From Bartonella sp. HY038 (GTDB taxonomy: Bacteria > Pseudomonadota > Alphaproteobacteria > Rhizobiales > Rhizobiaceae): 64,000 bases of DNA. Of this stretch, positions 1 through 64,000 are shown one piece after another. Location of the stretch: positions 2,954,001-3,018,000 of the forward strand of contig NZ_CP059725.1 of the NCBI RefSeq assembly GCF_014117425.1. The letters are read 5' to 3'. Below the pieces are notes generated by a model. It did not search any database. It saw only the letters and a list, made by a program, of their open reading frames with translations, and had not been told where the DNA came from. The first letter of the stretch is position 1. Each line of letters begins with the position of its first letter. The translations under genes and the position numbers were made by a program.

Positions 1-501
1 GTTATCCCTGGTAAAACCTATCGCATGGATTCAGATGCCACCCATTCACCAATGTTCCATCAGATTGAAGGCTTGGTGATTGATAAAACCTCCACCATTG
101 CCAATATGGTTTGGGTTTTTGAAGAATTTATTAAAGCGTTTTTTGAAGTACCATCGGTTAAAATGCGTCTTCGCCCATCCTTCTTCCCATTCACCGAGCC
201 ATCTATGGAAGTTGATATCCAATGTGACCGCTCTGGCGGCGAGATTAAATTTGGTGAAGGCAATGATTGGTTGGAAGTATTGGGTTGCGGCATGGTTAAC
301 CCCAATGTCTTACGCAACTGCAATTTAGATCCTGACGAATATCAAGGCTTTGCTTGGGGTATCGGCATTGATCGCCTCGCCATGCTTAAATATGGCATGC
401 CGGATCTGCGTGCTTTCTTTGAAGCGGATGTTCGCTGGCTTAACCATTATGGTTTCCGCCCGCTTGATATTCCAAACTTGCTAAGCGGTCTTAGTCAATA
501 A
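1..501 (+). CDS. pheS: Phenylalanyl-tRNA synthetase alpha subunit, C-terminal part (partial)
   Basis: The frame is open from base 1, so the N-terminus lies outside the window; 166 residues remain. It is the catalytic alpha subunit of the cytoplasmic alpha2beta2 enzyme that charges tRNA-Phe. The class II synthetase core is visible: the [10 protein letters not shown] segment, motif 2 around FFPFTEPS with its glutamate, and motif 3 GIGIDRLAM close to the C-terminus. It ends in TAA at 499-501, 57 bp before pheT, the usual operon partner. No internal oddities are seen. The identification is firm because both class II motifs and the adjacent pheT agree. Confidence 0.97.
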
Positions 502-558
502 GCCTTGTTACATATTGCGTGATTGCGGCGCCAAGCGCCATACCGAAAGGTTAAAAAA

Positions 559-2973
559 ATGAAATTTACTCTATCTTGGCTTAAAGAACACCTTGATACG
601 ACAGCCAGCCTTAATGAAATTACTGAGCGTCTCACCTCTATCGGTCTTGAGGTTGAAGATGTTGATACGCGTGAAGCCTTTAATGCCTTTGTTATTGCCA
701 AGGTTGTTAGCGCACAAAGACATCCTGATGCCGATAAATTACAGGTTTTATCAGTCGATACTGGTGATGGCAAACCCTTGCAAGTTGTTTGCGGTGCGCC
801 CAATGCGCGCGCCGGCCTCATTGGTGTTTTTGGTCGCCCCGGTGCTTATGTACCCGGCCTTGATGTAACACTTGCTGTTGGCAAAATTCGCGGCGTTGAA
901 AGCTTTGGCATGATGTGCTCTGAGCGCGAATTATTGCTTTCCAACGAGCATAATGGCATTATTGATCTGCCAGAAGATGCACCAATTGGTAGCTCTTTTG
1001 CGAGCTATGCAGGTCTTGATGATCCAATCATTGATGTATCAATCACCCCCAACCGTCCTGATTGCACGGGCGTTCGCGGTATTGCCCGTGATTTGGCGGC
1101 AAGTGGGCTTGGCACTTTAAAGCCGCTCAATGTTCCAGACATTCAAGGCAGTTTTGAGCCATCGATTGATGTTAGCCTTGATTTTGCAGATCAAACACCG
1201 CTTTGCCTAGGCTTTTCATGGGTTATGGTAAAGAATGTTAAAAACACCCAAAGTCCACAATGGATGCAAAAGCGCCTTACTGCCATTGGTTTACGGTCAA
1301 TCAATGCCGCAGTCGATATGACCAATTATATCACTTTTGATCTTGGTCGCCCATTACATGTTTTTGATGCCGATAAGGTTAAGGGTAATTTGACGGTTCG
1401 CCGCGCAAAAGATGGTGAAACCATTATTGCCCTTGATGGCAAGACCTATGATCTTAACAATAAGATTTGTGTCATTGCTGATAGCGCGCAAGTTGAATCA
1501 ATTGCCGGTGTTATGGGCGGCGAAGATAGCGGTGTAGATGAAAATACTACCAATATCATCATTGAATCAGCGCTTTGGGATCCCCGCAATATTGCGATGA
1601 CAGGCCGTGAGCTTGGCATTGTTACCGATGCGCGTTATCGTTTTGAGCGCGGTGTTGACCCTGAATTTATGGTTGATGGCTTAAAAATTGCCACCAATTT
1701 ACTAACCGATATGGTTGGCGGTACACCAAGCACGCTCAAAACTACTGGCTATCAAGCAGCAGACCTAAAAGTTGTCACTATGCCATTTAGCGAAATCAAG
1801 CGTCTTACTAGCCTTGATGTAAGCAAAGAACAAGCTGCACAAATTTTGGAAAGTCTTGGCTTTAAGGTTGCCATCAACGGTGAGAGCGCTAATGTAACGG
1901 TACCAAGCTGGCGCCCTGATATTGATGGTAAGGCTGACTTAGTTGAAGAAGTGATGCGTATTTATGGCATTGATAAAATTGTGCCAACACCTCTCGCAAT
2001 GCCAGCAGGCGTTGGTGAAGCAATTTTGACAACGCTACAAATTCGCACCCGCCTTGCCCGCCGCTCGCTTGCTGCTCGCGGTATGATGGAAGCCGTCACT
2101 TATTCCTTTATTTCAGAAAAAGCAGCCAATGCTTTTGGTGGTGGCGATAAAGCGCTAAAGCTCGCAAACCCAATTGCTAGCGATATGTCGGATATGCGCC
2201 CATCGCTTTTGCCGGGTCTATTATTGGCAGCGCAGCGTAATGCTGATCGTGGCTTTAATGATCTTGCACTTTTTGAAGTCTCTGGCACCTATCAAGGTGA
2301 TACAGCCGACAAGCAGCGCCGTGTTGCAGGTGGCATTCGCCGTGGTAGCGCGAAACTTGACGGCTCTGGCCGCTTTTGGTCGGGCAATGCCAAGAATGTT
2401 GATGTTTTTGATGCAAAAGCCGATGCTTTAGCTGTGCTTGATGCCTGCGGTCTTACGGCTGACAAGGTGCAAATTGAAAATGGCGGCCCAGCTTGGTATC
2501 ATCCTGGCCGTTCCGGTACAATTAAATTGGGACCAAAAGTTATTCTTGGCTATTTTGGCGAATTTCATCCAGAAACACTAGAAACCCTTGATGTATCTGG
2601 TAGCCTATGTGGTTTTGAAGTATTTATTGATGCGGTGCCAGAACCACGTAAAAAACCAACAAAGACCAAGCCTGCCTTACAATTATCACCTTTCCAAGCG
2701 GTTAGTCGTGACTTTGCTTTTGTAGTGGATAAGAATGTCACCGCCGCGGTTATTATCCGTGCCGCCCTTGGCGCCGATAAAAAGCTAATTAGTGGTGCCA
2801 AGGTCTTTGATATTTTTGAAGGCGCAAGCCTTGGCGAAGATAAAAAATCAGTAGCGATTGAAGTGGCAATCCAACCAGTTGAGCGCACATTAACCGACGC
2901 TGATTTTGAAAGTTTAGCGAAAAAGATCATCGATAATGTGGTGAAATCCACAGGCGGTAGTCTACGCGCTTAA
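559..2973 (+). CDS. pheT: Phenylalanyl-tRNA synthetase beta subunit
   Basis: This is the beta subunit of Phe-tRNA synthetase, 804 aa, close to the usual length of about 800. The open frame extends upstream to 523, but the ATG at 559 is preferred: it follows a GAAAGG ribosome site at 545-550 and gives the standard N-terminus [12 protein letters not shown]. Residues about 40-150 form the EMAPII-like tRNA-binding OB domain (HPDADKLQV... VCGAPN). The B3/B4 editing domain follows, then the B5 domain and a catalytically inactive synthetase-like core. The last ~95 residues ([15 protein letters not shown] onward) are the ferredoxin-fold anticodon-binding domain. It is co-transcribed with pheS, and a strong hairpin follows the stop codon. 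Confidence 0.97.
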
Positions 2974-2983
2974 GGCTAAAAAT

Positions 2984-3022
2984 GGCTTGGAATATTGAAC
3001 CCTGCTTTCAATATTCCAAGCC
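2984..3022 (+). terminator. Hairpin after pheT
   Basis: A near-perfect inverted repeat (GGCTTGGAATATTGAA paired with TTCAATATTCCAAGCC around a short loop) starts 10 bases after the pheT stop. On the plus strand it lacks a clean T-run; read on the minus strand it is followed by ATTTTT. It probably ends the pheST transcript, and may work in both directions. Confidence 0.7.
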
Positions 3023-3153
3023 AAACATTTAAGAAGCAAGAATCATTTATTTAAATGAAATGGCGGCATAAATAAAAGCCACAATATTTTCATAAAACCA
3101 ACCAATTATACGTTTAATAAAACTAATGCCGTTTTATTGAAGGGGGTAGATTT

Positions 3154-3388
3154 ATGACAATAGATAGTAAAAAAATCCTTGAAAATAGATGTTAATCCGG
3201 CCAAAGACAAGAAACCTATTCAAGAAAAATATAATAGTTTCAAAAAAACAAAAATAGGTAAAACCATAACATTTACATTTTCTGGCATTTTACTGATAAT
3301 TAGTTATATCCTCTTCATTGGTTTAACTATTCAATATATTGCATTTTTTTACGACATATTTAAGTGGTTATATAATTTAGTATTTTAA
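3154..3388 (+). pseudogene. Small single-pass membrane protein, frame broken at an A7 run
   Basis: An ATG at 3154 sits 7 bases after a strong AGGGGG ribosome site (3141-3146), yet its frame stops after 13 codons. The next frame, open from a TTG at 3179 to TAA at 3386-3388, encodes a lysine-rich N-terminus and one clear hydrophobic segment (about GKTITFTFSGILLIISYILF). Removing one A from the A7 run at 3169-3175 joins the two into a single 77-residue protein beginning MTIDSKKSLKIDVNPA. The break may be a consensus error or a phase-variable homopolymer. The family is not recognised; a small inner-membrane protein is all that can be inferred. If the TTG is the true start, the product is 69 aa. 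Confidence 0.5.
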
Positions 3389-3822
3389 TTACAATCACTT
3401 TTATTATTTATGTAACCATCATAATTACGGCGATAGCTTGCACGTTGAAGATAGAAGATGTTAGCTATTACAAACACGGATAATCAAACACCAATAATGG
3501 CGTCGCTCCAATAGATTAAGAAATAATGAGCAAGCGTAGATTCTGAAAGCTTAGCGAAAGAATCTATAATAGAATATAATCAACCAGTTGTAGGCTTTTC
3601 ATGTCGCATGCGCCAATTGCGTAGTTTAAAAAAAGATAATAACAAAGCGAAAAATCAATAATTTTTACGTATTATAATCATTAATTACCCCAATATACTG
3701 TTAATAAAGCAAGAAAAATCAATTTTAGATTTTTCTTTTAATATTGAATAAATATAGTCAACTTGCTTAAATACTAGGCATTAATTTTATATTACAAAAC
3801 ACTAAAATACAGAGGTTTTATT
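3389..3822. other. Gene-poor interval with a possible decayed ORF
   Basis: No complete gene is seen. A plus-strand frame at 3530-3661 (44 codons, no start codon) has coding-like composition and ends ...CRMRQLRSLKKDNNKAKNQ followed by TAA, so it may be the tail of a lost gene. The last ~150 bases are very AT-rich and must hold the promoter of the secreted-protein gene at 3823. I see no RNA gene or repeat. Confidence 0.35.
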
Positions 3823-4092
3823 ATGAAAAAAATTATTCTTGGTTTGGTTTTTGCTTTAACGAGCACAGCTGCATTTGCTGCTTGCACTCAAGAAGAATAT
3901 ACTGCCAAAGCAACTGAATTATCAACCAAATTTCAGCAAGTCATGATGAAAGATCCTTCCAGTGCACAAAAATGGCAAACACGTATGAGCGAAGTTGCGC
4001 AAGCTGAAGCAGCTAAAGGCAATGGTAATGACATTAATGCAGCATGCGATATGATGGATAATCTTATTAAAGAACTCGAATCTGCACTTTAA
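3823..4092 (+). CDS. Small secreted protein, paralogue 1
   Basis: This is an 89-residue protein with a clear Sec signal peptide: KK at positions 2-3, a hydrophobic stretch, and a likely cleavage after AFA near residue 19. The mature part of about 70 residues is charged and probably helical, with only two cysteines (C21 and C75) that could form a disulfide. An AGAGG ribosome site lies just upstream. It is followed by its own terminator at 4115-4146. The gene at 4574 is a clear paralogue, sharing the signal peptide layout, C21, the QKW..RM.E core and the second Cys before a D-M-x-D-x-L-I-K-E tail. The family is not recognised; the location is probably periplasmic. Confidence 0.8.
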   Translation: MKKIILGLVFALTSTAAFAACTQEEYTAKATELSTKFQQVMMKDPSSAQKWQTRMSEVAQAEAAKGNGNDINAACDMMDNLIKELESAL

Positions 4093-4114
4093 TTTTAAAT
4101 ACTGACGCATTATG

Positions 4115-4146
4115 AAAAGCATATATTGTTTTCAATATATGCTTTT
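4115..4146 (+). terminator. Intrinsic terminator of secreted-protein gene 1
   Basis: A perfect stem (AAAAGCATATATTG / CAATATATGCTTTT, TTTT loop) is followed by T residues, 22 bases after the stop codon at 4092. Confidence 0.85.
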
Positions 4147-4154
4147 TGTGTTTT

Positions 4155-4455
4155 GAACCCTTAAACAAAATTGCGATTTTAGTTATGGGGTCGCCAATTA
4201 GGATAACAACACTGCTATTGTAAGGAAATTGGTTTCCCTATCATCTGTGATGATTATTTGTTGCGCATCCTTTAACACCAACAACTTATCCATCATATCA
4301 CTTTCAAGACCACAACCAAGACGAACAAAATAGCTTTTTGTTTCATCGCTATTACCCATCTCATCATTACTGTGAGCTTTACCTGATTTTCCTCTATTAT
4401 CGCGTGATAGTGATAGTCACCGTTAAAACTATCAAATATCCTGCCCTAATCAATT
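4155..4455 (-). pseudogene. Decayed C-terminal copy of the anchored unknown gene at 4912-5748
   Basis: Read side by side, this stretch matches the 3' portion of the downstream minus-strand gene: TTAAACAAAATTGCG, GCCAATTAGGAT, TGTAAGGAAAT, GCATCTTTTAA-like words, TCAAGACCACAACCAAGACG and AAACTATCAAATAT occur in the same order at 4912-5210. The copy has stops and indels and no long frame, so it is a dead fragment. Together with the paralogous small secreted genes on each side it shows a segmental duplication in which the second gene of the first unit was lost. Confidence 0.75.
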
Positions 4456-4573
4456 ATTGCCATTATTAACTCATCGCCTAATAGCCAGTTTTGCTTGTTA
4501 CTTTAATATACACCATTTTCATGATGGGCATTTTAATATATATGACTGAAATTCAATCCATGAGGGGTTTATA

Positions 4574-4837
4574 ATGAAAAGAACTATTCTTTCTATCATC
4601 TTTGCAATGTCGACAACACTCGCTTTTGCAAATTGCACTGAAGATGAATTACGAGCAAAGAATATGGAGCTTAACCAAAAGGTAAATAAAGCTATCACGG
4701 ACAATCCTGAAAATTCGCAAAAATGGTATGCCCGTATGGCAGAACTTAGCGAAAATTGGACGTCTGAAAATGATGATATTAATAAATTTTGCGATATGCT
4801 TGATAAGCTTATCAAGGAAGTTGACGCTGGATTATAA
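4574..4837 (+). CDS. Small secreted protein, paralogue 2
   Basis: This is an 87-residue paralogue of the gene at 3823. It has a signal peptide with KR at residues 2-3 and an AFA cleavage motif near residue 19, then a charged mature chain of about 68 residues. Cysteines at 21 and 73 occupy the same places as in paralogue 1. A GAGGGG ribosome site (4561-4566) precedes the ATG. A terminator follows at about 4863-4899, and a convergent minus-strand gene ends just beyond. Function is unknown; periplasmic or secreted location is inferred from the signal peptide only. Confidence 0.8.
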   Translation: MKRTILSIIFAMSTTLAFANCTEDELRAKNMELNQKVNKAITDNPENSQKWYARMAELSENWTSENDDINKFCDMLDKLIKEVDAGL

Positions 4838-4862
4838 GGATTAGCTTCTCCATTACAGTGAT

Positions 4863-4899
4863 AAGAAGAGTATATTGGAAATATTATACTCTTTTCTTA
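4863..4899 (+). terminator. Terminator of secreted-protein gene 2
   Basis: The inverted repeat AAGAGTATA ... TATACTCTT is followed by a T-rich stretch (TTCTTATTTGTTTTTTG). It lies between two convergent genes and may serve both. Confidence 0.65.
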
Positions 4900-4911
4900 T
4901 TTGTTTTTTGT

Positions 4912-5748
4912 TTAAACAAAATTACCTTTCCAATCAACCGGACGCCAATTAGGATTATCATACCAATCCTGTAAGGAAATGGGTTTCATCCTATCACCTG
5001 TTATGGCAATTCGCCTCGCATCTTTTAACGACAACAACTCATCCATAACATCGTTCTCAAGACTGCAACCGAGGCGAATAAAATAGTTATCAGCCTTATC
5101 AGCATTGCTCACCTCAATATTACTTTGAGCTTCGTCTTGCCTTGCCCTATTATCTTGCTTGATAGTGATGGTTACCTTCAAAAAACTATCAAATATTTTG
5201 CCTTTAATCGGATAGCGCCAAATCGACTTATAAAATCCAGAATCAATAATATTTTGGTGTGTTGCAGCTTGGCTTGCCAAAAAGGTGTTAGCGTAGCCTT
5301 GTTTTTGAAATTTTAGAGCGATATCGTCAGCCATAAGATTAGCATTGGCTAGGCTTACTGACTTTATCGGAATATCAATGGTATAGCCAGTAATATATCC
5401 TGCCTCTATGTTAATGATGAATGTTGCACTTAGCGGCAATTGAATAGGGGAACTATTATAAAGCCAAATATCATAGACACCCAAAAAATCGCTGCTAACG
5501 TCATTTTTTCCAAACAAAAAACCCGGCCATGAATCATCATGCAGCTCATTATTATGATTATGCAATGCATCAAAGGGATCGATGTTATTATTGTTAAAAA
5601 AATCTCGAAAGGGTTGCAATAGTTGTAAATGGATTGTCTTTATGACCGTTGGCTTCTTAGAAAAAAATTTAACGATACTAAAACCAGCAAATGCAAGAAG
5701 CGGTAGCCCCAAGATTATTCGCCGTTTTACAAAAGCCATCTTAACCAT
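4912..5748 (-). CDS. N-terminally anchored protein of unknown function
   Basis: This 278-aa protein is not assigned to a family. Residues about 11-27 (IILGLPLLAFAGFSIVKFF) after a KRR cluster form a signal anchor or uncleaved signal, so the bulk should face the periplasm. The rest is soluble with no recognisable catalytic motif. An AAGG just upstream of the first ATG supports the start used; a second ATG three codons later (5739) is possible. Its C-terminal third exists as a degraded second copy at 4155-4455. It is convergent with the small secreted gene at 4574; the duplicated pairing suggests the two products may be linked, but this is inference only. Confidence 0.7.
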   Translation of the reverse strand: MVKMAFVKRRIILGLPLLAFAGFSIVKFFSKKPTVIKTIHLQLLQPFRDFFNNNNIDPFDALHNHNNELHDDSWPGFLFGKNDVSSDFLGVYDIWLYNSSPIQLPLSATFIINIEAGYITGYTIDIPIKSVSLANANLMADDIALKFQKQGYANTFLASQAATHQNIIDSGFYKSIWRYPIKGKIFDSFLKVTITIKQDNRARQDEAQSNIEVSNADKADNYFIRLGCSLENDVMDELLSLKDARRIAITGDRMKPISLQDWYDNPNWRPVDWKGNFV

Positions 5749-6017
5749 AAAACCTTCGACAACTCGTTAAAATGTGATTGAAGATTATTTTTCATAAACT
5801 TACAAATATTAGGCATTATTGAAGGTAATTTGATATTGAACCTAGCCCAAAACAATTGGACGATTTTACCGTCAGCAATTAGAGCAATATTGTAAAAACC
5901 TCACTATAATTTTTATATACTAACCTTATAGCAGATTAAAAAACTCTGGGAAGAGTATTTTATTAAAATAAATAAATTCAATAATTTAGCTTAAGCTAAC
6001 AATATAATATAAGAAAA
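5749..6017. other. AT-rich intergenic interval
   Basis: This interval holds the upstream region of the minus-strand gene ending at 4912. I see no ORF with a credible start, no RNA gene and no repeat. Confidence 0.5.
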
Positions 6018-6051
6018 TAAAAAGGCATGTATTGTTTCCAATACATGCCTT
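6018..6051 (-). terminator. Intrinsic terminator of acnA
   Basis: A perfect 13-bp stem (AAGGCATGTATTG / CAATACATGCCTT, loop of four) is followed on the minus strand by TTTATTTTC. It lies about 50 bases past the acnA stop. Confidence 0.9.
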
Positions 6052-6101
6052 CATTCAGTGCAACAGCATCAGACATTTAGTCCGCCTGACTATTTTCACC
6101 G

Positions 6102-8798
6102 TTATTTATTTTGCTTGGCCAAATTGCGCAGAACATATTGCAAGATACCGCCATTATGGAGGTAATCAAGCTCTTCTAGCGTATCAACACGGCAAAGAAG
6201 TGGTACTTCCTTAATGCTGCCATCACCGCAAGTAATGGTTGCCTTGGTCATCTGGCGTGGCTTGATTTCATTCAACCCCTCAATAGTGACAGTTTCTTCA
6301 CCATTTAGCCCAAGAGTTTTCCAACTCGTACCTTCTTCAAAAACAAAAGGCACAATACCCATACCAACTAGGTTGGAACGGTGGATACGCTCAAATGATT
6401 GGGCAATAACCGCACGCACACCTAGAAGATTGGTGCCCTTAGCTGCCCAGTCGCGTGATGAACCATTACCATATTCAATACCGGCAAATACCACCAATGG
6501 AACGCCATCATGCTTATATTGCATGGCTGCATCATAGATGGATTCTTCTTCCTTAGATGGGTAATGAATAGTGTAACCACCTTCACGCCCGTTTTCACCA
6601 AGCATGAAATTGCGAATACGAATATTGGCAAAAGTACCGCGCATCATAACTTCATGGTTACCACGACGGGTACCATATTGGTTAAAATCTGCAGGCTTTA
6701 CACCATGTTCCATAAGATAACGGCCAGCTGGCGAATCTGCCTTAATCGAGCCTGCAGGTGAAATATGGTCGGTGGTAATTTTGTCGCCAAAAAGACCAAG
6801 AATATGTGCCTTTTCAATGTCTTTTACTGCGGTTGGTACGCGTGGCATATTTTCAAAATAAGGCGGATTACGCACATAGGTTGAATTATCATCCCAAGCA
6901 TAGGTTTTACCTTCTGGCACTTTTACTTGCTGCCAGTTAATATCACCCTTGAACACATCGGCATATTTTTCCGAAAATAGCTTACGTGTAATATTTTCTT
7001 CAATAAATTCTTGGATCTCTTTTGATGATGGCCAAATATCTTTAAGATAAACAGGTTGCCCATCAGAACCGGTACCAATTGGATCCTTGGTTAAATCTTT
7101 GCGCACGGTACCTGCAAGCGCGTGAGCGACAACAAGTGGTGGGCTTGCAAGATAGTTTGCCTGAACATCAGGTGATACGCGGCCTTCAAAGTTACGATTA
7201 CCGGAAAGAACGGCCGCCGCAATAAGCCCCTTATCATTGATGGTTTTTGAAACTGGCGCAGGCAATGGTCCTGAATTACCAATACAGGTGGTGCAACCAA
7301 AGCCAACAAGGTTGAAACCAAGCGCATCAAGATCTTTTTGCAAGCCTGAACTTTTTAAATAAGCTTCAACCACTTGGCTACCTGGAGCAAGCGAGGTTTT
7401 CACCCAAGGCTTAGCTTTCAGCCCCTTGGCAACTGCATTACGAGCCAAAAGACCTGCAGCAATCAAAACGCTTGGATTTGATGTATTGGTGCAAGAAGTG
7501 ATTGCGGCAATCACCACATCACCATGGCCAAGATCGAAATCTTCACCTTCAACTGGATAGCGATCCTGTTGACCTGTTGTTTTCTTATATTCATTTTCAA
7601 GCGCGATATCGTAATTAGCACCAACATCTTCAATTGGCATACGCCCTTCAGGACGCTTAGGACCAGCCATTGATGAAACAACGGTGCTGATATCCAATTC
7701 AACCACATCGGTAAAGATTGGATCGGCTTGGCCTGCTTCACGCCATAGCCCTTGCGCACGCGAATAGGCTTCAACAAGCTTGATGCGATGTTCGTCACGA
7801 CCCGTCATGGTAAGATAACGTACGGTCTCGCTATCAATTGGGAAGAAGCCACAGGTTGCGCCATATTCAGGACCCATATTAGCAATGGTCGCACGGTCAG
7901 CAAGGGTCAAATGATCAAGGCCGGGGCCGAAAAATTCAACAAATTTGCCCACAACGCCTTTTTTACGCAACATCTGGGTTACGGTCAAAACCAGATCGGT
8001 TGCGGTAATGCCTTCGCGGATTTTACCGGTAAGACGGAAGCCAATAACTTCTGGAAGCAGCATGGAGACGGGCTGGCCAAGCATACTTGCTTCAGCTTCA
8101 ATACCACCAACACCCCAACCAAGAACACCAAGACCATTGACCATGGTGGTGTGGGAATCGGTACCAACGCAAGTATCAGGATAAGCAACGGTTTCGCCGC
8201 TATCTTCACGGATCCAAACTGATTGGGCAAGATATTCCACATTAACCTGATGGCAAATACCCGTACCTGGCGGCACAACGCGGAAGTTTTTAAAGGCTTG
8301 CTGACCCCATTTCAAAAAGCGATAACGTTCGCCATTGCGCTCATATTCAAGGTCCACATTGTGTTTAAATGCGAGTGGATTGCCGAAATCATCAACAATA
8401 ACCGAGTGGTCGATCACAAGATCAACCGGTACTAAAGGATTAATAGATTCAGGATCATCGCCAAGCTTAACCATCGCATCACGCATGGCAGCAAGATCAA
8501 CCACTGCAGGGACACCAGTAAAATCCTGCATCAATACACGAGCTGGGCGATAGGCAATTTCTGCCCCTGCACTGCCCTTATCATTAAGCCATTTGGCAAC
8601 GCTTTCGATGTCCTCTTTCTTGACCGAGCGACCATCTTCAAAACGCAAAAGATTTTCAAGAAGCACTTTCATGGAAAAAGGCAGTTTTGAAACCCCTTCT
8701 AGACCATTTTTTTCAGCTTCAATTAAACTATAGTAAACATATTCTTTGCCATCAACATCAAGTGTTTTGCGGCATTTAAAACTATCAACTTGCGACAC
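6102..8798 (-). CDS. acnA: Aconitate hydratase A
   Basis: This is the TCA-cycle aconitase that interconverts citrate and isocitrate with a [4Fe-4S] cluster in the cytosol; 898 aa, typical for the AcnA/IRP-like class. The three cluster cysteines are present: one in ITSCTNTSNPS (about residue 435) and two in CTTCIGNSGP (about 501 and 504). The C-terminal swivel domain with YGNGSSRDWAAKG (substrate-binding arginine and serines) is intact. The start is a GTG (8796-8798) preceded by AAGGAC about 10 bases upstream and gives the family's N-terminus MSQVDSFKCRKTL. A strong terminator follows. It is divergent from the ccm operon across about 420 bases. Confidence 0.97.
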   Translation of the reverse strand: MSQVDSFKCRKTLDVDGKEYVYYSLIEAEKNGLEGVSKLPFSMKVLLENLLRFEDGRSVKKEDIESVAKWLNDKGSAGAEIAYRPARVLMQDFTGVPAVVDLAAMRDAMVKLGDDPESINPLVPVDLVIDHSVIVDDFGNPLAFKHNVDLEYERNGERYRFLKWGQQAFKNFRVVPPGTGICHQVNVEYLAQSVWIREDSGETVAYPDTCVGTDSHTTMVNGLGVLGWGVGGIEAEASMLGQPVSMLLPEVIGFRLTGKIREGITATDLVLTVTQMLRKKGVVGKFVEFFGPGLDHLTLADRATIANMGPEYGATCGFFPIDSETVRYLTMTGRDEHRIKLVEAYSRAQGLWREAGQADPIFTDVVELDISTVVSSMAGPKRPEGRMPIEDVGANYDIALENEYKKTTGQQDRYPVEGEDFDLGHGDVVIAAITSCTNTSNPSVLIAAGLLARNAVAKGLKAKPWVKTSLAPGSQVVEAYLKSSGLQKDLDALGFNLVGFGCTTCIGNSGPLPAPVSKTINDKGLIAAAVLSGNRNFEGRVSPDVQANYLASPPLVVAHALAGTVRKDLTKDPIGTGSDGQPVYLKDIWPSSKEIQEFIEENITRKLFSEKYADVFKGDINWQQVKVPEGKTYAWDDNSTYVRNPPYFENMPRVPTAVKDIEKAHILGLFGDKITTDHISPAGSIKADSPAGRYLMEHGVKPADFNQYGTRRGNHEVMMRGTFANIRIRNFMLGENGREGGYTIHYPSKEEESIYDAAMQYKHDGVPLVVFAGIEYGNGSSRDWAAKGTNLLGVRAVIAQSFERIHRSNLVGMGIVPFVFEEGTSWKTLGLNGEETVTIEGLNEIKPRQMTKATITCGDGSIKEVPLLCRVDTLEELDYLHNGGILQYVLRNLAKQNK

Positions 8799-9220
8799 GA
8801 CTGTTCGTCCTTATGCTTGCGGGCCAGAGAACGAACCAACTCACTGCAGGTCAAGGCTACAAGCGAGGTGCGGGTGCAGTCATTTCCGCTGTCCGCCCCT
8901 TTCAACCAAGATTTTTAAAATATTGTTTTTAAAAATTAGATTGGGAGATCGGCCCAAAATCGTCAACCACGCCGACCGCTGGCATGACTGTTCTTCTTAT
9001 AGAGGTTTTTTTGGAACTGTTCCAGAGTTAAATATTCAAAAACGAATGACTCAATAAAAATTCCTCCACCTCTATTGTTTGTAATAAGTATTTTAAAGTG
9101 ATTTTAAAAGAGCAAAACTAGCCTTTTTCGGAAAATACCGTTAAACCAAGTCTTTAATTGTTTAAATTGGGCAAATTTTTTAAAACTCCAACCAAAAAAC
9201 GCCCGGTGACAGAGGATAGA
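8799..9220. promoter_or_regulatory. Divergent acnA / ccm control region
   Basis: About 420 bases separate the acnA GTG from the chosen ccmA ATG. Both transcripts must start here. The half next to acnA is GC-richer than the surroundings. A perfect 13-base palindrome, TGGAACTGTTCCA, lies at 9012-9024. No consensus promoter can be assigned with confidence, and no RNA structure was recognised. Confidence 0.4.
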
Positions 9221-9865
9221 ATGCAGCTTATTGGTGAAAATCTTTGTATTGAGCGGGGCGGCGAAATCTTGTTTTCTTCAGTCAATTTTTTGTTAGAAGA
9301 GAATCAACTACTGGTTATAACCGGTGCGAATGGCGCAGGAAAATCCACCCTATTGCGAATCATTGCCGGACTTTTATCACCTCTATGCGGGACAATAAAA
9401 TTTTTTGATGGTGTTTCTCATTTTGAAGTGGCGCCTTTTGCCCATTATCTTGGGGAAAAAAATGCTATGAAGCCTCATTTAAGCGTTGCTGCCAACCTTA
9501 AATTTTGGGCGCGTTTTTACCAACCTTCACTCACAGCATCAGCCATACAGAGTTTGATCGAAAATGCCCTTGATAGGCTTAATCTTCGCCATGTGATCGA
9601 CCTTCCCTTTGGAGTACTTTCTACCGGCCAACGCCGACGTATTGCCATTTGTCGGCTATTGCTTGATGATCGAGTTTTATGGATTATTGATGAGCCGACC
9701 AGCGGCCTTGATAGTGCGGCGAGTGATATATTTTCAGCTTTGATGCAAGAGCATCTCGATAATAAGGGTATGATTATCGCGGCAACCCATTTACCCCTTG
9801 GCATAGATACCGGCCATAATCTTGTTCTTGAACCGTTTACCGGTAATGATGAGGCCATAAAATGA
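9221..9865 (+). CDS. ccmA: Heme exporter ATPase CcmA
   Basis: This is the ABC ATPase of the CcmABCD complex that releases holo-CcmE for cytochrome c maturation. The frame is open from a TTG at 9158, but the ATG at 9221 follows an AGAGG site (9211-9215) and gives 214 aa, the usual size. Walker A is GANGAGKST (about residues 35-43), the signature region is LSTGQRRRI, and Walker B is LWIIDEPTSGLD. The stop overlaps the ccmB start (ATGA at 9862-9865), so the pair is translationally coupled. It is the first gene of ccmABCDG. Confidence 0.95.
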   Translation: MQLIGENLCIERGGEILFSSVNFLLEENQLLVITGANGAGKSTLLRIIAGLLSPLCGTIKFFDGVSHFEVAPFAHYLGEKNAMKPHLSVAANLKFWARFYQPSLTASAIQSLIENALDRLNLRHVIDLPFGVLSTGQRRRIAICRLLLDDRVLWIIDEPTSGLDSAASDIFSALMQEHLDNKGMIIAATHLPLGIDTGHNLVLEPFTGNDEAIK

Positions 9866-10527
9866 CAGCTCTTTTTTGGCGCGATATTAAACTAAGCTTT
9901 GGTGCAGGTAATAGCATTATCATTTCACTGCTGTTTTTTTTGGCCGTAACAACCATTGTGCCTTTTGCAGTTGGCCCTGATCCAGAGGTCTTGCGAAAAA
10001 TTGGTGCTGGCATGGTATGGGTTGGTGCGCTTTTATCAATTTTATTAAGCCTTGAGCGGATGTTTCAGACAGACGCCCAAGATGGTAGTCTTGACCTTAT
10101 CATTATGGGGCAAGATTTTACCAACCTAGCGCTCATCGTCTTTAGCAAAGCCATTGCCCATTGGATTGGCACGGTATTACCGCTGATTATTGTTGCACCG
10201 CTTTTTGCCCTATTCCTTAATCTTGAACCTTATTCGATCTTGATTGTTGTTTTAACCCTTATTCTTGGCACACCAGCCATTACCTTCATTGGTGCAGTCG
10301 GGGCTGCCCTCGGCGTTAGCTTGCCGCGAGGAGGCATGCTTATTTCGGTGATTGTGTTACCACTAACCATGCCAATTATGATTTTTGGTGTTGGTGCAGC
10401 TAATAGCATTTTTTCGCCAACCGATAGTTTAATGGCACCGCTGATGTTTCTTAGCGCTTTTAGCCTGATATTTTGTCTCATTGGGTCAATTGCTGCAACA
10501 TTTACCCTTAAATATTTGTCGGAATAG
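9862..10527 (+). CDS. ccmB: Heme exporter permease CcmB
   Basis: This is a 221-aa inner-membrane permease of the CcmABCD complex. About six hydrophobic segments alternate with short loops; the N-terminus TALFWRDIKLSF and the FQTDAQDGSLDL loop are typical CcmB features. It overlaps ccmA by 4 bases and is followed 70 bases later by ccmC. No irregularity is seen. Confidence 0.95.
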   Translation: MTALFWRDIKLSFGAGNSIIISLLFFLAVTTIVPFAVGPDPEVLRKIGAGMVWVGALLSILLSLERMFQTDAQDGSLDLIIMGQDFTNLALIVFSKAIAHWIGTVLPLIIVAPLFALFLNLEPYSILIVVLTLILGTPAITFIGAVGAALGVSLPRGGMLISVIVLPLTMPIMIFGVGAANSIFSPTDSLMAPLMFLSAFSLIFCLIGSIAATFTLKYLSE

Positions 10528-10597
10528 GCAAGTTATCATTGCAGTTATATTATTAAACACTTAAAATGATTCTATAAAACAGAATTGAAGTAAGCAT

Positions 10598-11365
10598 ATG
10601 GACATGACAAAGCAAAGCTGGTGGCAAAAACTTGGCACCCCTACCTATTTTATGGAGCTTTCAAAAAAGCTTTTACCTTGGTTTGCTATACTAAGCATCA
10701 TTGGCTTGGTAATTGGATTATACCTTGTTTTCACCGCTCCTGATGACTATCAGCAAGGCTCAACAGTTAAAATCATGTTTATCCATGTGCCTTTTGCTTG
10801 GCTTTCCATGCTTTGCTATACTGTCATGACCATTTCGGCGCTTGGCGCTCTTATTTGGCGACATCCTTTAGCCGATGTTAGCATCATTGCAGCCGCGCCG
10901 ATTGGCGCGGTATTTACCGCCCTTTGTCTGCTAACCGGTTCGATTTGGGGGCGTCCAACTTGGGGCGCATGGTGGGTATGGGATGCAAGGCTAACCTCTG
11001 TGTTGGTGTTGTTTTTGATTTACCTTGGCATCATTGCTTTATCTCATGCTTTTGATGATTTTAGCAAATCTGCCCGCGCCAGTGCCATTTTAACCTTGGT
11101 TGGCTTTATCAATATTCCCTTGATTAAATTTTCAGTTGATTGGTGGAATACCCTTCATCAACCGGCCTCGCTTTTACGCAGTGGTGGCTCGGCAATTGAA
11201 TCATCGCTGCTTTGGCCGCTTTTAGTGATGGCCTTTGCTTTATCATTTCTATTTGCTACCTTACATCTTATGGCGATGCGCAATGAGGTCTTAAATCGCC
11301 GCCTGATTAATTTACAAAAAAAGGCAGCCCGCCAGAATCGCTCAATCAAAGGGGAAGCTGCATGA
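10598..11365 (+). CDS. ccmC: Heme-handling protein CcmC
   Basis: This is a 255-aa six-helix inner-membrane protein that loads heme onto CcmE. The periplasmic tryptophan-rich motif WGRPTWGAWWVWD is complete, as are the flanking histidine regions (FIHVPFAW and WWNTLHQPASL) expected to ligate heme. It overlaps the ccmD start by 4 bases (ATGA at 11362-11365). Confidence 0.96.
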   Translation: MDMTKQSWWQKLGTPTYFMELSKKLLPWFAILSIIGLVIGLYLVFTAPDDYQQGSTVKIMFIHVPFAWLSMLCYTVMTISALGALIWRHPLADVSIIAAAPIGAVFTALCLLTGSIWGRPTWGAWWVWDARLTSVLVLFLIYLGIIALSHAFDDFSKSARASAILTLVGFINIPLIKFSVDWWNTLHQPASLLRSGGSAIESSLLWPLLVMAFALSFLFATLHLMAMRNEVLNRRLINLQKKAARQNRSIKGEAA

Positions 11366-11550
11366 ACCATTTAGCCTTTATACTTGCCGCCTATGGCGCA
11401 GCAGCTTTTGGCATTATCGTCCTTACAATCTCAATTATTTGGCGCGGTCGTATTTTAAGTCGCAAAATAGCTCTCTTAGAAGCTGTTGACCCAAGGCGGC
11501 AAAAAAACAAAAAGCCTCTTTCAGCAAGCCTACAAGATGATCAACCATGA
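11362..11550 (+). CDS. ccmD: Heme exporter small subunit CcmD
   Basis: This is a 62-residue single-pass membrane protein needed to release holo-CcmE from CcmABC. It has a hydrophobic helix near the N-terminus (AAYGAAAFGIIVLTISIIW) followed by a basic cytoplasmic tail, the CcmD pattern. It overlaps ccmC before it and ccmG after it by 4 bases each. Identification rests on size, topology and operon position. Confidence 0.9.
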   Translation: MNHLAFILAAYGAAAFGIIVLTISIIWRGRILSRKIALLEAVDPRRQKNKKPLSASLQDDQP

Positions 11551-12119
11551 GTGATAATCAACGCCCTAAGCGCCGCCTTGCTCTGTTTATTCCGCTTGCT
11601 GCTTTTATGCTTTTTGCGACCATCGCCCTTATCCGCATTACTTCAAACAATCCTGATACCGCCAATTCATTGCCCAATGCTTTGGCAGGACAAGAAGCAC
11701 CACAAACGCAATTGCCAATATTGGCTTTACGCGAACCAACTAGCGAGATATTTGACCCGGCACAATTTAAGGGCCGTGTTACCTTAGTAAATTTTTGGGG
11801 TTCATGGTGCCCCCCCTGCCGCGAAGAGCACCCACAACTTTTAACCCTTGCCCAGGATTCTCGCTTTGACCTTGTTGGAGTTAATTTTAAAGATAATCAA
11901 GAAAATGCCACTCGGTTTCTTGGCGCTTTTGGCAATCCGTTTAAAATAATTGGCTTTGACCCACGCGGCCGCGCCGCTATTGAATGGGGTGTTTATGGCC
12001 CGCCTGAAACTTTTATTTTAAACCGCGAGGGTAAAATAGTTTTTAAGCATATTGGCCCAATCATGCCAGATAATTTAGCCAAAACCTTGATGCCTGAAAT
12101 TGAAAAGGCGCTACAATAA
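11547..12119 (+). CDS. ccmG: Thiol:disulfide interchange protein CcmG/DsbE
   Basis: This is a periplasmic, membrane-tethered thioredoxin-like protein of 190 aa that reduces apocytochrome c (or its CcmH partner) before heme attachment. It has an N-terminal signal anchor at about residues 10-30 and the active site WGSWCPPCREEHP with cysteines at 88 and 91. The GVYGPPETF segment with the family's cis-proline is present. It is the last gene of the operon; ccmE, ccmF and ccmH are not in this window. Confidence 0.95.
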   Translation: MSDNQRPKRRLALFIPLAAFMLFATIALIRITSNNPDTANSLPNALAGQEAPQTQLPILALREPTSEIFDPAQFKGRVTLVNFWGSWCPPCREEHPQLLTLAQDSRFDLVGVNFKDNQENATRFLGAFGNPFKIIGFDPRGRAAIEWGVYGPPETFILNREGKIVFKHIGPIMPDNLAKTLMPEIEKALQ

Positions 12120-12126
12120 CAGCGCC
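12107..12126 (+). terminator. Weak hairpin at the end of the ccm operon
   Basis: GGCGCT ... AGCGCC pair across the ccmG stop codon with an 8-base loop. There is no T-run, so it may be a Rho-type or weak stop. Confidence 0.35.
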
Positions 12127-12139
12127 TATCAATCCATCA

Positions 12140-12341
12140 TCATTTTGTATTTAACCAACGGTTGGTTGTACTATGATCAACATTGATACCGCGCTCCAAT
12201 AATAGCTCTTCAATATCTTTAGCTCTAACAATAACGCAAATACCAATTGATAGCTTGAAGAATGATTATTGCATCAAAGTGGCAACCTTTAAAATCATTC
12301 CCTGCACGATGAAATAATTTATTCTTTAATTTTGCTAGCAT
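12140..12341 (-). pseudogene. IS6-family transposase remnant
   Basis: On the minus strand an ATG at 12341 opens a frame reading ...FKGCHFDAIIILQAINWYLRY and then a stop. After a frameshift the next frame continues KDIEELLLERGINVDHSTTNRW. These two blocks match, in order, the N-terminal helix-turn-helix region of IS6/IS26-type DDE transposases (pattern F.G.HF...IIL.A..WYLRY.. then RDIEE...ERG..VDH.T..RW). The catalytic core and terminal inverted repeats are gone. It marks an old insertion downstream of the ccm operon, next to an AT-rich orphan gene. Confidence 0.75.
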
Positions 12342-12476
12342 CTATGGCTCCCTAAAATAGGCAGGCATAGTCTCAAGTTTTCATATTTTTTACGTTAATA
12401 CAAATTACGAATAATATTTGCGACAACGCGGGAAGTTCCGAGTAAAACTGATGCCGCAAGGAAATTGGTAAATAAA

Positions 12477-12575
12477 ATGAAAAATGCAGGTAGTCAAATC
12501 ACAGCATGCTGTGAAGGTGGCAAGGTAGTTTTCGGTTCAGGTAGAGTTAAAACGATACCTAATTTACACTTATAG
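12477..12575 (+). CDS. Short ORF or remnant upstream of the orphan gene
   Basis: A 32-codon frame (MKNAGSQITACCEGGKVVFG...) ends 5 bases before the next gene. The same frame is open further upstream to about 12400 (...SKTDAARKLVNK), with coding-like composition, so it may be the 3' end of a truncated gene and not a true start. A paired cysteine and glycine-rich segment (CCEGGKVVFGSGR) is the only notable feature. It could be the tail of a polymorphic toxin whose immunity gene follows; this is a guess from position. Confidence 0.3.
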   Translation: MKNAGSQITACCEGGKVVFGSGRVKTIPNLHL

Positions 12576-12580
12576 GATTA

Positions 12581-13141
12581 ATGATTATGCTATTTCATTC
12601 ATATATATTTTGGGGCACTATCCGCAAAGATAGTCAATTCAAGATAATTAACGACCAAGCAAATGAAATATTTGCTGATATGGGATTGGATATTACTCAT
12701 ATTAGTTATGAATCTTATAAATATGATAGTAAGGTTTTTCGAAATTACAGTAGAATGAATAAAAAGTTAATTAATTTTAATGAAAATATTAACAGAATAT
12801 ATATCGCCAATTTTGTTAATACCGGAAAAGAATCTGATTTTTTATATGAGTATGAAGTAGAATTTGGGTTCATGAATGAACATTATGAAAAATATATTTT
12901 AAATAATGAACAACAAAATGATATCTGCTATCTTACAATTAAAAAAGATTATTTAAACGATGAATTTAAACTAAGAGCATTACCCAAATTTAAGTTAATC
13001 AGTGGATACATCTTAGATAAATTTGAATATCAACACGTTACTTGTAAAAGTCGTATTAAATCTACAACATATCCACTTGAATACCAAAATAAAAGTTATT
13101 CCAAATCAATTAATATTTTGGAGCGTGAAATTTATAAATGA
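12581..13141 (+). CDS. AT-rich orphan protein of unknown function
   Basis: This 186-aa protein is rich in Asn, Lys, Tyr and Ile, with base composition clearly more AT-rich than its neighbours. No signal peptide, membrane segment or catalytic motif is visible; it should be a soluble alpha/beta protein. An alternative ATG lies two codons in. It sits between a dead IS6 transposase and the convergent membrane-protein gene (10 bases away), the kind of place where horizontally acquired cargo accumulates. Immunity proteins of contact-dependent or T6SS toxins often look like this, but nothing in the sequence proves it. Confidence 0.6.
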   Translation: MIMLFHSYIFWGTIRKDSQFKIINDQANEIFADMGLDITHISYESYKYDSKVFRNYSRMNKKLINFNENINRIYIANFVNTGKESDFLYEYEVEFGFMNEHYEKYILNNEQQNDICYLTIKKDYLNDEFKLRALPKFKLISGYILDKFEYQHVTCKSRIKSTTYPLEYQNKSYSKSINILEREIYK

Positions 13142-13151
13142 ACGTTAAAGA

Positions 13152-14075
13152 TTAAATTCCCTCAGCATTATTGGCATTTGCCATATGGGTTGCCTTTATC
13201 ACCTGTCCTGGTTGCTGAGGGCGGTTGCGATAAAACATGATGGCAGCATTAATCTCGGCGCCAAGAATAGAAATAGAGGCGATGATATAGAGGAAAATAA
13301 TTGCCACCATGATCGAGGCAAGACCTGCATAGGTTGAAACATAATTAGCAAAGGTTGCAAGATATTGCGCAAAAAGCATCGATGCTACCAACCATGTAAT
13401 AATAGTAAAGGCAATACCCGGCAAAATATCCAACAATTTGCGTTTTCCAGCAGGTAGCCATTTATGGGCGGTAACTAAGGTCACCAATAGAATGATAATA
13501 GCAATGAAATATCGCCAAAAGCGGATTGTACCGACATAAGGCGCAAGTGCTGGTACTTCGCGTTGTGCAATGGCGATTACGAGAGGTGCAAGAACCAGCA
13601 AAAAGCTGATAGCCATAAGCCCTATCGTGCCGATAATCACAAAGACAAGACTTTGTAAGCGGCAAAATATAATGGTACGATTATCTTTTACACGGTAAGC
13701 ACGATCAAGCGCTGTGCGTAAAGCTTCGACGCCATTAGAGGCAAAATAGGCCGCACCGATCGCCGAAAGGGTCAATAATCCGCCGCGCTGAACCGTTAAA
13801 ACATTGGTAATTTCCTTGCCAATTGGCTGTTTCAACGCATCAGGCATCATTTCCAAAATATAGGTAACGCTCGTCGCTGCATAGGCTTGCGCACCCAAAA
13901 AGCTCGCCAAAGCGGTGGCAAAAATCAAAAAGGGAAAAAACGCCATGAGGCTTGAAAGTGCGACATAACTAGCGAAAGCAGAACCCTGTTCAGTAAAATA
14001 ATGCCCAATGGCATTAAAAAGTATTTGCCAGCAATATTTAAACCAACCAACGCGTTCTTCGTCTTTTTCTGCCAT
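13152..14075 (-). CDS. YihY/BrkB-family inner-membrane protein
   Basis: This is a 307-aa multi-pass membrane protein of the YihY/BrkB (UPF0761) family, once misnamed RNase BN. It has about six hydrophobic segments. The family start region (AFASYVALSSLMAFFPFLIF) and the conserved ...YFASNGVEALRTALDRAY segment are present, together with the terminal ILGAEINAAI. A GAGG ribosome site precedes the ATG. The role in the family is unsettled (envelope integrity or transport). It is monocistronic, about 130 bases from the halogenase-like gene on the same strand. Confidence 0.88.
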   Translation of the reverse strand: MAEKDEERVGWFKYCWQILFNAIGHYFTEQGSAFASYVALSSLMAFFPFLIFATALASFLGAQAYAATSVTYILEMMPDALKQPIGKEITNVLTVQRGGLLTLSAIGAAYFASNGVEALRTALDRAYRVKDNRTIIFCRLQSLVFVIIGTIGLMAISFLLVLAPLVIAIAQREVPALAPYVGTIRFWRYFIAIIILLVTLVTAHKWLPAGKRKLLDILPGIAFTIITWLVASMLFAQYLATFANYVSTYAGLASIMVAIIFLYIIASISILGAEINAAIMFYRNRPQQPGQVIKATHMANANNAEGI

Positions 14076-14206
14076 ATTGCAACCTCAAAAGATATTTACC
14101 TTGATGCATTACACCAATTTTGTCCGGCAACCTTAAACTATTTTTAACAAAATGGCTAAAAACTCGTAAAAAATTTTTGTTAATTTTGAAATCACTTCGC
14201 TGAATG

Positions 14207-15709
14207 TCAATTATTTTTACCATTTTGCAAACGGCTAAGATAAGGTTGGATATGTTGCTTGATAAAATCTTCAGGCAAGGTTTCCAATTCTGCACGGGCA
14301 GCATGGGGATTGATAATCCCAAGAGGCGCCGCTACCAGCAACCAATTGATAATATGGAAAATCGGCAACCAGCTATTGCTTGTATAAGCTTCAATATCAA
14401 TCACCCGTGGGACACGCTGCGCACAACAAGCCGAAAATTCTTGATATTGCGGTGAGCGTGGCAAATATTGGACATCACGCCAATAGGCTGTATCATCGCG
14501 CGGTGTATCATAATGTAGGCGTAAAAAATCGCAAATTTCATTCCAACTTTGATTATTAGCAATATTAAATCCATCGATAATATTTTGGCCAATAACGCCG
14601 CGGCAATTATTAATGATGCGCTCAATATTGCGCAAAGTTTCTAAGCTTTGACCAATGGAAGCCGCCTCTAAAGGCTCGACAAAGCCTGCAGCAGCCCCAA
14701 GAGCAATAAGATTATTGCACCATATGCGTTCAAAATTACCTTGATTAAAATTTAAAACACCTTCGAATGTAACGGAATTGCCAAATAAAGCTTCTATTTC
14801 ATCGGCTGCATGGTCTGCACTGCTATGGCGGCTTGAAAAAACATAGCCGGCACCAACGTACTGTCTTAACGGCGATTGCCAAATCCAACCCGATTTCATT
14901 GCGCGAGCAGTTGTAAAGAATTGCGGATTTTTACTTTTTTGCTGAAGGGAAAAGGTCACAGCTTTATCATTGATCAACTGGTCGCTAAAGGAGCGCCAAT
15001 TTTGGCCATAGGTCGCGCCAATACCTAACCTTTTTACGCCAGATGCATCAATGACGAAATCAGTTGGCAAAATAGCTTCATCGATTTTAATCGCTGCGAC
15101 ATTGCCGTTTTCTGACAATAATAATTGGCGAACTTCAATCGCGCTTTGTTTAATATTTCTGTTGAGCGCTTTGCTTTTTAAAAAATTTTTAAATTTATAA
15201 CGATCGAAATGAAAGGAAAGCGCCAATCCAGTATTGGCAGTTTGCAACTCAGCAGCGGCATCATATTGTGAAGCATTTTGTTGAATTAATTTAAATCCTG
15301 GGAAAAAATCGTGCAGATTTTGCAAGCTTGCAATGCGCGAAATCAATAAAGGATTAGTTCCAAAAGCTTCTAGCGTCAATTCCGGTACATTGGCATCTTT
15401 TTTAGGGAGTAAATGATAATATGCTTCATTTTCACCATTTGAACGCCAATTTTCAAATTTCGTGCCAATTTTAAAAGTGGCATCAACTGTGCTGTAAAAC
15501 TCATCCATCTGAATTTGGTTTCGCTGCAATGTGGATAAAAGGTTGACCAAACCTCCCTCGCACATATCTGCAATTGGTTGTGTTTCGTCGTCAAAAACGG
15601 TGATCTCAACCAAAGGCCCAAATTGCCGGCGAAATGTTAAAGCGGCAAGCCATGCAGCAATATCACCACCAATAACCGCTACTTTTTTGATAGAACGCAA
15701 GTCCAACAC
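14207..15709 (-). CDS. Flavin-dependent halogenase-like protein (tryptophan halogenase family)
   Basis: This 500-aa FAD-dependent protein has the tryptophan halogenase fold. The start is GTG with GGAAAGG upstream. The N-terminal dinucleotide motif reads GGDIAAW (residues 14-20) where the family has GxGxxG. Lys80 in DATFKIGTKFENW corresponds to the catalytic lysine near position 79 of PrnA/RebH. The signature expected as WxWxIP is WIWQSP at 275-280. FVEPLE (343-348) aligns with the segment holding the catalytic glutamate. So the chloride/HOCl-handling lysine and glutamate appear kept while two structural motifs drift. No flavin reductase gene is adjacent. The substrate is unknown; a non-halogenating relative is possible. 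Confidence 0.8.
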   Translation of the reverse strand: MLDLRSIKKVAVIGGDIAAWLAALTFRRQFGPLVEITVFDDETQPIADMCEGGLVNLLSTLQRNQIQMDEFYSTVDATFKIGTKFENWRSNGENEAYYHLLPKKDANVPELTLEAFGTNPLLISRIASLQNLHDFFPGFKLIQQNASQYDAAAELQTANTGLALSFHFDRYKFKNFLKSKALNRNIKQSAIEVRQLLLSENGNVAAIKIDEAILPTDFVIDASGVKRLGIGATYGQNWRSFSDQLINDKAVTFSLQQKSKNPQFFTTARAMKSGWIWQSPLRQYVGAGYVFSSRHSSADHAADEIEALFGNSVTFEGVLNFNQGNFERIWCNNLIALGAAAGFVEPLEAASIGQSLETLRNIERIINNCRGVIGQNIIDGFNIANNQSWNEICDFLRLHYDTPRDDTAYWRDVQYLPRSPQYQEFSACCAQRVPRVIDIEAYTSNSWLPIFHIINWLLVAAPLGIINPHAARAELETLPEDFIKQHIQPYLSRLQNGKNN

Positions 15710-15961
15710 AATATTGGCCTTTCCTCAAAATTTATCGAAAATTTGAATAATTAAAAACAATGGCCTGCCTTTAGGTGCCGCATCGCGAGTTCTTAAACAG
15801 TACACCTTTAAACAACCAATAAATGATAGATCAAATAGAATGCGAATAATGATTAGGCATGCAACCATTATAGCTAGGGCAAGATCATTTTTTGCAAATG
15901 GTCTTTAATAAAAAATAATCGCAAACATAAAAAAGGCAAAACCCTTAATATATTTGCGATT

Positions 15962-15995
15962 AAAAAATAAAAAGGTCGGAGCAGATACCCCGACC
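15962..15995 (-). terminator. Intrinsic terminator of the giant adhesin gene
   Basis: GGTCGG ... CCGACC stem followed on the minus strand by TTTTTATTTTTT, 13 bases past the stop at 16008. Confidence 0.85.
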
Positions 15996-16007
15996 CTATT
16001 GGTTTGG

Positions 16008-19000
16008 TTAGACAACAATCTGACCATTGGCAAGCAAGGTTGCAAGATCAGTAGTTGTATTGTTGAGTGTCAACAATGCCGTTGATTGGAATGTACCACC
16101 CGTGCCGTCACGATCAACGTACAGAACAGCATTGCCACCATCTTGTACCACACGAAGATAATCACCAATATTGTCACCAACATCGATTTTGGCAGTGCCA
16201 TTTGCGTCAAAATGGGCTGGGCCATCAGCATCGCGAACATAGCCAATCAAAATATCAGCAAGATCAATACGATCAGCATTGGCATTGGTTACATAATTGC
16301 CAAGCGTGAACTGGTTGACAACATCCTGACCATTGCCAGCGGTTGCATCAGCATTATCAATGTTTTCATAAAGCAAGGTTGTATGACCAGTGCCAGTCAA
16401 TGTGAAGGTATCATTACCACCACGCCCATTAAGAACATTGTTGCCATTACCATCGGTAATCGTGTCATTGCCGCTGGTACCATAGATAGCTTCAATATTG
16501 AAAAGACGGGTAGAAAAGCCATCTGCGACTTTTTGATATGCTATGGTATCGGCAAGGCTTACTGTAATGCCTTGAGAACCAACAGCAGCAAAGTCAGCAA
16601 TATCCAAACCACTATTGACGTCCCAAGTGCGCTCACCGTCACCAACGTTCCAGCCGCCACCGCCATTATAGAAGCGAGTGCCTGCACCAATAAAGAAGGT
16701 ATCATTGTAACCCGTACCAACAATACCAACACTGGAGCTATAATCAGTTGTATTGTTAACTGCTCCATCTGCTTCAGCTGTCAATACATAACCATTATAA
16801 GGCTCAGTTGCTTTAAGGTTAGTCCAGCTAGAATTTACATTTTCAACTACATTACTACCATCGCCAACAATTGCCTTGCCACCAAAGTCTTGCGAATCTC
16901 CATTTTTGTTAAAGCGCATCACTGCGGTATAGGTTTCATTCTGGTCAAGACCATAGAAGTGAACGATTGCCGAGCTATCATTCCAACCCGTACCATATTG
17001 CGGATTGAGAACTTGGCTTGACACGCGCACCCCAGCGGAGTTGTATAGCTCTACCGTGTTACCATAGAAAGTGTTGGACCCATCCGGACGTAAAATACGC
17101 AAATGCATAGCAGTGCCATATTCTGGCGTATTCGGATTGGTGATAACAATAGAGGCTTCAGTGGTATTGGCACGTGATATGATCAAATCTTGATCACCAT
17201 CCCAATCATAATCCATAGCAGCAGCACTTGCACCATTTTTGGCTAGATCAAGATCAGCTGCTGGCATAACTGCACCACCGGTAAGACTACCGGTCGTAGC
17301 AACCCCCATATCTTTGATATTATTCTTTTGCCAGTCAACTTGACCATCGGGTTTAGTACCGCCGTTATGATAATAAAGCGAAGTACCAATAGTATATTTC
17401 GCCTCAGGTACAACCACAATATCCATCTTGCCATCGCCATCCCAGTCGATTGCAAGGGTTGATTTACCCATGATGCCATCAGGTAAACGCTGTGGTGCAC
17501 CTAAATGTCCTGTTCCATCATTATAATATACAACGCTATCAGACCCCATTGATTCAATGGTAGTATCACCGGCATTTTTAGCCTGACCTAGAAAAAGATC
17601 CATATAGCCATCGCCATTGAGATCTGCCCAAGTCATTGAAATGGTGCGTTCAAAACTATCGCCCTTGTAATTATAACCACTCGAGTTGAACACTTTTGTG
17701 AAATGATCGCCCAAACTCCAATTATCACCGGTAGCAGAAGTTTTACCATTATTCAAAAGCGTTACCATATCATAAGAATCTTCATTTGAATATACATAAT
17801 GAGCATGCATAGCAAGATCAACTGCACCATCATTGTTAAGGTCAACAGCAGATAATTCATGATCTGTACGAAGGTTTTTTAATGCAGTAGGTAGAGTTGA
17901 GGGACTGGAGGGGAAACCATACGTGTCCCATTGCTGTGTACCCAGATTAAGATCTTTTTGCCCTTTATTATGAAGGAATGTAGAACTATCACTACCCGAG
18001 TCACCCAAAACCACATCAAGCCAACCATCGCCATCCATGTCAAGACTAACCGTACTACCAAAGTGAGTGAGCGAATTTACTTGAACAAGCGTTGCTGTGT
18101 ACTTGCCATCTTTATCACCGACAAACATCGTTCCGGTGCCATTACCTGTAATGCCAGCATCGTAGGTTCTATCAGTCAGGAACATATCCATATAACCATC
18201 ACGATTGTAATCGCCATAGGTATAAGAACTAAAAAGCTTTTCGGTTTTGTATTGACTTGAAATAGCGGCATCGCCTAGACTTCCCCATGCCAACCGATTG
18301 GGTTGACCAAAATCACGGAAATCATTACCGTCAGCTGAATATTCAGCCATATCGGTCATCATTGTCCAGCCACCATTATTACCAAGCCGCAAGGACATGG
18401 AGTAAGTAGCATCAGCACCACCAATACCAACATTTGGCGCCATATTACTATCGGTTGTATCAATGGCAATTTCAAAAGCATCTGATAGTGAGCCATTCAC
18501 ACCAGATCGACTTTGCACTGCAGCATAGTATGTATAGAATGTTCCATCTGACAGTGCTGTTGGCTGCGTAAAGCTCCAAGTTGTGCCTGTCACCGTTGCA
18601 TAACCAACAAAAACGCTACCGCGGTAAATTGCAATTGCGGCACCTTCATCAAGCTCTTTGGTCAAAGTACCATGCAAGGTTGGTGTCGTATCATCTGTAT
18701 AGCTACCTGATGGTAAGGTATCATAAACTTGTGGTGCCTGATCATCGCTAAAATGGGTAATTTTAGTGGTAGCTTCAGGAACCTTATTATCAATGACAAC
18801 TTGCTGGCTGCTTTCAGTCCCCAAATTACCTGCTGCGTCTATAACACGGGTTTTAAATGTGTAAGTACCATCAGCAAGTAAGGTATCTGTATTATCCAGC
18901 GTCCAACTATCAGTAGATGCCGCATAGGTAGCATCGCGCCAAGTTGTGCCATTATCTAACGAAATTTGCACGCGTTCATTATCTGATAATGTACCAGTAA

Positions 19001-22000
19001 CCTTGGCACTAATAATCAAGGTACCATCGCGGGTAACATAGTCATTGGTACCATTACCAGTATCTTCAGTGATAGAAGTAATATTCGACAATGCCGTTGG
19101 AGCAGCTGTATCGAAAATAATACCAAATTGATTAGAGGTCGCACCTTCATTGCCAGCAGTATCAGTTACAACCGCTTGGAAAGTATATTGGCCATCTTTG
19201 AACGCTTGTGCCGCAGTTACCTGATATTCCCAAGTTCCAGCTGATACGACAGCCACACCTAAAACAGTTGTTACACCATTTGCATCAGTTACTTTAATGA
19301 CAACACGTTCGCCATCGGCAACACCAGCAATCGTTCCTTTAAGCAACGGTTCGGTATCATCGGTATAGCTATTATTGGCCGTCACTTCGCCTTGGATCAA
19401 ACCAACATCATCAGTAAAGCCAGTAATTGAAACAGAAACACCGTCAATTGGTGCAGTCTTATCAATAGTTACAGTTTGTGAGCCACCAGTAGTGATGTTA
19501 CCAGCAGCATCAACAACGCGGCTTTCAATCTTATGGTCACCTTCTGACAAGGCATTGGCCTGATTGTCATAGCTCCAAGTTTTATCTGTTGCATTATAAA
19601 CAGCATCAACCCAAGTACCGCCATCAATACGGATTTGAACCTTTTCACCCGCATTTAATGTTTCAGATACGCTACCGTGAATGATGAGTGTATCATCACT
19701 GGTGATATAATCGCTATCGCTAAAGCCCGTATCATCGGTAATACCGGTGATTGAAGATGTAGCGGTTGGCGCGGTTAAATCAAGATTAAGATCAAAGCCA
19801 GTTGACGTTTTACCCTCATTGCCTGCCTTATCAGTGACAACAGCTTCAAAAGTGTACTTGCCTTCGGTCACAAATTTCTGTGCTTCTGTAACTTGGTATT
19901 GCCAAGTTCCATTGGTCACAGTTGCATTGCCAAGAATGATCTTTGTGCCATCAGGACCGGTCACCTTGATAACAACTTCATCACCTGTCTTAATACCTGT
20001 TACAGTACCTTTCAACAATGGTGTTGTATCATCAGTTGATGTACCAGATGTGGTCATATCACCTTGGATCAAGCCAACATCATCAAAGAAACCAGAAATG
20101 GCAACTTCATAACCTTCAACTGGACCAGTCTTATCAATAGTTACAGTTTGTGAGCCACCTGTAGTGATGTTACCAGCAGCATCAACAACGCGGCTTTCAA
20201 TTGTATGGTCACCTTCTGACAAGGCATTGGCCTGATTGTCATAGCTCCAAGTTTTATCTGTTGCATTATAAACAGCATCACCCCAAGTACCGCCATCAAT
20301 ACGGATTTGAACCTTTTCACCCGCATTTAATGTTTCAGATACGCTACCGTGAATGATGAGTGTATCATCACTGGTGATATAATCGCTATCGCTAAAGCCC
20401 GTATCATCGGTAATACCGGTGATTGAAGATGTAGCGGTTGGCGCGGTTAAATCAAGATTAAGATCAAAGCCAGTTGACGTTTTACCCTCATTGCCTGCCT
20501 TATCAGTGACAACAGCTTCAAAAGTGTACTTGCCTTCGGTCACAAATTTCTGTGCTTCTGTAACTTGGTATTGCCAAGTTCCATTGGTCACAGTTGCATT
20601 GCCAAGAATGATCTTTGTGCCATCAGGACCGGTCACCTTGATAACAACTTCATCACCTGTCTTAATACCTGTTACAGTACCTTTCAACAATGGTGTTGTA
20701 TCATCAGTTGATGTACCAGATGTGGTCATATCACCTTGGATCAAGCCAACATCATCAAAGAAACCAGAAATGGCAACTTCATAACCTTCAACTGGACCAG
20801 TCTTATCAATAGTTACAGTTTGTGAGCCACCTGTAGTGATGTTACCAGCAGCATCAACAACGCGGCTTTCAATTGTATGGTCACCTTCTGACAAGGCATT
20901 GGCCTGATTGTCATAGCTCCAAGTTTTATCTGTTGCATTATAAACAGCATCACCCCAAGTACCGCCATCAATACGGATTTGAACCTTTTCACCCGCATTT
21001 AATGTTTCAGATACGCTACCGTGAATGATGAGTGTATCATCACTGGTGATATAATCGCTATCGCTAAAGCCCGTATCATCGGTAATACCGGTGATTGAAG
21101 ATGTAGCGGTTGGCGCGGTTAAATCAAGATTAAGATCAAAGCCAGTTGACGTTTTACCCTCATTGCCTGCCTTATCAGTGACAACAGCTTCAAAAGTGTA
21201 CTTGCCTTCGGTCACAAATTTCTGTGCTTCTGTAACTTGGTATTGCCAAGTTCCATTGGTCACAGTTGCATTGCCAAGAATGATCTTTGTGCCATCAGGA
21301 CCGGTCACCTTGATAACAACTTCATCACCTGTCTTAATACCTGTTACAGTACCTTTCAACAATGGTGTTGTATCGTCGGTTGATGTACCAGATGTGGTCA
21401 TATCACCTTGGATCAAGCCAACATCATCAAAGAAACCAGAAATGGCAACTTCATAACCTTCAACTGGACCAGTCTTATCAATAGTTACAGTTTGTGAGCC
21501 ACCTGTAGTGATGTTACCAGCTGCGTCAACAACGCGGCTTTCAATCTTATGGTCACCTTCTGACAAGGCATTGGCCTGATTGTCATAACTCCAAGTTTTA
21601 TCTGTTGCGTTATAAACAGCATCAACCCAAGTACCGCCATCAATACGGATTTGAACCTTTTCACCCGCATTTAATGTTTCAGACACGCTACCATGAATGA
21701 TGAGTGTATCATCACTGGTGATGTAATCGCTATCGCTAAAGCCTGTATCATCGGTAATACCGGTGATTGAAGATGTAGCGGTTGGCGCGGTTAAATCAAG
21801 ATTAAGATCAAAGCCAGTTGAGGTTTTACCCTCATTGCCTGCAATATTGGTAACGACGGCTTCAAAACTATATTGACCCTCAGTTGTAAATGCTTGCGCA
21901 TCGGTTACCTGATATTCCCAAGTTCCCTCAGTAACAGTCGCAACACCGAGAATAATTTTTGAACCATCCGGCAATGTTACCTTGATGACGACCCGATCAC

Positions 22001-25000
22001 CATCTTGAAGACCGGTTATAGTACCCTTCAATAGTGGGGTTGTATCATCGGTTGATGTACCAGATGTGGTCATATCACCTTGGATCAAGCCAACATCGTC
22101 GAAGAAACCAGTAATGGCAACTTCATAGCCCGTAATTGGTAAAGACGTATCAATAGTTACCACTTGAGTTGATGGAGTTGATGGGTTACCTGCCGCATCA
22201 CGGACAACGGTCTCAATTGTATAACGACCATCAGTTAAGGCGTGGTCTGCATCATTATGATTAACACTATAAGTGCCATCAGCATTTTTAGTAGCTTGGA
22301 TCCATTGGCCAGCTGTGCCGCCCTCTGGTTTGATGCGCATCCAAACAGTGTCACCCGTTTCCAATGTACCAGTTACCTTAATTGTATAGATCAAGGTTGT
22401 ATCATTGGTAATAAAGTCGGCTGTATCAAAACCTGTATCATCACTGATCGATTGAAGGGCAGCGGTTGCTGATGGACCTGTTGTATCAACAATAACATCA
22501 AACTGCGCACCATCACTAACATTACCAGCCGCATCGGTTGATGTAACGGTAAGATTATGTGTGCCTTCAGCAAGCTCATCAGCTGTAACCGACCATTTGC
22601 CATCACTATCAACGGTGGTTGTACCAACAACTGTACCATCCTTATCCTTGATAGTGATGGTTGAACCAACTTCACCTGTACCACTAAAGGTTGGTGTTGT
22701 ATCATCGGTTGATGAACCAGACGTAATTGGCCCTTGAATAAAGCCAACATCATCGAGAACTTCATTGATAACTGGAGCTGATGGTGCGGTTGCATCAATC
22801 TCAAGTGTGAAGCTTACTGTGCCTTTAACACCAGCAGCATTTACGGCTTCAGCACTAAAGCTATATTTACCATCGCTAAGATCAGCTGATGGCGTCAAGC
22901 TCCATGCACCCGTGCTATCGGCAGTTGTTGTACCAACAACAACCTTCGTACCTGCTGCATTAACATAGCTAACCGTAACTGTTGCATTGGCGCTTGCGCT
23001 ACCAACCATAACAGGTGTGCGGTCATCTGAGATACCACCACTCTTAACATTGCCTTGGATTGTGCCAACATTATCTTCAAAGTGGCTAAAGCTCACAACA
23101 ACATTGCTAGTATCAACGGTAATATTAAAGGCAGGACTTGCAGCACTTTCATTACCAGCCTTATCGGTAACCGTTACTGTAATTGAATGGCTACCATCGC
23201 TAAGACCTGGTGCTGGCGGTGTAAAGCTCCATGAGCCATCGGCGCCAACGCTGGTCGTACCAAGAACGGTATCACCATCTTTAATGGTTACTGTGCCACC
23301 GGCTTCTGAACTACCGGCATTACCAGAAAGAACAGGCTGTTTGTCGTCAGTAGTATCATTGGCAGATAACGCACCAGTAACATCACCAACATTATCAGTA
23401 ATGGTTGGTTGGCTAGGTGTTGCAGGCGCAGTCGTATCAAGAACAACTGGGAAGCCACCGGTCATATTACTTAATTGACCAGCCGAGTCATTGGCCTGTG
23501 CCTTGATCGTATAAGTACCATCACCCTTACTAAAGGCAGGAGTAATCTCAATAGTCCAGCTACCATTGGCATTTACAGTAGTTGTACCACCAACAAAGCT
23601 TACGCCATCTGGACCTTCAACATGAATGGTAATGGTTGAGCCAGCTTCACCGGTACCTTTAACAACAGGTGTTGTATCATCGGTAACGCCGTTCTTTTGA
23701 AGGGCTCCTTGGACCGAACCTTCATTATCGCTAACGCTGGTAATGGCAGGATCAGCTGGTGCATCACCAACAAGCGTGAAGTTCCAATCCGTTGTCGCTG
23801 GACCTTCATTGCCAGCCTTATCAACAGGACGGGCGGAGAAGATATAATCACCAGGCGTTAATGGTGGATTTGGATCAAAGCTCCAAGAACCATCAGCATT
23901 AACACTGGTTGAGCCAATAAGCTTAACAACGCCACTTGCATCCTTATTATAGATATTAATGCTTGATGCATCATTAGCATCAACAGAACCTGCAGCACCA
24001 CTATAGGTTGGCGTGCGATCATCCGTTGGATCACCACGATTGATCGTTCCTTGAACAGGACCAAAATCATCAACCAAATCCATCTTAGATGTATCAATCG
24101 CTGCCGGTGCAGTCGTATCAACATTAAGATCAAAGAGACCAGATTTGGAACCTTCATTACCAGCCTTATCGGTGACAATAGCTTCAAACTTATAATCACC
24201 CTCACTAAGAGCTTGTGCATCAGTTACCTGATAGCTCCAAGTGCCACCAGTAACTGTGGCTGTACCAAGAACCTTGGCAACACCATCAGAGCCAGTTACC
24301 TTGATGACGACCCGATCACCATCTTGAAGACCGGTTACAGTACCCTTCAATAGTGGGGTTGTATCGTCGGTTGATGTGCCAGATGTGGTTATATCACCAG
24401 TAATTGCACCAACATCATCAAAATAGCCGCTAATCGTAACCGTGCCACCAGTTGGGCCTTGAGTATCGATTTCGATATTTTGAGTTGATGGAGTTGATGG
24501 GTTACCTGCTGCATCACGGACAACGGTCTCAATTGTATAACGACCATCAGTTAAGGCGTGGTCTGCATCATTATGATTAACACTATAAGTGCCATCAGCA
24601 TTTTTAGTAGCTTGGATCCATTGGCCAGCTGTGCCGCCCTCTGGTTTGATGCGCATCCAAACAGTGTCACCCGTTTCCAATGTACCAGTTACCTTAATTG
24701 TATAGATCAAGGTTGTATCATTGGTAATAAAGTCGGCTGTATCAAACCTGTATCATCACTGATCGATTGAAGGGCAGCGGTTGCTGATGGACCTGTTGTA
24801 TCAACAATAACATCAAACTGCGCACCATCACTAACATTACCAGCCGCATCGGTTGATGTAACGGTAAGATTATGTGTGCCTTCAGCAAGCTCATCAGTTG
24901 TAACCGACCATTTGCCATCACTATCAACGGTGGTTGTACCAACAACTGTACCATCCTTATCCTTGATAGTGATGGTTGAACCAACTTCACCTGTACCACT

Positions 25001-28000
25001 AAAGGTTGGTGTTGTATCATCGGTTGATGAACCAGACGTAATTGGCCCTTGAATAAAGCCAACATCATCGAGAACTTCATTGATAACTGGAGCTGATGGT
25101 GCGGTTGCATCAATCTCAAGTGTGAAGCTTACTGTGCCTTTAACACCAGCAGCATTTACGGCTTCAGCACTAAAGCTATATTTACCATCCGCCAAATCAA
25201 CTGATGGCGTCAAGCTCCATGCACCCGTGCTATCGGCAGTTGTTGTACCAACAACAACCTTCGTACCTGCTGCATTAACATAGCTAACCGTAACGGTTGC
25301 ATTGGCGCTTGCGCTACCAACCATAACAGGTGTGCGGTCATCTGAGATACCACCACTCTTAACATTGCCTTGGATTGTGCCAACATTATCTTCAAAGTGG
25401 CTAAAGCTCACAACAACATTGCTGGTATCAACGGTAATATTAAAGGCAGGACTTGCAGCACTTTCATTACCAGCCTTATCGGTAACTGTTACCGTAATTG
25501 AATGGCTACCATCGCTAAGACCTGGTGCTGGCGGTGTAAAGCTCCATGAGCCATCGGCGCCAACGCTGGTTGTACCAAGAACGGTATCACCATCTTTAAT
25601 GGTTACTGTGCCACCAGCTTCTGAACTACCAGCATTACCAGAAAGAACAGGCTGTTTGTCATCAGTAGTATCATTGGCAGATAACGCACCAGTAACATCA
25701 CCAACATTATCAGTAATGGTTGGTTGGCTAGGTGTTGCAGGCGCAGTCGTATCAAGAACAACTGGGAAGCCACCGGTCATATTACTTAATTGACCAGCAG
25801 AGTCATTGGCCTGTGCCTTAATCGTATAAGTACCATCACCCTTACTAAAGGCAGGAGTAATCTCAATAGTCCAGCTACCATTGGCATTTACAGTGGTTGT
25901 ACCGCCAACAAAGCTTACGCCATCTGGACCTTCAACATGAATGGTAATGGTTGAGCCAGCTTCACCGGTACCTTTAACAACAGGTGTTGTATCATCGGTA
26001 ACGCCGTTCTTTTGAAGAGCTCCTTGGACCGAACCTTCATTATCGCTAACGCTGGTAATGGCAGGATCAGCTGGTGCATCACCAACAAGCGTGAAGTTCC
26101 AATCCGTTGTTGCTGGACCTTCATTGCCGGCCTTATCAACAGGACGGGCGGAGAAGATATAATCACCAGGCGTTAATGGTGGATTTGGATCAAAGCTCCA
26201 AGAACCATCAGCATTAACACTGGTTGAACCAATAAGCTTAACAACGCCGCTTGCATCCTTATTATAGATATTAATGCTTGATGCATCATTGGCATCAACA
26301 GAACCTGCAGCACCACTATAGGTTGGCGTGCGATCATCCGTTGGATCACCACGATTGATCGTTCCTTGAACAGGACCAAAATCATCAACCAAATCCATCT
26401 TAGATGTATCAATCGCTGCTGGTGCAGTCGTATCAACATTAAGATCAAAGAGACCAGATTTGGAACCTTCATTGCCAGCCTTATCGGTGACAATAGCTTC
26501 AAACTTATAATCACCCTCACTAAGAGCTTGTGCATCAGTTACCTGATAGCTCCAAGTGCCACCAGTAACTGTGGCTGTACCAAGAACCTTGGCAACACCA
26601 TCAGAGCCAGTTACCTTGATGACGACCCGATCACCATCTTGAAGACCGGTTACAGTACCCTTCAATAGTGGGGTTGTATCGTCGGTTGATGTGCCAGATG
26701 TGGTTATATCACCAGTAATTGCACCAACATCATCAAAATAGCCGCTAATCGTAACCGTGCCACCAGTTGGGCCTTGAGTATCGATTTCGATATTTTGAGT
26801 TGATGGAGTTGATGGGTTACCTGCTGCATCACGGACAACGGTCTCAATTGTATAACGACCATCAGTTAAGGCGTGGTCTGCATCATTATGATTAACACTA
26901 TAAGTGCCATCAGCATTTTTAGTAGCTTGGATCCATTGGCCAGCTGTGCCGCCCTCTGGTTTGATGCGCATCCAAACAGTGTCACCCGTTTCCAATGTAC
27001 CAGTTACCTTAATTGTATAGATCAAGGTTGTATCATTGGTAATAAAGTCGGCTGTATCAAAACCTGTATCATCACTGATCGATTGAAGGGCAGCGGTTGC
27101 TGATGGACCTGTTGTATCAACAATAACATCAAACTGCGCACCATCACTAACATTACCAGCCGCATCGGTTGATGTAACGGTAAGATTATGTGTGCCTTCA
27201 GCAAGCTCATCAGTTGTAACCGACCATTTGCCATCACTATCAACGGTGGTTGTACCAACAACTGTACCATCCTTATCCTTGATAGTGATGGTTGAACCAA
27301 CTTCACCTGTACCACTAAAGGTTGGTGTTGTATCATCGGTTGATGAACCAGACGTAATTGGCCCTTGAATAAAGCCAACATCATCGAGAACTTCATTGAT
27401 AACTGGAGCTGATGGTGCGGTTGCATCAATCTCAAGTGTGAAGCTTACTGTGCCTTTAACACCAGCAGCATTTACGGCTTCAGCACTAAAGCTATATTTA
27501 CCATCCGCCAAATCAACTGATGGCGTCAAGCTCCATGCACCCGTGCTATCGGCAGTTGTTGTACCAACAACAACCTTCGTACCTGCTGCATTAACATAGC
27601 TAACCGTAACTGTTGCATTGGCGCTTGCGCTACCAACCATAACAGGTGTGCGGTCATCTGAGATACCACCACTCTTAACATTGCCTTGGATTGTGCCAAC
27701 ATTATCTTCAAAGTGGCTAAAGCTCACAACAACATTGCTGGTATCAACGGTAATATTAAAGGCAGGACTTGCAGCACTTTCATTACCAGCCTTATCGGTA
27801 ACTGTTACCGTAATTGAATGGCTACCATCGCTAAGACCTGGTGCTGGCGGTGTAAAGCTCCATGAGCCATCGGCGCCAACGCTGGTTGTACCAAGAACGG
27901 TATCACCATCTTTAATGGTTACTGTGCCACCGGCTTCTGAACTACCGGCATTACCAGAAAGAACAGGCTGTTTGTCGTCAGTAGTATCATTGGCAGATAA

Positions 28001-31000
28001 CGCACCAGTAACATCACCAACATTATCAGTAATGGTTGGTTGGCTAGGTGTTGCAGGCGCAGTCGTATCAAGAACAACTGGGAAGCCACCGGTCATATTA
28101 CTTAATTGACCAGCCGAGTCATTGGCCTGTGCCTTGATCGTATAAGTACCATCACCCTTACTAAAGGCAGGAGTAATCTCAATAGTCCAGCTACCATTGG
28201 CATTTACAGTAGTTGTACCACCAACAAAGCTTACGCCATCTGGACCTTCAACATGAATGGTAATGGTTGAGCCAGCTTCACCGGTACCTTTAACAACAGG
28301 TGTTGTATCATCGGTAACGCCGTTCTTTTGAAGGGCTCCTTGGACCGAACCTTCATTATCGCTAACGCTGGTAATGGCAGGATCAGCTGGTGCATCACCA
28401 ACAAGCGTGAAGTTCCAATCCGTTGTCGCTGGACCTTCATTGCCAGCCTTATCAACAGGACGGGCGGAGAAGATATAATCACCAGGCGTTAATGGTGGAT
28501 TTGGATCAAAGCTCCAAGAACCATCAGCATTAACACTGGTTGAGCCAATAAGCTTAACAACGCCACTTGCATCCTTATTATAGATATTAATGCTTGATGC
28601 ATCATTAGCATCAACAGAACCTGCAGCACCACTATAGGTTGGCGTGCGATCATCCGTTGGATCACCACGATTGATCGTTCCTTGAACAGGACCAAATCAT
28701 CAACCAAATCCATCTTAGATGTATCAATCGCTGCCGGTGCAGTCGTATCAACATTAAGATCAAAGAGACCAGATTTGGAACCTTCATTACCAGCCTTATC
28801 GGTGACAATAGCTTCAAACTTATAATCACCCTCACTAAGAGCTTGTGCATCAGTTACCTGATAGCTCCAAGTGCCACCAGTAACTGTGGCTGTACCAAGA
28901 ACCTTGGCAACACCATCAGAGCCAGTTACCTTGATGACGACCGATCACCATCTTGAAGACCGGTACAGTACCCTTCATAGTGGGTTGTATCGTCGGTTGA
29001 TGTGCCAGATGTGGTTATATCACCAGTAATTGCACCAACATCACAAAATAGCCGCTAATCGTAACCGTGCCACCAGTTGGGCCTTGAGTATCGATTTCGA
29101 TATTTTGAGTTGATGGAGTGATGGGTTACCTGCTGCATCACGGACAACGGTCTCAATTGTATAACGACCATCAGTTAAGGCGTGGTCTGCATCATTATGA
29201 TTAACACTATAAGTGCCATCAGCATTTTTAGTAGCTTGGATCCATTGGCCAGCTGTGCCGCCCTCTGGTTTGATGCGCATCCAAACAGTGTCACCCGTTT
29301 CCAATGTACCAGTTACCTTAATTGTATAGATCAAGGTTGTATCATTGGTAATAAAGTCGGCTGTATCAAAACCTGTATCATCACTGATCGATGAAGGGCA
29401 GCGGTTGCTGATGGACCTGTTGTATCAACAATAACATCAAACTGCGCACCATCACTAACATTACCAGCCGCATCGGTTGATGTAACGGTAAGATTATGTG
29501 TGCCTTCAGCAAGCTCATCAGTTGTAACCGACCATTTGCCATCACTATCAACGGTGGTTGTACCAACAACTGTACCATCCTTATCCTTGATAGTGATGGT
29601 TGAACCAACTTCACCTGTACACTAAAGGTTGGTGTTGTATCATCGGTTGATGAACCAGACGTAATTGGCCTTGAATAAAGCCAACATCATCGAGAACTTC
29701 ATTGATAACTGGAGCTGATGGTGCGGTTGCATCAATCTCAAGTGTGAAGCTTACTGTGCCTTAACACCAGCAGCATTTACGGCTTCAGCACTAAAGCTAT
29801 ATTTACCATCCGCCAAATCAACTGATGGCGTCAAGCTCCATGCACCCGTGCTATCGGCAGTTGTTGTACCAACAACAACCTTCGTACTGCTGCATTAACA
29901 TAGCTAACCGTAACGGTTGCATTGGCGCTTGCGCTACCAACCATAACAGGTGTGCGGTCATCTGAGATACCACCACTCTTAACATTGCCTTGGATTGTGC
30001 CAACATTATCTTCAAAGTGGCTAAAGCTCACAACAACATTGCTGGTATCAACGGTAATATTAAAGGCAGGACTTGCAGCACTTTCATTACCAGCCTTATC
30101 GGTAACTGTTACCGTAATTGAATGGCTACCATCGCTAAGACCTGGTGCTGGCGGTGTAAAGCTCCATGAGCCATCGGCGCCAACGCTGGTTGTACAAGAA
30201 CGGTATCACCATCTTTAATGGTTACTGTGCCACCGCTTCTGAACTACCAAGCATTACCAGAAAGAACAGGCTGTTTGTCATCAGTAGTATCATTGGCAGA
30301 TAACGCACCAGTAACATCACCAACATTATCAGTAATGGTTGGTTGGCTAGGTGTTGCAGGCGCAGTCGTATCAAGAACAACTGGGAAGCCACCGGTCATA
30401 TTACTTAATTGACCAGCAGAGTCATTGGCCTGTGCCTTAATCGTATAAGTACCATCACCCTTACTAAAGGCAGGAGTAATCTCAATAGTCCAGCTACCAT
30501 TGGCATTTACAGTGGTTGTACCGCCAACAAAGCTTACGCCATCTGGACCTTCAACATGAATGGTAATGGTTGAGCCAGCTTCACCGGTACCTTTAACAAC
30601 AGGTGTTGTATCATCGGTAACGCCGTTCTTTTGAAGAGCTCCTTGGACCGAACCTTCATTATCGCTAACGCTGGTAATGGCAGGATCAGCTGGTGCATCA
30701 CCAACAAGCGTGAAGTTCCAATCCGTTGTTGCTGGACCTTCATTGCCGGCCTTATCAACAGGACGGGCGGAGAAGATATAATCACCAGGCGTTAATGGTG
30801 GATTTGGATCAAAGCTCCAAGAACCATCAGCATTAACACTGGTTGAACCAATAAGCTTAACAACGCCGCTTGCATCCTTATTATAGATATTAATGCTTGA
30901 TGCATCATTGGCATCAACAGAACCTGCAGCACCACTATAGGTTGGCGTGCGATCATCCGTTGGATCACCACGATTGATCGTTCCTTGAACAGGACCAAAA

Positions 31001-33672
31001 TCATCAACCAAATCCATCTTAGATGTATCAATTGGATTTGGAATAACTGTATCGACATTAAAATCAAGTGAGCCGCTTGGGGTACTTGTATTACCGGCAG
31101 CGTCAGTTGCAGTTACTGTAATTGAATGATTGCCATCGCTTAGGGGATTTTCAGGTTTTAACGTCCACTTACCATCGCTATCAGCAGTAGTTGTGCCAAT
31201 GACCGTATCACCATCTTTAATTGTGATGGTTGAACCTGGCTCGCCTGTCCCTTTAAACTCAGGTTTCGTTTCATTGGTGCTACTACCAGCAGTAATCGCA
31301 CCAATGACTGGCTCCGTATTATCGGTCGCAGTTGGTGTTGATGGTGTTGCTGGTGGCGTTGTATCAACAGTAAAATCAATGGGCGCGCTTGGGCTGCTAG
31401 CATTACCAGCCGTATCAGTTTCAGTAACCGTAACAGAATGACTACCTTCAGTTAAAGGCGCATCAGGCTTAACTGACCAATTACCATCGGTTCCAACCGT
31501 TGTCGTTCCAATAACCGTATCACCATCTTTAATGGTAATGGTAGAACCTGGCTCGCCAGTACCTGAGAATTCTGGCTGAGTATCATTTGTGCTGCTACCA
31601 GCGGTAACAGGGCCGGTCACAGGCTCTTGATTATCAGTAACACTTGGAGCAGATGGTGTTGCTGGTGGCGTTGTATCAACAGTAAAATCAATCGGCGCGC
31701 TTGGGCTGCTAGCATTACCAGCCGTATCAGTTTCAGTAACTGTAACAGAATGACTACCTTCAGTTAAAGGTGCATCAGGCTTAACTGACCAATTACCATC
31801 GGTTCCAACCGTTGTCGTTCCAATAACAGTATCACCATCTTTAATGGTAATAGTTGAACCTGGCTCACCTGTACCTGAGAATTCTGGCTGAGTATCATTT
31901 GTGCTGCTACCAGCGGTAACAGGGCCGGTCACAGGCTCTTGATTATCAGTAACACTTGGAGCAGATGGTGTTGCTGGTGGCGTTGTATCAACAGTAAAAT
32001 CAATCGGCGCGCTTGGGCTGCTAGCATTACCAGCCGTATCAGTTTCAGTAACTGTAACAGAATGACTACCTTCAGTTAAAGGTGCATCAGGCTTAACTGA
32101 CCAATTACCATCGGTTCCAACCGTTGTCGTTCCAATAACAGTATCACCATCTTTAATGGTAATAGTTGAACCTGGCTCACCTGTACCTGAGAATTCTGGC
32201 TGAGTTTCATTGGTGCTGCTGCCAGGTGCGATAGGCCCAACAACAGGCTCGGTATTATCGGTTGCAGTTGGAGCAGATGGCATTGCTGGTGGCGTTGTAT
32301 CAACAGTAAAATCAATCGGCGCGCTTGGGCTACTAGCATTACCAGCCGTATCAGTTTCAGTAACCGTAATCGAATGATTACCTTCAGGAAGCGCAGCATC
32401 AGGCTTAACTGACCAATTGCCATCAGTACCGACCGTTGTCGTCCCAATAACAGTATCGCCATCTTTAATGGTAATAGTTGAGCCAGGCTCACCAGTACCT
32501 GAGAATTCTGGCTGAGTTTCATTGGTGCTGCTGCCAGGCAAAATTGGACCAACATATGGCTCGGTATTATCGGTTGCAGTTGGAGCAGATGGTGTTGCTG
32601 GCGCAGTCGTATCAACGGTAAAATCAATCGGCGCACTTGGGCTGCTAGCATTACCAGCCGTATCGGTTTCCGTAACTGTAACAGAATGACTACCTTCAGT
32701 TAAAGGTGCATCAGGCTTAACTGACCAATTGCCATCAGTATCGACCGTTGTCGTCCCGATAACTGTATCGCCATCTTTAATGGTAATAGTTGAACCAGGC
32801 TCACCAGTACCTGAGAATTCTGGCTGAGTTTCATTGGTACTACTTCCAGGTAGAATAGGACCAACATGCGGTTCGGTATTATCCATAACCAAAGGTGTAG
32901 TTGGCGTTGACGGCGCTAAAGTATCCACTGAAAAAACGAAGGGATCGCTATGTGCACTTTCATTACCAGCACCGTCAGAGGCCGTATAAGTAATTGAATG
33001 AGCACCATCGGCAAGATCCACCTCAGGCTCCCAGCTCCAATGACCATCACTTGCAGCCACTGTCGAACCAATAAGCTGCCCATTATCATAAAATTTGATA
33101 ACAGTTCCAGGCATTGCAGTACCGGAAAAAGTCGGACGAGGATCATTCGTACTGGTTCCGGCAACTATTGGACCAACAATAGACTCAACCTTATCATAAA
33201 CATTATCAAGAGATGGAACACTAGGCGGCGCCGTATCAACAACAGGCGGCGTATAGTTATAATCAGAACTACTTGAAAAAGCTATCGCAGCAGCAATACC
33301 GCCCGCACCAAGCAAACCAATCAATATGCTTGTAGCATCAACATCATTTAAATTATGATAGATAACATCTGGATCATTAATACCATCTTGACCAGACAAA
33401 GCCTTACTAAAATCAACTAGCAGAAGCGTTCCACCGTCACTCAATAGTAAATTATTAAAGTCTAACCCATTTACAAAAAAATTCTTAATAACAAGCTTTT
33501 GACCATCTTTAAACTCGATAACCAAATCACCGCCTTCGCGCGCATAATTTGCTATATCACCCTTTGGCGCATCAATATAAAAATTACTAGCACTTTCTGG
33601 CGCATCTACAACACCCGATTTACTTGTGACTTTTAAATTGGCATGACCATTCAAATTAGACTTACTAACCAC
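16008..33672 (-). CDS. Giant BapA-like type I-secreted adhesin with Ig-like repeats (frame broken by single-base indels)
   Basis: One gene is inferred across 17.7 kb. It starts at a GTG (33670-33672) after GGGGAT. Residues 1 to ~150 are a BapA-type prefix domain ending in a glycine/alanine-rich hydrophobic stretch. Next come seven or so 104-aa Ig-like repeats, ~3.8 copies of a 772-aa block of several Ig-like domains, and ~3.5 copies of a 224-aa block. Then comes a DxDGDGxxD FG-GAP/VCBS-like segment (about 17150-18350) and a C-terminal GGNDTF/type I secretion target domain. The raw sequence is open at 16008-24744, 24746-28692 and 30250-33672. Comparing repeat copies reveals 15 one-base deletions and one insertion; correcting them gives exactly 5,893 codons including stop. 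No signal peptide is present, as expected for type I export. No HlyB/HlyD/TolC genes are nearby. Confidence 0.85.
19458..21835 (-). repeat. 672-bp (224-aa) tandem coding repeat, about 3.5 copies
   Basis: Copies start at 19458, 20130, 20802 and 21474 (period exactly 672 bp, in frame). The second and third copies are almost letter-identical; the last is partial and merges with more diverged repeat sequence. Each block holds two Ig-like domains (...ITDDTGFSDSDYITSDDTL... and ...ISGFFDDVGLIQGDMTTSG...). Confidence 0.92.
22164..31031 (-). repeat. 2316-bp (772-aa) tandem coding macro-repeat, about 3.8 copies
   Basis: Copies start at 22164, 24480, 26795 and 29105. Observed spacings are 2316, 2315 and 2310 bp; the shortfalls of 1 and 6 equal the single-base deletions identified inside those copies, so the true period is 2316 bp. 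The fourth copy is cut at about 31031, where the sequence changes to the 312-bp repeats. Copies differ by only scattered substitutions (e.g. CTAAGATCAGCTG versus CCGCCAAATCAACTG). Confidence 0.93.
31040..33240 (-). repeat. 312-bp (104-aa) tandem Ig-like coding repeats, about 7 copies
   Basis: The junction word GCTGG(T/C)G.. before GTATCAAC recurs at 31349, 31661, 31973, 32285 and 32597, a period of exactly 312 bp, with more diverged units on both sides. Each unit reads TGEPGSTITIKDGDTVIGTT ... GNASSPSAPIDFTVDTTPPA. Units nearest the N-terminus are the most diverged. Confidence 0.9.
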
Positions 33673-34108
33673 TATTCGATCCCCGCATACTTGATGTAAT
33701 ACTAATATAAAAATATGCTGTTATAGTACAGGCAGATACAAATATATGTCAATAAACTAAATCAATTAATTGATAATATTTTATATAATACAGATAAGAA
33801 AATACCAATATAGATGATAAATATCAAGGATATCTGGCTTAAACAGCGCCAATTATATTATAAATTAGAAAATTATAATATAACAAAACCAACTGATTTT
33901 AATGATTTCTATTTTCTCCAAAAATTGTATTGAAAAATAGAGAAGTATAAGGATCACAAAGAATATTGCATTGCCTATTACTCCCTTTTAAAGCTACCTA
34001 TTTCAACCACAAAAGATGAAAGCCATCTTGCGCCAAACTCACCAAAGATCCTCACAATAAAGTCAAACAATCATCGACTGATAGAACTTTTGTAAAGATA
34101 GAAGACAT
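33673..34108. promoter_or_regulatory. Upstream region of the giant adhesin gene
   Basis: About 435 AT-rich bases lie between the adhesin GTG and the terminator of the preceding gene. A perfect inverted repeat, TTATATTATAA (33853-33863) / TTATAATATAA (33873-33883), could be an operator. No reliable -35/-10 pair was found and no gene is seen. Confidence 0.4.
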
Positions 34109-34148
34109 AAAAAAACTGGCTCCTTTCAATCACATGAAAAGAGCCAGT
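34109..34148 (-). terminator. Intrinsic terminator of the 614-aa repeat protein
   Basis: ACTGGCTC / GAGCCAGT stem with an 18-base loop, followed on the minus strand by seven T residues; 19 bases past the stop at 34168. Confidence 0.88.
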
Positions 34149-34167
34149 CCTTAAATATTTGTAAATA

Positions 34168-36012
34168 TTAAACGATTGTTACATTAACACCTGCTTGGAT
34201 GTGAAGACTTTCATCACCATGAGCATAGACACTATAAACAACACCAGCACCATCCGTATAGCTGCCGTCAGTAAGCGACCAGCTATTATCAAGCTTAACA
34301 ACATCGCTACCGTCACCCTTAATATTAAGACTTTTATCATCAAAGCCATTATCAAAAAGCGAACCATTAAAACTTAATGTATTTTTACCATTACCAGTAA
34401 GGTCAAGCGCTGTAACTGCAGAGCTAAAATCATCACTAAACAGATTTCCAGCATTAATATTGCGACCATAACCGCTAATATCAACTTCAAGACCAAGCTG
34501 ATTATTGTGATTTTCGTTAAATTCATTAATCAAAGTGCCAAGCCAATCAAGACTTGCAAAGCCAAATGATTTTACAGAGTCAACGCGCAATACATCAAGA
34601 TTGCTATTTGCCATACCATCTGTATGGAACATGTCGGTTAGCCATGTTTGATAATAAGTATTAAAGCCAGCAACAGTAAGCGAGTTAAGCTCTAATGTGT
34701 CATAACCCTCGCCAGCATTAATTTGCAACGCACCTTGCTGAATAAAGCCATTAAGCGAAATTCGGTCATTGCCATCGCCCGTATCAATAAGGTTATAGCC
34801 TGTTCCAGATGCTAACACCTTGCCATAAATCTCGACAACATCATTGCCTTCACCAGCGAAAACTTCGTTTTTACCGCCATTTTGCGCTTCAAGACCGCGA
34901 CTAAACACAATCTTATCGTCACCCTCGCCGGCATCAATGTGATTGGTTCCAGCAGCAATCACTTTATTCGTGAATAGCAGTGTATCGTTACCTTCGCCTG
35001 AACTAATACTATTAATACCGTTTTCATGGCTAACCATACCGCGAGCAAAGGTCAAGAAATCATCACCAGCGCTCGTTGTAATTTCATTAAGATGATAGCT
35101 TTCAACAAGACCTGAAATGGTAAGAACAGTTTTGCCGCCATTTACTGTAAAGATATTTGAGCCAGTATTGCTAGCAGTAAAGTTACCAACTATGGTTACT
35201 ACATGATCGCCAGCACCGATAACAAATTGATTAAAGCCACTTGCATAAACGCCATTAGTTACCGTTAAAACCGTATTACCATCACCAAAAGTTAATGAAT
35301 TTTCACCGCCAACGCGCGATTCAATACCGCGGGCAACAGTAACTACGTGGTCACCTGCAGCTGCGGTAATTCTGTTCGTTCCACTGGCAAGAAGACGGCC
35401 ACCGATAGATAAAACCGTTTTTCCAGCACCAAAAGAGAAAGAATTTACGCCATTTGAAGCGGCATCAATACTGCCCCAAATACTTGCGATATGGGTACCC
35501 TCACCCATTGAAAACAGATTTGCAGCTTCACTCGCTGCTGTAACACTACCCGTAATTTTAAGCGTTTTTGTTCCATCACCAAGTGCAACCCGATTTTGGT
35601 TACTTGATTGTACATTGCCTAAAATAGAAATAACATCCGTGCCATCACCCAAACTAATGGTGTTGCTACCAAGATTATTGGTTTTCATACCCCAAAAGAA
35701 GGTTAAACCATGATTGCCATCGCCAAATACAATGCTATTTTCAGCGCCTGCTGTAGCATCCAAACCACCCCATACATTAAGGAGCTTATTGCCATCGCCA
35801 CCGGTAATCGAATTTGAGCCGCTCCCCTTTAACCGACCACCAACAAAAATGCTATCATTGCCATTGCCAACATCAATACTGGTTGATGCGCCTGCAGAAC
35901 TTTCAACATTTGACCAAACCTTGATAATATCATTATTATCACTGCCGCTAATCTCCTTTACACCTGCAGTAGATGTAAAATTCCAACTAGACCAGAAATT
36001 TCCTAAAGCCAT
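34168..36012 (-). CDS. Glycine/aspartate-rich repeat protein, probable type I-secreted surface protein
   Basis: This 614-aa protein has no signal peptide. Residues ~20-440 consist of about sixteen repeats of 22-27 residues with the pattern N-x-I/F-x-x-G-x-G-(N/D)-x-x-(L/V) and a following G-x-(V/L)-x-A-x-x-x-G turn. This is reminiscent of RTX/beta-roll or beta-helix strands, though canonical GGxGxDxLx nonapeptides are only approximate. The C-terminal ~170 residues are non-repetitive and end in HIQAGVNVTIV, a hydrophobic tail like type I secretion signals. A GTGGGG ribosome site precedes the ATG. It lies immediately upstream of the giant adhesin on the same strand but has its own terminator. 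A role at the cell surface or in matrix is inferred, not shown. Confidence 0.75.
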   Translation of the reverse strand: MALGNFWSSWNFTSTAGVKEISGSDNNDIIKVWSNVESSAGASTSIDVGNGNDSIFVGGRLKGSGSNSITGGDGNKLLNVWGGLDATAGAENSIVFGDGNHGLTFFWGMKTNNLGSNTISLGDGTDVISILGNVQSSNQNRVALGDGTKTLKITGSVTAASEAANLFSMGEGTHIASIWGSIDAASNGVNSFSFGAGKTVLSIGGRLLASGTNRITAAAGDHVVTVARGIESRVGGENSLTFGDGNTVLTVTNGVYASGFNQFVIGAGDHVVTIVGNFTASNTGSNIFTVNGGKTVLTISGLVESYHLNEITTSAGDDFLTFARGMVSHENGINSISSGEGNDTLLFTNKVIAAGTNHIDAGEGDDKIVFSRGLEAQNGGKNEVFAGEGNDVVEIYGKVLASGTGYNLIDTGDGNDRISLNGFIQQGALQINAGEGYDTLELNSLTVAGFNTYYQTWLTDMFHTDGMANSNLDVLRVDSVKSFGFASLDWLGTLINEFNENHNNQLGLEVDISGYGRNINAGNLFSDDFSSAVTALDLTGNGKNTLSFNGSLFDNGFDDKSLNIKGDGSDVVKLDNSWSLTDGSYTDGAGVVYSVYAHGDESLHIQAGVNVTIV

Positions 36013-36365
36013 TTAAATGCCCCACATGGTTAAAAATATTAAAAAAGAGAATGCTATGCTAGCTAAGTTAAATATATAACTATACATGGTAAGCTATTGC
36101 GTATAGTCACAAATATAAATTAAAGCATTGTTATATTTATTACAGCATCAAATATTATTCAACAACAATCTAACCGTACATATATTTTTATTTATATTTT
36201 TATTTATATTTTTAATTATATATTATATTAGTTATATAATATATATTTTTTTCTTTTAAAAAGAGAATTAAACAATAATTTATCTATATTAAAGCTTATA
36301 AAAATACTAAAAATCTTATATTAATTTTACTTAAAAGCTAAAATAACGCATTCCCCACCTTAAAC
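36013..36365. other. Very AT-rich intergenic region
   Basis: This region holds the upstream sequence of the 614-aa protein gene. It includes three 12-bp direct repeats (TATTTTTATTTA-type, 36183-36218) and further TATA-rich sequence. No gene, RNA or terminator was recognised. Confidence 0.5.
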
Positions 36366-37289
36366 TTATTCCTGCCTTTTTAACCACGTTTCGATTCCAT
36401 CAATCGTTTGAAAATCACCAACTGCATAAGCAGACATTGCAGGATAATAACTTTTAATCATATTTGCCAATGCGTTACCCGGACCAAGATCAAGGATAGA
36501 CATTACCCCTTGCTCACTCAATGCCTGTAAAACCGCTTGCCAATCAAGCCGCTGAGCAATTTCCTCGGCAAGTTTTTTTAAACCATCTTGCACTTTAAAA
36601 ATGCGGCCACCATCGAGACCACTAAAGAGCAAACGATTATCATCCATTGCATTAAAGGGCTTTGCTGCTATAAAATCATAAAAGGGGCCAACCGCATTTG
36701 CAAGAAATGGCGTATGCGAGGGAATAAACACATCTAGAACATCACAGCGCGTTGCCCCTATATTGCGCAATTCTTTACATAGTGTTTCAATATCATTTTC
36801 ATTGCCAGCAAGTATAAAAAAATTATCTGGATTATGAATAGCAATGACACAATTAGCTTGATGCAAAGGCGTTTGCAATTGTGTTTCACTTAGCCCCATA
36901 ACAAAAGCTAGCCGCGCCTTTATCGCATGAGCGCTATCCATCAAGGTTGCTCGTTTTAATGTGATAGCCAATGCTTCAGCTGGCTGCCAAATATTGGCAA
37001 TAGCAAAAGCTGCAACCTCGCCAACACTATAACCAGCCACGCATATGCGTTCAGGCAAATGATCCTTAATTAAATTATAATGGCATAGGGCAGTAAGTAC
37101 AGAAAAGAATTGGTTATAATAATTACTTGACCGTATTTGCGGATCACTTTCACGTAAAAACTTTAACGGATCATGGCCTAATAAAACGCCGGCAGCATGA
37201 AGCAAATCACTATTTTTCGAACTATTTGCACCTAAATCTAAGGATTGCGGCATTAAACGTCCTTGCCCGCCGCATAATAAAGCAAACAT
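36366..37289 (-). CDS. mdcH: Malonate decarboxylase malonyl-CoA:ACP transacylase MdcH
   Basis: This is a 307-aa malonyltransferase of the FabD fold. It primes the decarboxylase by moving malonyl from CoA to the thiol of the acyl carrier subunit MdcC. The nucleophile serine lies in GYSVGE (about residue 88) and the N-terminal CGGQG oxyanion motif is present; the histidine of IPSHTPF (about 200) completes the dyad. It starts 3 bases after the mdcB stop and uses a GGGGGATGG ribosome site within the end of mdcB. It is the last gene of the operon. Confidence 0.92.
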   Translation of the reverse strand: MFALLCGGQGRLMPQSLDLGANSSKNSDLLHAAGVLLGHDPLKFLRESDPQIRSSNYYNQFFSVLTALCHYNLIKDHLPERICVAGYSVGEVAAFAIANIWQPAEALAITLKRATLMDSAHAIKARLAFVMGLSETQLQTPLHQANCVIAIHNPDNFFILAGNENDIETLCKELRNIGATRCDVLDVFIPSHTPFLANAVGPFYDFIAAKPFNAMDDNRLLFSGLDGGRIFKVQDGLKKLAEEIAQRLDWQAVLQALSEQGVMSILDLGPGNALANMIKSYYPAMSAYAVGDFQTIDGIETWLKRQE

Positions 37290-37292
37290 TTT

Positions 37293-38189
37293 CTATCCAT
37301 CCCCCAAGCAATCTAAAAACACGGTAGCAGCCAGCATATCGGCAACGCCACCCGGCGACAAATTGCGTTTAATGAAGTTATCATGTATTTCCGCGGCCTT
37401 TTTTTGCCAATCAATCTGTGTAATAGAACCATCTTTGATAAATTTTTGCGCAGTGTGCTGCGCAAAAGCCATTCCTTCAATACCTCCGCGATGCAGTAAA
37501 TTGGTGTCGCAGATTTTGGCTAACAATCGCATCGTTACATGAATCCGTTGTGCTTCTTCCACCTTTGTCCACTGGCGCGCCTCATGTAATGCCGGCAAAC
37601 CAATTTCATATAGGGATGGATAACCCCTTGCCGCCTCTTCACGCGCACCACCTGCGCCATATAAGCGCAATACTTTGGTGCCATGACTTGTCAAGCTAAT
37701 TGGCCCTTGTGAAATATCTTGCCCCCACTGATTGGCGATAATAGTACCTAGCTTTATAGGAAGCGAAAAATTTTGCGTTTTAAACCCATAGGCTGCGCAT
37801 AGTAAACCAAGAGCAAAGATTGCGCCACGATGGGCATTTATACCATTAGTTGCCTGTATCATTGCCTGTTCGGCAGCTATACCGATGCTGCGCAGTTCAC
37901 TCATTTGCGCGCTTTTTGTACCAGCAATAAATAAATCTTTAAAAAACGGTCGAATAGCATCAGCGCTCTTTGCCAATATTGCATAATCCATATCTGCATG
38001 CGCGCCATTATCTATATGACTTACAAGGCCGGGCTTTGGATAAGTTTGCAATTCCTTGATGAGGGCGTCATATGCTTTATTGGCAATGGCATCACCTTGT
38101 TGCCCAATATCATTAAAAACCAGACTGTTTTTTAACTGACCAAATTGTTTGTTAAACTGACCAGACTGTTTGTTTAACTGATAAGTCAT
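37293..38189 (-). CDS. mdcB: Triphosphoribosyl-dephospho-CoA synthase MdcB
   Basis: This 298-aa CitG/MdcB-type enzyme makes the 2'-(5''-triphosphoribosyl)-3'-dephospho-CoA precursor of the decarboxylase prosthetic group. Family motifs KPGLVSHIDNGAHADMD and NGINAHRGAIFALG are clear. The frame is open to 38216, but GGGGGAG with proper spacing points to the ATG at 38189 (MTYQLNKQ), overlapping the end of mdcG. The N-terminus carries a 7-residue duplication (LNKQSGQ / FNKQFGQ, 21-bp repeats), an unusual extension before the conserved core. Confidence 0.9.
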   Translation of the reverse strand: MTYQLNKQSGQFNKQFGQLKNSLVFNDIGQQGDAIANKAYDALIKELQTYPKPGLVSHIDNGAHADMDYAILAKSADAIRPFFKDLFIAGTKSAQMSELRSIGIAAEQAMIQATNGINAHRGAIFALGLLCAAYGFKTQNFSLPIKLGTIIANQWGQDISQGPISLTSHGTKVLRLYGAGGAREEAARGYPSLYEIGLPALHEARQWTKVEEAQRIHVTMRLLAKICDTNLLHRGGIEGMAFAQHTAQKFIKDGSITQIDWQKKAAEIHDNFIKRNLSPGGVADMLAATVFLDCLGDG

Positions 38190-38820
38190 CGTCATTCTCC
38201 CCCACCCATGTTGCAAAAGGCATCAGCACCACACCAGTATTGGTTTTTACGATTATATCATCCTTATATTGACGTAATATTTCTTGATAATGAACTCCGC
38301 CCTTTGGTCTAATCAGCTCCACATCAATACGCATCAATGCAGTTTTATTGATGCTTTCAATGCTATTACATAGATTTAAAACATAATCTTGCCTTGGTAA
38401 GACAGTTAAGCACAAATCAAGATCGGAAGTTTTACTGATATAATGCATATTTGTTAGCGCTTGCCAGCATAGACTACCAAACACTCTAAAATTTGCGTCA
38501 ATTTGCATCATCGCCTTAATCAGGTTTTGCCAATCATAAGGTGCATAACGCGCTAACTCACTTAGCAAAGGTGGCGGAGTTGTTTTGCTTATGTGATGTT
38601 TATGAATTATGAGCGATATTCTTGCCTTGCCCATGGTTGGAGGTAAAGGCAAACCAAGCAACAGATCATCATTATTTTTCAGCATTGGTTGTTGCGTAAC
38701 AATGAGGGGGAAGTTTTTTGCCTCCCACTCTTTCAACACATCAAAGTGATATTGCTCATATAAAGCTTGCCAACCTGTCGCATCAAGCCAAACAAGGTCA
38801 TGACGATGAAAATCACCCAT
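38152..38820 (-). CDS. mdcG: Phosphoribosyl-dephospho-CoA transferase MdcG
   Basis: This 222-aa nucleotidyltransferase-type enzyme attaches the prosthetic group to MdcC. The N-terminus HRHDLVWL and the G-S ... SDLDL metal-binding pattern (mid-protein) are those of MdcG/CitX-like holo-ACP synthases. The ATG at 38820 overlaps the mdcDE stop and is preferred over a TTG at 38832. It overlaps mdcB by 38 bases. No strong ribosome site is seen, so translation is probably coupled to mdcDE. Confidence 0.88.
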   Translation of the reverse strand: MGDFHRHDLVWLDATGWQALYEQYHFDVLKEWEAKNFPLIVTQQPMLKNNDDLLLGLPLPPTMGKARISLIIHKHHISKTTPPPLLSELARYAPYDWQNLIKAMMQIDANFRVFGSLCWQALTNMHYISKTSDLDLCLTVLPRQDYVLNLCNSIESINKTALMRIDVELIRPKGGVHYQEILRQYKDDIIVKTNTGVVLMPFATWVGENDDDLSVKQTVWSV

Positions 38821-40522
38821 CACAATTCGCAAGTTTTATAACTGCATTTGACAAAGGCAATGTCTTTAATCGTCCCCCTCTTTCCAAGCCTAACTGCGCC
38901 CTTTTATCATGAGGGTGCTGCCCCTCAAGACTTTGATAAAGGCTAAGGAGTTTTTGCGCCTTTATATCGACATTGGCGTCATTTTGCCAAACCTCATCTA
39001 TCCCGCCAGTCTTATAAAGGTTTAGAAGCCCTGGAGCAAAAACCGGCGTTGCCTTGGCCATTTCGGTCAATTGATCAATCGATAATTTGGTAACCCGCGC
39101 CATTGATGGCAAATCCATCACGGCTGGATATGCATCAGGCAAGGCAATAAGTGATTGGGTGGCAAGAGCGCTGGCAATAAAAGCACCTGCCGCACTATGG
39201 CCGTATAAAACACCAATCGTTACATGCCCATTAAGCGAGGCAAAAATCAATGCTTTGGCCAATTGTGACAAATACTGATTAAGACCCAATAATTCATCAC
39301 GTTTGCTCATATTTTGGCTAGCAGAATCCACCAACACCAAAATTGGCTGCTTGGGATGATTTTCAACGATATTGATAATATGCCGCGATAAAATATTGGC
39401 ATCATCAATGGCAATTGGTGCACTATTAGCAATGCCAATAATATGACACGGCGTGCCATTTAAACTTGCTTGCCCGATAATATGATTATTACTCACCGTT
39501 ACCGTAAATTGGCCTGCAAACAAAGATGATAATAATTGATTTAACCCATCAGGCAATGGCTGGGTTGGCGTTGCAGTAGTTGTTGCGACATTTTTTGATG
39601 CATCACTGCAATAAGTTTGTTTTACGCCGCTTAAGAGGTGTAAAAATTGATCATCAGAAAGCGATGGAACTTCTTGCGCGTTGCTAATACCCGATTTTGT
39701 CCAAATATCGATTGCATCTTTGGCATCACCAAAATTATTAAGCCGGCTTTCAAGCTTTTCTTGCTGTTGCTTTAAAGCGGCAAACCCAAATTGCTCATCT
39801 TGCTCTAAAGCAGTAATTGCAGCGCGCCGAAATGCTAATATGTCATCGGCAACAAAATAGTCCGCATCCTGCATTAAGCTGCGATGTTTACCGCCCATTG
39901 TGCGCCACACAAGCGCACGATCGCGCGAGTCAAACTCCTCAACTCCTTTGTTGGTTTCAATAACTTCCGGGCCGCTTACACTCATGCGCCCATATTCGGA
40001 CATAACAATTTTACTGGCGCAAGCACTGATAAGACCAGCGCCCCCATAGCAACCAGAACGCCCGCCAATTAAAACCACAACCTTGATGCCAGAAAGCCGC
40101 GCCTCGACAACTGCCCGCATAATTTCAGCAATCGCAATTTCACCAGCATTGGCTTCTTGCAATCGCACGCCGCCGCTATCAAGCAAAAGCACAAGATCAT
40201 GGTTTTCATGCTGTGCCGCCTTTATCAGCCCTAGCAATTTTGCACCATGAACCTCGCCAATTGCACCGCCCATAAAACGCCCCTCTTGCGCGGCAATGAA
40301 TATCGGCTTTTGCTCAAGCATGGCACGGCCAATAACAATACCATCATCAAATTGTTCTGGTAGATTGAACAATTTAAGATGTGGGCTAACAACTCGTTGT
40401 TCTGGGCCGATAAATTCTTGAAAACTATGCTTATCAACCAGATAATCTATTCTTTGTCGCGCACTTGCTTCATAATAGCTTATAGATTCATTTTGATTGG
40501 AAAGTTGAGCTGAATTCGTCAT
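38813..40522 (-). CDS. mdcDE: Fused malonate decarboxylase beta/gamma subunit MdcDE
   Basis: A single 569-aa frame carries both carboxyltransferase-like halves of biotin-independent malonate decarboxylase, usually two proteins. Residues 1 to ~300 are MdcD (GGAIGEVHGAKL, LDSGGVRLQEANAGE, GGRSGCYGGAG). A Thr/Pro-rich linker (about 308-325, NVATTTATPTQPLPDG) leads to MdcE (about 330-569, ILVLVDSASQNMS, GHSAAGAFIASAL). The two halves form the site that decarboxylates malonyl-S-ACP to acetyl-S-ACP. It overlaps mdcC by 4 bases (ATGA). No stop or frameshift lies at the junction. Confidence 0.9.
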   Translation of the reverse strand: MTNSAQLSNQNESISYYEASARQRIDYLVDKHSFQEFIGPEQRVVSPHLKLFNLPEQFDDGIVIGRAMLEQKPIFIAAQEGRFMGGAIGEVHGAKLLGLIKAAQHENHDLVLLLDSGGVRLQEANAGEIAIAEIMRAVVEARLSGIKVVVLIGGRSGCYGGAGLISACASKIVMSEYGRMSVSGPEVIETNKGVEEFDSRDRALVWRTMGGKHRSLMQDADYFVADDILAFRRAAITALEQDEQFGFAALKQQQEKLESRLNNFGDAKDAIDIWTKSGISNAQEVPSLSDDQFLHLLSGVKQTYCSDASKNVATTTATPTQPLPDGLNQLLSSLFAGQFTVTVSNNHIIGQASLNGTPCHIIGIANSAPIAIDDANILSRHIINIVENHPKQPILVLVDSASQNMSKRDELLGLNQYLSQLAKALIFASLNGHVTIGVLYGHSAAGAFIASALATQSLIALPDAYPAVMDLPSMARVTKLSIDQLTEMAKATPVFAPGLLNLYKTGGIDEVWQNDANVDIKAQKLLSLYQSLEGQHPHDKRAQLGLERGGRLKTLPLSNAVIKLANCDG

Positions 40523-40833
40523 TCGACTTCCTCCATTAAACGCAAGGCTTGTGCAAGACGCAGCGACACCGTATCAGGTCGCGCCCCACCATCATTAATC
40601 GATATGCGCAAACCACCAACCGCATACTGCTCGACAAAATCTCCCATCACCGCTTGCCATATTGGCTCAAAGCCATGCGAAGCTGTTTCCACATCAATGA
40701 TACAACGGGTTTTATCATCAATGCGCTCCACCAAAGCCTCAAGATTACCCGAGGCAACAACGCCGATAATGACTTGCTTTCTTTGGGGTTGCGCCGCCTT
40801 ATTGGTTAAAAACTCAAATTTCATGTTTTCCAT
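40519..40833 (-). CDS. mdcC: Malonate decarboxylase acyl carrier protein MdcC
   Basis: This is a 104-aa acyl carrier subunit. The prosthetic-group serine is in GVVASGNLE: Ser28 from the chosen start, or Ser25 from the internal MKFEF methionine, matching the position known for Klebsiella MdcC. A GAGGGGAG site supports the ATG at 40833. It overlaps mdcDE by 4 bases and lies 11 bases after mdcA. Confidence 0.9.
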   Translation of the reverse strand: MENMKFEFLTNKAAQPQRKQVIIGVVASGNLEALVERIDDKTRCIIDVETASHGFEPIWQAVMGDFVEQYAVGGLRISINDGGARPDTVSLRLAQALRLMEEVE

Positions 40834-40844
40834 GATTGCTCCCC

Positions 40845-42491
40845 TCACCAATTACGAAAACGGCTAGGAGGATTGTAAAGCCCCCCTGATTGCACCATAA
40901 TATCCTTGATGGAACGCGCGGCCAAGTAACGCCGATCAGCATCAAGCGGATCAATGCCCAAATCAATGGGGCGCTGAATAACACCGCGCGCCCTTAAAGT
41001 TTCCACCATTTTTTTATCACGCTGACGACCAATATCCGTATAGCCGGCAACACCGCGAATGGCTTGCTCGCGCTCAGTTGCATTGCGGCAAAGCAATAAA
41101 TTGGCAATGCCTTCTTCGGTTACAATATGGCTAACATCGTCATTATAAACCATAATTGGCGCAAGATCGAGGCCAAGCTTTTCGGCCAAAATTTCGGCAT
41201 CCAACTTCTCGACAAAAAGCGGCACATTATTAGCACCAAAGGTTTCTCCAAGTTGCACGACAAGCTTTCGACCACGGCGTAAATTCGCAGGGATGTCGGG
41301 CTGTGCTTCTTCCCCTGCCTTTAACCAAGCAGGGCTACTATGACGGCGACCATGGGGGTCTGACCCCATATTGGGCGCTCCACCAAACCCCGCCACACGA
41401 TCAGTAGTAATTGTGGAACTATGACCATTAAGATCAATTTGCAAGGTTGAGCCAATAAACATATCACAAGCATAAAGGCCTGCGGTTTGGCAAAAAGCTC
41501 GGTTAGAGCGCAGTGAGCCATCAGGCCCCGTAAAGAAAACATCCGGACGCGCCCGAATATAGTCCTCCATGCCAACCTCAGATCCAAAACAGTGGATCTG
41601 CTCCACCCATCCCGCTTCAATGGCTGGAATTAGGGTTGGATGCGGATTTAAGGCAAAATGCGTGCAGGATTTGCCTTTTAGCCCCAGCTTTTCGCCATAA
41701 GTGGGCAATAATAACTCAATAGCTGCCGTACTAAAACCAATACCGTGATTAAGTCGCTTGACCTCATAGGGAAGATAGATGCCTTTTAGCGCCATCATCG
41801 CAATCAAGATTTGCGTTTCAGTTATTGCACCGGGGTCACGGGTAAATAATGGCTCAACATAAAACGGCTTTTGCGCATCAACCACAAAATGCACAAGATC
41901 ACCTGGAATATCAACACGGGGAACCTTATCAACAATTTCGCCCACTTGCGCAATAACCAAACCGCTTTTATAGGCGGTTGCCTCGACAACTGTTGGGGTA
42001 TCTTCTGTATTGGGACCAGTGTAAAGATTACCATGCTTATCCGCGCTTACGGCGGCAATTAATGCAACATTAGGTGTTAAATCAATGAAGTAACGGGCGA
42101 ATAATTCAAGATATGTATGCACCGCGCCAAGTTCAATTTTGCCGCCAAACAGCATGCGGGCGATACGCGCCGATTGCGGCCCCGAATAAGAATAATCAAG
42201 CCGTTTGGCAATGCCTTTTTCAAAAACATCCAAATGCTCTGGTAAAACAATGCCCGATTGCACCATATGCAAATTATTAAGCTGGTCGGCATCTTGCGCA
42301 GCTAGCGCTTTAGCTAATATATCCGCCTGTTTTTGATTATCCCCCTCAAGGCAAACACGGTCGCCAGAACGGATCACCGCCGCCAATAATTTTTCAGTAT
42401 TTGTCCGCTCGACAATTTTACCTTTAGCAAAGGCGCTCCCCGACGCAATTCTTTGCTCCAATGCTTGTTTTTGGCAGTTCCAGTTTCTCAT
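40845..42491 (-). CDS. mdcA: Malonate decarboxylase alpha subunit MdcA
   Basis: This is the 548-aa acetyl-S-ACP:malonate ACP transferase, a CoA-transferase-like subunit. It exchanges acetyl for malonyl on MdcC and so starts each turnover. Conserved blocks include GDRVCLEGDNQKQADILA, FGGKIELGAVHTYLELFAR, MFIGSTLQIDLNGHSSTITT and GFGGAPNMGSDPHGRRH. The start at 42491 follows GCAGGAGGA at ideal spacing. It is the first gene of the operon, divergent from madLM. Confidence 0.95.
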   Translation of the reverse strand: MRNWNCQKQALEQRIASGSAFAKGKIVERTNTEKLLAAVIRSGDRVCLEGDNQKQADILAKALAAQDADQLNNLHMVQSGIVLPEHLDVFEKGIAKRLDYSYSGPQSARIARMLFGGKIELGAVHTYLELFARYFIDLTPNVALIAAVSADKHGNLYTGPNTEDTPTVVEATAYKSGLVIAQVGEIVDKVPRVDIPGDLVHFVVDAQKPFYVEPLFTRDPGAITETQILIAMMALKGIYLPYEVKRLNHGIGFSTAAIELLLPTYGEKLGLKGKSCTHFALNPHPTLIPAIEAGWVEQIHCFGSEVGMEDYIRARPDVFFTGPDGSLRSNRAFCQTAGLYACDMFIGSTLQIDLNGHSSTITTDRVAGFGGAPNMGSDPHGRRHSSPAWLKAGEEAQPDIPANLRRGRKLVVQLGETFGANNVPLFVEKLDAEILAEKLGLDLAPIMVYNDDVSHIVTEEGIANLLLCRNATEREQAIRGVAGYTDIGRQRDKKMVETLRARGVIQRPIDLGIDPLDADRRYLAARSIKDIMVQSGGLYNPPSRFRNW

Positions 42492-42560
42492 CGAGTCCTC
42501 CTGCATACAAATATAAAGATAATCTATCTCAATGTATTTATATTGTCCATAATATTTTTT

Positions 42561-42572
42561 TGTGTATACTAT
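42561..42572. promoter_or_regulatory. Candidate MdcY-type operator
   Basis: TGTGTATACTAT matches 9 of 12 positions of the ATTGTATACAAT palindrome that I recall as the MdcY site of the Acinetobacter malonate operon. It lies between the divergent mdc and mad genes, and a GntR/FCD regulator is encoded in the locus. Confidence 0.45.
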
Positions 42573-42604
42573 AAATCATATTTATCCAGTGGGAGGATAC
42601 ATAA

Positions 42605-42697
42605 ATGAGGAAAAAATCTAAAACGCAATACATTTTTCATTCATATGGGGAAGCTGTCCTTTGGGGGAAACTGCAATTGGCAGCATGGGAGGGGTAA
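42605..42697 (+). CDS. 30-codon leader ORF coupled to madL
   Basis: A strong GGGAGGAT (42591-42598) precedes an ATG that opens a 30-residue basic/aromatic peptide (MRKKSKTQYIFHSYGEAVLW...). Its TAA abuts the madL ATG (TAAATG), and the madL ribosome site GGGAGGGG lies in its last codons. The design looks like translational coupling or a leader. The peptide has no recognised family. Confidence 0.55.
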   Translation: MRKKSKTQYIFHSYGEAVLWGKLQLAAWEG

Positions 42698-43108
42698 ATG
42701 ACTATATCAGGTGTCGCACTTCTGGCGATTTGCACCCTATTGGGTGGTTTTTTAGGAGATTTATTGGGTAAAATTCTTGGCGTGCATGCCAATGTTGGCG
42801 GTGTTGGTATAGCGATGATGCTATTAATCGCTATGCGTTTATGGCTCAAAAATAAAAATATTTTAAGTCGCGGCGTTATTTTTGGCGTTGAGTTTTGGGG
42901 TAGTCTTTATATCCCGATCGTGGTCGCCATGGCAGCCAGCCAAAATGTTGTTGCAGCGGTTGAAGGTGGGCCACTCGTTGTTATTGCTGCAGTGAGCGCT
43001 GTTGCTGTTTGTTTTGCTTCAGTTGCAATTATCGGCAAAATGAGTGGCACAGTGGAAACCATGGACGAGATTGAAGCACGCGAAAAAGCGGAGGGCAAAA
43101 ATGGTTGA
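42698..43108 (+). CDS. madL: Malonate transporter subunit MadL
   Basis: This is a 136-aa inner-membrane subunit of the MadLM malonate:Na+ symporter. It has about four hydrophobic segments; the start GVALLAICTLLGGFLGDLLG and the LGVHANVGGVGIAMMLL segment are typical. A charged cytoplasmic tail follows. It overlaps madM by 8 bases. Confidence 0.92.
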   Translation: MTISGVALLAICTLLGGFLGDLLGKILGVHANVGGVGIAMMLLIAMRLWLKNKNILSRGVIFGVEFWGSLYIPIVVAMAASQNVVAAVEGGPLVVIAAVSAVAVCFASVAIIGKMSGTVETMDEIEAREKAEGKNG

Positions 43109-43862
43109 GATGATTATGAGCGTTTTGCAACATAATGCGCTAATTACTGCTTTTGCCTTTATCGGTATTGTCATGTGGATTTCAGCCATGCTGTCCAAAT
43201 ATCTAACCTTTGGGCGCGTACATGGGTCAGCGATTGCCATTATCATCGGCCTTGCCCTTGCCTTTTGGGGCGGCATCGCGACCGGCGGTCAAAAGGGGCT
43301 TGCCGATGTGGTTGGCTTAACCGGCATTGGCTTAATGGGCGGCGCTATGTTGCGCGATTTTGCAATTGTTGCCACCGCTTTTGAGGTGGATGTTGAACAA
43401 GCAAAAAAGGCAGGTATTATTGGCTTTGTTGCATTATTACTTGGAACATTTTTTCCCTTCATCGTGGGAGTAATCATTGCTTTTGCCTTTGGCTACACCG
43501 ACCCGATTGCCTTAACAACAATTGGCGCCGGGGCAGTTACCTATATTGTTGGCCCAGTAACAGGTGCGGCAATTGGTGCCGATTCTGCCGTTATGGCGAT
43601 ATCAATTGCGACTGGCGTTTTAAAAGCAATTTTGGTAATGATTGGTACGCCCTTTGTTGCCAAGATGATTGGTCTTAACAATCCACGATCAGCCATGGTT
43701 TTTGGCGGGCTCATGGGGACGGTCAGCGGGGTTAGTGGTGGCTTGGCTGCAACGGATAGGCGTTTGGTGCCTTATGGCGCCCTAACCGCAACATTTCATA
43801 CCGGTCTTGGTTGCCTTTTGGGGCCATCAATATTATTTCTTGCAGTAAAAATGATCTTTTAA
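43101..43862 (+). CDS. madM: Malonate transporter subunit MadM
   Basis: This is a 253-aa multi-pass partner of MadL. The upstream part of the open frame (43044-43100) only overlaps madL; the ATG at 43101 gives the standard short N-terminus MVEMIMSVLQHNALITAFAF. Conserved segments GLTGIGLMGGAMLRDFAIVATAF and VGPVTGAAIGADSAVMAISIA are intact. Imports malonate for the divergent decarboxylase operon. Confidence 0.92.
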   Translation: MVEMIMSVLQHNALITAFAFIGIVMWISAMLSKYLTFGRVHGSAIAIIIGLALAFWGGIATGGQKGLADVVGLTGIGLMGGAMLRDFAIVATAFEVDVEQAKKAGIIGFVALLLGTFFPFIVGVIIAFAFGYTDPIALTTIGAGAVTYIVGPVTGAAIGADSAVMAISIATGVLKAILVMIGTPFVAKMIGLNNPRSAMVFGGLMGTVSGVSGGLAATDRRLVPYGALTATFHTGLGCLLGPSILFLAVKMIF

Positions 43863-43873
43863 AGAAGTTGAAT

Positions 43874-44560
43874 ATGAGTGAAAAATTTGGTGGCGATGAA
43901 CAAACGGTTTTATTATCCGAACGCATTAGAAATGCTTTAAGCGATGAAATCACCGATGGCACCCTGCCACCAGGCTCTGATTTGGACGAGCAGCAACTTG
44001 CAATAAAATATGGCGTTTCGCGCACCCCCGTGCGCGAAGCTTTACGTCATTTGGAGGCCAATGGCCTTGCTGAAAAACGCGGCCGGCGCGGTCTTATTGT
44101 TACACCGCTAACTGCTGAGCGCATTATGGACATGTTTGAAGCAACGGCTGAAATTGAAGCGGTCTGCGTTCGCCTTGCCACTTATAGAATGACACCGCTT
44201 GAGCGGTGTACCTTAATGGAACTTCATGAACAATCACACGACATGGTCATTAACAATAAAATCGATGATTATGACCGCATGAACCGTAAGTTTCATGAAA
44301 AAATCTATCATGCCACCCATAATCGGTTTTTAGAAGAACAGGCCATTGCTATTCGCTCCAAATTAAGTGCTTTTCGCCGCCTGCAATTGCACGAAAACAA
44401 TCGTATTAGTAGATCTCGCCAAGAACATGATATGGTTATGCAAGCCATATCACAAGGCGATGGTGAAAAAGCTGCTCTTTACATGCGCGCCCATATGTTA
44501 AATGCCGCCACCGCACTTGCCCATTATATTGAACAGCGCATCAATAAAGAGGCAACTTAA
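43874..44560 (+). CDS. mdcY: GntR-family (FCD) regulator of malonate genes
   Basis: This 228-aa regulator has an N-terminal winged helix (LDEQQLAIKYGVSRTPVREALRHLEANGLAEKRG, split here as the typical GntR SRTPVREAL helix at about residues 49-57) and a C-terminal FCD ligand domain with metal-site residues (D..FHE..., H in late helices). The ATG at 43874 is chosen over an upstream one inside madM. It lies 11 bases after madM, so it is probably co-transcribed and acts as the malonate-responsive repressor. The name follows Acinetobacter MdcY by context. Confidence 0.82.
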   Translation: MSEKFGGDEQTVLLSERIRNALSDEITDGTLPPGSDLDEQQLAIKYGVSRTPVREALRHLEANGLAEKRGRRGLIVTPLTAERIMDMFEATAEIEAVCVRLATYRMTPLERCTLMELHEQSHDMVINNKIDDYDRMNRKFHEKIYHATHNRFLEEQAIAIRSKLSAFRRLQLHENNRISRSRQEHDMVMQAISQGDGEKAALYMRAHMLNAATALAHYIEQRINKEAT

Positions 44561-44599
44561 TTTTTTACGTTTTTATCTCAGCTCGATTTATCAAACCAA

Positions 44600-46633
44600 C
44601 TATTTTAGCGGCTGTAAATAGGGCAAAGAGCGCAATTTTTGTATTGCTTGGTTAAGTGCATAAATAAGCGTCAATAGCGGATATGCAAGCTTTGCAAATT
44701 CACTATCAGCAAAATCTTGTTCAGCAATAATGGTCGCCATACTGGCAAATTTGCTGAACCCCGCCTGTTGAAGGATAGAACCAGCCTTTTGCAAATTATC
44801 CTTATATCGTTGATTTGCAAAACCAATTTCAGCAATAGATTGAATTTGGTCCAAAGCATCAGCAAGAACAAAATTTGCGCGATCACTTTGTTGAAAGTCA
44901 AAGCGCTTATTTTGAATAGCGTTTAAAAATCGATGCCAACTCCAATTTTTATTGGCAGTTTTGCCATCTAGCCCTAAATTTTCAATCATATTTTTGCAAA
45001 CAACCGCAATTGGCCGCAAGGCAAAGCGCCCTTGCTCAACAACAACATTAGCGACAATCGCATCAACTTTATTGCCTGAATGTAATTCAACCGCAATAAT
45101 GCGCGCTTCCTTATCACTATTATGATCCAATGTTAGCGCCAACCATTGGCCATTACTATCCATAATTGGCCAGATCACTTGTTGACGTAAATCATCAAAA
45201 TAATATTCAAAATTATTGCTTGGCACTAGCAAAACGGGTTGTATTGTCGGGGCAATATTATGAAGTCCTTGCATAAAAGCCTGTTGTAAATCATCAGCCA
45301 AAACCTGCCAATCGCTATAGGCACAAGCAAGATCGGTATAGGTGCCAGTAAAAAGCTTGACATCTTTTGCTATAACGCCTTGCGACATTGATAAACGCCC
45401 TTGGGGGGATGCCAAAGCGCCGGTTAAAGTCAACTGGCTGCGGCTCAAATCCCTTGGTGATTTGCCAAATAAATGCCCAGTATAATAAGCACTATTAGGT
45501 ATAAAGGAAGGATCGACACCCGATGGACGCGCCAAAGCACCACTATACCATTGTTGGTTTTGCGGCGCATAAAAAATTGTACTAACGCCGCGTGCGCCAG
45601 TGGTTGTGCGCCAAATTTCAGCCCCCATCCCCACTAAGTCAATATCACCAATTGGCAGATAATCTTGCCGATAAACACCTGCAAGTTTTATGAAATTTTC
45701 ATCATTTATATTGGTTTTTCTTAAAATACGCACCAACATGGCAATATGAGCAATAAATGGTAAATATTGCTCAATTTCAAATGATAAAGCGCGTTTTCTG
45801 CGCTCGCGAATACGATTTGCTAAAATGCGCAAAAGCGCCGATAATCTTGGTAAAGCATCCGCTCGTGATGATACAGAAAGCGCAAAGATACGCTCCTCTA
45901 AGGCTTTGGGGGCAATATTTAACCCTGTGCGCAAGGCATCTAATAAGGCTTCATCAACACTATCAAGAAAGCCGCTATCGGGTGCTTGCTTTTTAATGAT
46001 TACCGCGTTCTCTTCGCTGACATCATCATTAATGTGCCATTTTCTACGGGCAATCAATAAGGCGGCAATATGAAATATTTTGCGCTTAGCAGGCGATATT
46101 TTCGAGACCATCCCCTCTAGCCCCTGCCCCAAAAGATAGCAAATTTCCTCATCCATGATGAAAATACGAACGCTATTTTTTTCCTCTTTGACGATTGCCC
46201 CCTTAGCCGCAATATCATGAGCTGCCTGCCATCCAGCTTTGCCGGCAAAACGCTGTAGAATAGCTGATGAAAACTCGCAAATCTCGTCACGGGCGCTTTG
46301 GCTTTGCTCCAAGATTTGATCCTTGACTTGATCCTTGGCTCCAAGACCATCCTCAATCGGCAATGCGCGTAAAAATAATGTTGCTGCAAGCTTATGGCGG
46401 CAGACAGACGCGGCAGGGCAACTGCATTTTGCCTTAAGGGGGCCGGCTAAACCCATTGCAACGCTTTCGCCATCCGCCCTAACTGTTGCATTATCACCGT
46501 CACAATCGATAAATGTAACCTTGCCGCCCTCAATATCGCGGGCAGCACGACGCACCAACCCCTTATTCGCTAAAAGTTCAAGCGCACTTTCGTCAAAGGC
46601 TACTAAAGCTTGATGGAGAGCGAGCGATATCAT
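44600..46633 (-). CDS. yehQ: SWIM zinc-finger protein (YehQ-like)
   Basis: This is a 677-aa protein. A SWIM zinc-binding motif sits near the N-terminus: C70-x-C72-x5-C78-x-H80 in KAKCSCPAASVCRHK. The remaining ~590 residues are mostly helical with no catalytic motif that I recognise. The ATG at 46633 overlaps the VWA gene's TGA (ATGA at 46630-46633) and is preferred over the open frame to 46657. It is the last gene of the ATPase-DUF5682-VWA-SWIM operon, the same order as E. coli yehL-M-P-Q. SWIM domains in other proteins bind nucleic acid or protein partners; its target here is unknown. Confidence 0.85.
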   Translation of the reverse strand: MISLALHQALVAFDESALELLANKGLVRRAARDIEGGKVTFIDCDGDNATVRADGESVAMGLAGPLKAKCSCPAASVCRHKLAATLFLRALPIEDGLGAKDQVKDQILEQSQSARDEICEFSSAILQRFAGKAGWQAAHDIAAKGAIVKEEKNSVRIFIMDEEICYLLGQGLEGMVSKISPAKRKIFHIAALLIARRKWHINDDVSEENAVIIKKQAPDSGFLDSVDEALLDALRTGLNIAPKALEERIFALSVSSRADALPRLSALLRILANRIRERRKRALSFEIEQYLPFIAHIAMLVRILRKTNINDENFIKLAGVYRQDYLPIGDIDLVGMGAEIWRTTTGARGVSTIFYAPQNQQWYSGALARPSGVDPSFIPNSAYYTGHLFGKSPRDLSRSQLTLTGALASPQGRLSMSQGVIAKDVKLFTGTYTDLACAYSDWQVLADDLQQAFMQGLHNIAPTIQPVLLVPSNNFEYYFDDLRQQVIWPIMDSNGQWLALTLDHNSDKEARIIAVELHSGNKVDAIVANVVVEQGRFALRPIAVVCKNMIENLGLDGKTANKNWSWHRFLNAIQNKRFDFQQSDRANFVLADALDQIQSIAEIGFANQRYKDNLQKAGSILQQAGFSKFASMATIIAEQDFADSEFAKLAYPLLTLIYALNQAIQKLRSLPYLQPLK

Positions 46634-47775
46634 GAGGATATAACTCCCCCTAGCCAATCTGCCAACCTATCTGGTGTAAGTGCCGCCACCTCCATACCAG
46701 CCTTTGCCAAGCGTTGTGCCATGCTTATATCATAATCAACAATACCATCATCATTAAGGGCTGCAACGCCAAGCATTGTTACTTGCGCACTAGCAAGACG
46801 GCGAATAGCTGCCAATAATTTAGCGGGTGAACCACCTTCACAAAAATCGCTAATTAACACAAAAATGGTTTGGCGTGGTTGCTCGACCAATTGCTCACAA
46901 TAATTCACCGCCATGCCAATATCGGTACCACCACCAAGTTGCACCGACATAAGCACCGAAACAGGATCAGCAAGTTGATCGCTCATATCAACAATGCGCG
47001 TATCAAACAGCACCAACTTTGTTTTAACCGATGAAAGACCACCTAAAATAGAAGCCATGATAGCGGCATAAATAATAGAGCTGGTCATTGATCCCGATTG
47101 GTCAACACATAAAATAATAGTCTTGGAGAAATAGGATCTTGATCGCGAATGAAAGCGCAGCTTATCAGCAATAATGCGGCGATTAACAATATCATAATTT
47201 TTAAGATTATCGCGAATGGTTGCCCGCCAATCAAAATCCTGCATCCGCCGTAAATGGCCGCGCCGAAAACGATTACGCCGCCCTGATGCAGCGCGCTCTA
47301 AGCGCAGTTTTAAGCGCTTTTTTATATCTTCGATAATTTTTTTGGCAATATCGCGAATAGTCGCTTGAATAGCGGGATTGGCTCTATCCTTATAAAGCAT
47401 CAAGCTACGCAAAAGATCTGTGTTCGGAGTTAACGTTTTTAAAGTTTTAGGATCGCTCAATAATTCGGTCATGCCAAGATTGTGCAAAGCATGCCCTTCA
47501 ACCACTTCACATACGGATTTTGGAAAAATCCCACGCAATTGCTCTAGCCAATCAATTGGCTTAACACCACTTGAATCGCGACCTCCTAATGGGCTTTTTT
47601 TCGCATTTTCCTGGCGTAATCCTCTTTGTTTTAATTCGCGTGAATAAAGATAATCAAAAGCTTGGTCGCGCTCAATATCAACACCTCCAAGCTTACAATC
47701 ACTGCCTAGTCCCGTTTCACTATAGCGGCCAAGCACAAGGCGCCAACGGCGTAAACCTTCAACCGAATTGGTCAT
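46630..47775 (-). CDS. yehP: VWA-domain protein (YehP-like), MoxR partner
   Basis: This 381-aa protein has a C-terminal von Willebrand factor A domain starting around residue 218. The metal-ion-dependent adhesion site is complete: DQSGS at 225-229, T284 in GGGTDIG, and D310 in LISDFCEGG. The N-terminal half is basic and helical. MoxR ATPases typically work with such MIDAS proteins to remodel or load clients; the ATPase is encoded two genes upstream in the same operon. It overlaps DUF5682 upstream and the SWIM gene downstream by 4 bases each. Confidence 0.9.
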   Translation of the reverse strand: MTNSVEGLRRWRLVLGRYSETGLGSDCKLGGVDIERDQAFDYLYSRELKQRGLRQENAKKSPLGGRDSSGVKPIDWLEQLRGIFPKSVCEVVEGHALHNLGMTELLSDPKTLKTLTPNTDLLRSLMLYKDRANPAIQATIRDIAKKIIEDIKKRLKLRLERAASGRRNRFRRGHLRRMQDFDWRATIRDNLKNYDIVNRRIIADKLRFHSRSRSYFSKTIILCVDQSGSMTSSIIYAAIMASILGGLSSVKTKLVLFDTRIVDMSDQLADPVSVLMSVQLGGGTDIGMAVNYCEQLVEQPRQTIFVLISDFCEGGSPAKLLAAIRRLASAQVTMLGVAALNDDGIVDYDISMAQRLAKAGMEVAALTPDRLADWLGGVISS

Positions 47776-50195
47776 ATAAGCTGCTCCTCCTGCATTTGCG
47801 CCAATACATCTTGCTCAAGAGCCAATCGTTGTAATACCGTGTTTTCATCAAGGCTAGAATGAAGCAATAAAAAATCTTCCTGATGATAATATTTACCAAT
47901 ATTTTTACCAAGCCGATCCAATTCATCTGGATCCAAGCGGCTAAAGGCCAAGCGCAAAAAGGGTAATATTTCAAGGAAACTATCGTCATCAAAACTCGTC
48001 AGCAGCATATCTGCCTTTTCCATTAATTGCGATACACGCCATAATAATTCACGCGAAATCGTAATCACCCCATGAAGCCAACCAACGCGCTCTTCACTCG
48101 TGCTATAAGCTGCCTGTATTTCCCCTGCAAAACGCTCAACCAATTGTTCATCACTTATTTGGCCATTAAGACAAGCAAGGGCGGCAATAGCACCACGTAT
48201 GACGGGCGGCGCATCGGTATTAGTGAGTAAATTTGCAATTCTTTCCTGAAATATTTCCCCATCAAGCTTTGTTGCTTCCCGTTCACTTAAAATAAGCAAT
48301 TCCCGTAAATTCGCTAATGCATCAACAAGAGCCATGCTTTGTTCGTTGTCAGCATGAATAATATTGGGTAGTAAAAACATGGCGCGGCGGTAGCAAATGG
48401 TAATTAAATCACGCACCACTTGCTCATCATCCAAAGCCAGCCATTTACGCGCTTGCCATAAGGCGAGCACCGATTTTAACCCATCAACAACACTTACAAG
48501 ATTAGCATCTGCAATAATTTCTTGTTCAATAAGCGGTAATATTTGCTTTGCAGCCCCTGATAAACCAGCTTCGCAAGCATTAATAAAAAGCCTAACAGCG
48601 CTTGCCGTCTCCCCACCATGCCCATTTTCTTTCAAGGCAGTAATATTGTGAAATAATTGCAACAATAGCGATTTTTGTAATGTGTCACTTTCACTTGCAA
48701 GCTCGATTAAACGCGCCTCGGTCAAGGGTGACCATTGAATGGTCCAGCTTTCAAATAAACGATCTGTTGCATAACCATTGCTAAAATCTGGCCCAGCGGT
48801 GCGACTAGCAAATTGCACATTTAAAAACTTCATTCCATGTAAAAAGCGGCTAATAGCGCGATGTTTTGGTTTGCGATAAATATCAAGAGTACGATTGCGT
48901 GCCTCCCCATCATCAATCTTAATACCTAACACACGCGCTTTAGCAAAAAAATCGCGTAAAAGCGGTGGCACAGCTGCTTTTGACGATATTGCACCAATGG
49001 TAGAACCCGTTAAAAACGAATAAAATTCGGCTAAGATTCCACTGCCTTCGCCACCTTCATGCCCTTTTAGTAAAGCGGTGCGTAAAGCATCTATAATATC
49101 ACTGCGCATTGGCCCTTTATGGCCACGCAACTGCGCCAAGCTATTGGCCATTTCCAACGCATTTACTAAAGCTGGAAATGCGATACGCTCATGGCGCATA
49201 TCTTTGCGCAAATGCGCAATAAATTCGATTACAATTTTTTCTGCAATAATCTCAAAAACGTTACTTGGCTTTGTTTCATCTTCAACAATGCAATTTTGTT
49301 GTTGCCAAAGCCGATCATAATACCAAGGAAAAGGCAAACCACTCATATAACCCGTAAGGGCATTTAACTGACGAAAGCCATAGCGGATCAAATATGATTC
49401 CTCTAGCGTTTCCACGATCTTTGCTTGTTGTGGCGCACGCACCAAATCCAGTAAAACAGGTGCATGGAAACCACCAACAATAATTACGATCGGACCAGTT
49501 TTTTTAGCGCTCTCGCGGGCAATAATTGCCGCCATTTGCGCTTCACGCTCCAAAGTGCCATCACGTTGCAAAAGTTCATCATTGGTAGATTGACGCATAT
49601 GATCACAATAAACACCAATCCCAGAAAATAGACCGCGCCAATCGCTTTCACCAAGCTGTGTTTCAAACATCTGGTCCCATAATTCATCACCATCGCGGCA
49701 ACCAATTTTTTGACAAAGTGCCTTGGTATAATCACTACTATCAAAATAGTCCTTGCTTAAGGGAACGAACTTATTGGCAATATGGCTTTGTTTTTCTTCA
49801 TCACTTTCATCATCGTTAATGTCATTATCGTCAGATGTATCATTTTGAAATCGGGAAAAAATGGGTAGATCAATAAAATGCGTCTCGACCTTGTTTTGGT
49901 GTGCCCATAATAAGCCAATATATTCAGGGCTATGGCTACAAATTGGATAATAGCTGCTACCTAACGCATTTTTAGAGGGAAAAGTAACAATGGCGACTGG
50001 CGGAACAGTGCCATCATCAATGATCTGATCTATAAGGCGATCATAATGATTAGGGCCTTCAATCAGCACCGTTTTAGGCTTGATTTCGTCAAGTAATAAA
50101 CGCACAGCAAAAGCACATGCCGGACTATGATGGCGTACCGGCACAATGGTAATCTGCAACTTTTCATCATAAAGAAAAGACGGATGTTTTGTCAT
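47772..50195 (-). CDS. yehM: DUF5682-family protein (YehM-like)
   Basis: This is an 807-aa protein. The N-terminal ~260 residues carry VRHHSPAC (20-27), VLIEGPNHYD (43-52), an acidic insert rich in Asp/Glu (about 125-145), a helix R-E-A-Q-M-A-A-I-I and GGFHAP (about 241-246). The pattern H..S...L....P..VLIEGP... then R...M...I........GGFHA resembles the TraB/TIKI/EreA hydrolase superfamily, so a catalytic N-terminal domain is likely. The C-terminal ~500 residues are helical and repeat-like. The start at 50195 overlaps the ATPase stop (ATGA), whereas the frame is open to 50237. It is the second gene of the operon. Confidence 0.85.
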   Translation of the reverse strand: MTKHPSFLYDEKLQITIVPVRHHSPACAFAVRLLLDEIKPKTVLIEGPNHYDRLIDQIIDDGTVPPVAIVTFPSKNALGSSYYPICSHSPEYIGLLWAHQNKVETHFIDLPIFSRFQNDTSDDNDINDDESDEEKQSHIANKFVPLSKDYFDSSDYTKALCQKIGCRDGDELWDQMFETQLGESDWRGLFSGIGVYCDHMRQSTNDELLQRDGTLEREAQMAAIIARESAKKTGPIVIIVGGFHAPVLLDLVRAPQQAKIVETLEESYLIRYGFRQLNALTGYMSGLPFPWYYDRLWQQQNCIVEDETKPSNVFEIIAEKIVIEFIAHLRKDMRHERIAFPALVNALEMANSLAQLRGHKGPMRSDIIDALRTALLKGHEGGEGSGILAEFYSFLTGSTIGAISSKAAVPPLLRDFFAKARVLGIKIDDGEARNRTLDIYRKPKHRAISRFLHGMKFLNVQFASRTAGPDFSNGYATDRLFESWTIQWSPLTEARLIELASESDTLQKSLLLQLFHNITALKENGHGGETASAVRLFINACEAGLSGAAKQILPLIEQEIIADANLVSVVDGLKSVLALWQARKWLALDDEQVVRDLITICYRRAMFLLPNIIHADNEQSMALVDALANLRELLILSEREATKLDGEIFQERIANLLTNTDAPPVIRGAIAALACLNGQISDEQLVERFAGEIQAAYSTSEERVGWLHGVITISRELLWRVSQLMEKADMLLTSFDDDSFLEILPFLRLAFSRLDPDELDRLGKNIGKYYHQEDFLLLHSSLDENTVLQRLALEQDVLAQMQEEQLI

Positions 50196-51286
50196 GTGAG
50201 TTTTAAGGCTCGCGCTGCGCTGTAAAATTCCCTCCAAGGGCCTTTTTTACCGGCGCGATCTTTAACTATATAATCAATATAGGCTTTAAATCTTTTGCCA
50301 TCCTCCGGCTCATCTTTTAAAATAACCCCTTGTATTTGGTGGGCGATATGGGCGCCCGATACACTGCCATTATCCAAAAAGGCCGCTTCCAGCGCGGCTG
50401 CTTGCATAACATTTACCGCTTCTGCCGTTGACATAACCGCATCAGGTTTGGTGAGCGCTATCCCCTCACGCGTGCGGCCAGTGCGCAAATCCTGAAAAGT
50501 TTCAACCAAAATATCTATTGTTGCATCTATATTGCTAACCTCAATGCCAAGCGGCGCTAACCTCGCATCAAGCTGTTGGCGCACCAAGGCGCGCTCTTGC
50601 TCGCCATCACTGATTGGATGAACAATTTCAAAATTAAAACGTCTTTTTAAAGCGCTCGACATTTCATTTACGCCGCGATCACGTAAATTGGCCGTTGCAA
50701 TAATATTAAACCCCGGCGCTGCACGCAAAGCATCATTTGAACCAAGTTCAGGTATTGCTAAAGATTTTTCGGACATGATAGAAATCAGCGCATCTTGCAC
50801 TTCCGGCGGGCAACGGGTAATTTCTTCAAAGCGGACGATGCGCCCTTCTTTCATAGCTGAAAAAATCGGGGAAGCAACCAGCGCTCGTTCACTTGGCCCT
50901 TCAGCAAGCAGCAAAGCATAATTCCATGAATAGCGAATATGATCTTCACTGGTACCAGCAGAACCTTGCACAATAAGCCCTGAATGACCGCTAATGGCGG
51001 CGGCTAATAATTCTGATAGTAGCGATTTTGCCGTGCCCGGCTCTCCTGCCAACATCAGCCCTTGCGCACTCATCAAGGAAACAATAGCACGATCAATTAA
51101 ACTATCTTCGCCATAAATCTTACGGGAAATGCCCTTTTTTTCATCACCAACAATGAAACACCGAACAAAACGCGGCGACAACAGCCAACCTTTCGGCTTT
51201 GGTAAATCATCAAGGCTTTTTAAGCTTTGCAATTCATCCGCATAGATTTCTTCAGCAGGTTGCCGCAAACTGGCCTTTTTTTCCAT
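50192..51286 (-). CDS. yehL: MoxR-type AAA+ ATPase (YehL-like)
   Basis: This is a 364-aa AAA+ ATPase of the MoxR group. Walker A is GEPGTAKS (81-88), Walker B is IVRFEE (150-155, with Glu in place of the usual Asp), sensor 1 lies in IIATANLRDRG (about 196), and arginine-finger residues in SSALKRRFN. AAAGG about 9 bases upstream supports the ATG at 51286. It leads a four-gene operon with 4-base overlaps at every junction, implying a fixed-ratio complex with DUF5682, VWA and SWIM proteins. It is divergent from the DUF4132 array across 181 bases. Confidence 0.92.
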   Translation of the reverse strand: MEKKASLRQPAEEIYADELQSLKSLDDLPKPKGWLLSPRFVRCFIVGDEKKGISRKIYGEDSLIDRAIVSLMSAQGLMLAGEPGTAKSLLSELLAAAISGHSGLIVQGSAGTSEDHIRYSWNYALLLAEGPSERALVASPIFSAMKEGRIVRFEEITRCPPEVQDALISIMSEKSLAIPELGSNDALRAAPGFNIIATANLRDRGVNEMSSALKRRFNFEIVHPISDGEQERALVRQQLDARLAPLGIEVSNIDATIDILVETFQDLRTGRTREGIALTKPDAVMSTAEAVNVMQAAALEAAFLDNGSVSGAHIAHQIQGVILKDEPEDGKRFKAYIDYIVKDRAGKKGPWREFYSAARALKLT

Positions 51287-51402
51287 AGACTATGACCTTT
51301 ATATTATAAATATAAGAATACACTAATATTATTTTAGAAAAATTATAATTCTTGTGAATTAAAACATATACTAAAAACTATAATTTACATTGATTTGTAG
51401 TC

Positions 51403-51430
51403 TTGCCGCCTCATTGAAAATAGATATTAT
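51403..51430 (+). promoter_or_regulatory. Putative promoter of the DUF4132 array
   Basis: TTGCCG (51403-51408), a 16-base spacer and TATTAT (51425-51430) lie about 38 bases before the first DUF4132 ATG, followed by an AAAAGGGG ribosome site. The spacing fits a sigma-70-type promoter; the match is modest. The rest of the 181-base divergent region is very AT-rich and must also serve the ATPase operon. Confidence 0.4.
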
Positions 51431-51467
51431 ACTTTGCAAGGATCACGTCAATTAAAAAGGGGTAGCT

Positions 51468-54400
51468 ATGAACAGCTTAAAGCTAGGCAGCAATTTGACT
51501 GTTGAAGATACGCCACCCAAAGTTTCATTGGATCGCTACCGGATTACCTCTGGATTAAATAGTATGCGCATGGGAGATTTAACTTTAGCACCAGCCTTAT
51601 GTGATTACATAGAAACTGGCAAAAATGAAGCAATCTTGCTCCAAGCTAGAGGTAAGGCTACAACAACCTATTGCAACCTACATAATGGCAAAATACTATA
51701 TGCATTAAATTATAAATGGCAACCATTAGCTTTTATACGCTTAGGCAAAGTTTTAGCTTCATTATCGCCAATAACAAGTACAAATTATAAGATGCGCGGC
51801 ACTAGCATATCACCAGATTGGTGGCGTTATAGCGTATATTACTTGCAAAATTTAGATCATAGCTCAATTGCGGCTGCCTCTGATGAATTATATGCATTAA
51901 TTCAAAAACCCGGAAAACTTTTGTTAGAATTGGCTGATATTGGCGGCTTAGGCGTTGAAGATATTTTTGACGTATTTATTCACAACTATAATGGTTATCG
52001 CAATGAAGTAATCCTAAAAGACTTCTACGGCATTGAAGATTGGTTCATAGAAAATAGACAAACGATCATCTCTCTCGCCAAGAAACTTCCAAGCAATAAT
52101 ATGATTGAATTTTGCGTTTCTCTTTACAAATTGAATCTCGTCGAACCTTTTACTGATTTCCTAATTGAAGAAACAATGAGTAAAAGCAAAACTGTTCGCC
52201 AAAAAGCATTACTTTCACTAAACCATGCTGATAAAATCATATTAAAAGAACGCATATTGCAGCTTTTTCCAACACAGCCGAGTGCGAACCAAATTTTATT
52301 AGTAAATGCAGTGATCGTACTTTTTAACGAGCAAGCAAAATCAATATTGGAAATATGGAAAAACGATAAAAATCCACCCAAACTTAAAAAAACAATTGAA
52401 GAGCAGTTAAACTTCCAAAACGCCACTGCGCACTCAGCTCAACAAGATTTTTCAAATAGTGGCGGTTCCTATCTTGCTTTAGATGGCAGTATCGTCACTA
52501 TTCCTGCTTATGACAAGGCAAAGGAACAAGTCCATTTCGCTATTAATCCTATTGATGAAAGCTATTTTTTACCGGTTTTTGATGCACTTGCAAATTATAA
52601 TCACCATTTTGATAAATCCTTGGCAAGACGAAATCCAAACGATAAATGGCATTGGACTAAAAACGCAAAAAAACTTGACAAACAGCAGGTCAATAAAGAG
52701 CTGCACGCTATTTTATCGGGAAGTTTAGATAAAGCCTTATCGAGCCATAACTTATTTGACACCCATCAAAAGCGCAATTTTGATACCTCAGGCTTGAAAG
52801 AATTTGCGCAATGTAAAGACCTTTCGCTTTACCAACTCATGCTATTGTTAAATATGGAACATTATGTTGATCATTTATCGAATTTAAGCACTTTTGGGGA
52901 AAATATTTTTGGTCCTGTTATTTTAAAAAAAATGCGTGAAATTGGCGATTGGCGAGTTTTAAACCATATTTGTATTAAACAACAAAGACGCCCAATTTTG
53001 GAGCACCTTTTAACTGCAATGGAATGTTATGATTTGCCCCTTATTCCATTTATAAAGGCTGAAGATCTTTGGACGCTTGTTGCCGAAAATCTTGATCTTC
53101 TTGACCAAGCCTTTAATATTGCTCCTCCAATTGATAATGTCAGCTATCGTTTTGATATTGCATTTTATCTACTAACACTATTACCCAAAGTTCCAATGCG
53201 TTATGCGACAGCCCTCATACTGATGGTGACTGGTAACAACTTGAATGGCAATAGGATAACTCGGCAAGAAAGACAGCAAGCTCGTACGTTATTAGCAGCC
53301 TCACCACAGCTTGATCCTGCTATTTCAGGGCTTTTAGAAAATGAACAAAAAGAAATACGCATTAAAGCAGCCGATTGGCTAAAAAGCCGTAAAGCCGTTT
53401 CGCAAATTCCTGCTTTGCAAGCAGCACTTAAAAAAGAAAAAAATGATGCAGTACGCGGAGCACTTCTTTCTGCACTTCAACATTTAGGTGATGATATTTC
53501 CAGCCACTTTGTAGCAGAAAAATTACTAAGCGAGGCACAAAAGAGATTGGAAAAGGCCAAGGGAAAAGAACTTGATTGGTTTCCTTTTTCCCAATTACCG
53601 CAGGTTACTTGGAACAACGGCAATGCCGTTGACCCTCTGATTATCCGTTGGCTATTAATCCTTGCCACAAAGTTAAAGCAACCGCAAGGCAATCCGATGA
53701 TAACCTTGTGGCTTGATCAATTTACAAAAGAAAGCGCCCATACCCTTGGGGCTTTCATTGTGGAAGCGTGGATTGCCTATGACACGCCAATGACAACCAA
53801 TGAAGAAGCGACAAGTTTTGCTATAGCTCATATTGATCAGCGCTTACAAACCAATTTACAATTAGTTAAGGCAGCACCACAATCTGCATCTTTCTATACA
53901 ACCGACCGCGATTTACTATTTGAAGAACTTCGCCATGAAAAATTAGGCAAATACAAACAAAGCGCGATTGACAGTAAGGGTATTTTAGCCCTCGCAACCC
54001 GTACTGATGGCGCAATCATTGCAGCCATTGGCAGTAGCTATATTAAAAAACATGGCAAGCGCACCGCCCAAGCCAAAGCAATCATTGACATGCTGGCAGG
54101 AAATCCGGCCCCTGCTGCTATCCAAGCAATTTTAGCGGCAGCAACCCGCACCAAACAAAAAACGGTGCAAGACCATGCACGCCAAGCCATTAATGACATT
54201 GCTGAGCAGTATGGTTGGACCTTAGACGAATTGGCTGATCGCACTATTCCAACGGCAGGGCTTGATGATAATGGCGAAGCAGAGCTTGCTTGTGGCAAGG
54301 GGCGAATTTTTAAACTTAAACTCAATGAGCAAGGCAATCTTATTATTTTTAACGATAAGGGCAGCCAAATAAAAAGCTTGCCAACCGCAAGTAATGCGCT

Positions 54401-55220
54401 TGAAAGCCAAGAGATTAATGAGGCCAAAAAATTTATAGCCAATGCGCAAAAGGAAATAAAGCAAGTTGGCACAGTACAAACAGAGCGGCTTTTTGAGGCC
54501 ATGTGCTTGGAGCGTGTTTGGTCGGTTGAAGAATGGCAAAACTATCTTTTCAACCACCCTGTAATGCGGAAAATTATCTGCGGACTTATTTGGATTGGTA
54601 TGGATAATGATGGAAAACCACTATTAACATTTAGACCAATGGAGGATGGCAGCTTTACCGATAGTAGTGATGAAGCGGTTGATTTAAATAAAGTATCAAC
54701 TATTAAACTTGCCCATATTAACTTGCTAAATAATGAAGAAGGCAATGCTTGGCGTCACCATAAAAAAGATTATGCATTAACGCCGCCTTTTAGGCAATTG
54801 CGTGAAGATTTACCAACCATATCGAACAGTATAAAGCAGCAATTCGAAATTACCGATCGCATCGGCTTTATGGTTGAAAGCAATAGCTTGCGTAACGTGG
54901 CTAACAAGCTTGGCTATCAGCGCGGCGATGTTGTTGATGGCGGTTATTTCACGAATTATATTCGCCGCCATACATGCCTTAACCTTGTTGCTAGCATTAA
55001 TTTTACCGGCAATATTTTGCCTGAAAAAAATATATCAGCGGCTTTAACTAGCCTTTGCTTTTATAAAATGAGCAATAATAAATATTCTGCAAATATGGAA
55101 ATCACTTTGGAAGAAGTTCCACCCGTTTTACTTGCTGAAACTTATGCCGATTATCATGCTATGGCAGCCGCAGGAACTGGTTTTGACAAGGATTGGGAAG
55201 CCAAATCTGAACTTTATTAA
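51468..55220 (+). CDS. DUF4132 protein, array copy 1 (YehI/MolR-like)
   Basis: This is a 1250-aa soluble protein with no signal peptide. The N-terminal block includes KWQPLAFIRLGKV (~83) and SPDWWRYSV (~113). A helical-repeat middle has HEAT-like units such as IPALQAALKKEKNDAVRGAL. The conserved C-terminal region carries RTIPTAGLDDNGEAELACGK (~920), TERLFEAMCLERVW (~1004), FRPMEDGSFTDS and the closing PPVLLAETYADYHAMAAAGT; the last ~200 residues are the DUF4132 domain. AAAAGGGG precedes the ATG. E. coli YehI and MolR share this architecture and sit beside yehLMPQ. No enzymatic residues are recognisable; scaffold or client-binding roles are plausible. Confidence 0.85.
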   Translation: MNSLKLGSNLTVEDTPPKVSLDRYRITSGLNSMRMGDLTLAPALCDYIETGKNEAILLQARGKATTTYCNLHNGKILYALNYKWQPLAFIRLGKVLASLSPITSTNYKMRGTSISPDWWRYSVYYLQNLDHSSIAAASDELYALIQKPGKLLLELADIGGLGVEDIFDVFIHNYNGYRNEVILKDFYGIEDWFIENRQTIISLAKKLPSNNMIEFCVSLYKLNLVEPFTDFLIEETMSKSKTVRQKALLSLNHADKIILKERILQLFPTQPSANQILLVNAVIVLFNEQAKSILEIWKNDKNPPKLKKTIEEQLNFQNATAHSAQQDFSNSGGSYLALDGSIVTIPAYDKAKEQVHFAINPIDESYFLPVFDALANYNHHFDKSLARRNPNDKWHWTKNAKKLDKQQVNKELHAILSGSLDKALSSHNLFDTHQKRNFDTSGLKEFAQCKDLSLYQLMLLLNMEHYVDHLSNLSTFGENIFGPVILKKMREIGDWRVLNHICIKQQRRPILEHLLTAMECYDLPLIPFIKAEDLWTLVAENLDLLDQAFNIAPPIDNVSYRFDIAFYLLTLLPKVPMRYATALILMVTGNNLNGNRITRQERQQARTLLAASPQLDPAISGLLENEQKEIRIKAADWLKSRKAVSQIPALQAALKKEKNDAVRGALLSALQHLGDDISSHFVAEKLLSEAQKRLEKAKGKELDWFPFSQLPQVTWNNGNAVDPLIIRWLLILATKLKQPQGNPMITLWLDQFTKESAHTLGAFIVEAWIAYDTPMTTNEEATSFAIAHIDQRLQTNLQLVKAAPQSASFYTTDRDLLFEELRHEKLGKYKQSAIDSKGILALATRTDGAIIAAIGSSYIKKHGKRTAQAKAIIDMLAGNPAPAAIQAILAAATRTKQKTVQDHARQAINDIAEQYGWTLDELADRTIPTAGLDDNGEAELACGKGRIFKLKLNEQGNLIIFNDKGSQIKSLPTASNALESQEINEAKKFIANAQKEIKQVGTVQTERLFEAMCLERVWSVEEWQNYLFNHPVMRKIICGLIWIGMDNDGKPLLTFRPMEDGSFTDSSDEAVDLNKVSTIKLAHINLLNNEEGNAWRHHKKDYALTPPFRQLREDLPTISNSIKQQFEITDRIGFMVESNSLRNVANKLGYQRGDVVDGGYFTNYIRRHTCLNLVASINFTGNILPEKNISAALTSLCFYKMSNNKYSANMEITLEEVPPVLLAETYADYHAMAAAGTGFDKDWEAKSELY

Positions 55221-55310
55221 CGTTATAAAACCATCACATATTTTTAATTTAGCACGCGTAAAATTAACAATTAAACTCGTTTGTCATATTATCATCTGAA
55301 AGGGATTAAG

Positions 55311-58300
55311 ATGAGCCTATTTAGAAAACTATTAAATAAATTTTCTAATAAATTCAACAAAGCAACCCTTTATGACCAAACAAGTGAAACCATAATTGTA
55401 AAGCGTAAATCTTTTGAAAAGCTGCTTGGAAGTTTAGGGCTAGAAGATAAAGACCTGATCCAAGACCTATACACCTATGTTGAAACAGGACAAAACCAAG
55501 CCATATTGCTAAAAGCCGCCCAATCAACCGATAATTTCTATTGGTATGATACCGGACTAATGCTCTATCTTCCGCAAATTTTTGACTATAATTGGCAACC
55601 GCTTGGTTACCTAAGAATGGCCAAGATAATAAAAAATTTGATCCGTCACCCTCTTTACTCCAGCCACGTCTATGGTAGCAAGACATCACCCGATGAATGG
55701 CGCTATTTTGTAACTTGTGCCATACTTGCGAGCAAAGACCGCAATGCACCGCCATCTGGGGGTAGCCTACAAGGCTATAAAATAGATTGGCAGCAATTTG
55801 AGCAATTGGCCAATTTATTCAATGCTTCTATGGCTGAAATATTCGATCTTCTGGTCACGGACCATCCCGCTATGCGTTTTTCGCAACAAATACGCAATCC
55901 TGACGATTTAAAGCAATGGTTTATTGATAATAAGCAAGAAATCATTGCACTTTTAAAAACAATTAAAGGCGAAAACCTCACCAATTTTTGCAAGCTCATT
56001 CAAACCCTTAAACTTTGTGATGACTATTTAGACGAGCTTTTGCAAATCAGCATGAATAGTTCAAAAGCTGTAAGAAGCGCAGCTCTTACAGCGATTTCAG
56101 CTGCCGATAAAAACCTATTTAAAGAAAAAATAGTTGCAATTTACCCTGACCAATCACCAAGCAACCGAGCTTTGCTAGCTTTAACAACGGTTACTATTTT
56201 AGAACGTGCGGCACTACCAATATTGCTAAATTGGCAAAGCACCGAAACAGCGGCAAAACCAAAAGAAACCATTAAACAACAATTGTCATTTTTAGGCAGC
56301 AATGGCGTTGAAGCTGATGATGGACTAAATAGTGATGACCGCTTAACCTATACGGCTCTTGACGGCAGTGTCATTACCGTACCGCCATGCGTATTTGATG
56401 ATGAGCAAAAGCAAAGTGAACTTGGTGATATTGATGAAATATTTTATACTAATTTTGCCAATGCGATTGATAATTATAACCAACACCTAGCGCAATTAAA
56501 AGCAAAAAGAAAAGAAAATGGTGGTACTTGGCATAGTTATGACGGCAAACAATTAGATAAAAAAATGATGTTGACGCAGCTGCGCAATGTTATGAAAGGC
56601 GAAATTGGTAAGGCTAAAAATTTAAACAATGCTTTTTTTATTTTATGGAGAAAAGACGTTGATCTTTCGGGAATAAGTGAATTTGTTGCCAATCCGCAAT
56701 TGTCACTTTATCAGCTTTTGGCATTATTGGTATCCACTACCACTAACCCACTTTATTACTTGTGTAATAGTGATCAACAATCCATCTTTCGACAAGCAAT
56801 CATCAGTAAAATTAAACAATTAAACGATCTGCGTGCTTTTGAGCGCATTTGGGTGAATAAGTTAAAACAACAATCTTTTTTACGTCAATTATTAACAGGC
56901 ACCTATTATAGTAGCGACCAATTTGATTTTCTAAACGATTGCGCTGAGCAATCAAGCAAGGATGCTGTTTCGTACTTTATTTTTGATGGCTTTGATCTAT
57001 TTGATGAAATTTTTGGATTAAAACCATCGCAAAATAAAGATCACTATGATGTTTACAAGGCTTTTTTACTATTAGAAATGCTGCCTAAAATACCAAAGCG
57101 CTATGCAACGGCATTAATGATAGTAGCAACCGGTGGCGCCTTATTTAGTGGGAGCATCAATAAAAACACTAGAATTTTAGGCCGCAATTTATTAGAAAGC
57201 ATGCCACACATCAATCCTGCTATTGCCAAATTATTGCAAGACGGACAACAAAATACGCGAGTGGAAGCGGCGCAATGGTTAGTTATACGCAAGGCAAAAG
57301 ATGAGCTTCCAGCGTTAAAAACAGCTTTAAAAAAAGAAAAAAGCGATGTTGCCCGCGCCGCCATGATATCAGCACTTGGCCAATTGGGCGGTGATGTTAG
57401 CGAATATTTGGCACCCGACAGATTATTATCAGACGCACAAAAAGGTTTGGAAAAAAATAAGGTCAAAGGCATTGACTGGTTTCCTTTTGACCAATTGCCA
57501 AAAGCTGAATGGAAAGATGGCAGCGCGGTTGAGCCGATTATTTTACAATGGTGGATTGTGCTTGCTGCCAAACTAAAAGAGCCACAAGGCAATGCCATGC
57601 TAAGCCTTTGGCTTGATCAATTAACTCCAGAAAGTGCCGATAAATTTGGTATTTTTGTTGCAAAAACATGGGTCGCCCATGACACATTTGCGGTTGGCAG
57701 TGATGAAGCCAATGCCTATGCATCTGCGCGCATTGATCAAGAGCTGCAAAGCAACCAACAAGCTGTAAAAAAGCACCCGCAATATGCTGAATACTATACC
57801 ACAGACCGCGATTTGCTCTTTCAAGAGCTTCGCCGCCATGTATTGGGTAATTATAAACAAAGTGCAATTGACGCAAAGGGTATTTTAGCCTTGGCGGCAC
57901 GCGGTAATGGTGCAGAAATTGCTGCTATTGGCAGTCAATATATCAAAAAACATGGCAAACGTGTTTCGCAAGCCAAAGCAATTATTGACATGTTAGCGGC
58001 AAATCCTTCCACTGCAGCCATTCAAATTGTATTAGCGTCGGCTAACCGTACCAAACAAAGGACAGTTCAAGAGCATGCGAAAAAGGCGATTGATGAAATT
58101 GCTGCAAAATATGGTTGGAGTTTAGAGGAACTAGCAGAACGCACCATTCCAACCGCTGGACTTGATGAAAATGGTTGTGCTGAACTTGAATGTGGTAAGG
58201 GCCGTATTTATAAATTGCAACTCAATAGCCTTGGTAATTTAATAATTTTAAATGATAAGGACAAAGAAGTTAAAGCCCTGCCAACACCTAATCCTAATGA

Positions 58301-59123
58301 TGAAGAAGAAAAAGCTGAAATTTCCGCATCGAAAAAATTTGTCACCAATGCCAAAAAAGAATTAAAACAGGTTGTTACCTTGCAAACCGAACGGCTTTTT
58401 GAAGGCATGTGTTTAGGGCGGCTTTGGCCCAAGGCCGATTGGCAAGATTTTCTTTTTAACCACCCAATAATGCGGCAAATTATTTGCTCATTGGTATGGA
58501 TTGGCCTTGATAAAGACGGCAATAAAATCCAAACATTCAGGCCACTTGAAGATGGCAGCCTTACCGATAGCAATGATGAAGAAATATCACTTGATGCCAT
58601 TCACATAATCAAGCTTGCGCATATCACTTTACTTAGTGAAGACGAAACCAAGGCTTGGCGAACGCATCTTAATGATTATGAAGTGAAACCAGCTTTTATG
58701 CAGTTTCGTGAAAATCCTTTTGTCCTTACTGAGGACATGAAGAATTTAACCGAAATCAATGATCGTCGAGGTTGGATGATTGAAACCTTTAAACTACGGA
58801 CCTTAACCAGTAAATATGGTTATGAACGCGGACAAGCTGAAGATGGTGGTTGGTTTACCACCTATACGCGCCGCTTTGCTAATGCCAATATTGTCGCTAT
58901 CATTGAATTTACTGGCAATTATTTTCCTGAAACGAGCAGGCCTGCTGCCTTGCTTAATATTAGTTTTTCTAAATATTCAAGTAACGGCTATTATTGGGGC
59001 CAGGGTATGACATTGGGTAAAATTCCACCTGTATTATTAACCGAAATCTTGGCCGATTATTACGCCATTGCGGCGGCAGGTACTGGCTTTAATCAGGATT
59101 GGGAAAAACTAACCTCATTATAA
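55311..59123 (+). CDS. DUF4132 protein, array copy 2
   Basis: This is a 1270-aa paralogue of copy 1, 90 bases downstream on the same strand. The frame opens at 55281 but GAAAGGGAT favours the ATG at 55311 (MSLFRKLLNKFSNKFN), a basic amphipathic N-terminus absent from copy 1. Shared blocks run in the same order: NWQPLGYLRMAKI, SPDEWRYFV (one W replaced by E), the HEAT-like ALKKEKSDVARAAM, RTIPTAGLDENGCAELECGK, TERLFEGMCLGRLW and GWFTTYTRRFANANI. The central ~350-600 region is the least similar between copies. Function as for copy 1 is unknown. Confidence 0.85.
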   Translation: MSLFRKLLNKFSNKFNKATLYDQTSETIIVKRKSFEKLLGSLGLEDKDLIQDLYTYVETGQNQAILLKAAQSTDNFYWYDTGLMLYLPQIFDYNWQPLGYLRMAKIIKNLIRHPLYSSHVYGSKTSPDEWRYFVTCAILASKDRNAPPSGGSLQGYKIDWQQFEQLANLFNASMAEIFDLLVTDHPAMRFSQQIRNPDDLKQWFIDNKQEIIALLKTIKGENLTNFCKLIQTLKLCDDYLDELLQISMNSSKAVRSAALTAISAADKNLFKEKIVAIYPDQSPSNRALLALTTVTILERAALPILLNWQSTETAAKPKETIKQQLSFLGSNGVEADDGLNSDDRLTYTALDGSVITVPPCVFDDEQKQSELGDIDEIFYTNFANAIDNYNQHLAQLKAKRKENGGTWHSYDGKQLDKKMMLTQLRNVMKGEIGKAKNLNNAFFILWRKDVDLSGISEFVANPQLSLYQLLALLVSTTTNPLYYLCNSDQQSIFRQAIISKIKQLNDLRAFERIWVNKLKQQSFLRQLLTGTYYSSDQFDFLNDCAEQSSKDAVSYFIFDGFDLFDEIFGLKPSQNKDHYDVYKAFLLLEMLPKIPKRYATALMIVATGGALFSGSINKNTRILGRNLLESMPHINPAIAKLLQDGQQNTRVEAAQWLVIRKAKDELPALKTALKKEKSDVARAAMISALGQLGGDVSEYLAPDRLLSDAQKGLEKNKVKGIDWFPFDQLPKAEWKDGSAVEPIILQWWIVLAAKLKEPQGNAMLSLWLDQLTPESADKFGIFVAKTWVAHDTFAVGSDEANAYASARIDQELQSNQQAVKKHPQYAEYYTTDRDLLFQELRRHVLGNYKQSAIDAKGILALAARGNGAEIAAIGSQYIKKHGKRVSQAKAIIDMLAANPSTAAIQIVLASANRTKQRTVQEHAKKAIDEIAAKYGWSLEELAERTIPTAGLDENGCAELECGKGRIYKLQLNSLGNLIILNDKDKEVKALPTPNPNDEEEKAEISASKKFVTNAKKELKQVVTLQTERLFEGMCLGRLWPKADWQDFLFNHPIMRQIICSLVWIGLDKDGNKIQTFRPLEDGSLTDSNDEEISLDAIHIIKLAHITLLSEDETKAWRTHLNDYEVKPAFMQFRENPFVLTEDMKNLTEINDRRGWMIETFKLRTLTSKYGYERGQAEDGGWFTTYTRRFANANIVAIIEFTGNYFPETSRPAALLNISFSKYSSNGYYWGQGMTLGKIPPVLLTEILADYYAIAAAGTGFNQDWEKLTSL

Positions 59124-59269
59124 GACTGCATTATTACAATACAGCAAAATACAAAAATATCTATGACTTAATATAGTTTAAAAAAGTCATAAAATACGCA
59201 TGATTAAACTTAAAAATATTAAATATACAAACAAATTTGAATGCATATAACTAACGGGAAGAGATTATT

Positions 59270-62200
59270 ATGAGCGAAGAGACTAATAAAAATTTGCGGC
59301 AGGCGGGCAAACTAACCATTAATCGCAAACAAATATTTAATTTTTTAAAAAACCTTTATATTACCAATAATGAGCTTCTTGAGGCTTTAGCCGATTATAT
59401 TGAAAGCGGAGACAATGAGGCCATTTTACTTTCAGCTTCACAAGCGCCTAATGCGGGGCATTTATATATCTATGAGATAACAGATCCATTGGTGGGTGCA
59501 CTCAGCAATCTGTGGCAACCGCTTGCTTATATTCGTTTAGCTAAAGTTTGTTCGGCTTGGTCAGCCCCTCTAGATAACAAAGAATATCAAGTTTTTGGTA
59601 GTAAAGCATCACCCGATTGGTGGCGCTATAGTGTAACCTTTGCGAATATTTGCCATATGTTTAATGCTCGCTATGCAACAAAATTACGAGATAATGGTTT
59701 TGAGCTAACAAAAGAACGGCTACTTGAACTTGCCAAAGCTGGCGGCGCCACAAAAGCAGATATACTCGATGTGCTTTTGGCAACACCTAGGGGGTATGGC
59801 GAAGAGTCTGAAATTCCAAACTTTGTTGGCATCAGTCAATGGTTCAAGGATGAAAGGCTTGAAATAACGGCGCTAGCTCCTCAATTATCTGCTGAGCAAT
59901 TAGCGCGTCTATGTGCGGCCGTTCACCAATTAAACTTTAGCAATGAATATCTTGATGTTTTAGTTGATGCGTCACTTAATAAAGCCAAATCTGCACGCAG
60001 CAGCGCCGTTAATGCGCTTATCGGCGTTGATAAAAATGCCCTTAAAACACGATTACGCACCATTTATAGCAACCAAACGCCGGCCAGTCGTGCCTTGCTC
60101 GTTTCAACCGCTGTCACATTATTGGGCGATGAAGCGAGCGATTTATTAAATGAATGGGCAAAAGCGGAAGATAATGCAAAGACGAAAGAAGCTATTGAAC
60201 AACAACTTGCCTTTTTAAATATTGATACAACTGACCAGCAAAACTTAACCGATGATGCATCGCGTTATATTGCCCTTGATGGCACGATTGTAACAATTCC
60301 CCCTTGTGAATATGAAAGTGAAGAAAAACTATTTGAATTAGGCACGATTGATGAAATTTTTTATGACAATTTTTCCAAAGCAATTGATAATTATAATACT
60401 CATGTAGCTGCTATAAAAAGCGGGGAAAAAAAGACCCACAGTCATTTGCGCGCTAAAGAAGCCAAACCATTGGATAGGGAAAAAACTGTCAACCAATTGC
60501 GTCAATTGATGAGCGGCAATAAAACAAAAACTAATCTTGTAGCAGAAGTGCTCGCTCTTATTGATAGCAAAGATTTTGACACATCTGGAATTGCGCAATT
60601 CATTGGCAATCCTGCCTTATCACTCTATCAAATATCACTTTTAGCGCAGGCTGATGATATGATTGCACATCGCCATTTAATGTATTATTTCAATAGGCAA
60701 GGCTCAGTATATCAGGCTATGTTCAATAAAATTAATGCACTTGGCGATTGGCGTGCTTTTGATCACCTTTGGATGATAAAATTCAACCAATCACCATTTA
60801 TTTTTCACTTTTTAGAAAAAGATTATTATAAAATACCCTTCCGTGATTTTTTACAAAATTATGCCAGCAAAGCTGGAAAAGACGCTTTTTGGCCGCTTAT
60901 AATGGATAGCATTTCCTTGCTTGATGAAGCTTTTGGTCTTGCCCCCAAGCGAAGCCAAAAGCCTTTCGAAATGGATTTTGCATTTATGCTTTTAGCGATT
61001 TTACCCAAGATTCCAAAGCGTTTTGCAACGCCATTAATGGTTATGGCAACAGGTAATACAGTTAATAATAGCACGATGAACAAAGCCATTGTGCAGCAAG
61101 CCCGCAATTTTCTAAATGATTTGCCAAATCTTGACCCTGCCATCGCCAATTTATTATTAGACGGCCAGCAATCAACCCGCATTGGTGCCGCCAATTGGCT
61201 AAAAAACCGCAATGCGAAAACAGAAATTCCCGCTTTAAAAGCTGCATTAAAAAAAGAAAAAAATGATGTCGCTCGCGCAGCCCTACTTTCTGCCCTTGAT
61301 GCCTTGGGCGAAGATATTTCTAGCCATTTTGCGCCAGAAACGCTGTTAAAAGATGCGCAAAAAGGCTTAGAAAAAACTAACATAAAGAGCATTGACTGGT
61401 TTCCTTTTGACCAATTATCCAAAGCGAATTGGAAAAATGGTGCCGCCGTTGATCCTATGATTTTGCAATGGTGGGTAACATTAGCCGCAAAATTAAAGCA
61501 GCCGCAAGGCAATGCCATGATAAGCCTTTGGCTTGATCAACTCGCCCCAGAAAGTGCTAACCAATTTGGCCTTTTTGTTGCCAAAACATGGGTGGCACAT
61601 GACACCGTTGCGTTAGGTGATGATGAAGCCAATGCCCATGCCGCCGCCCATATTGCCCAACGTTTACAACAAAACCAACACTATGTAGCACGTCATCCGC
61701 AATTGGCTCAATATTATACAATAGATGAAAACCTATTATTCCAAGAACTGCGCCGTGAGGTTTTGGGTAATTATCTTCAAAGTGCGGTTGATGCCAAAGG
61801 TATTTTAGCTCTTGCTGCACGGGTAAATGGTGCAGATATTGCCGCCATTGGTAGCCAATTTATTAAAAAGCATGGCAAACGCGCATCACAAGCCAAAGCC
61901 ATTATTGATATGCTGGCTGCAAATCCAGAACCTGCGGCTTTACAGGTTGTGTTGGCTTCCGCCAACCGCACCAAACAACGCTCGGTGCAAGAACATGCAC
62001 GCCAAGCCATTGACCAAATTGCTGAAAAATTTGGTTGGACCTTGGATGAATTGGCAGATAGAACCATTCCATCTGCCGGTCTTGATGAAAATGGTGAAGC
62101 CGAACTAGAATGTGGCAGAGGCCGTATTTATACATTAAAATTAAATGACGATAGCAATCTTATCATTTTAAATGATAGTGGCAAAGAAGTGAAAGCCTTG

Positions 62201-63043
62201 CCTGCCGCTAATCCCCAAGATACGCAAGAAAGTGAAGAACTGGCCAGCGCCAAGAAAATTGTCGCCAATGCCAAAAAAGAGTTAAAGCAAGTGATTGCGT
62301 TACAAACAGAGCGGCTTTTTGAAGCCATGTGTTTAGAGCGTATTTGGCCTGTTGCTGATTGGCAGGATTATTTATTTAACCATCCGCTTATGCGCCGTAT
62401 TGTTAGCTCGTTAATTTGGATTGGTCTTGATAAGGATGGCAATCAAAAATTGCTATTTAGACCAATGGAAGATGGCAGTTTAACCGATAGCGATGATAAT
62501 ACTGTAACCCTTGAGGGTGTATTTGAGATTAAACTTGCCCATGTTCAACTCATTAGTGATGAGGAAGCAACGGCTTGGCGCAACCATATCAAGGACTATG
62601 AAATTAAGCCCGTATTTCAGCAATTGCGCCAAGATTTGCCGCAAATAACCGATGATCTTAAAGCAGAAAATGAAATTATTGATCGCAAAGGTTGGATGAT
62701 TGAAACGTTTAAATTGCGTGCAGCAGCCAAAAAATTTGGCTATGTTCGCGGTGAAACCGAAGATAGCGGCAGCTTTTTTAACTATAGCCGCCGCTATGCG
62801 GGAGCTGATCTTATTGCCTATATTAATTTTACCGGCAGTTATGTGCCAGAAGAAAATATTGCCGCAGCTTTAACTGAATTGCGTTTTGGCAGAGATAGGG
62901 GTGGCAACTACAATTATGGTGGGGAAATTCGTTTGCAAGATGTTCCACCTGTATTGTTAGCTGAAACCATAGCCGATTATCACGCAATTGCTGCAGCAGG
63001 AACCGGCTTTATTGAGAATTGGGAAGATCAAGCGGCTTTATAA
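59270..63043 (+). CDS. DUF4132 protein, array copy 3
   Basis: This is a 1257-aa paralogue, 146 bases after copy 2, with a GGGAAGAG ribosome site. It keeps LWQPLAYIRLAKV, SPDWWRYSV, ALKKEKNDVARAALL, RTIPSAGLDENGEAELECGR, TERLFEAMCLERIW and PPVLLAETIADYHAIAAAGT. Copies 2 and 3 look more alike than either does to copy 1 in the 700-1050 region (for example IDWFPFDQL and APESA.QFG.FVAKTWVAHDT versus TKESAHTLGAFIVEAWIAYD), suggesting stepwise duplication. A palindromic hairpin follows the stop. Confidence 0.85.
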   Translation: MSEETNKNLRQAGKLTINRKQIFNFLKNLYITNNELLEALADYIESGDNEAILLSASQAPNAGHLYIYEITDPLVGALSNLWQPLAYIRLAKVCSAWSAPLDNKEYQVFGSKASPDWWRYSVTFANICHMFNARYATKLRDNGFELTKERLLELAKAGGATKADILDVLLATPRGYGEESEIPNFVGISQWFKDERLEITALAPQLSAEQLARLCAAVHQLNFSNEYLDVLVDASLNKAKSARSSAVNALIGVDKNALKTRLRTIYSNQTPASRALLVSTAVTLLGDEASDLLNEWAKAEDNAKTKEAIEQQLAFLNIDTTDQQNLTDDASRYIALDGTIVTIPPCEYESEEKLFELGTIDEIFYDNFSKAIDNYNTHVAAIKSGEKKTHSHLRAKEAKPLDREKTVNQLRQLMSGNKTKTNLVAEVLALIDSKDFDTSGIAQFIGNPALSLYQISLLAQADDMIAHRHLMYYFNRQGSVYQAMFNKINALGDWRAFDHLWMIKFNQSPFIFHFLEKDYYKIPFRDFLQNYASKAGKDAFWPLIMDSISLLDEAFGLAPKRSQKPFEMDFAFMLLAILPKIPKRFATPLMVMATGNTVNNSTMNKAIVQQARNFLNDLPNLDPAIANLLLDGQQSTRIGAANWLKNRNAKTEIPALKAALKKEKNDVARAALLSALDALGEDISSHFAPETLLKDAQKGLEKTNIKSIDWFPFDQLSKANWKNGAAVDPMILQWWVTLAAKLKQPQGNAMISLWLDQLAPESANQFGLFVAKTWVAHDTVALGDDEANAHAAAHIAQRLQQNQHYVARHPQLAQYYTIDENLLFQELRREVLGNYLQSAVDAKGILALAARVNGADIAAIGSQFIKKHGKRASQAKAIIDMLAANPEPAALQVVLASANRTKQRSVQEHARQAIDQIAEKFGWTLDELADRTIPSAGLDENGEAELECGRGRIYTLKLNDDSNLIILNDSGKEVKALPAANPQDTQESEELASAKKIVANAKKELKQVIALQTERLFEAMCLERIWPVADWQDYLFNHPLMRRIVSSLIWIGLDKDGNQKLLFRPMEDGSLTDSDDNTVTLEGVFEIKLAHVQLISDEEATAWRNHIKDYEIKPVFQQLRQDLPQITDDLKAENEIIDRKGWMIETFKLRAAAKKFGYVRGETEDSGSFFNYSRRYAGADLIAYINFTGSYVPEENIAAALTELRFGRDRGGNYNYGGEIRLQDVPPVLLAETIADYHAIAAAGTGFIENWEDQAAL

Positions 63044-63065
63044 TTTTTTAGTCTCTACCAATAAA

Positions 63066-63108
63066 GATTTAGAGCATTTTTCAGCGTAAGCGGTAAATGC
63101 TCTAAATC
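63066..63108. repeat. Rhizobial-type interspersed palindrome
   Basis: A perfect 14-bp inverted repeat, GATTTAGAGCATTT ... AAATGCTCTAAATC, with TTCAGCG in the loop. The AGAGCATTTTCAGCG core is familiar from intergenic palindromes in rhizobial genomes. It could act as a terminator or mRNA-stabilising hairpin between array copies 3 and 4. Confidence 0.55.
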
Positions 63109-63141
63109 CTAAAATATTTCCCCAAAAGCTAAGGAACAATT

Positions 63142-64000
63142 ATGAGCCTGCTTAAGTCGATCAAAGAATTTTTTTATCCCAAAAACGCGTTGAATAGCGA
63201 TAGTAACAGTGACAGTGACGGCTCTCGCGTGCAAGCAGGCACAAACACACTTAATCTTGAACATCTAAAAAAAATATTTGCAACAGCAGGATTAGACGAT
63301 CCACACTTAATCAATGATTTATGCCGCTATATGGAAAATGGGCAAAATGAAAGCGTCTTATTAAGGCTATCCCCTACATCATCCCATGGTTCATTTAGTT
63401 TTTATGAGATCAACAAATCATTTACTGCAGCCTTAGGCAATGTTTGGCAACCCTTTGCTTTTATTCGCCTCGGCAAAATTTTTGCGCAGTTGCGACCGAT
63501 AGGAGGCAAAAATTTTGTACATTTTGGCAGCGAATTATCGCCCGATTGGTGGCGACACTGCCTTACCTTTGCTTATATGCCATGCAATAAACACTGCACA
63601 TTTATTTTTTCAGGTGATCAACATAAAGGCTTAGAACTAACAGCACCTCGCCTTATTGAGCTAGCACATTTTGGTGGCGCAACAATAAATAATATACTTG
63701 ATGTTGTTTTAACCCTTACAGTCAGTCAATTTGGAGCAAATGAAGTCGATACATTTCCCGGTATTGAACATTGGCTTAAACAACAAAGCCAAGAGATCTC
63801 TCAATCCTGCGCCCATTTACCAACCAGACAATTTGCCCAATTGCTTGGCGTTATAGGTGGCTTTAACCTTGGTGATCATTATTTAGATATTCTTATTCCC
63901 GCATTGATGCAGAATACAAAAACTGTACACGGCAATGCCATTACCGCACTAACCAGTGCGAATAAAGATAAGGTGGTGAGTAAGCTGCGTGATATTTACG
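63142..64000 (+). CDS. DUF4132 protein, array copy 4 (partial, runs off the window)
   Basis: The frame is open from an ATG at 63142 (AAGGA at 63130-63134) to the window end, 286 codons without a stop. It begins MSLLKSIKEFFYPKN, a basic amphipathic start like copy 2, then a Ser/Asp linker (NSDSNSDSDGSR). It then shows the array's N-terminal blocks VWQPFAFIRLGKI and SPDWWRHCL, followed by helical segments such as AGGF/NLGDHYLDILIPALMQ. It is clearly a fourth paralogue whose C-terminal DUF4132 domain lies beyond base 64000. Confidence 0.85.
   Translation, partial: MSLLKSIKEFFYPKNALNSDSNSDSDGSRVQAGTNTLNLEHLKKIFATAGLDDPHLINDLCRYMENGQNESVLLRLSPTSSHGSFSFYEINKSFTAALGNVWQPFAFIRLGKIFAQLRPIGGKNFVHFGSELSPDWWRHCLTFAYMPCNKHCTFIFSGDQHKGLELTAPRLIELAHFGGATINNILDVVLTLTVSQFGANEVDTFPGIEHWLKQQSQEISQSCAHLPTRQFAQLLGVIGGFNLGDHYLDILIPALMQNTKTVHGNAITALTSANKDKVVSKLRDIY

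Follow-up and report, generated by a model that had tools for sequence, protein, structure and literature searches.

The locus beginning at position 44600 of the window (the whole 64,000-nucleotide stretch of Bartonella sp. HY038 DNA that was analysed) carries the gene set of the yeh-type five-gene system. We propose, with a probability of roughly 0.42, that DUF4132 is the diversifying recognition subunit of a five-part intracellular MoxR-VWA machine working through DUF5682. The case for this reading is made up of the co-occurrence of the five families, the replacement of DUF4132 in a sister operon, the contrast between its N- and C-terminal halves, an exchanged block in copy D3, counts in E. 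coli, the retained paralogues and the fold of DUF5682. The features of the locus are as follows:

44600..46633, minus strand: SWIM zinc protein (yehQ-like), coordinates from the ATG; CxCx5CxH by pattern
46630..47775, minus strand: VWA protein (yehP-like); VWA_CoxE 7.9e-47, full MIDAS
47772..50195, minus strand: DUF5682 (yehM-like), from the ATG; DUF5682 1.1e-103, N-terminal alpha/beta domain, then helical part
50192..51286, minus strand: MoxR AAA+ ATPase (yehL-like by operon context); AAA_5 1.6e-34
51287..51467, no strand: intergenic 181-base spacer flanked by the MoxR operon and the DUF4132 array, which diverge from it
51468..55220, plus strand: DUF4132 copy D1, full length, 1250 aa; PF13569 1.2e-29
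55281..59123, plus strand: DUF4132 copy D2, full length, 1280 aa from TTG, 1270 from ATG 55311; PF13569 2.8e-32
59270..63043, plus strand: DUF4132 copy D3, full length, 1257 aa; PF13569 1.3e-34
63142..64000, plus strand: DUF4132 copy D4, start only in the window, 1269 aa in total; open frame to the window end

The earlier note had described overlapping minus-strand genes for MoxR, DUF5682, VWA and SWIM proteins next to three full and one partial DUF4132 paralogues. Coordinates together with Pfam and pattern matches confirm the operon, with a 4-base overlap at each of its three gene junctions, and also the paralogues (D1-D3 full, D4 cut by the window end). For D2 the sequence comparison makes ATG 55311 the more probable start, giving 1270 aa, the length of the relative P0122. 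Residue numbers of DUF5682 start at TTG 50237, whereas the gene coordinates start at the ATG.

All five families (MoxR, DUF5682, VWA, SWIM and DUF4132) were present in 70 of the 80 named loci, mostly as one operon, and because they recur together this often the set is well beyond chance. DUF4132 lay inside the fetched stretch at 73/80 DUF5682 loci. A survey of 398 genomes gave 11 with DUF4132, 9 of which also carried a DUF5682 of type B, the type of the window; type B was absent from all 387 surveyed genomes without DUF4132 (a DUF5682 match of 19.3 bits in G246 is below the cut-off and excluded from the counts). DUF4132 without DUF5682 in 2 of the 11 genomes is a point against the recognition reading, and solitary DUF4132 cases occur in G200, G007 and G154 (two copies). 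The routine separation of DUF4132 and operon that the earlier note had named as fatal to its proposal is thus not what we found: the two are linked at most loci and in most genomes, with solitary DUF4132 as the exception. Of the five-component machine proposed there, the single five-family gene set stands on co-occurrence, and the interpretation overall is only partly supported. Within a sister operon the HEAT-like DUF5691 occupies the slot of DUF4132. The earlier note had likened the amplification to what is common in conflict or stress systems, but strong amplification of DUF4132 is uncommon: 53/80 loci hold one segment and none holds more than three within ~10 kb.

The tandem array itself, given earlier as at least four DUF4132 genes facing the operon, is real and larger. 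The own-genome search returned seven DUF4132 domains, every one in a stop-free open frame. These tandem genes face the MoxR operon, four of the seven lie partly or wholly outside the window, and D5-D7 follow downstream of it, ending ~14.5 kb past the window end. Whole-length identity among the seven copies is 40-53%, and five of them have counterparts at 90-98% identity, four in Bartonella sp. HY761 and one being P0127; for D4 and D7 there was no separate counterpart among the matches listed and we claim presence in HY761 for neither. On these two ranges of identity we reject a recent amplification of the array. Judged by their sequences, D1-D7 are a single old clade of duplicated paralogues that were retained intact.

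DUF4132 is predicted to be a helical solenoid. Sequence comparison indicates that its N-terminal half diverges and is locally swapped in blocks and that the C-terminal half is more constant: between the paralogues the identity is 26-41% for the N-half and 49-69% for the C-half. D3 and the near-identical relative P0121 show 96 differences within residues 10-223 and zero within residues 224-368, so that the divergence is confined to the first ~223 residues and ends at a sharp breakpoint. We considered the sibling copies as donors of the D3 block and rejected them. The P0121 block has 67% identity to the D3 block and at most 38% to every other member of the set, and therefore allelic exchange is the better fit. 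The comparison with paralogues and relatives revealed no exchanged block in D1, D5 or D6, which counts against the recognition reading. The 239/243 obtained for the close-pair set is no significance test, as these pairs were picked by high local identity, which biases them to pairs with one conserved segment, and overlap in members. By its sequence the N-half looks like a recognition surface. The earlier suggestion that DUF4132 proteins are interchangeable client-binding or sensor subunits gains support from the N-half variability, the block exchange and the DUF5691 swap.

The same gene set had been recognised as the yeh genes of E. coli, and we can confirm this: yehF/yehH(molR)-yehI-yehK-yehL-yehM-yehP-yehQ holds the five families in one stretch, as in the window. 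The available text assigns no function to the yeh genes. The E. coli locus is co-directional, whereas operon and array are divergent in the window, and it carries two or three DUF4132 copies compared to seven (15 E. coli loci, a non-random sample in which some stretches stop short of yehP or yehQ). The contrast between the halves is repeated within this single species, with copy number also varying. A match over 80% of the length of the yehI N-half was obtained in 681/5426 E. coli genomes, as against 5272/5426 for the C-half, and for the upstream DUF4132 copy the lowest identity was 58% in the N-part vs 95% in the C-part. Only two N-block groups exist among 11 E. coli copies, a further point against the recognition reading.

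The remaining components have conserved motifs. The MoxR protein shows a Walker A of GEPGTAKS and a Walker B ending in E154-E155, with the motifs in 85/85 type-B rows. The complete MIDAS noted earlier for the VWA protein holds across the alignment (D225-x-S227-x-S229, T284 and D310, each in 100% of 81 rows). For the SWIM protein we obtained no Pfam match; a pattern search places CxCx5CxH at residue 78, counted from the TTG start, and 95% of the 82 rows in the alignment retain each of its four C/H. The N-domain of DUF5682 resembles ChaN/TraB in profile comparison as well as in its predicted fold and in motifs that contain H. It has conserved H, E and D at strand ends, and the polar set is invariant. 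Both GxxH motifs are present in 3/3 type-A rows; type B has P33 in place of the first glycine and keeps H36 and H37. Unlike ChaN/TraB, DUF5682 has an added long helical part and sits in an ATPase operon. The modelled domain is probably an enzyme or a metal/haem site.

For the proposed recognition subunit we envisage the following. The N-half would bind a varying partner, either a protein from an invader or a rival or various clients of the cell itself, and the C-half would dock onto the MoxR-VWA pair. ATP-driven remodelling would then activate or load DUF5682, the likely acting end, and the SWIM zinc protein may be an additional adaptor. With the subunit duplicated to seven retained versions, one machine may serve several specificities. 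A defence role is plausible. It is doubtful whether the system is a receptor repertoire, in which polymorphic cytosolic DUF4132 proteins with exchangeable N-blocks on a constant transducer gate a MoxR-VWA-powered effector of ChaN/TraB fold, seven receptors sharing one machine. The ChaN/TraB likeness of DUF5682, the predicted DUF4132 solenoid with its N-half exchanged in places and the single old seven-copy clade are new. The yeh locus becomes directly testable through the diversifying, recognition-like half of DUF4132, its more constant half and the enzyme fold predicted for DUF5682. If the recognition reading is true, MoxR-VWA chaperones acquire a novel partner type, an evolving receptor choosing the machine's target.

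The MoxR-vWA ternary conflict systems (PMC7159879, available text) are alike in the MoxR-vWA pair and in dedicated, partly variable extra components. Here the extra components are DUF5682, SWIM and DUF4132, which the available main text of that paper nowhere mentions. The window MoxR reached 22 bits against the curated cut-off of 27 for the bpMoxR type, and the eight proteins had no match to VMAP, iSTAND, FtsH or beta-propeller in general Pfam (E 0.001). PADLOC gave two weak matches among them (PDC-S62 7.6e-5 for the SWIM protein, HEAT-ARM_XIII 0.0058 for D1), which also speaks against the recognition reading.

We consider it unlikely that a CoxD-CoxE-like MoxR-VWA pair inserts metal or haem into a ChaN-like DUF5682, in a machine whose scaffold or client would be DUF4132. 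The window VWA is of the VWA_CoxE type and is paired with an AAA+ MoxR as in CoxD-CoxE and other maturation pairs, CO dehydrogenase is among the metal enzymes matured by MoxR proteins (PMC3893208, available text), ChaN binds haem according to the title of 2g5g, and the former name molR hints at molybdate. However, in contrast to CoxD-CoxE there is no adjacent metalloenzyme client gene: the nine genes scanned on the far side of the operon include no molybdenum or haem enzyme, but a malonate decarboxylase/transporter set with its regulator, a Big-domain adhesin and one protein that had no match. moeA and moeB were unchanged in the available text of PMC8533742, and a client or scaffold role leaves the N-half block exchange unexplained.

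A damage-induced set acting at DNA, with WGR-bearing DUF4132 on DNA ends, is improbable. It would agree with molR appearing among LexA-regulated genes (available text of PMC11039860 and PMC3978071), with the rise of DRA0166 (DUF4132) and DR2173 (WGR) under mitomycin C and IrrE/DdrO control (PMC8533742, likewise), and with a one-mismatch LexA-type site in E. coli EcPF7 ending 9 bases upstream of the first DUF4132 gene. E. coli DUF4132 begins with WGR, but the domain was found in only 4/25 scanned members and in none of D1-D3. The exact alphaproteobacterial-type site GTTCN7GTTC is absent across the window, as is the exact gamma-type site in L048, and one-mismatch sites in L136 number 10 vs 7.9 expected. 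In 76 upstream regions (of 81 loci, pooled across locus classes) the alpha type gave 0 exact sites vs 0.6 expected and 16 one-mismatch sites vs 20.0, and the gamma type 2 exact sites, both in the same region, vs 0.4 and 20 vs 12.6, i.e. no clear general excess. LexA control is thus rejected as a general trait and retained for E. coli only.

It is likewise improbable that the N-half sequence matters little and hence varies, with copies gained and lost neutrally: dN/dS below 1 across all parts of yehI and the annotation of one or more cassette genes as broken in 7/15 sampled E. coli loci would suit this, but all seven deep paralogues are intact, the D3 breakpoint is sharp, and dS is also raised in the yehI N-part (0.284 vs 0.074, a contrast inflated by taking strains from a listing sorted by N-part identity), fitting long-kept or imported alleles. 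The whole-collection counts given above are independent of that strain choice. With dN/dS below 1 throughout yehI, positive selection is unsupported, and the mean dN of yehM and yehQ (0.016) is slightly above that of the yehI C-half (0.012), so the constraint on the C-half is not unusual; both observations weigh against the recognition reading. Matches were found in 35/72556 plasmid records, which are little informative on mobility since some are chromosome-sized, and in 1/50697 phage records. yehM matched in 5281/5426 E. coli genomes, a near-universality that is unlike the usual patchy defence gene and also weighs against the recognition reading.

We checked the genes of the window (G000:C1 2954001-3018000, from a genome of 3.6 Mb that is 99.9% complete), and the arrangement described in the earlier note was borne out. 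The minus strand carries the genes for MoxR, DUF5682, VWA and SWIM, joined by three 4-base overlaps, and the plus strand carries the DUF4132 genes, the first at 51468. This observation is confirmed and can be extended: the genome contains seven DUF4132 domains, every one in an open gene, and these genes (D1-D7, 1232-1280 aa) form a tandem run of ~27 kb with spacers of 53-160 bases. Named proteins of Bartonella sp. HY761 (placed by NCBI in Alphaproteobacteria, Hyphomicrobiales) are 90-99% identical to the DUF5682 protein and to four of the DUF4132 proteins, and the source genome is thus a close relative of HY761. The surroundings are as follows:

window 36366-44560: adjoining the operon, genes for malonate decarboxylase (alpha subunit, MdcE, CitG, acyltransferase), a MadL-MadM transporter and a GntR regulator
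window 30244-33672: large protein of surface type that contains Big domains and starts like BapA
L009 (a stretch a few kb after the array) 24-2596 and 3869-4426: split VgrG-like genes (Phage_base_V with Gp5_trimer_C; Phage_GPD) and a HEPN_LA2681 gene

Long minus-strand ORFs at window 16008-28096, with evenly spaced small ORFs, suggest further repeats, and an ORF past the array is partly DUF2515-like.

DUF4132 is patchily distributed (11 of 398 genomes in the phylum survey, 5/247 in the family, 1/2 in the genus), and DUF5682 was found in 14 of the 398. The DUF5682 matches split into two score classes, type B, that of the window operon (E about 1e-98 to 1e-111), and type A (E under 1e-190). Type B occurred in nine of the 398 genomes and DUF4132 was present in all nine, within a few kb in eight of them; in G167 they are on separate contigs, close to the ends of these. 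Searching the stretches around these loci, we found MoxR, VWA and SWIM in 9/9. DUF4132 without DUF5682 was encountered in G200 and G007, and G154 has two additional solitary copies. We also scanned named genomes with the type-B alignment, keeping 80 places from at least 519 confirmed, and observed all five families together in 70 of the 80 loci (DUF5682 80, MoxR 77, VWA 75, DUF4132 73, SWIM 73). Three of the ten exceptions are cut by contig ends (L056, L068, L086), L092 has neither VWA nor SWIM within reach, L115 and L116 are without DUF4132, and three or four families are absent from L067, L071, L076 and L117. The most frequent gene order was DUF4132-MoxR-DUF5682-VWA-SWIM (36 loci); 7 loci, every one Acinetobacter, had DUF4132 at the end and 6 had it between SWIM and MoxR. 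Taxa with all five families include alpha-, beta- and gammaproteobacteria, a cyanobacterium, verrucomicrobia and planctomycetes. The E. coli K-12 set comprises yehF (WGR), yehH (pseudogene), yehI, yehK, yehL, yehM, yehP and yehQ.

Type-A DUF5682 was found in seven of the 398 genomes, and the window genome and G196 hold type B too. All five type-A loci that we read (L027, L041-L044) have MoxR-DUF5682-VWA and none of them has DUF4132. A SWIM motif was recognized by pattern in four of the five, DUF5691 was confirmed with Pfam in both loci scanned, and HEAT-like matches below the cut-offs appeared in one of these two. DUF5691 seems to fill the place of DUF4132 in this sister operon, which in the window genome lies as follows:

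G000:C1 3203-3210 kb (L027; 3.2067 Mb): type-A operon with SWIM, DUF5691, MoxR, DUF5682 and VWA

The Walker B motif of the window MoxR (50192-51286) ends in E-E at residues 154-155, not D-E; the E-E ending occurs in 85/85 type-B and 5/5 type-A rows of the alignment.

For residues 60-1257 of D3 the structure model (pLDDT 90.7) predicts a long helical solenoid followed by an alpha/beta domain that contains the Pfam region. HEAT_2 matched 14 of the 25 scanned DUF4132 members (E 0.01), and profile positions around 605-679 were matched by alphaRep and HEAT-named PDB chains. The Foldseek and VIA lists consist mainly of importins and other solenoids, with low TM-scores and middling Z. WGR was found in four of the 25 members and in none of D1-D3.

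The two halves of DUF4132 differ in how far they vary. Among the seven copies pairwise identity ranges from 26% to 41% for the N-half and from 49% to 69% for the C-half, and across 243 close pairs (248 candidates less five near-identical) the N-half was less alike than the C-half in 239. D1-D7 and their counterparts form a single clade (SH-aLRT 100; 75 rows, quick search, no bootstrap) with mostly sphingomonad-like genes as neighbours, so the array is old and grew within the lineage. DUF5682 differs from that of HY761 at 12/807 positions. Between D3 and its relative P0121, residues 10-223 contain 96 differences, residues 224-368 are identical and later differences are rare, which amounts to a block exchange. 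D2 has a single divergent stretch (24/99 columns); D1, D5 and D6 showed no divergent block against their counterparts, and D1 and D6 have more differences in the C-half. In the pair P0132/P0133 two adjoining twelfths are 56-67% identical between flanks at 93-99%. In Gilliamella (L087, L101, L113) two DUF4132 copies in tandem, complete or nearly so, and fragments lie upstream of MoxR, by the tree an independent duplication.

We searched 5426 E. coli genomes, with queries including a 1.2 kb N-half taken from the DUF4132 gene that directly precedes yehI in EcPF7. Matches over 80% of this N-half occurred in 681 genomes, against 5272 for the C-half of that gene and 5161 for a yehM stretch, and for the latter two all best matches were at least 90% identical. 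With the first 900 bases of yehI, 579 records fell at 80-90% and 1958 at 90-95%; the corresponding numbers for the last 901 bases were 0 and 294. Grouped at 85%, the N blocks of 11 intact upstream copies fall into two sets, EcPF7 and the other ten (lowest pair 58%, median 95%), and the C block is at least 95% identical throughout. There is thus a deep split with local variable stretches and few alleles in the sample. From 6 to 21 strain pairs, the strains partly chosen for N-part divergence, we obtained a mean dN of 0.052 and dS of 0.284 for yehI codons 1-290, 0.012 and 0.074 after codon 900, and 0.001 and 0.122 for metG, with mean dN of 0.004 for yehL, 0.008 for yehP and 0.016 for both yehM and yehQ. 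The high dS of the yehI N-part points to old or imported alleles; as dN/dS is below 1 in yehI, a claim of positive selection is unsupported. Fifteen E. coli loci read have two (11) or three (4) DUF4132 genes, broken ones included, and in seven at least one cassette gene is annotated as broken.

According to the literature, MoxR ATPases, several of which have a VWA partner, act in a chaperone-like way on specific complexes (PMC3893208, PMC7159879), and PMC3893208 distinguishes seven MoxR subfamilies, YehL being one. The present locus is of this MoxR-VWA kind in a new form, with DUF5682, SWIM and DUF4132 as dedicated extra parts, and it carries a new hypothesis that can be tested. Since a variable and a constant part and block exchange are features of recognition subunits, DUF4132 would be the chooser; DUF5682 would be the acting end. 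Seven choosers per operon were seen in the window genome only. The target could be foreign, come from a rival or belong to the cell itself, and we favour defence only mildly: the set is patchy in the phylum survey but near-universal in E. coli, and the PADLOC matches were weak. The earlier proposal of a five-component machine with interchangeable DUF4132 client-binding or sensor subunits, amplified as in conflict or stress systems, is partly supported: the association of the families stands, and the conflict role is no more than mildly favoured.

As reported, drA0165-drA0166 (DUF4132) and dr2173 (WGR) are DdrO targets, and mitomycin C raises DRA0166 and DR2173 except when irrE is deleted (PMC8533742); molR is listed among LexA/SOS genes (PMC11039860, PMC3978071). 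The window contains no exact LexA site of the alphaproteobacterial type. One E. coli candidate is:

E. coli L136 (EcPF7 locus) 4392-4407: one-mismatch LexA-type site between metG and the DUF4132 genes, ending 9 bases before the first DUF4132 gene of EcPF7

One-mismatch matches in L136 numbered 10, with 7.9 expected. In the mostly open literature covered, as far as the texts were accessible, we found no function assigned to a yeh-type system. In one E. coli sublineage a resistance transposon is described as located in the DUF4132 region (PMC9334617), and a Listeria single-gene insert reportedly shares a domain that often accompanies WGR (PMC5541211). A DUF5682 relative (26% identity, 92% covered) also lies at 10626-12755 of the phage record MT835988.1 (14 kb, unannotated, human faeces), which may be a misassigned bacterial contig.
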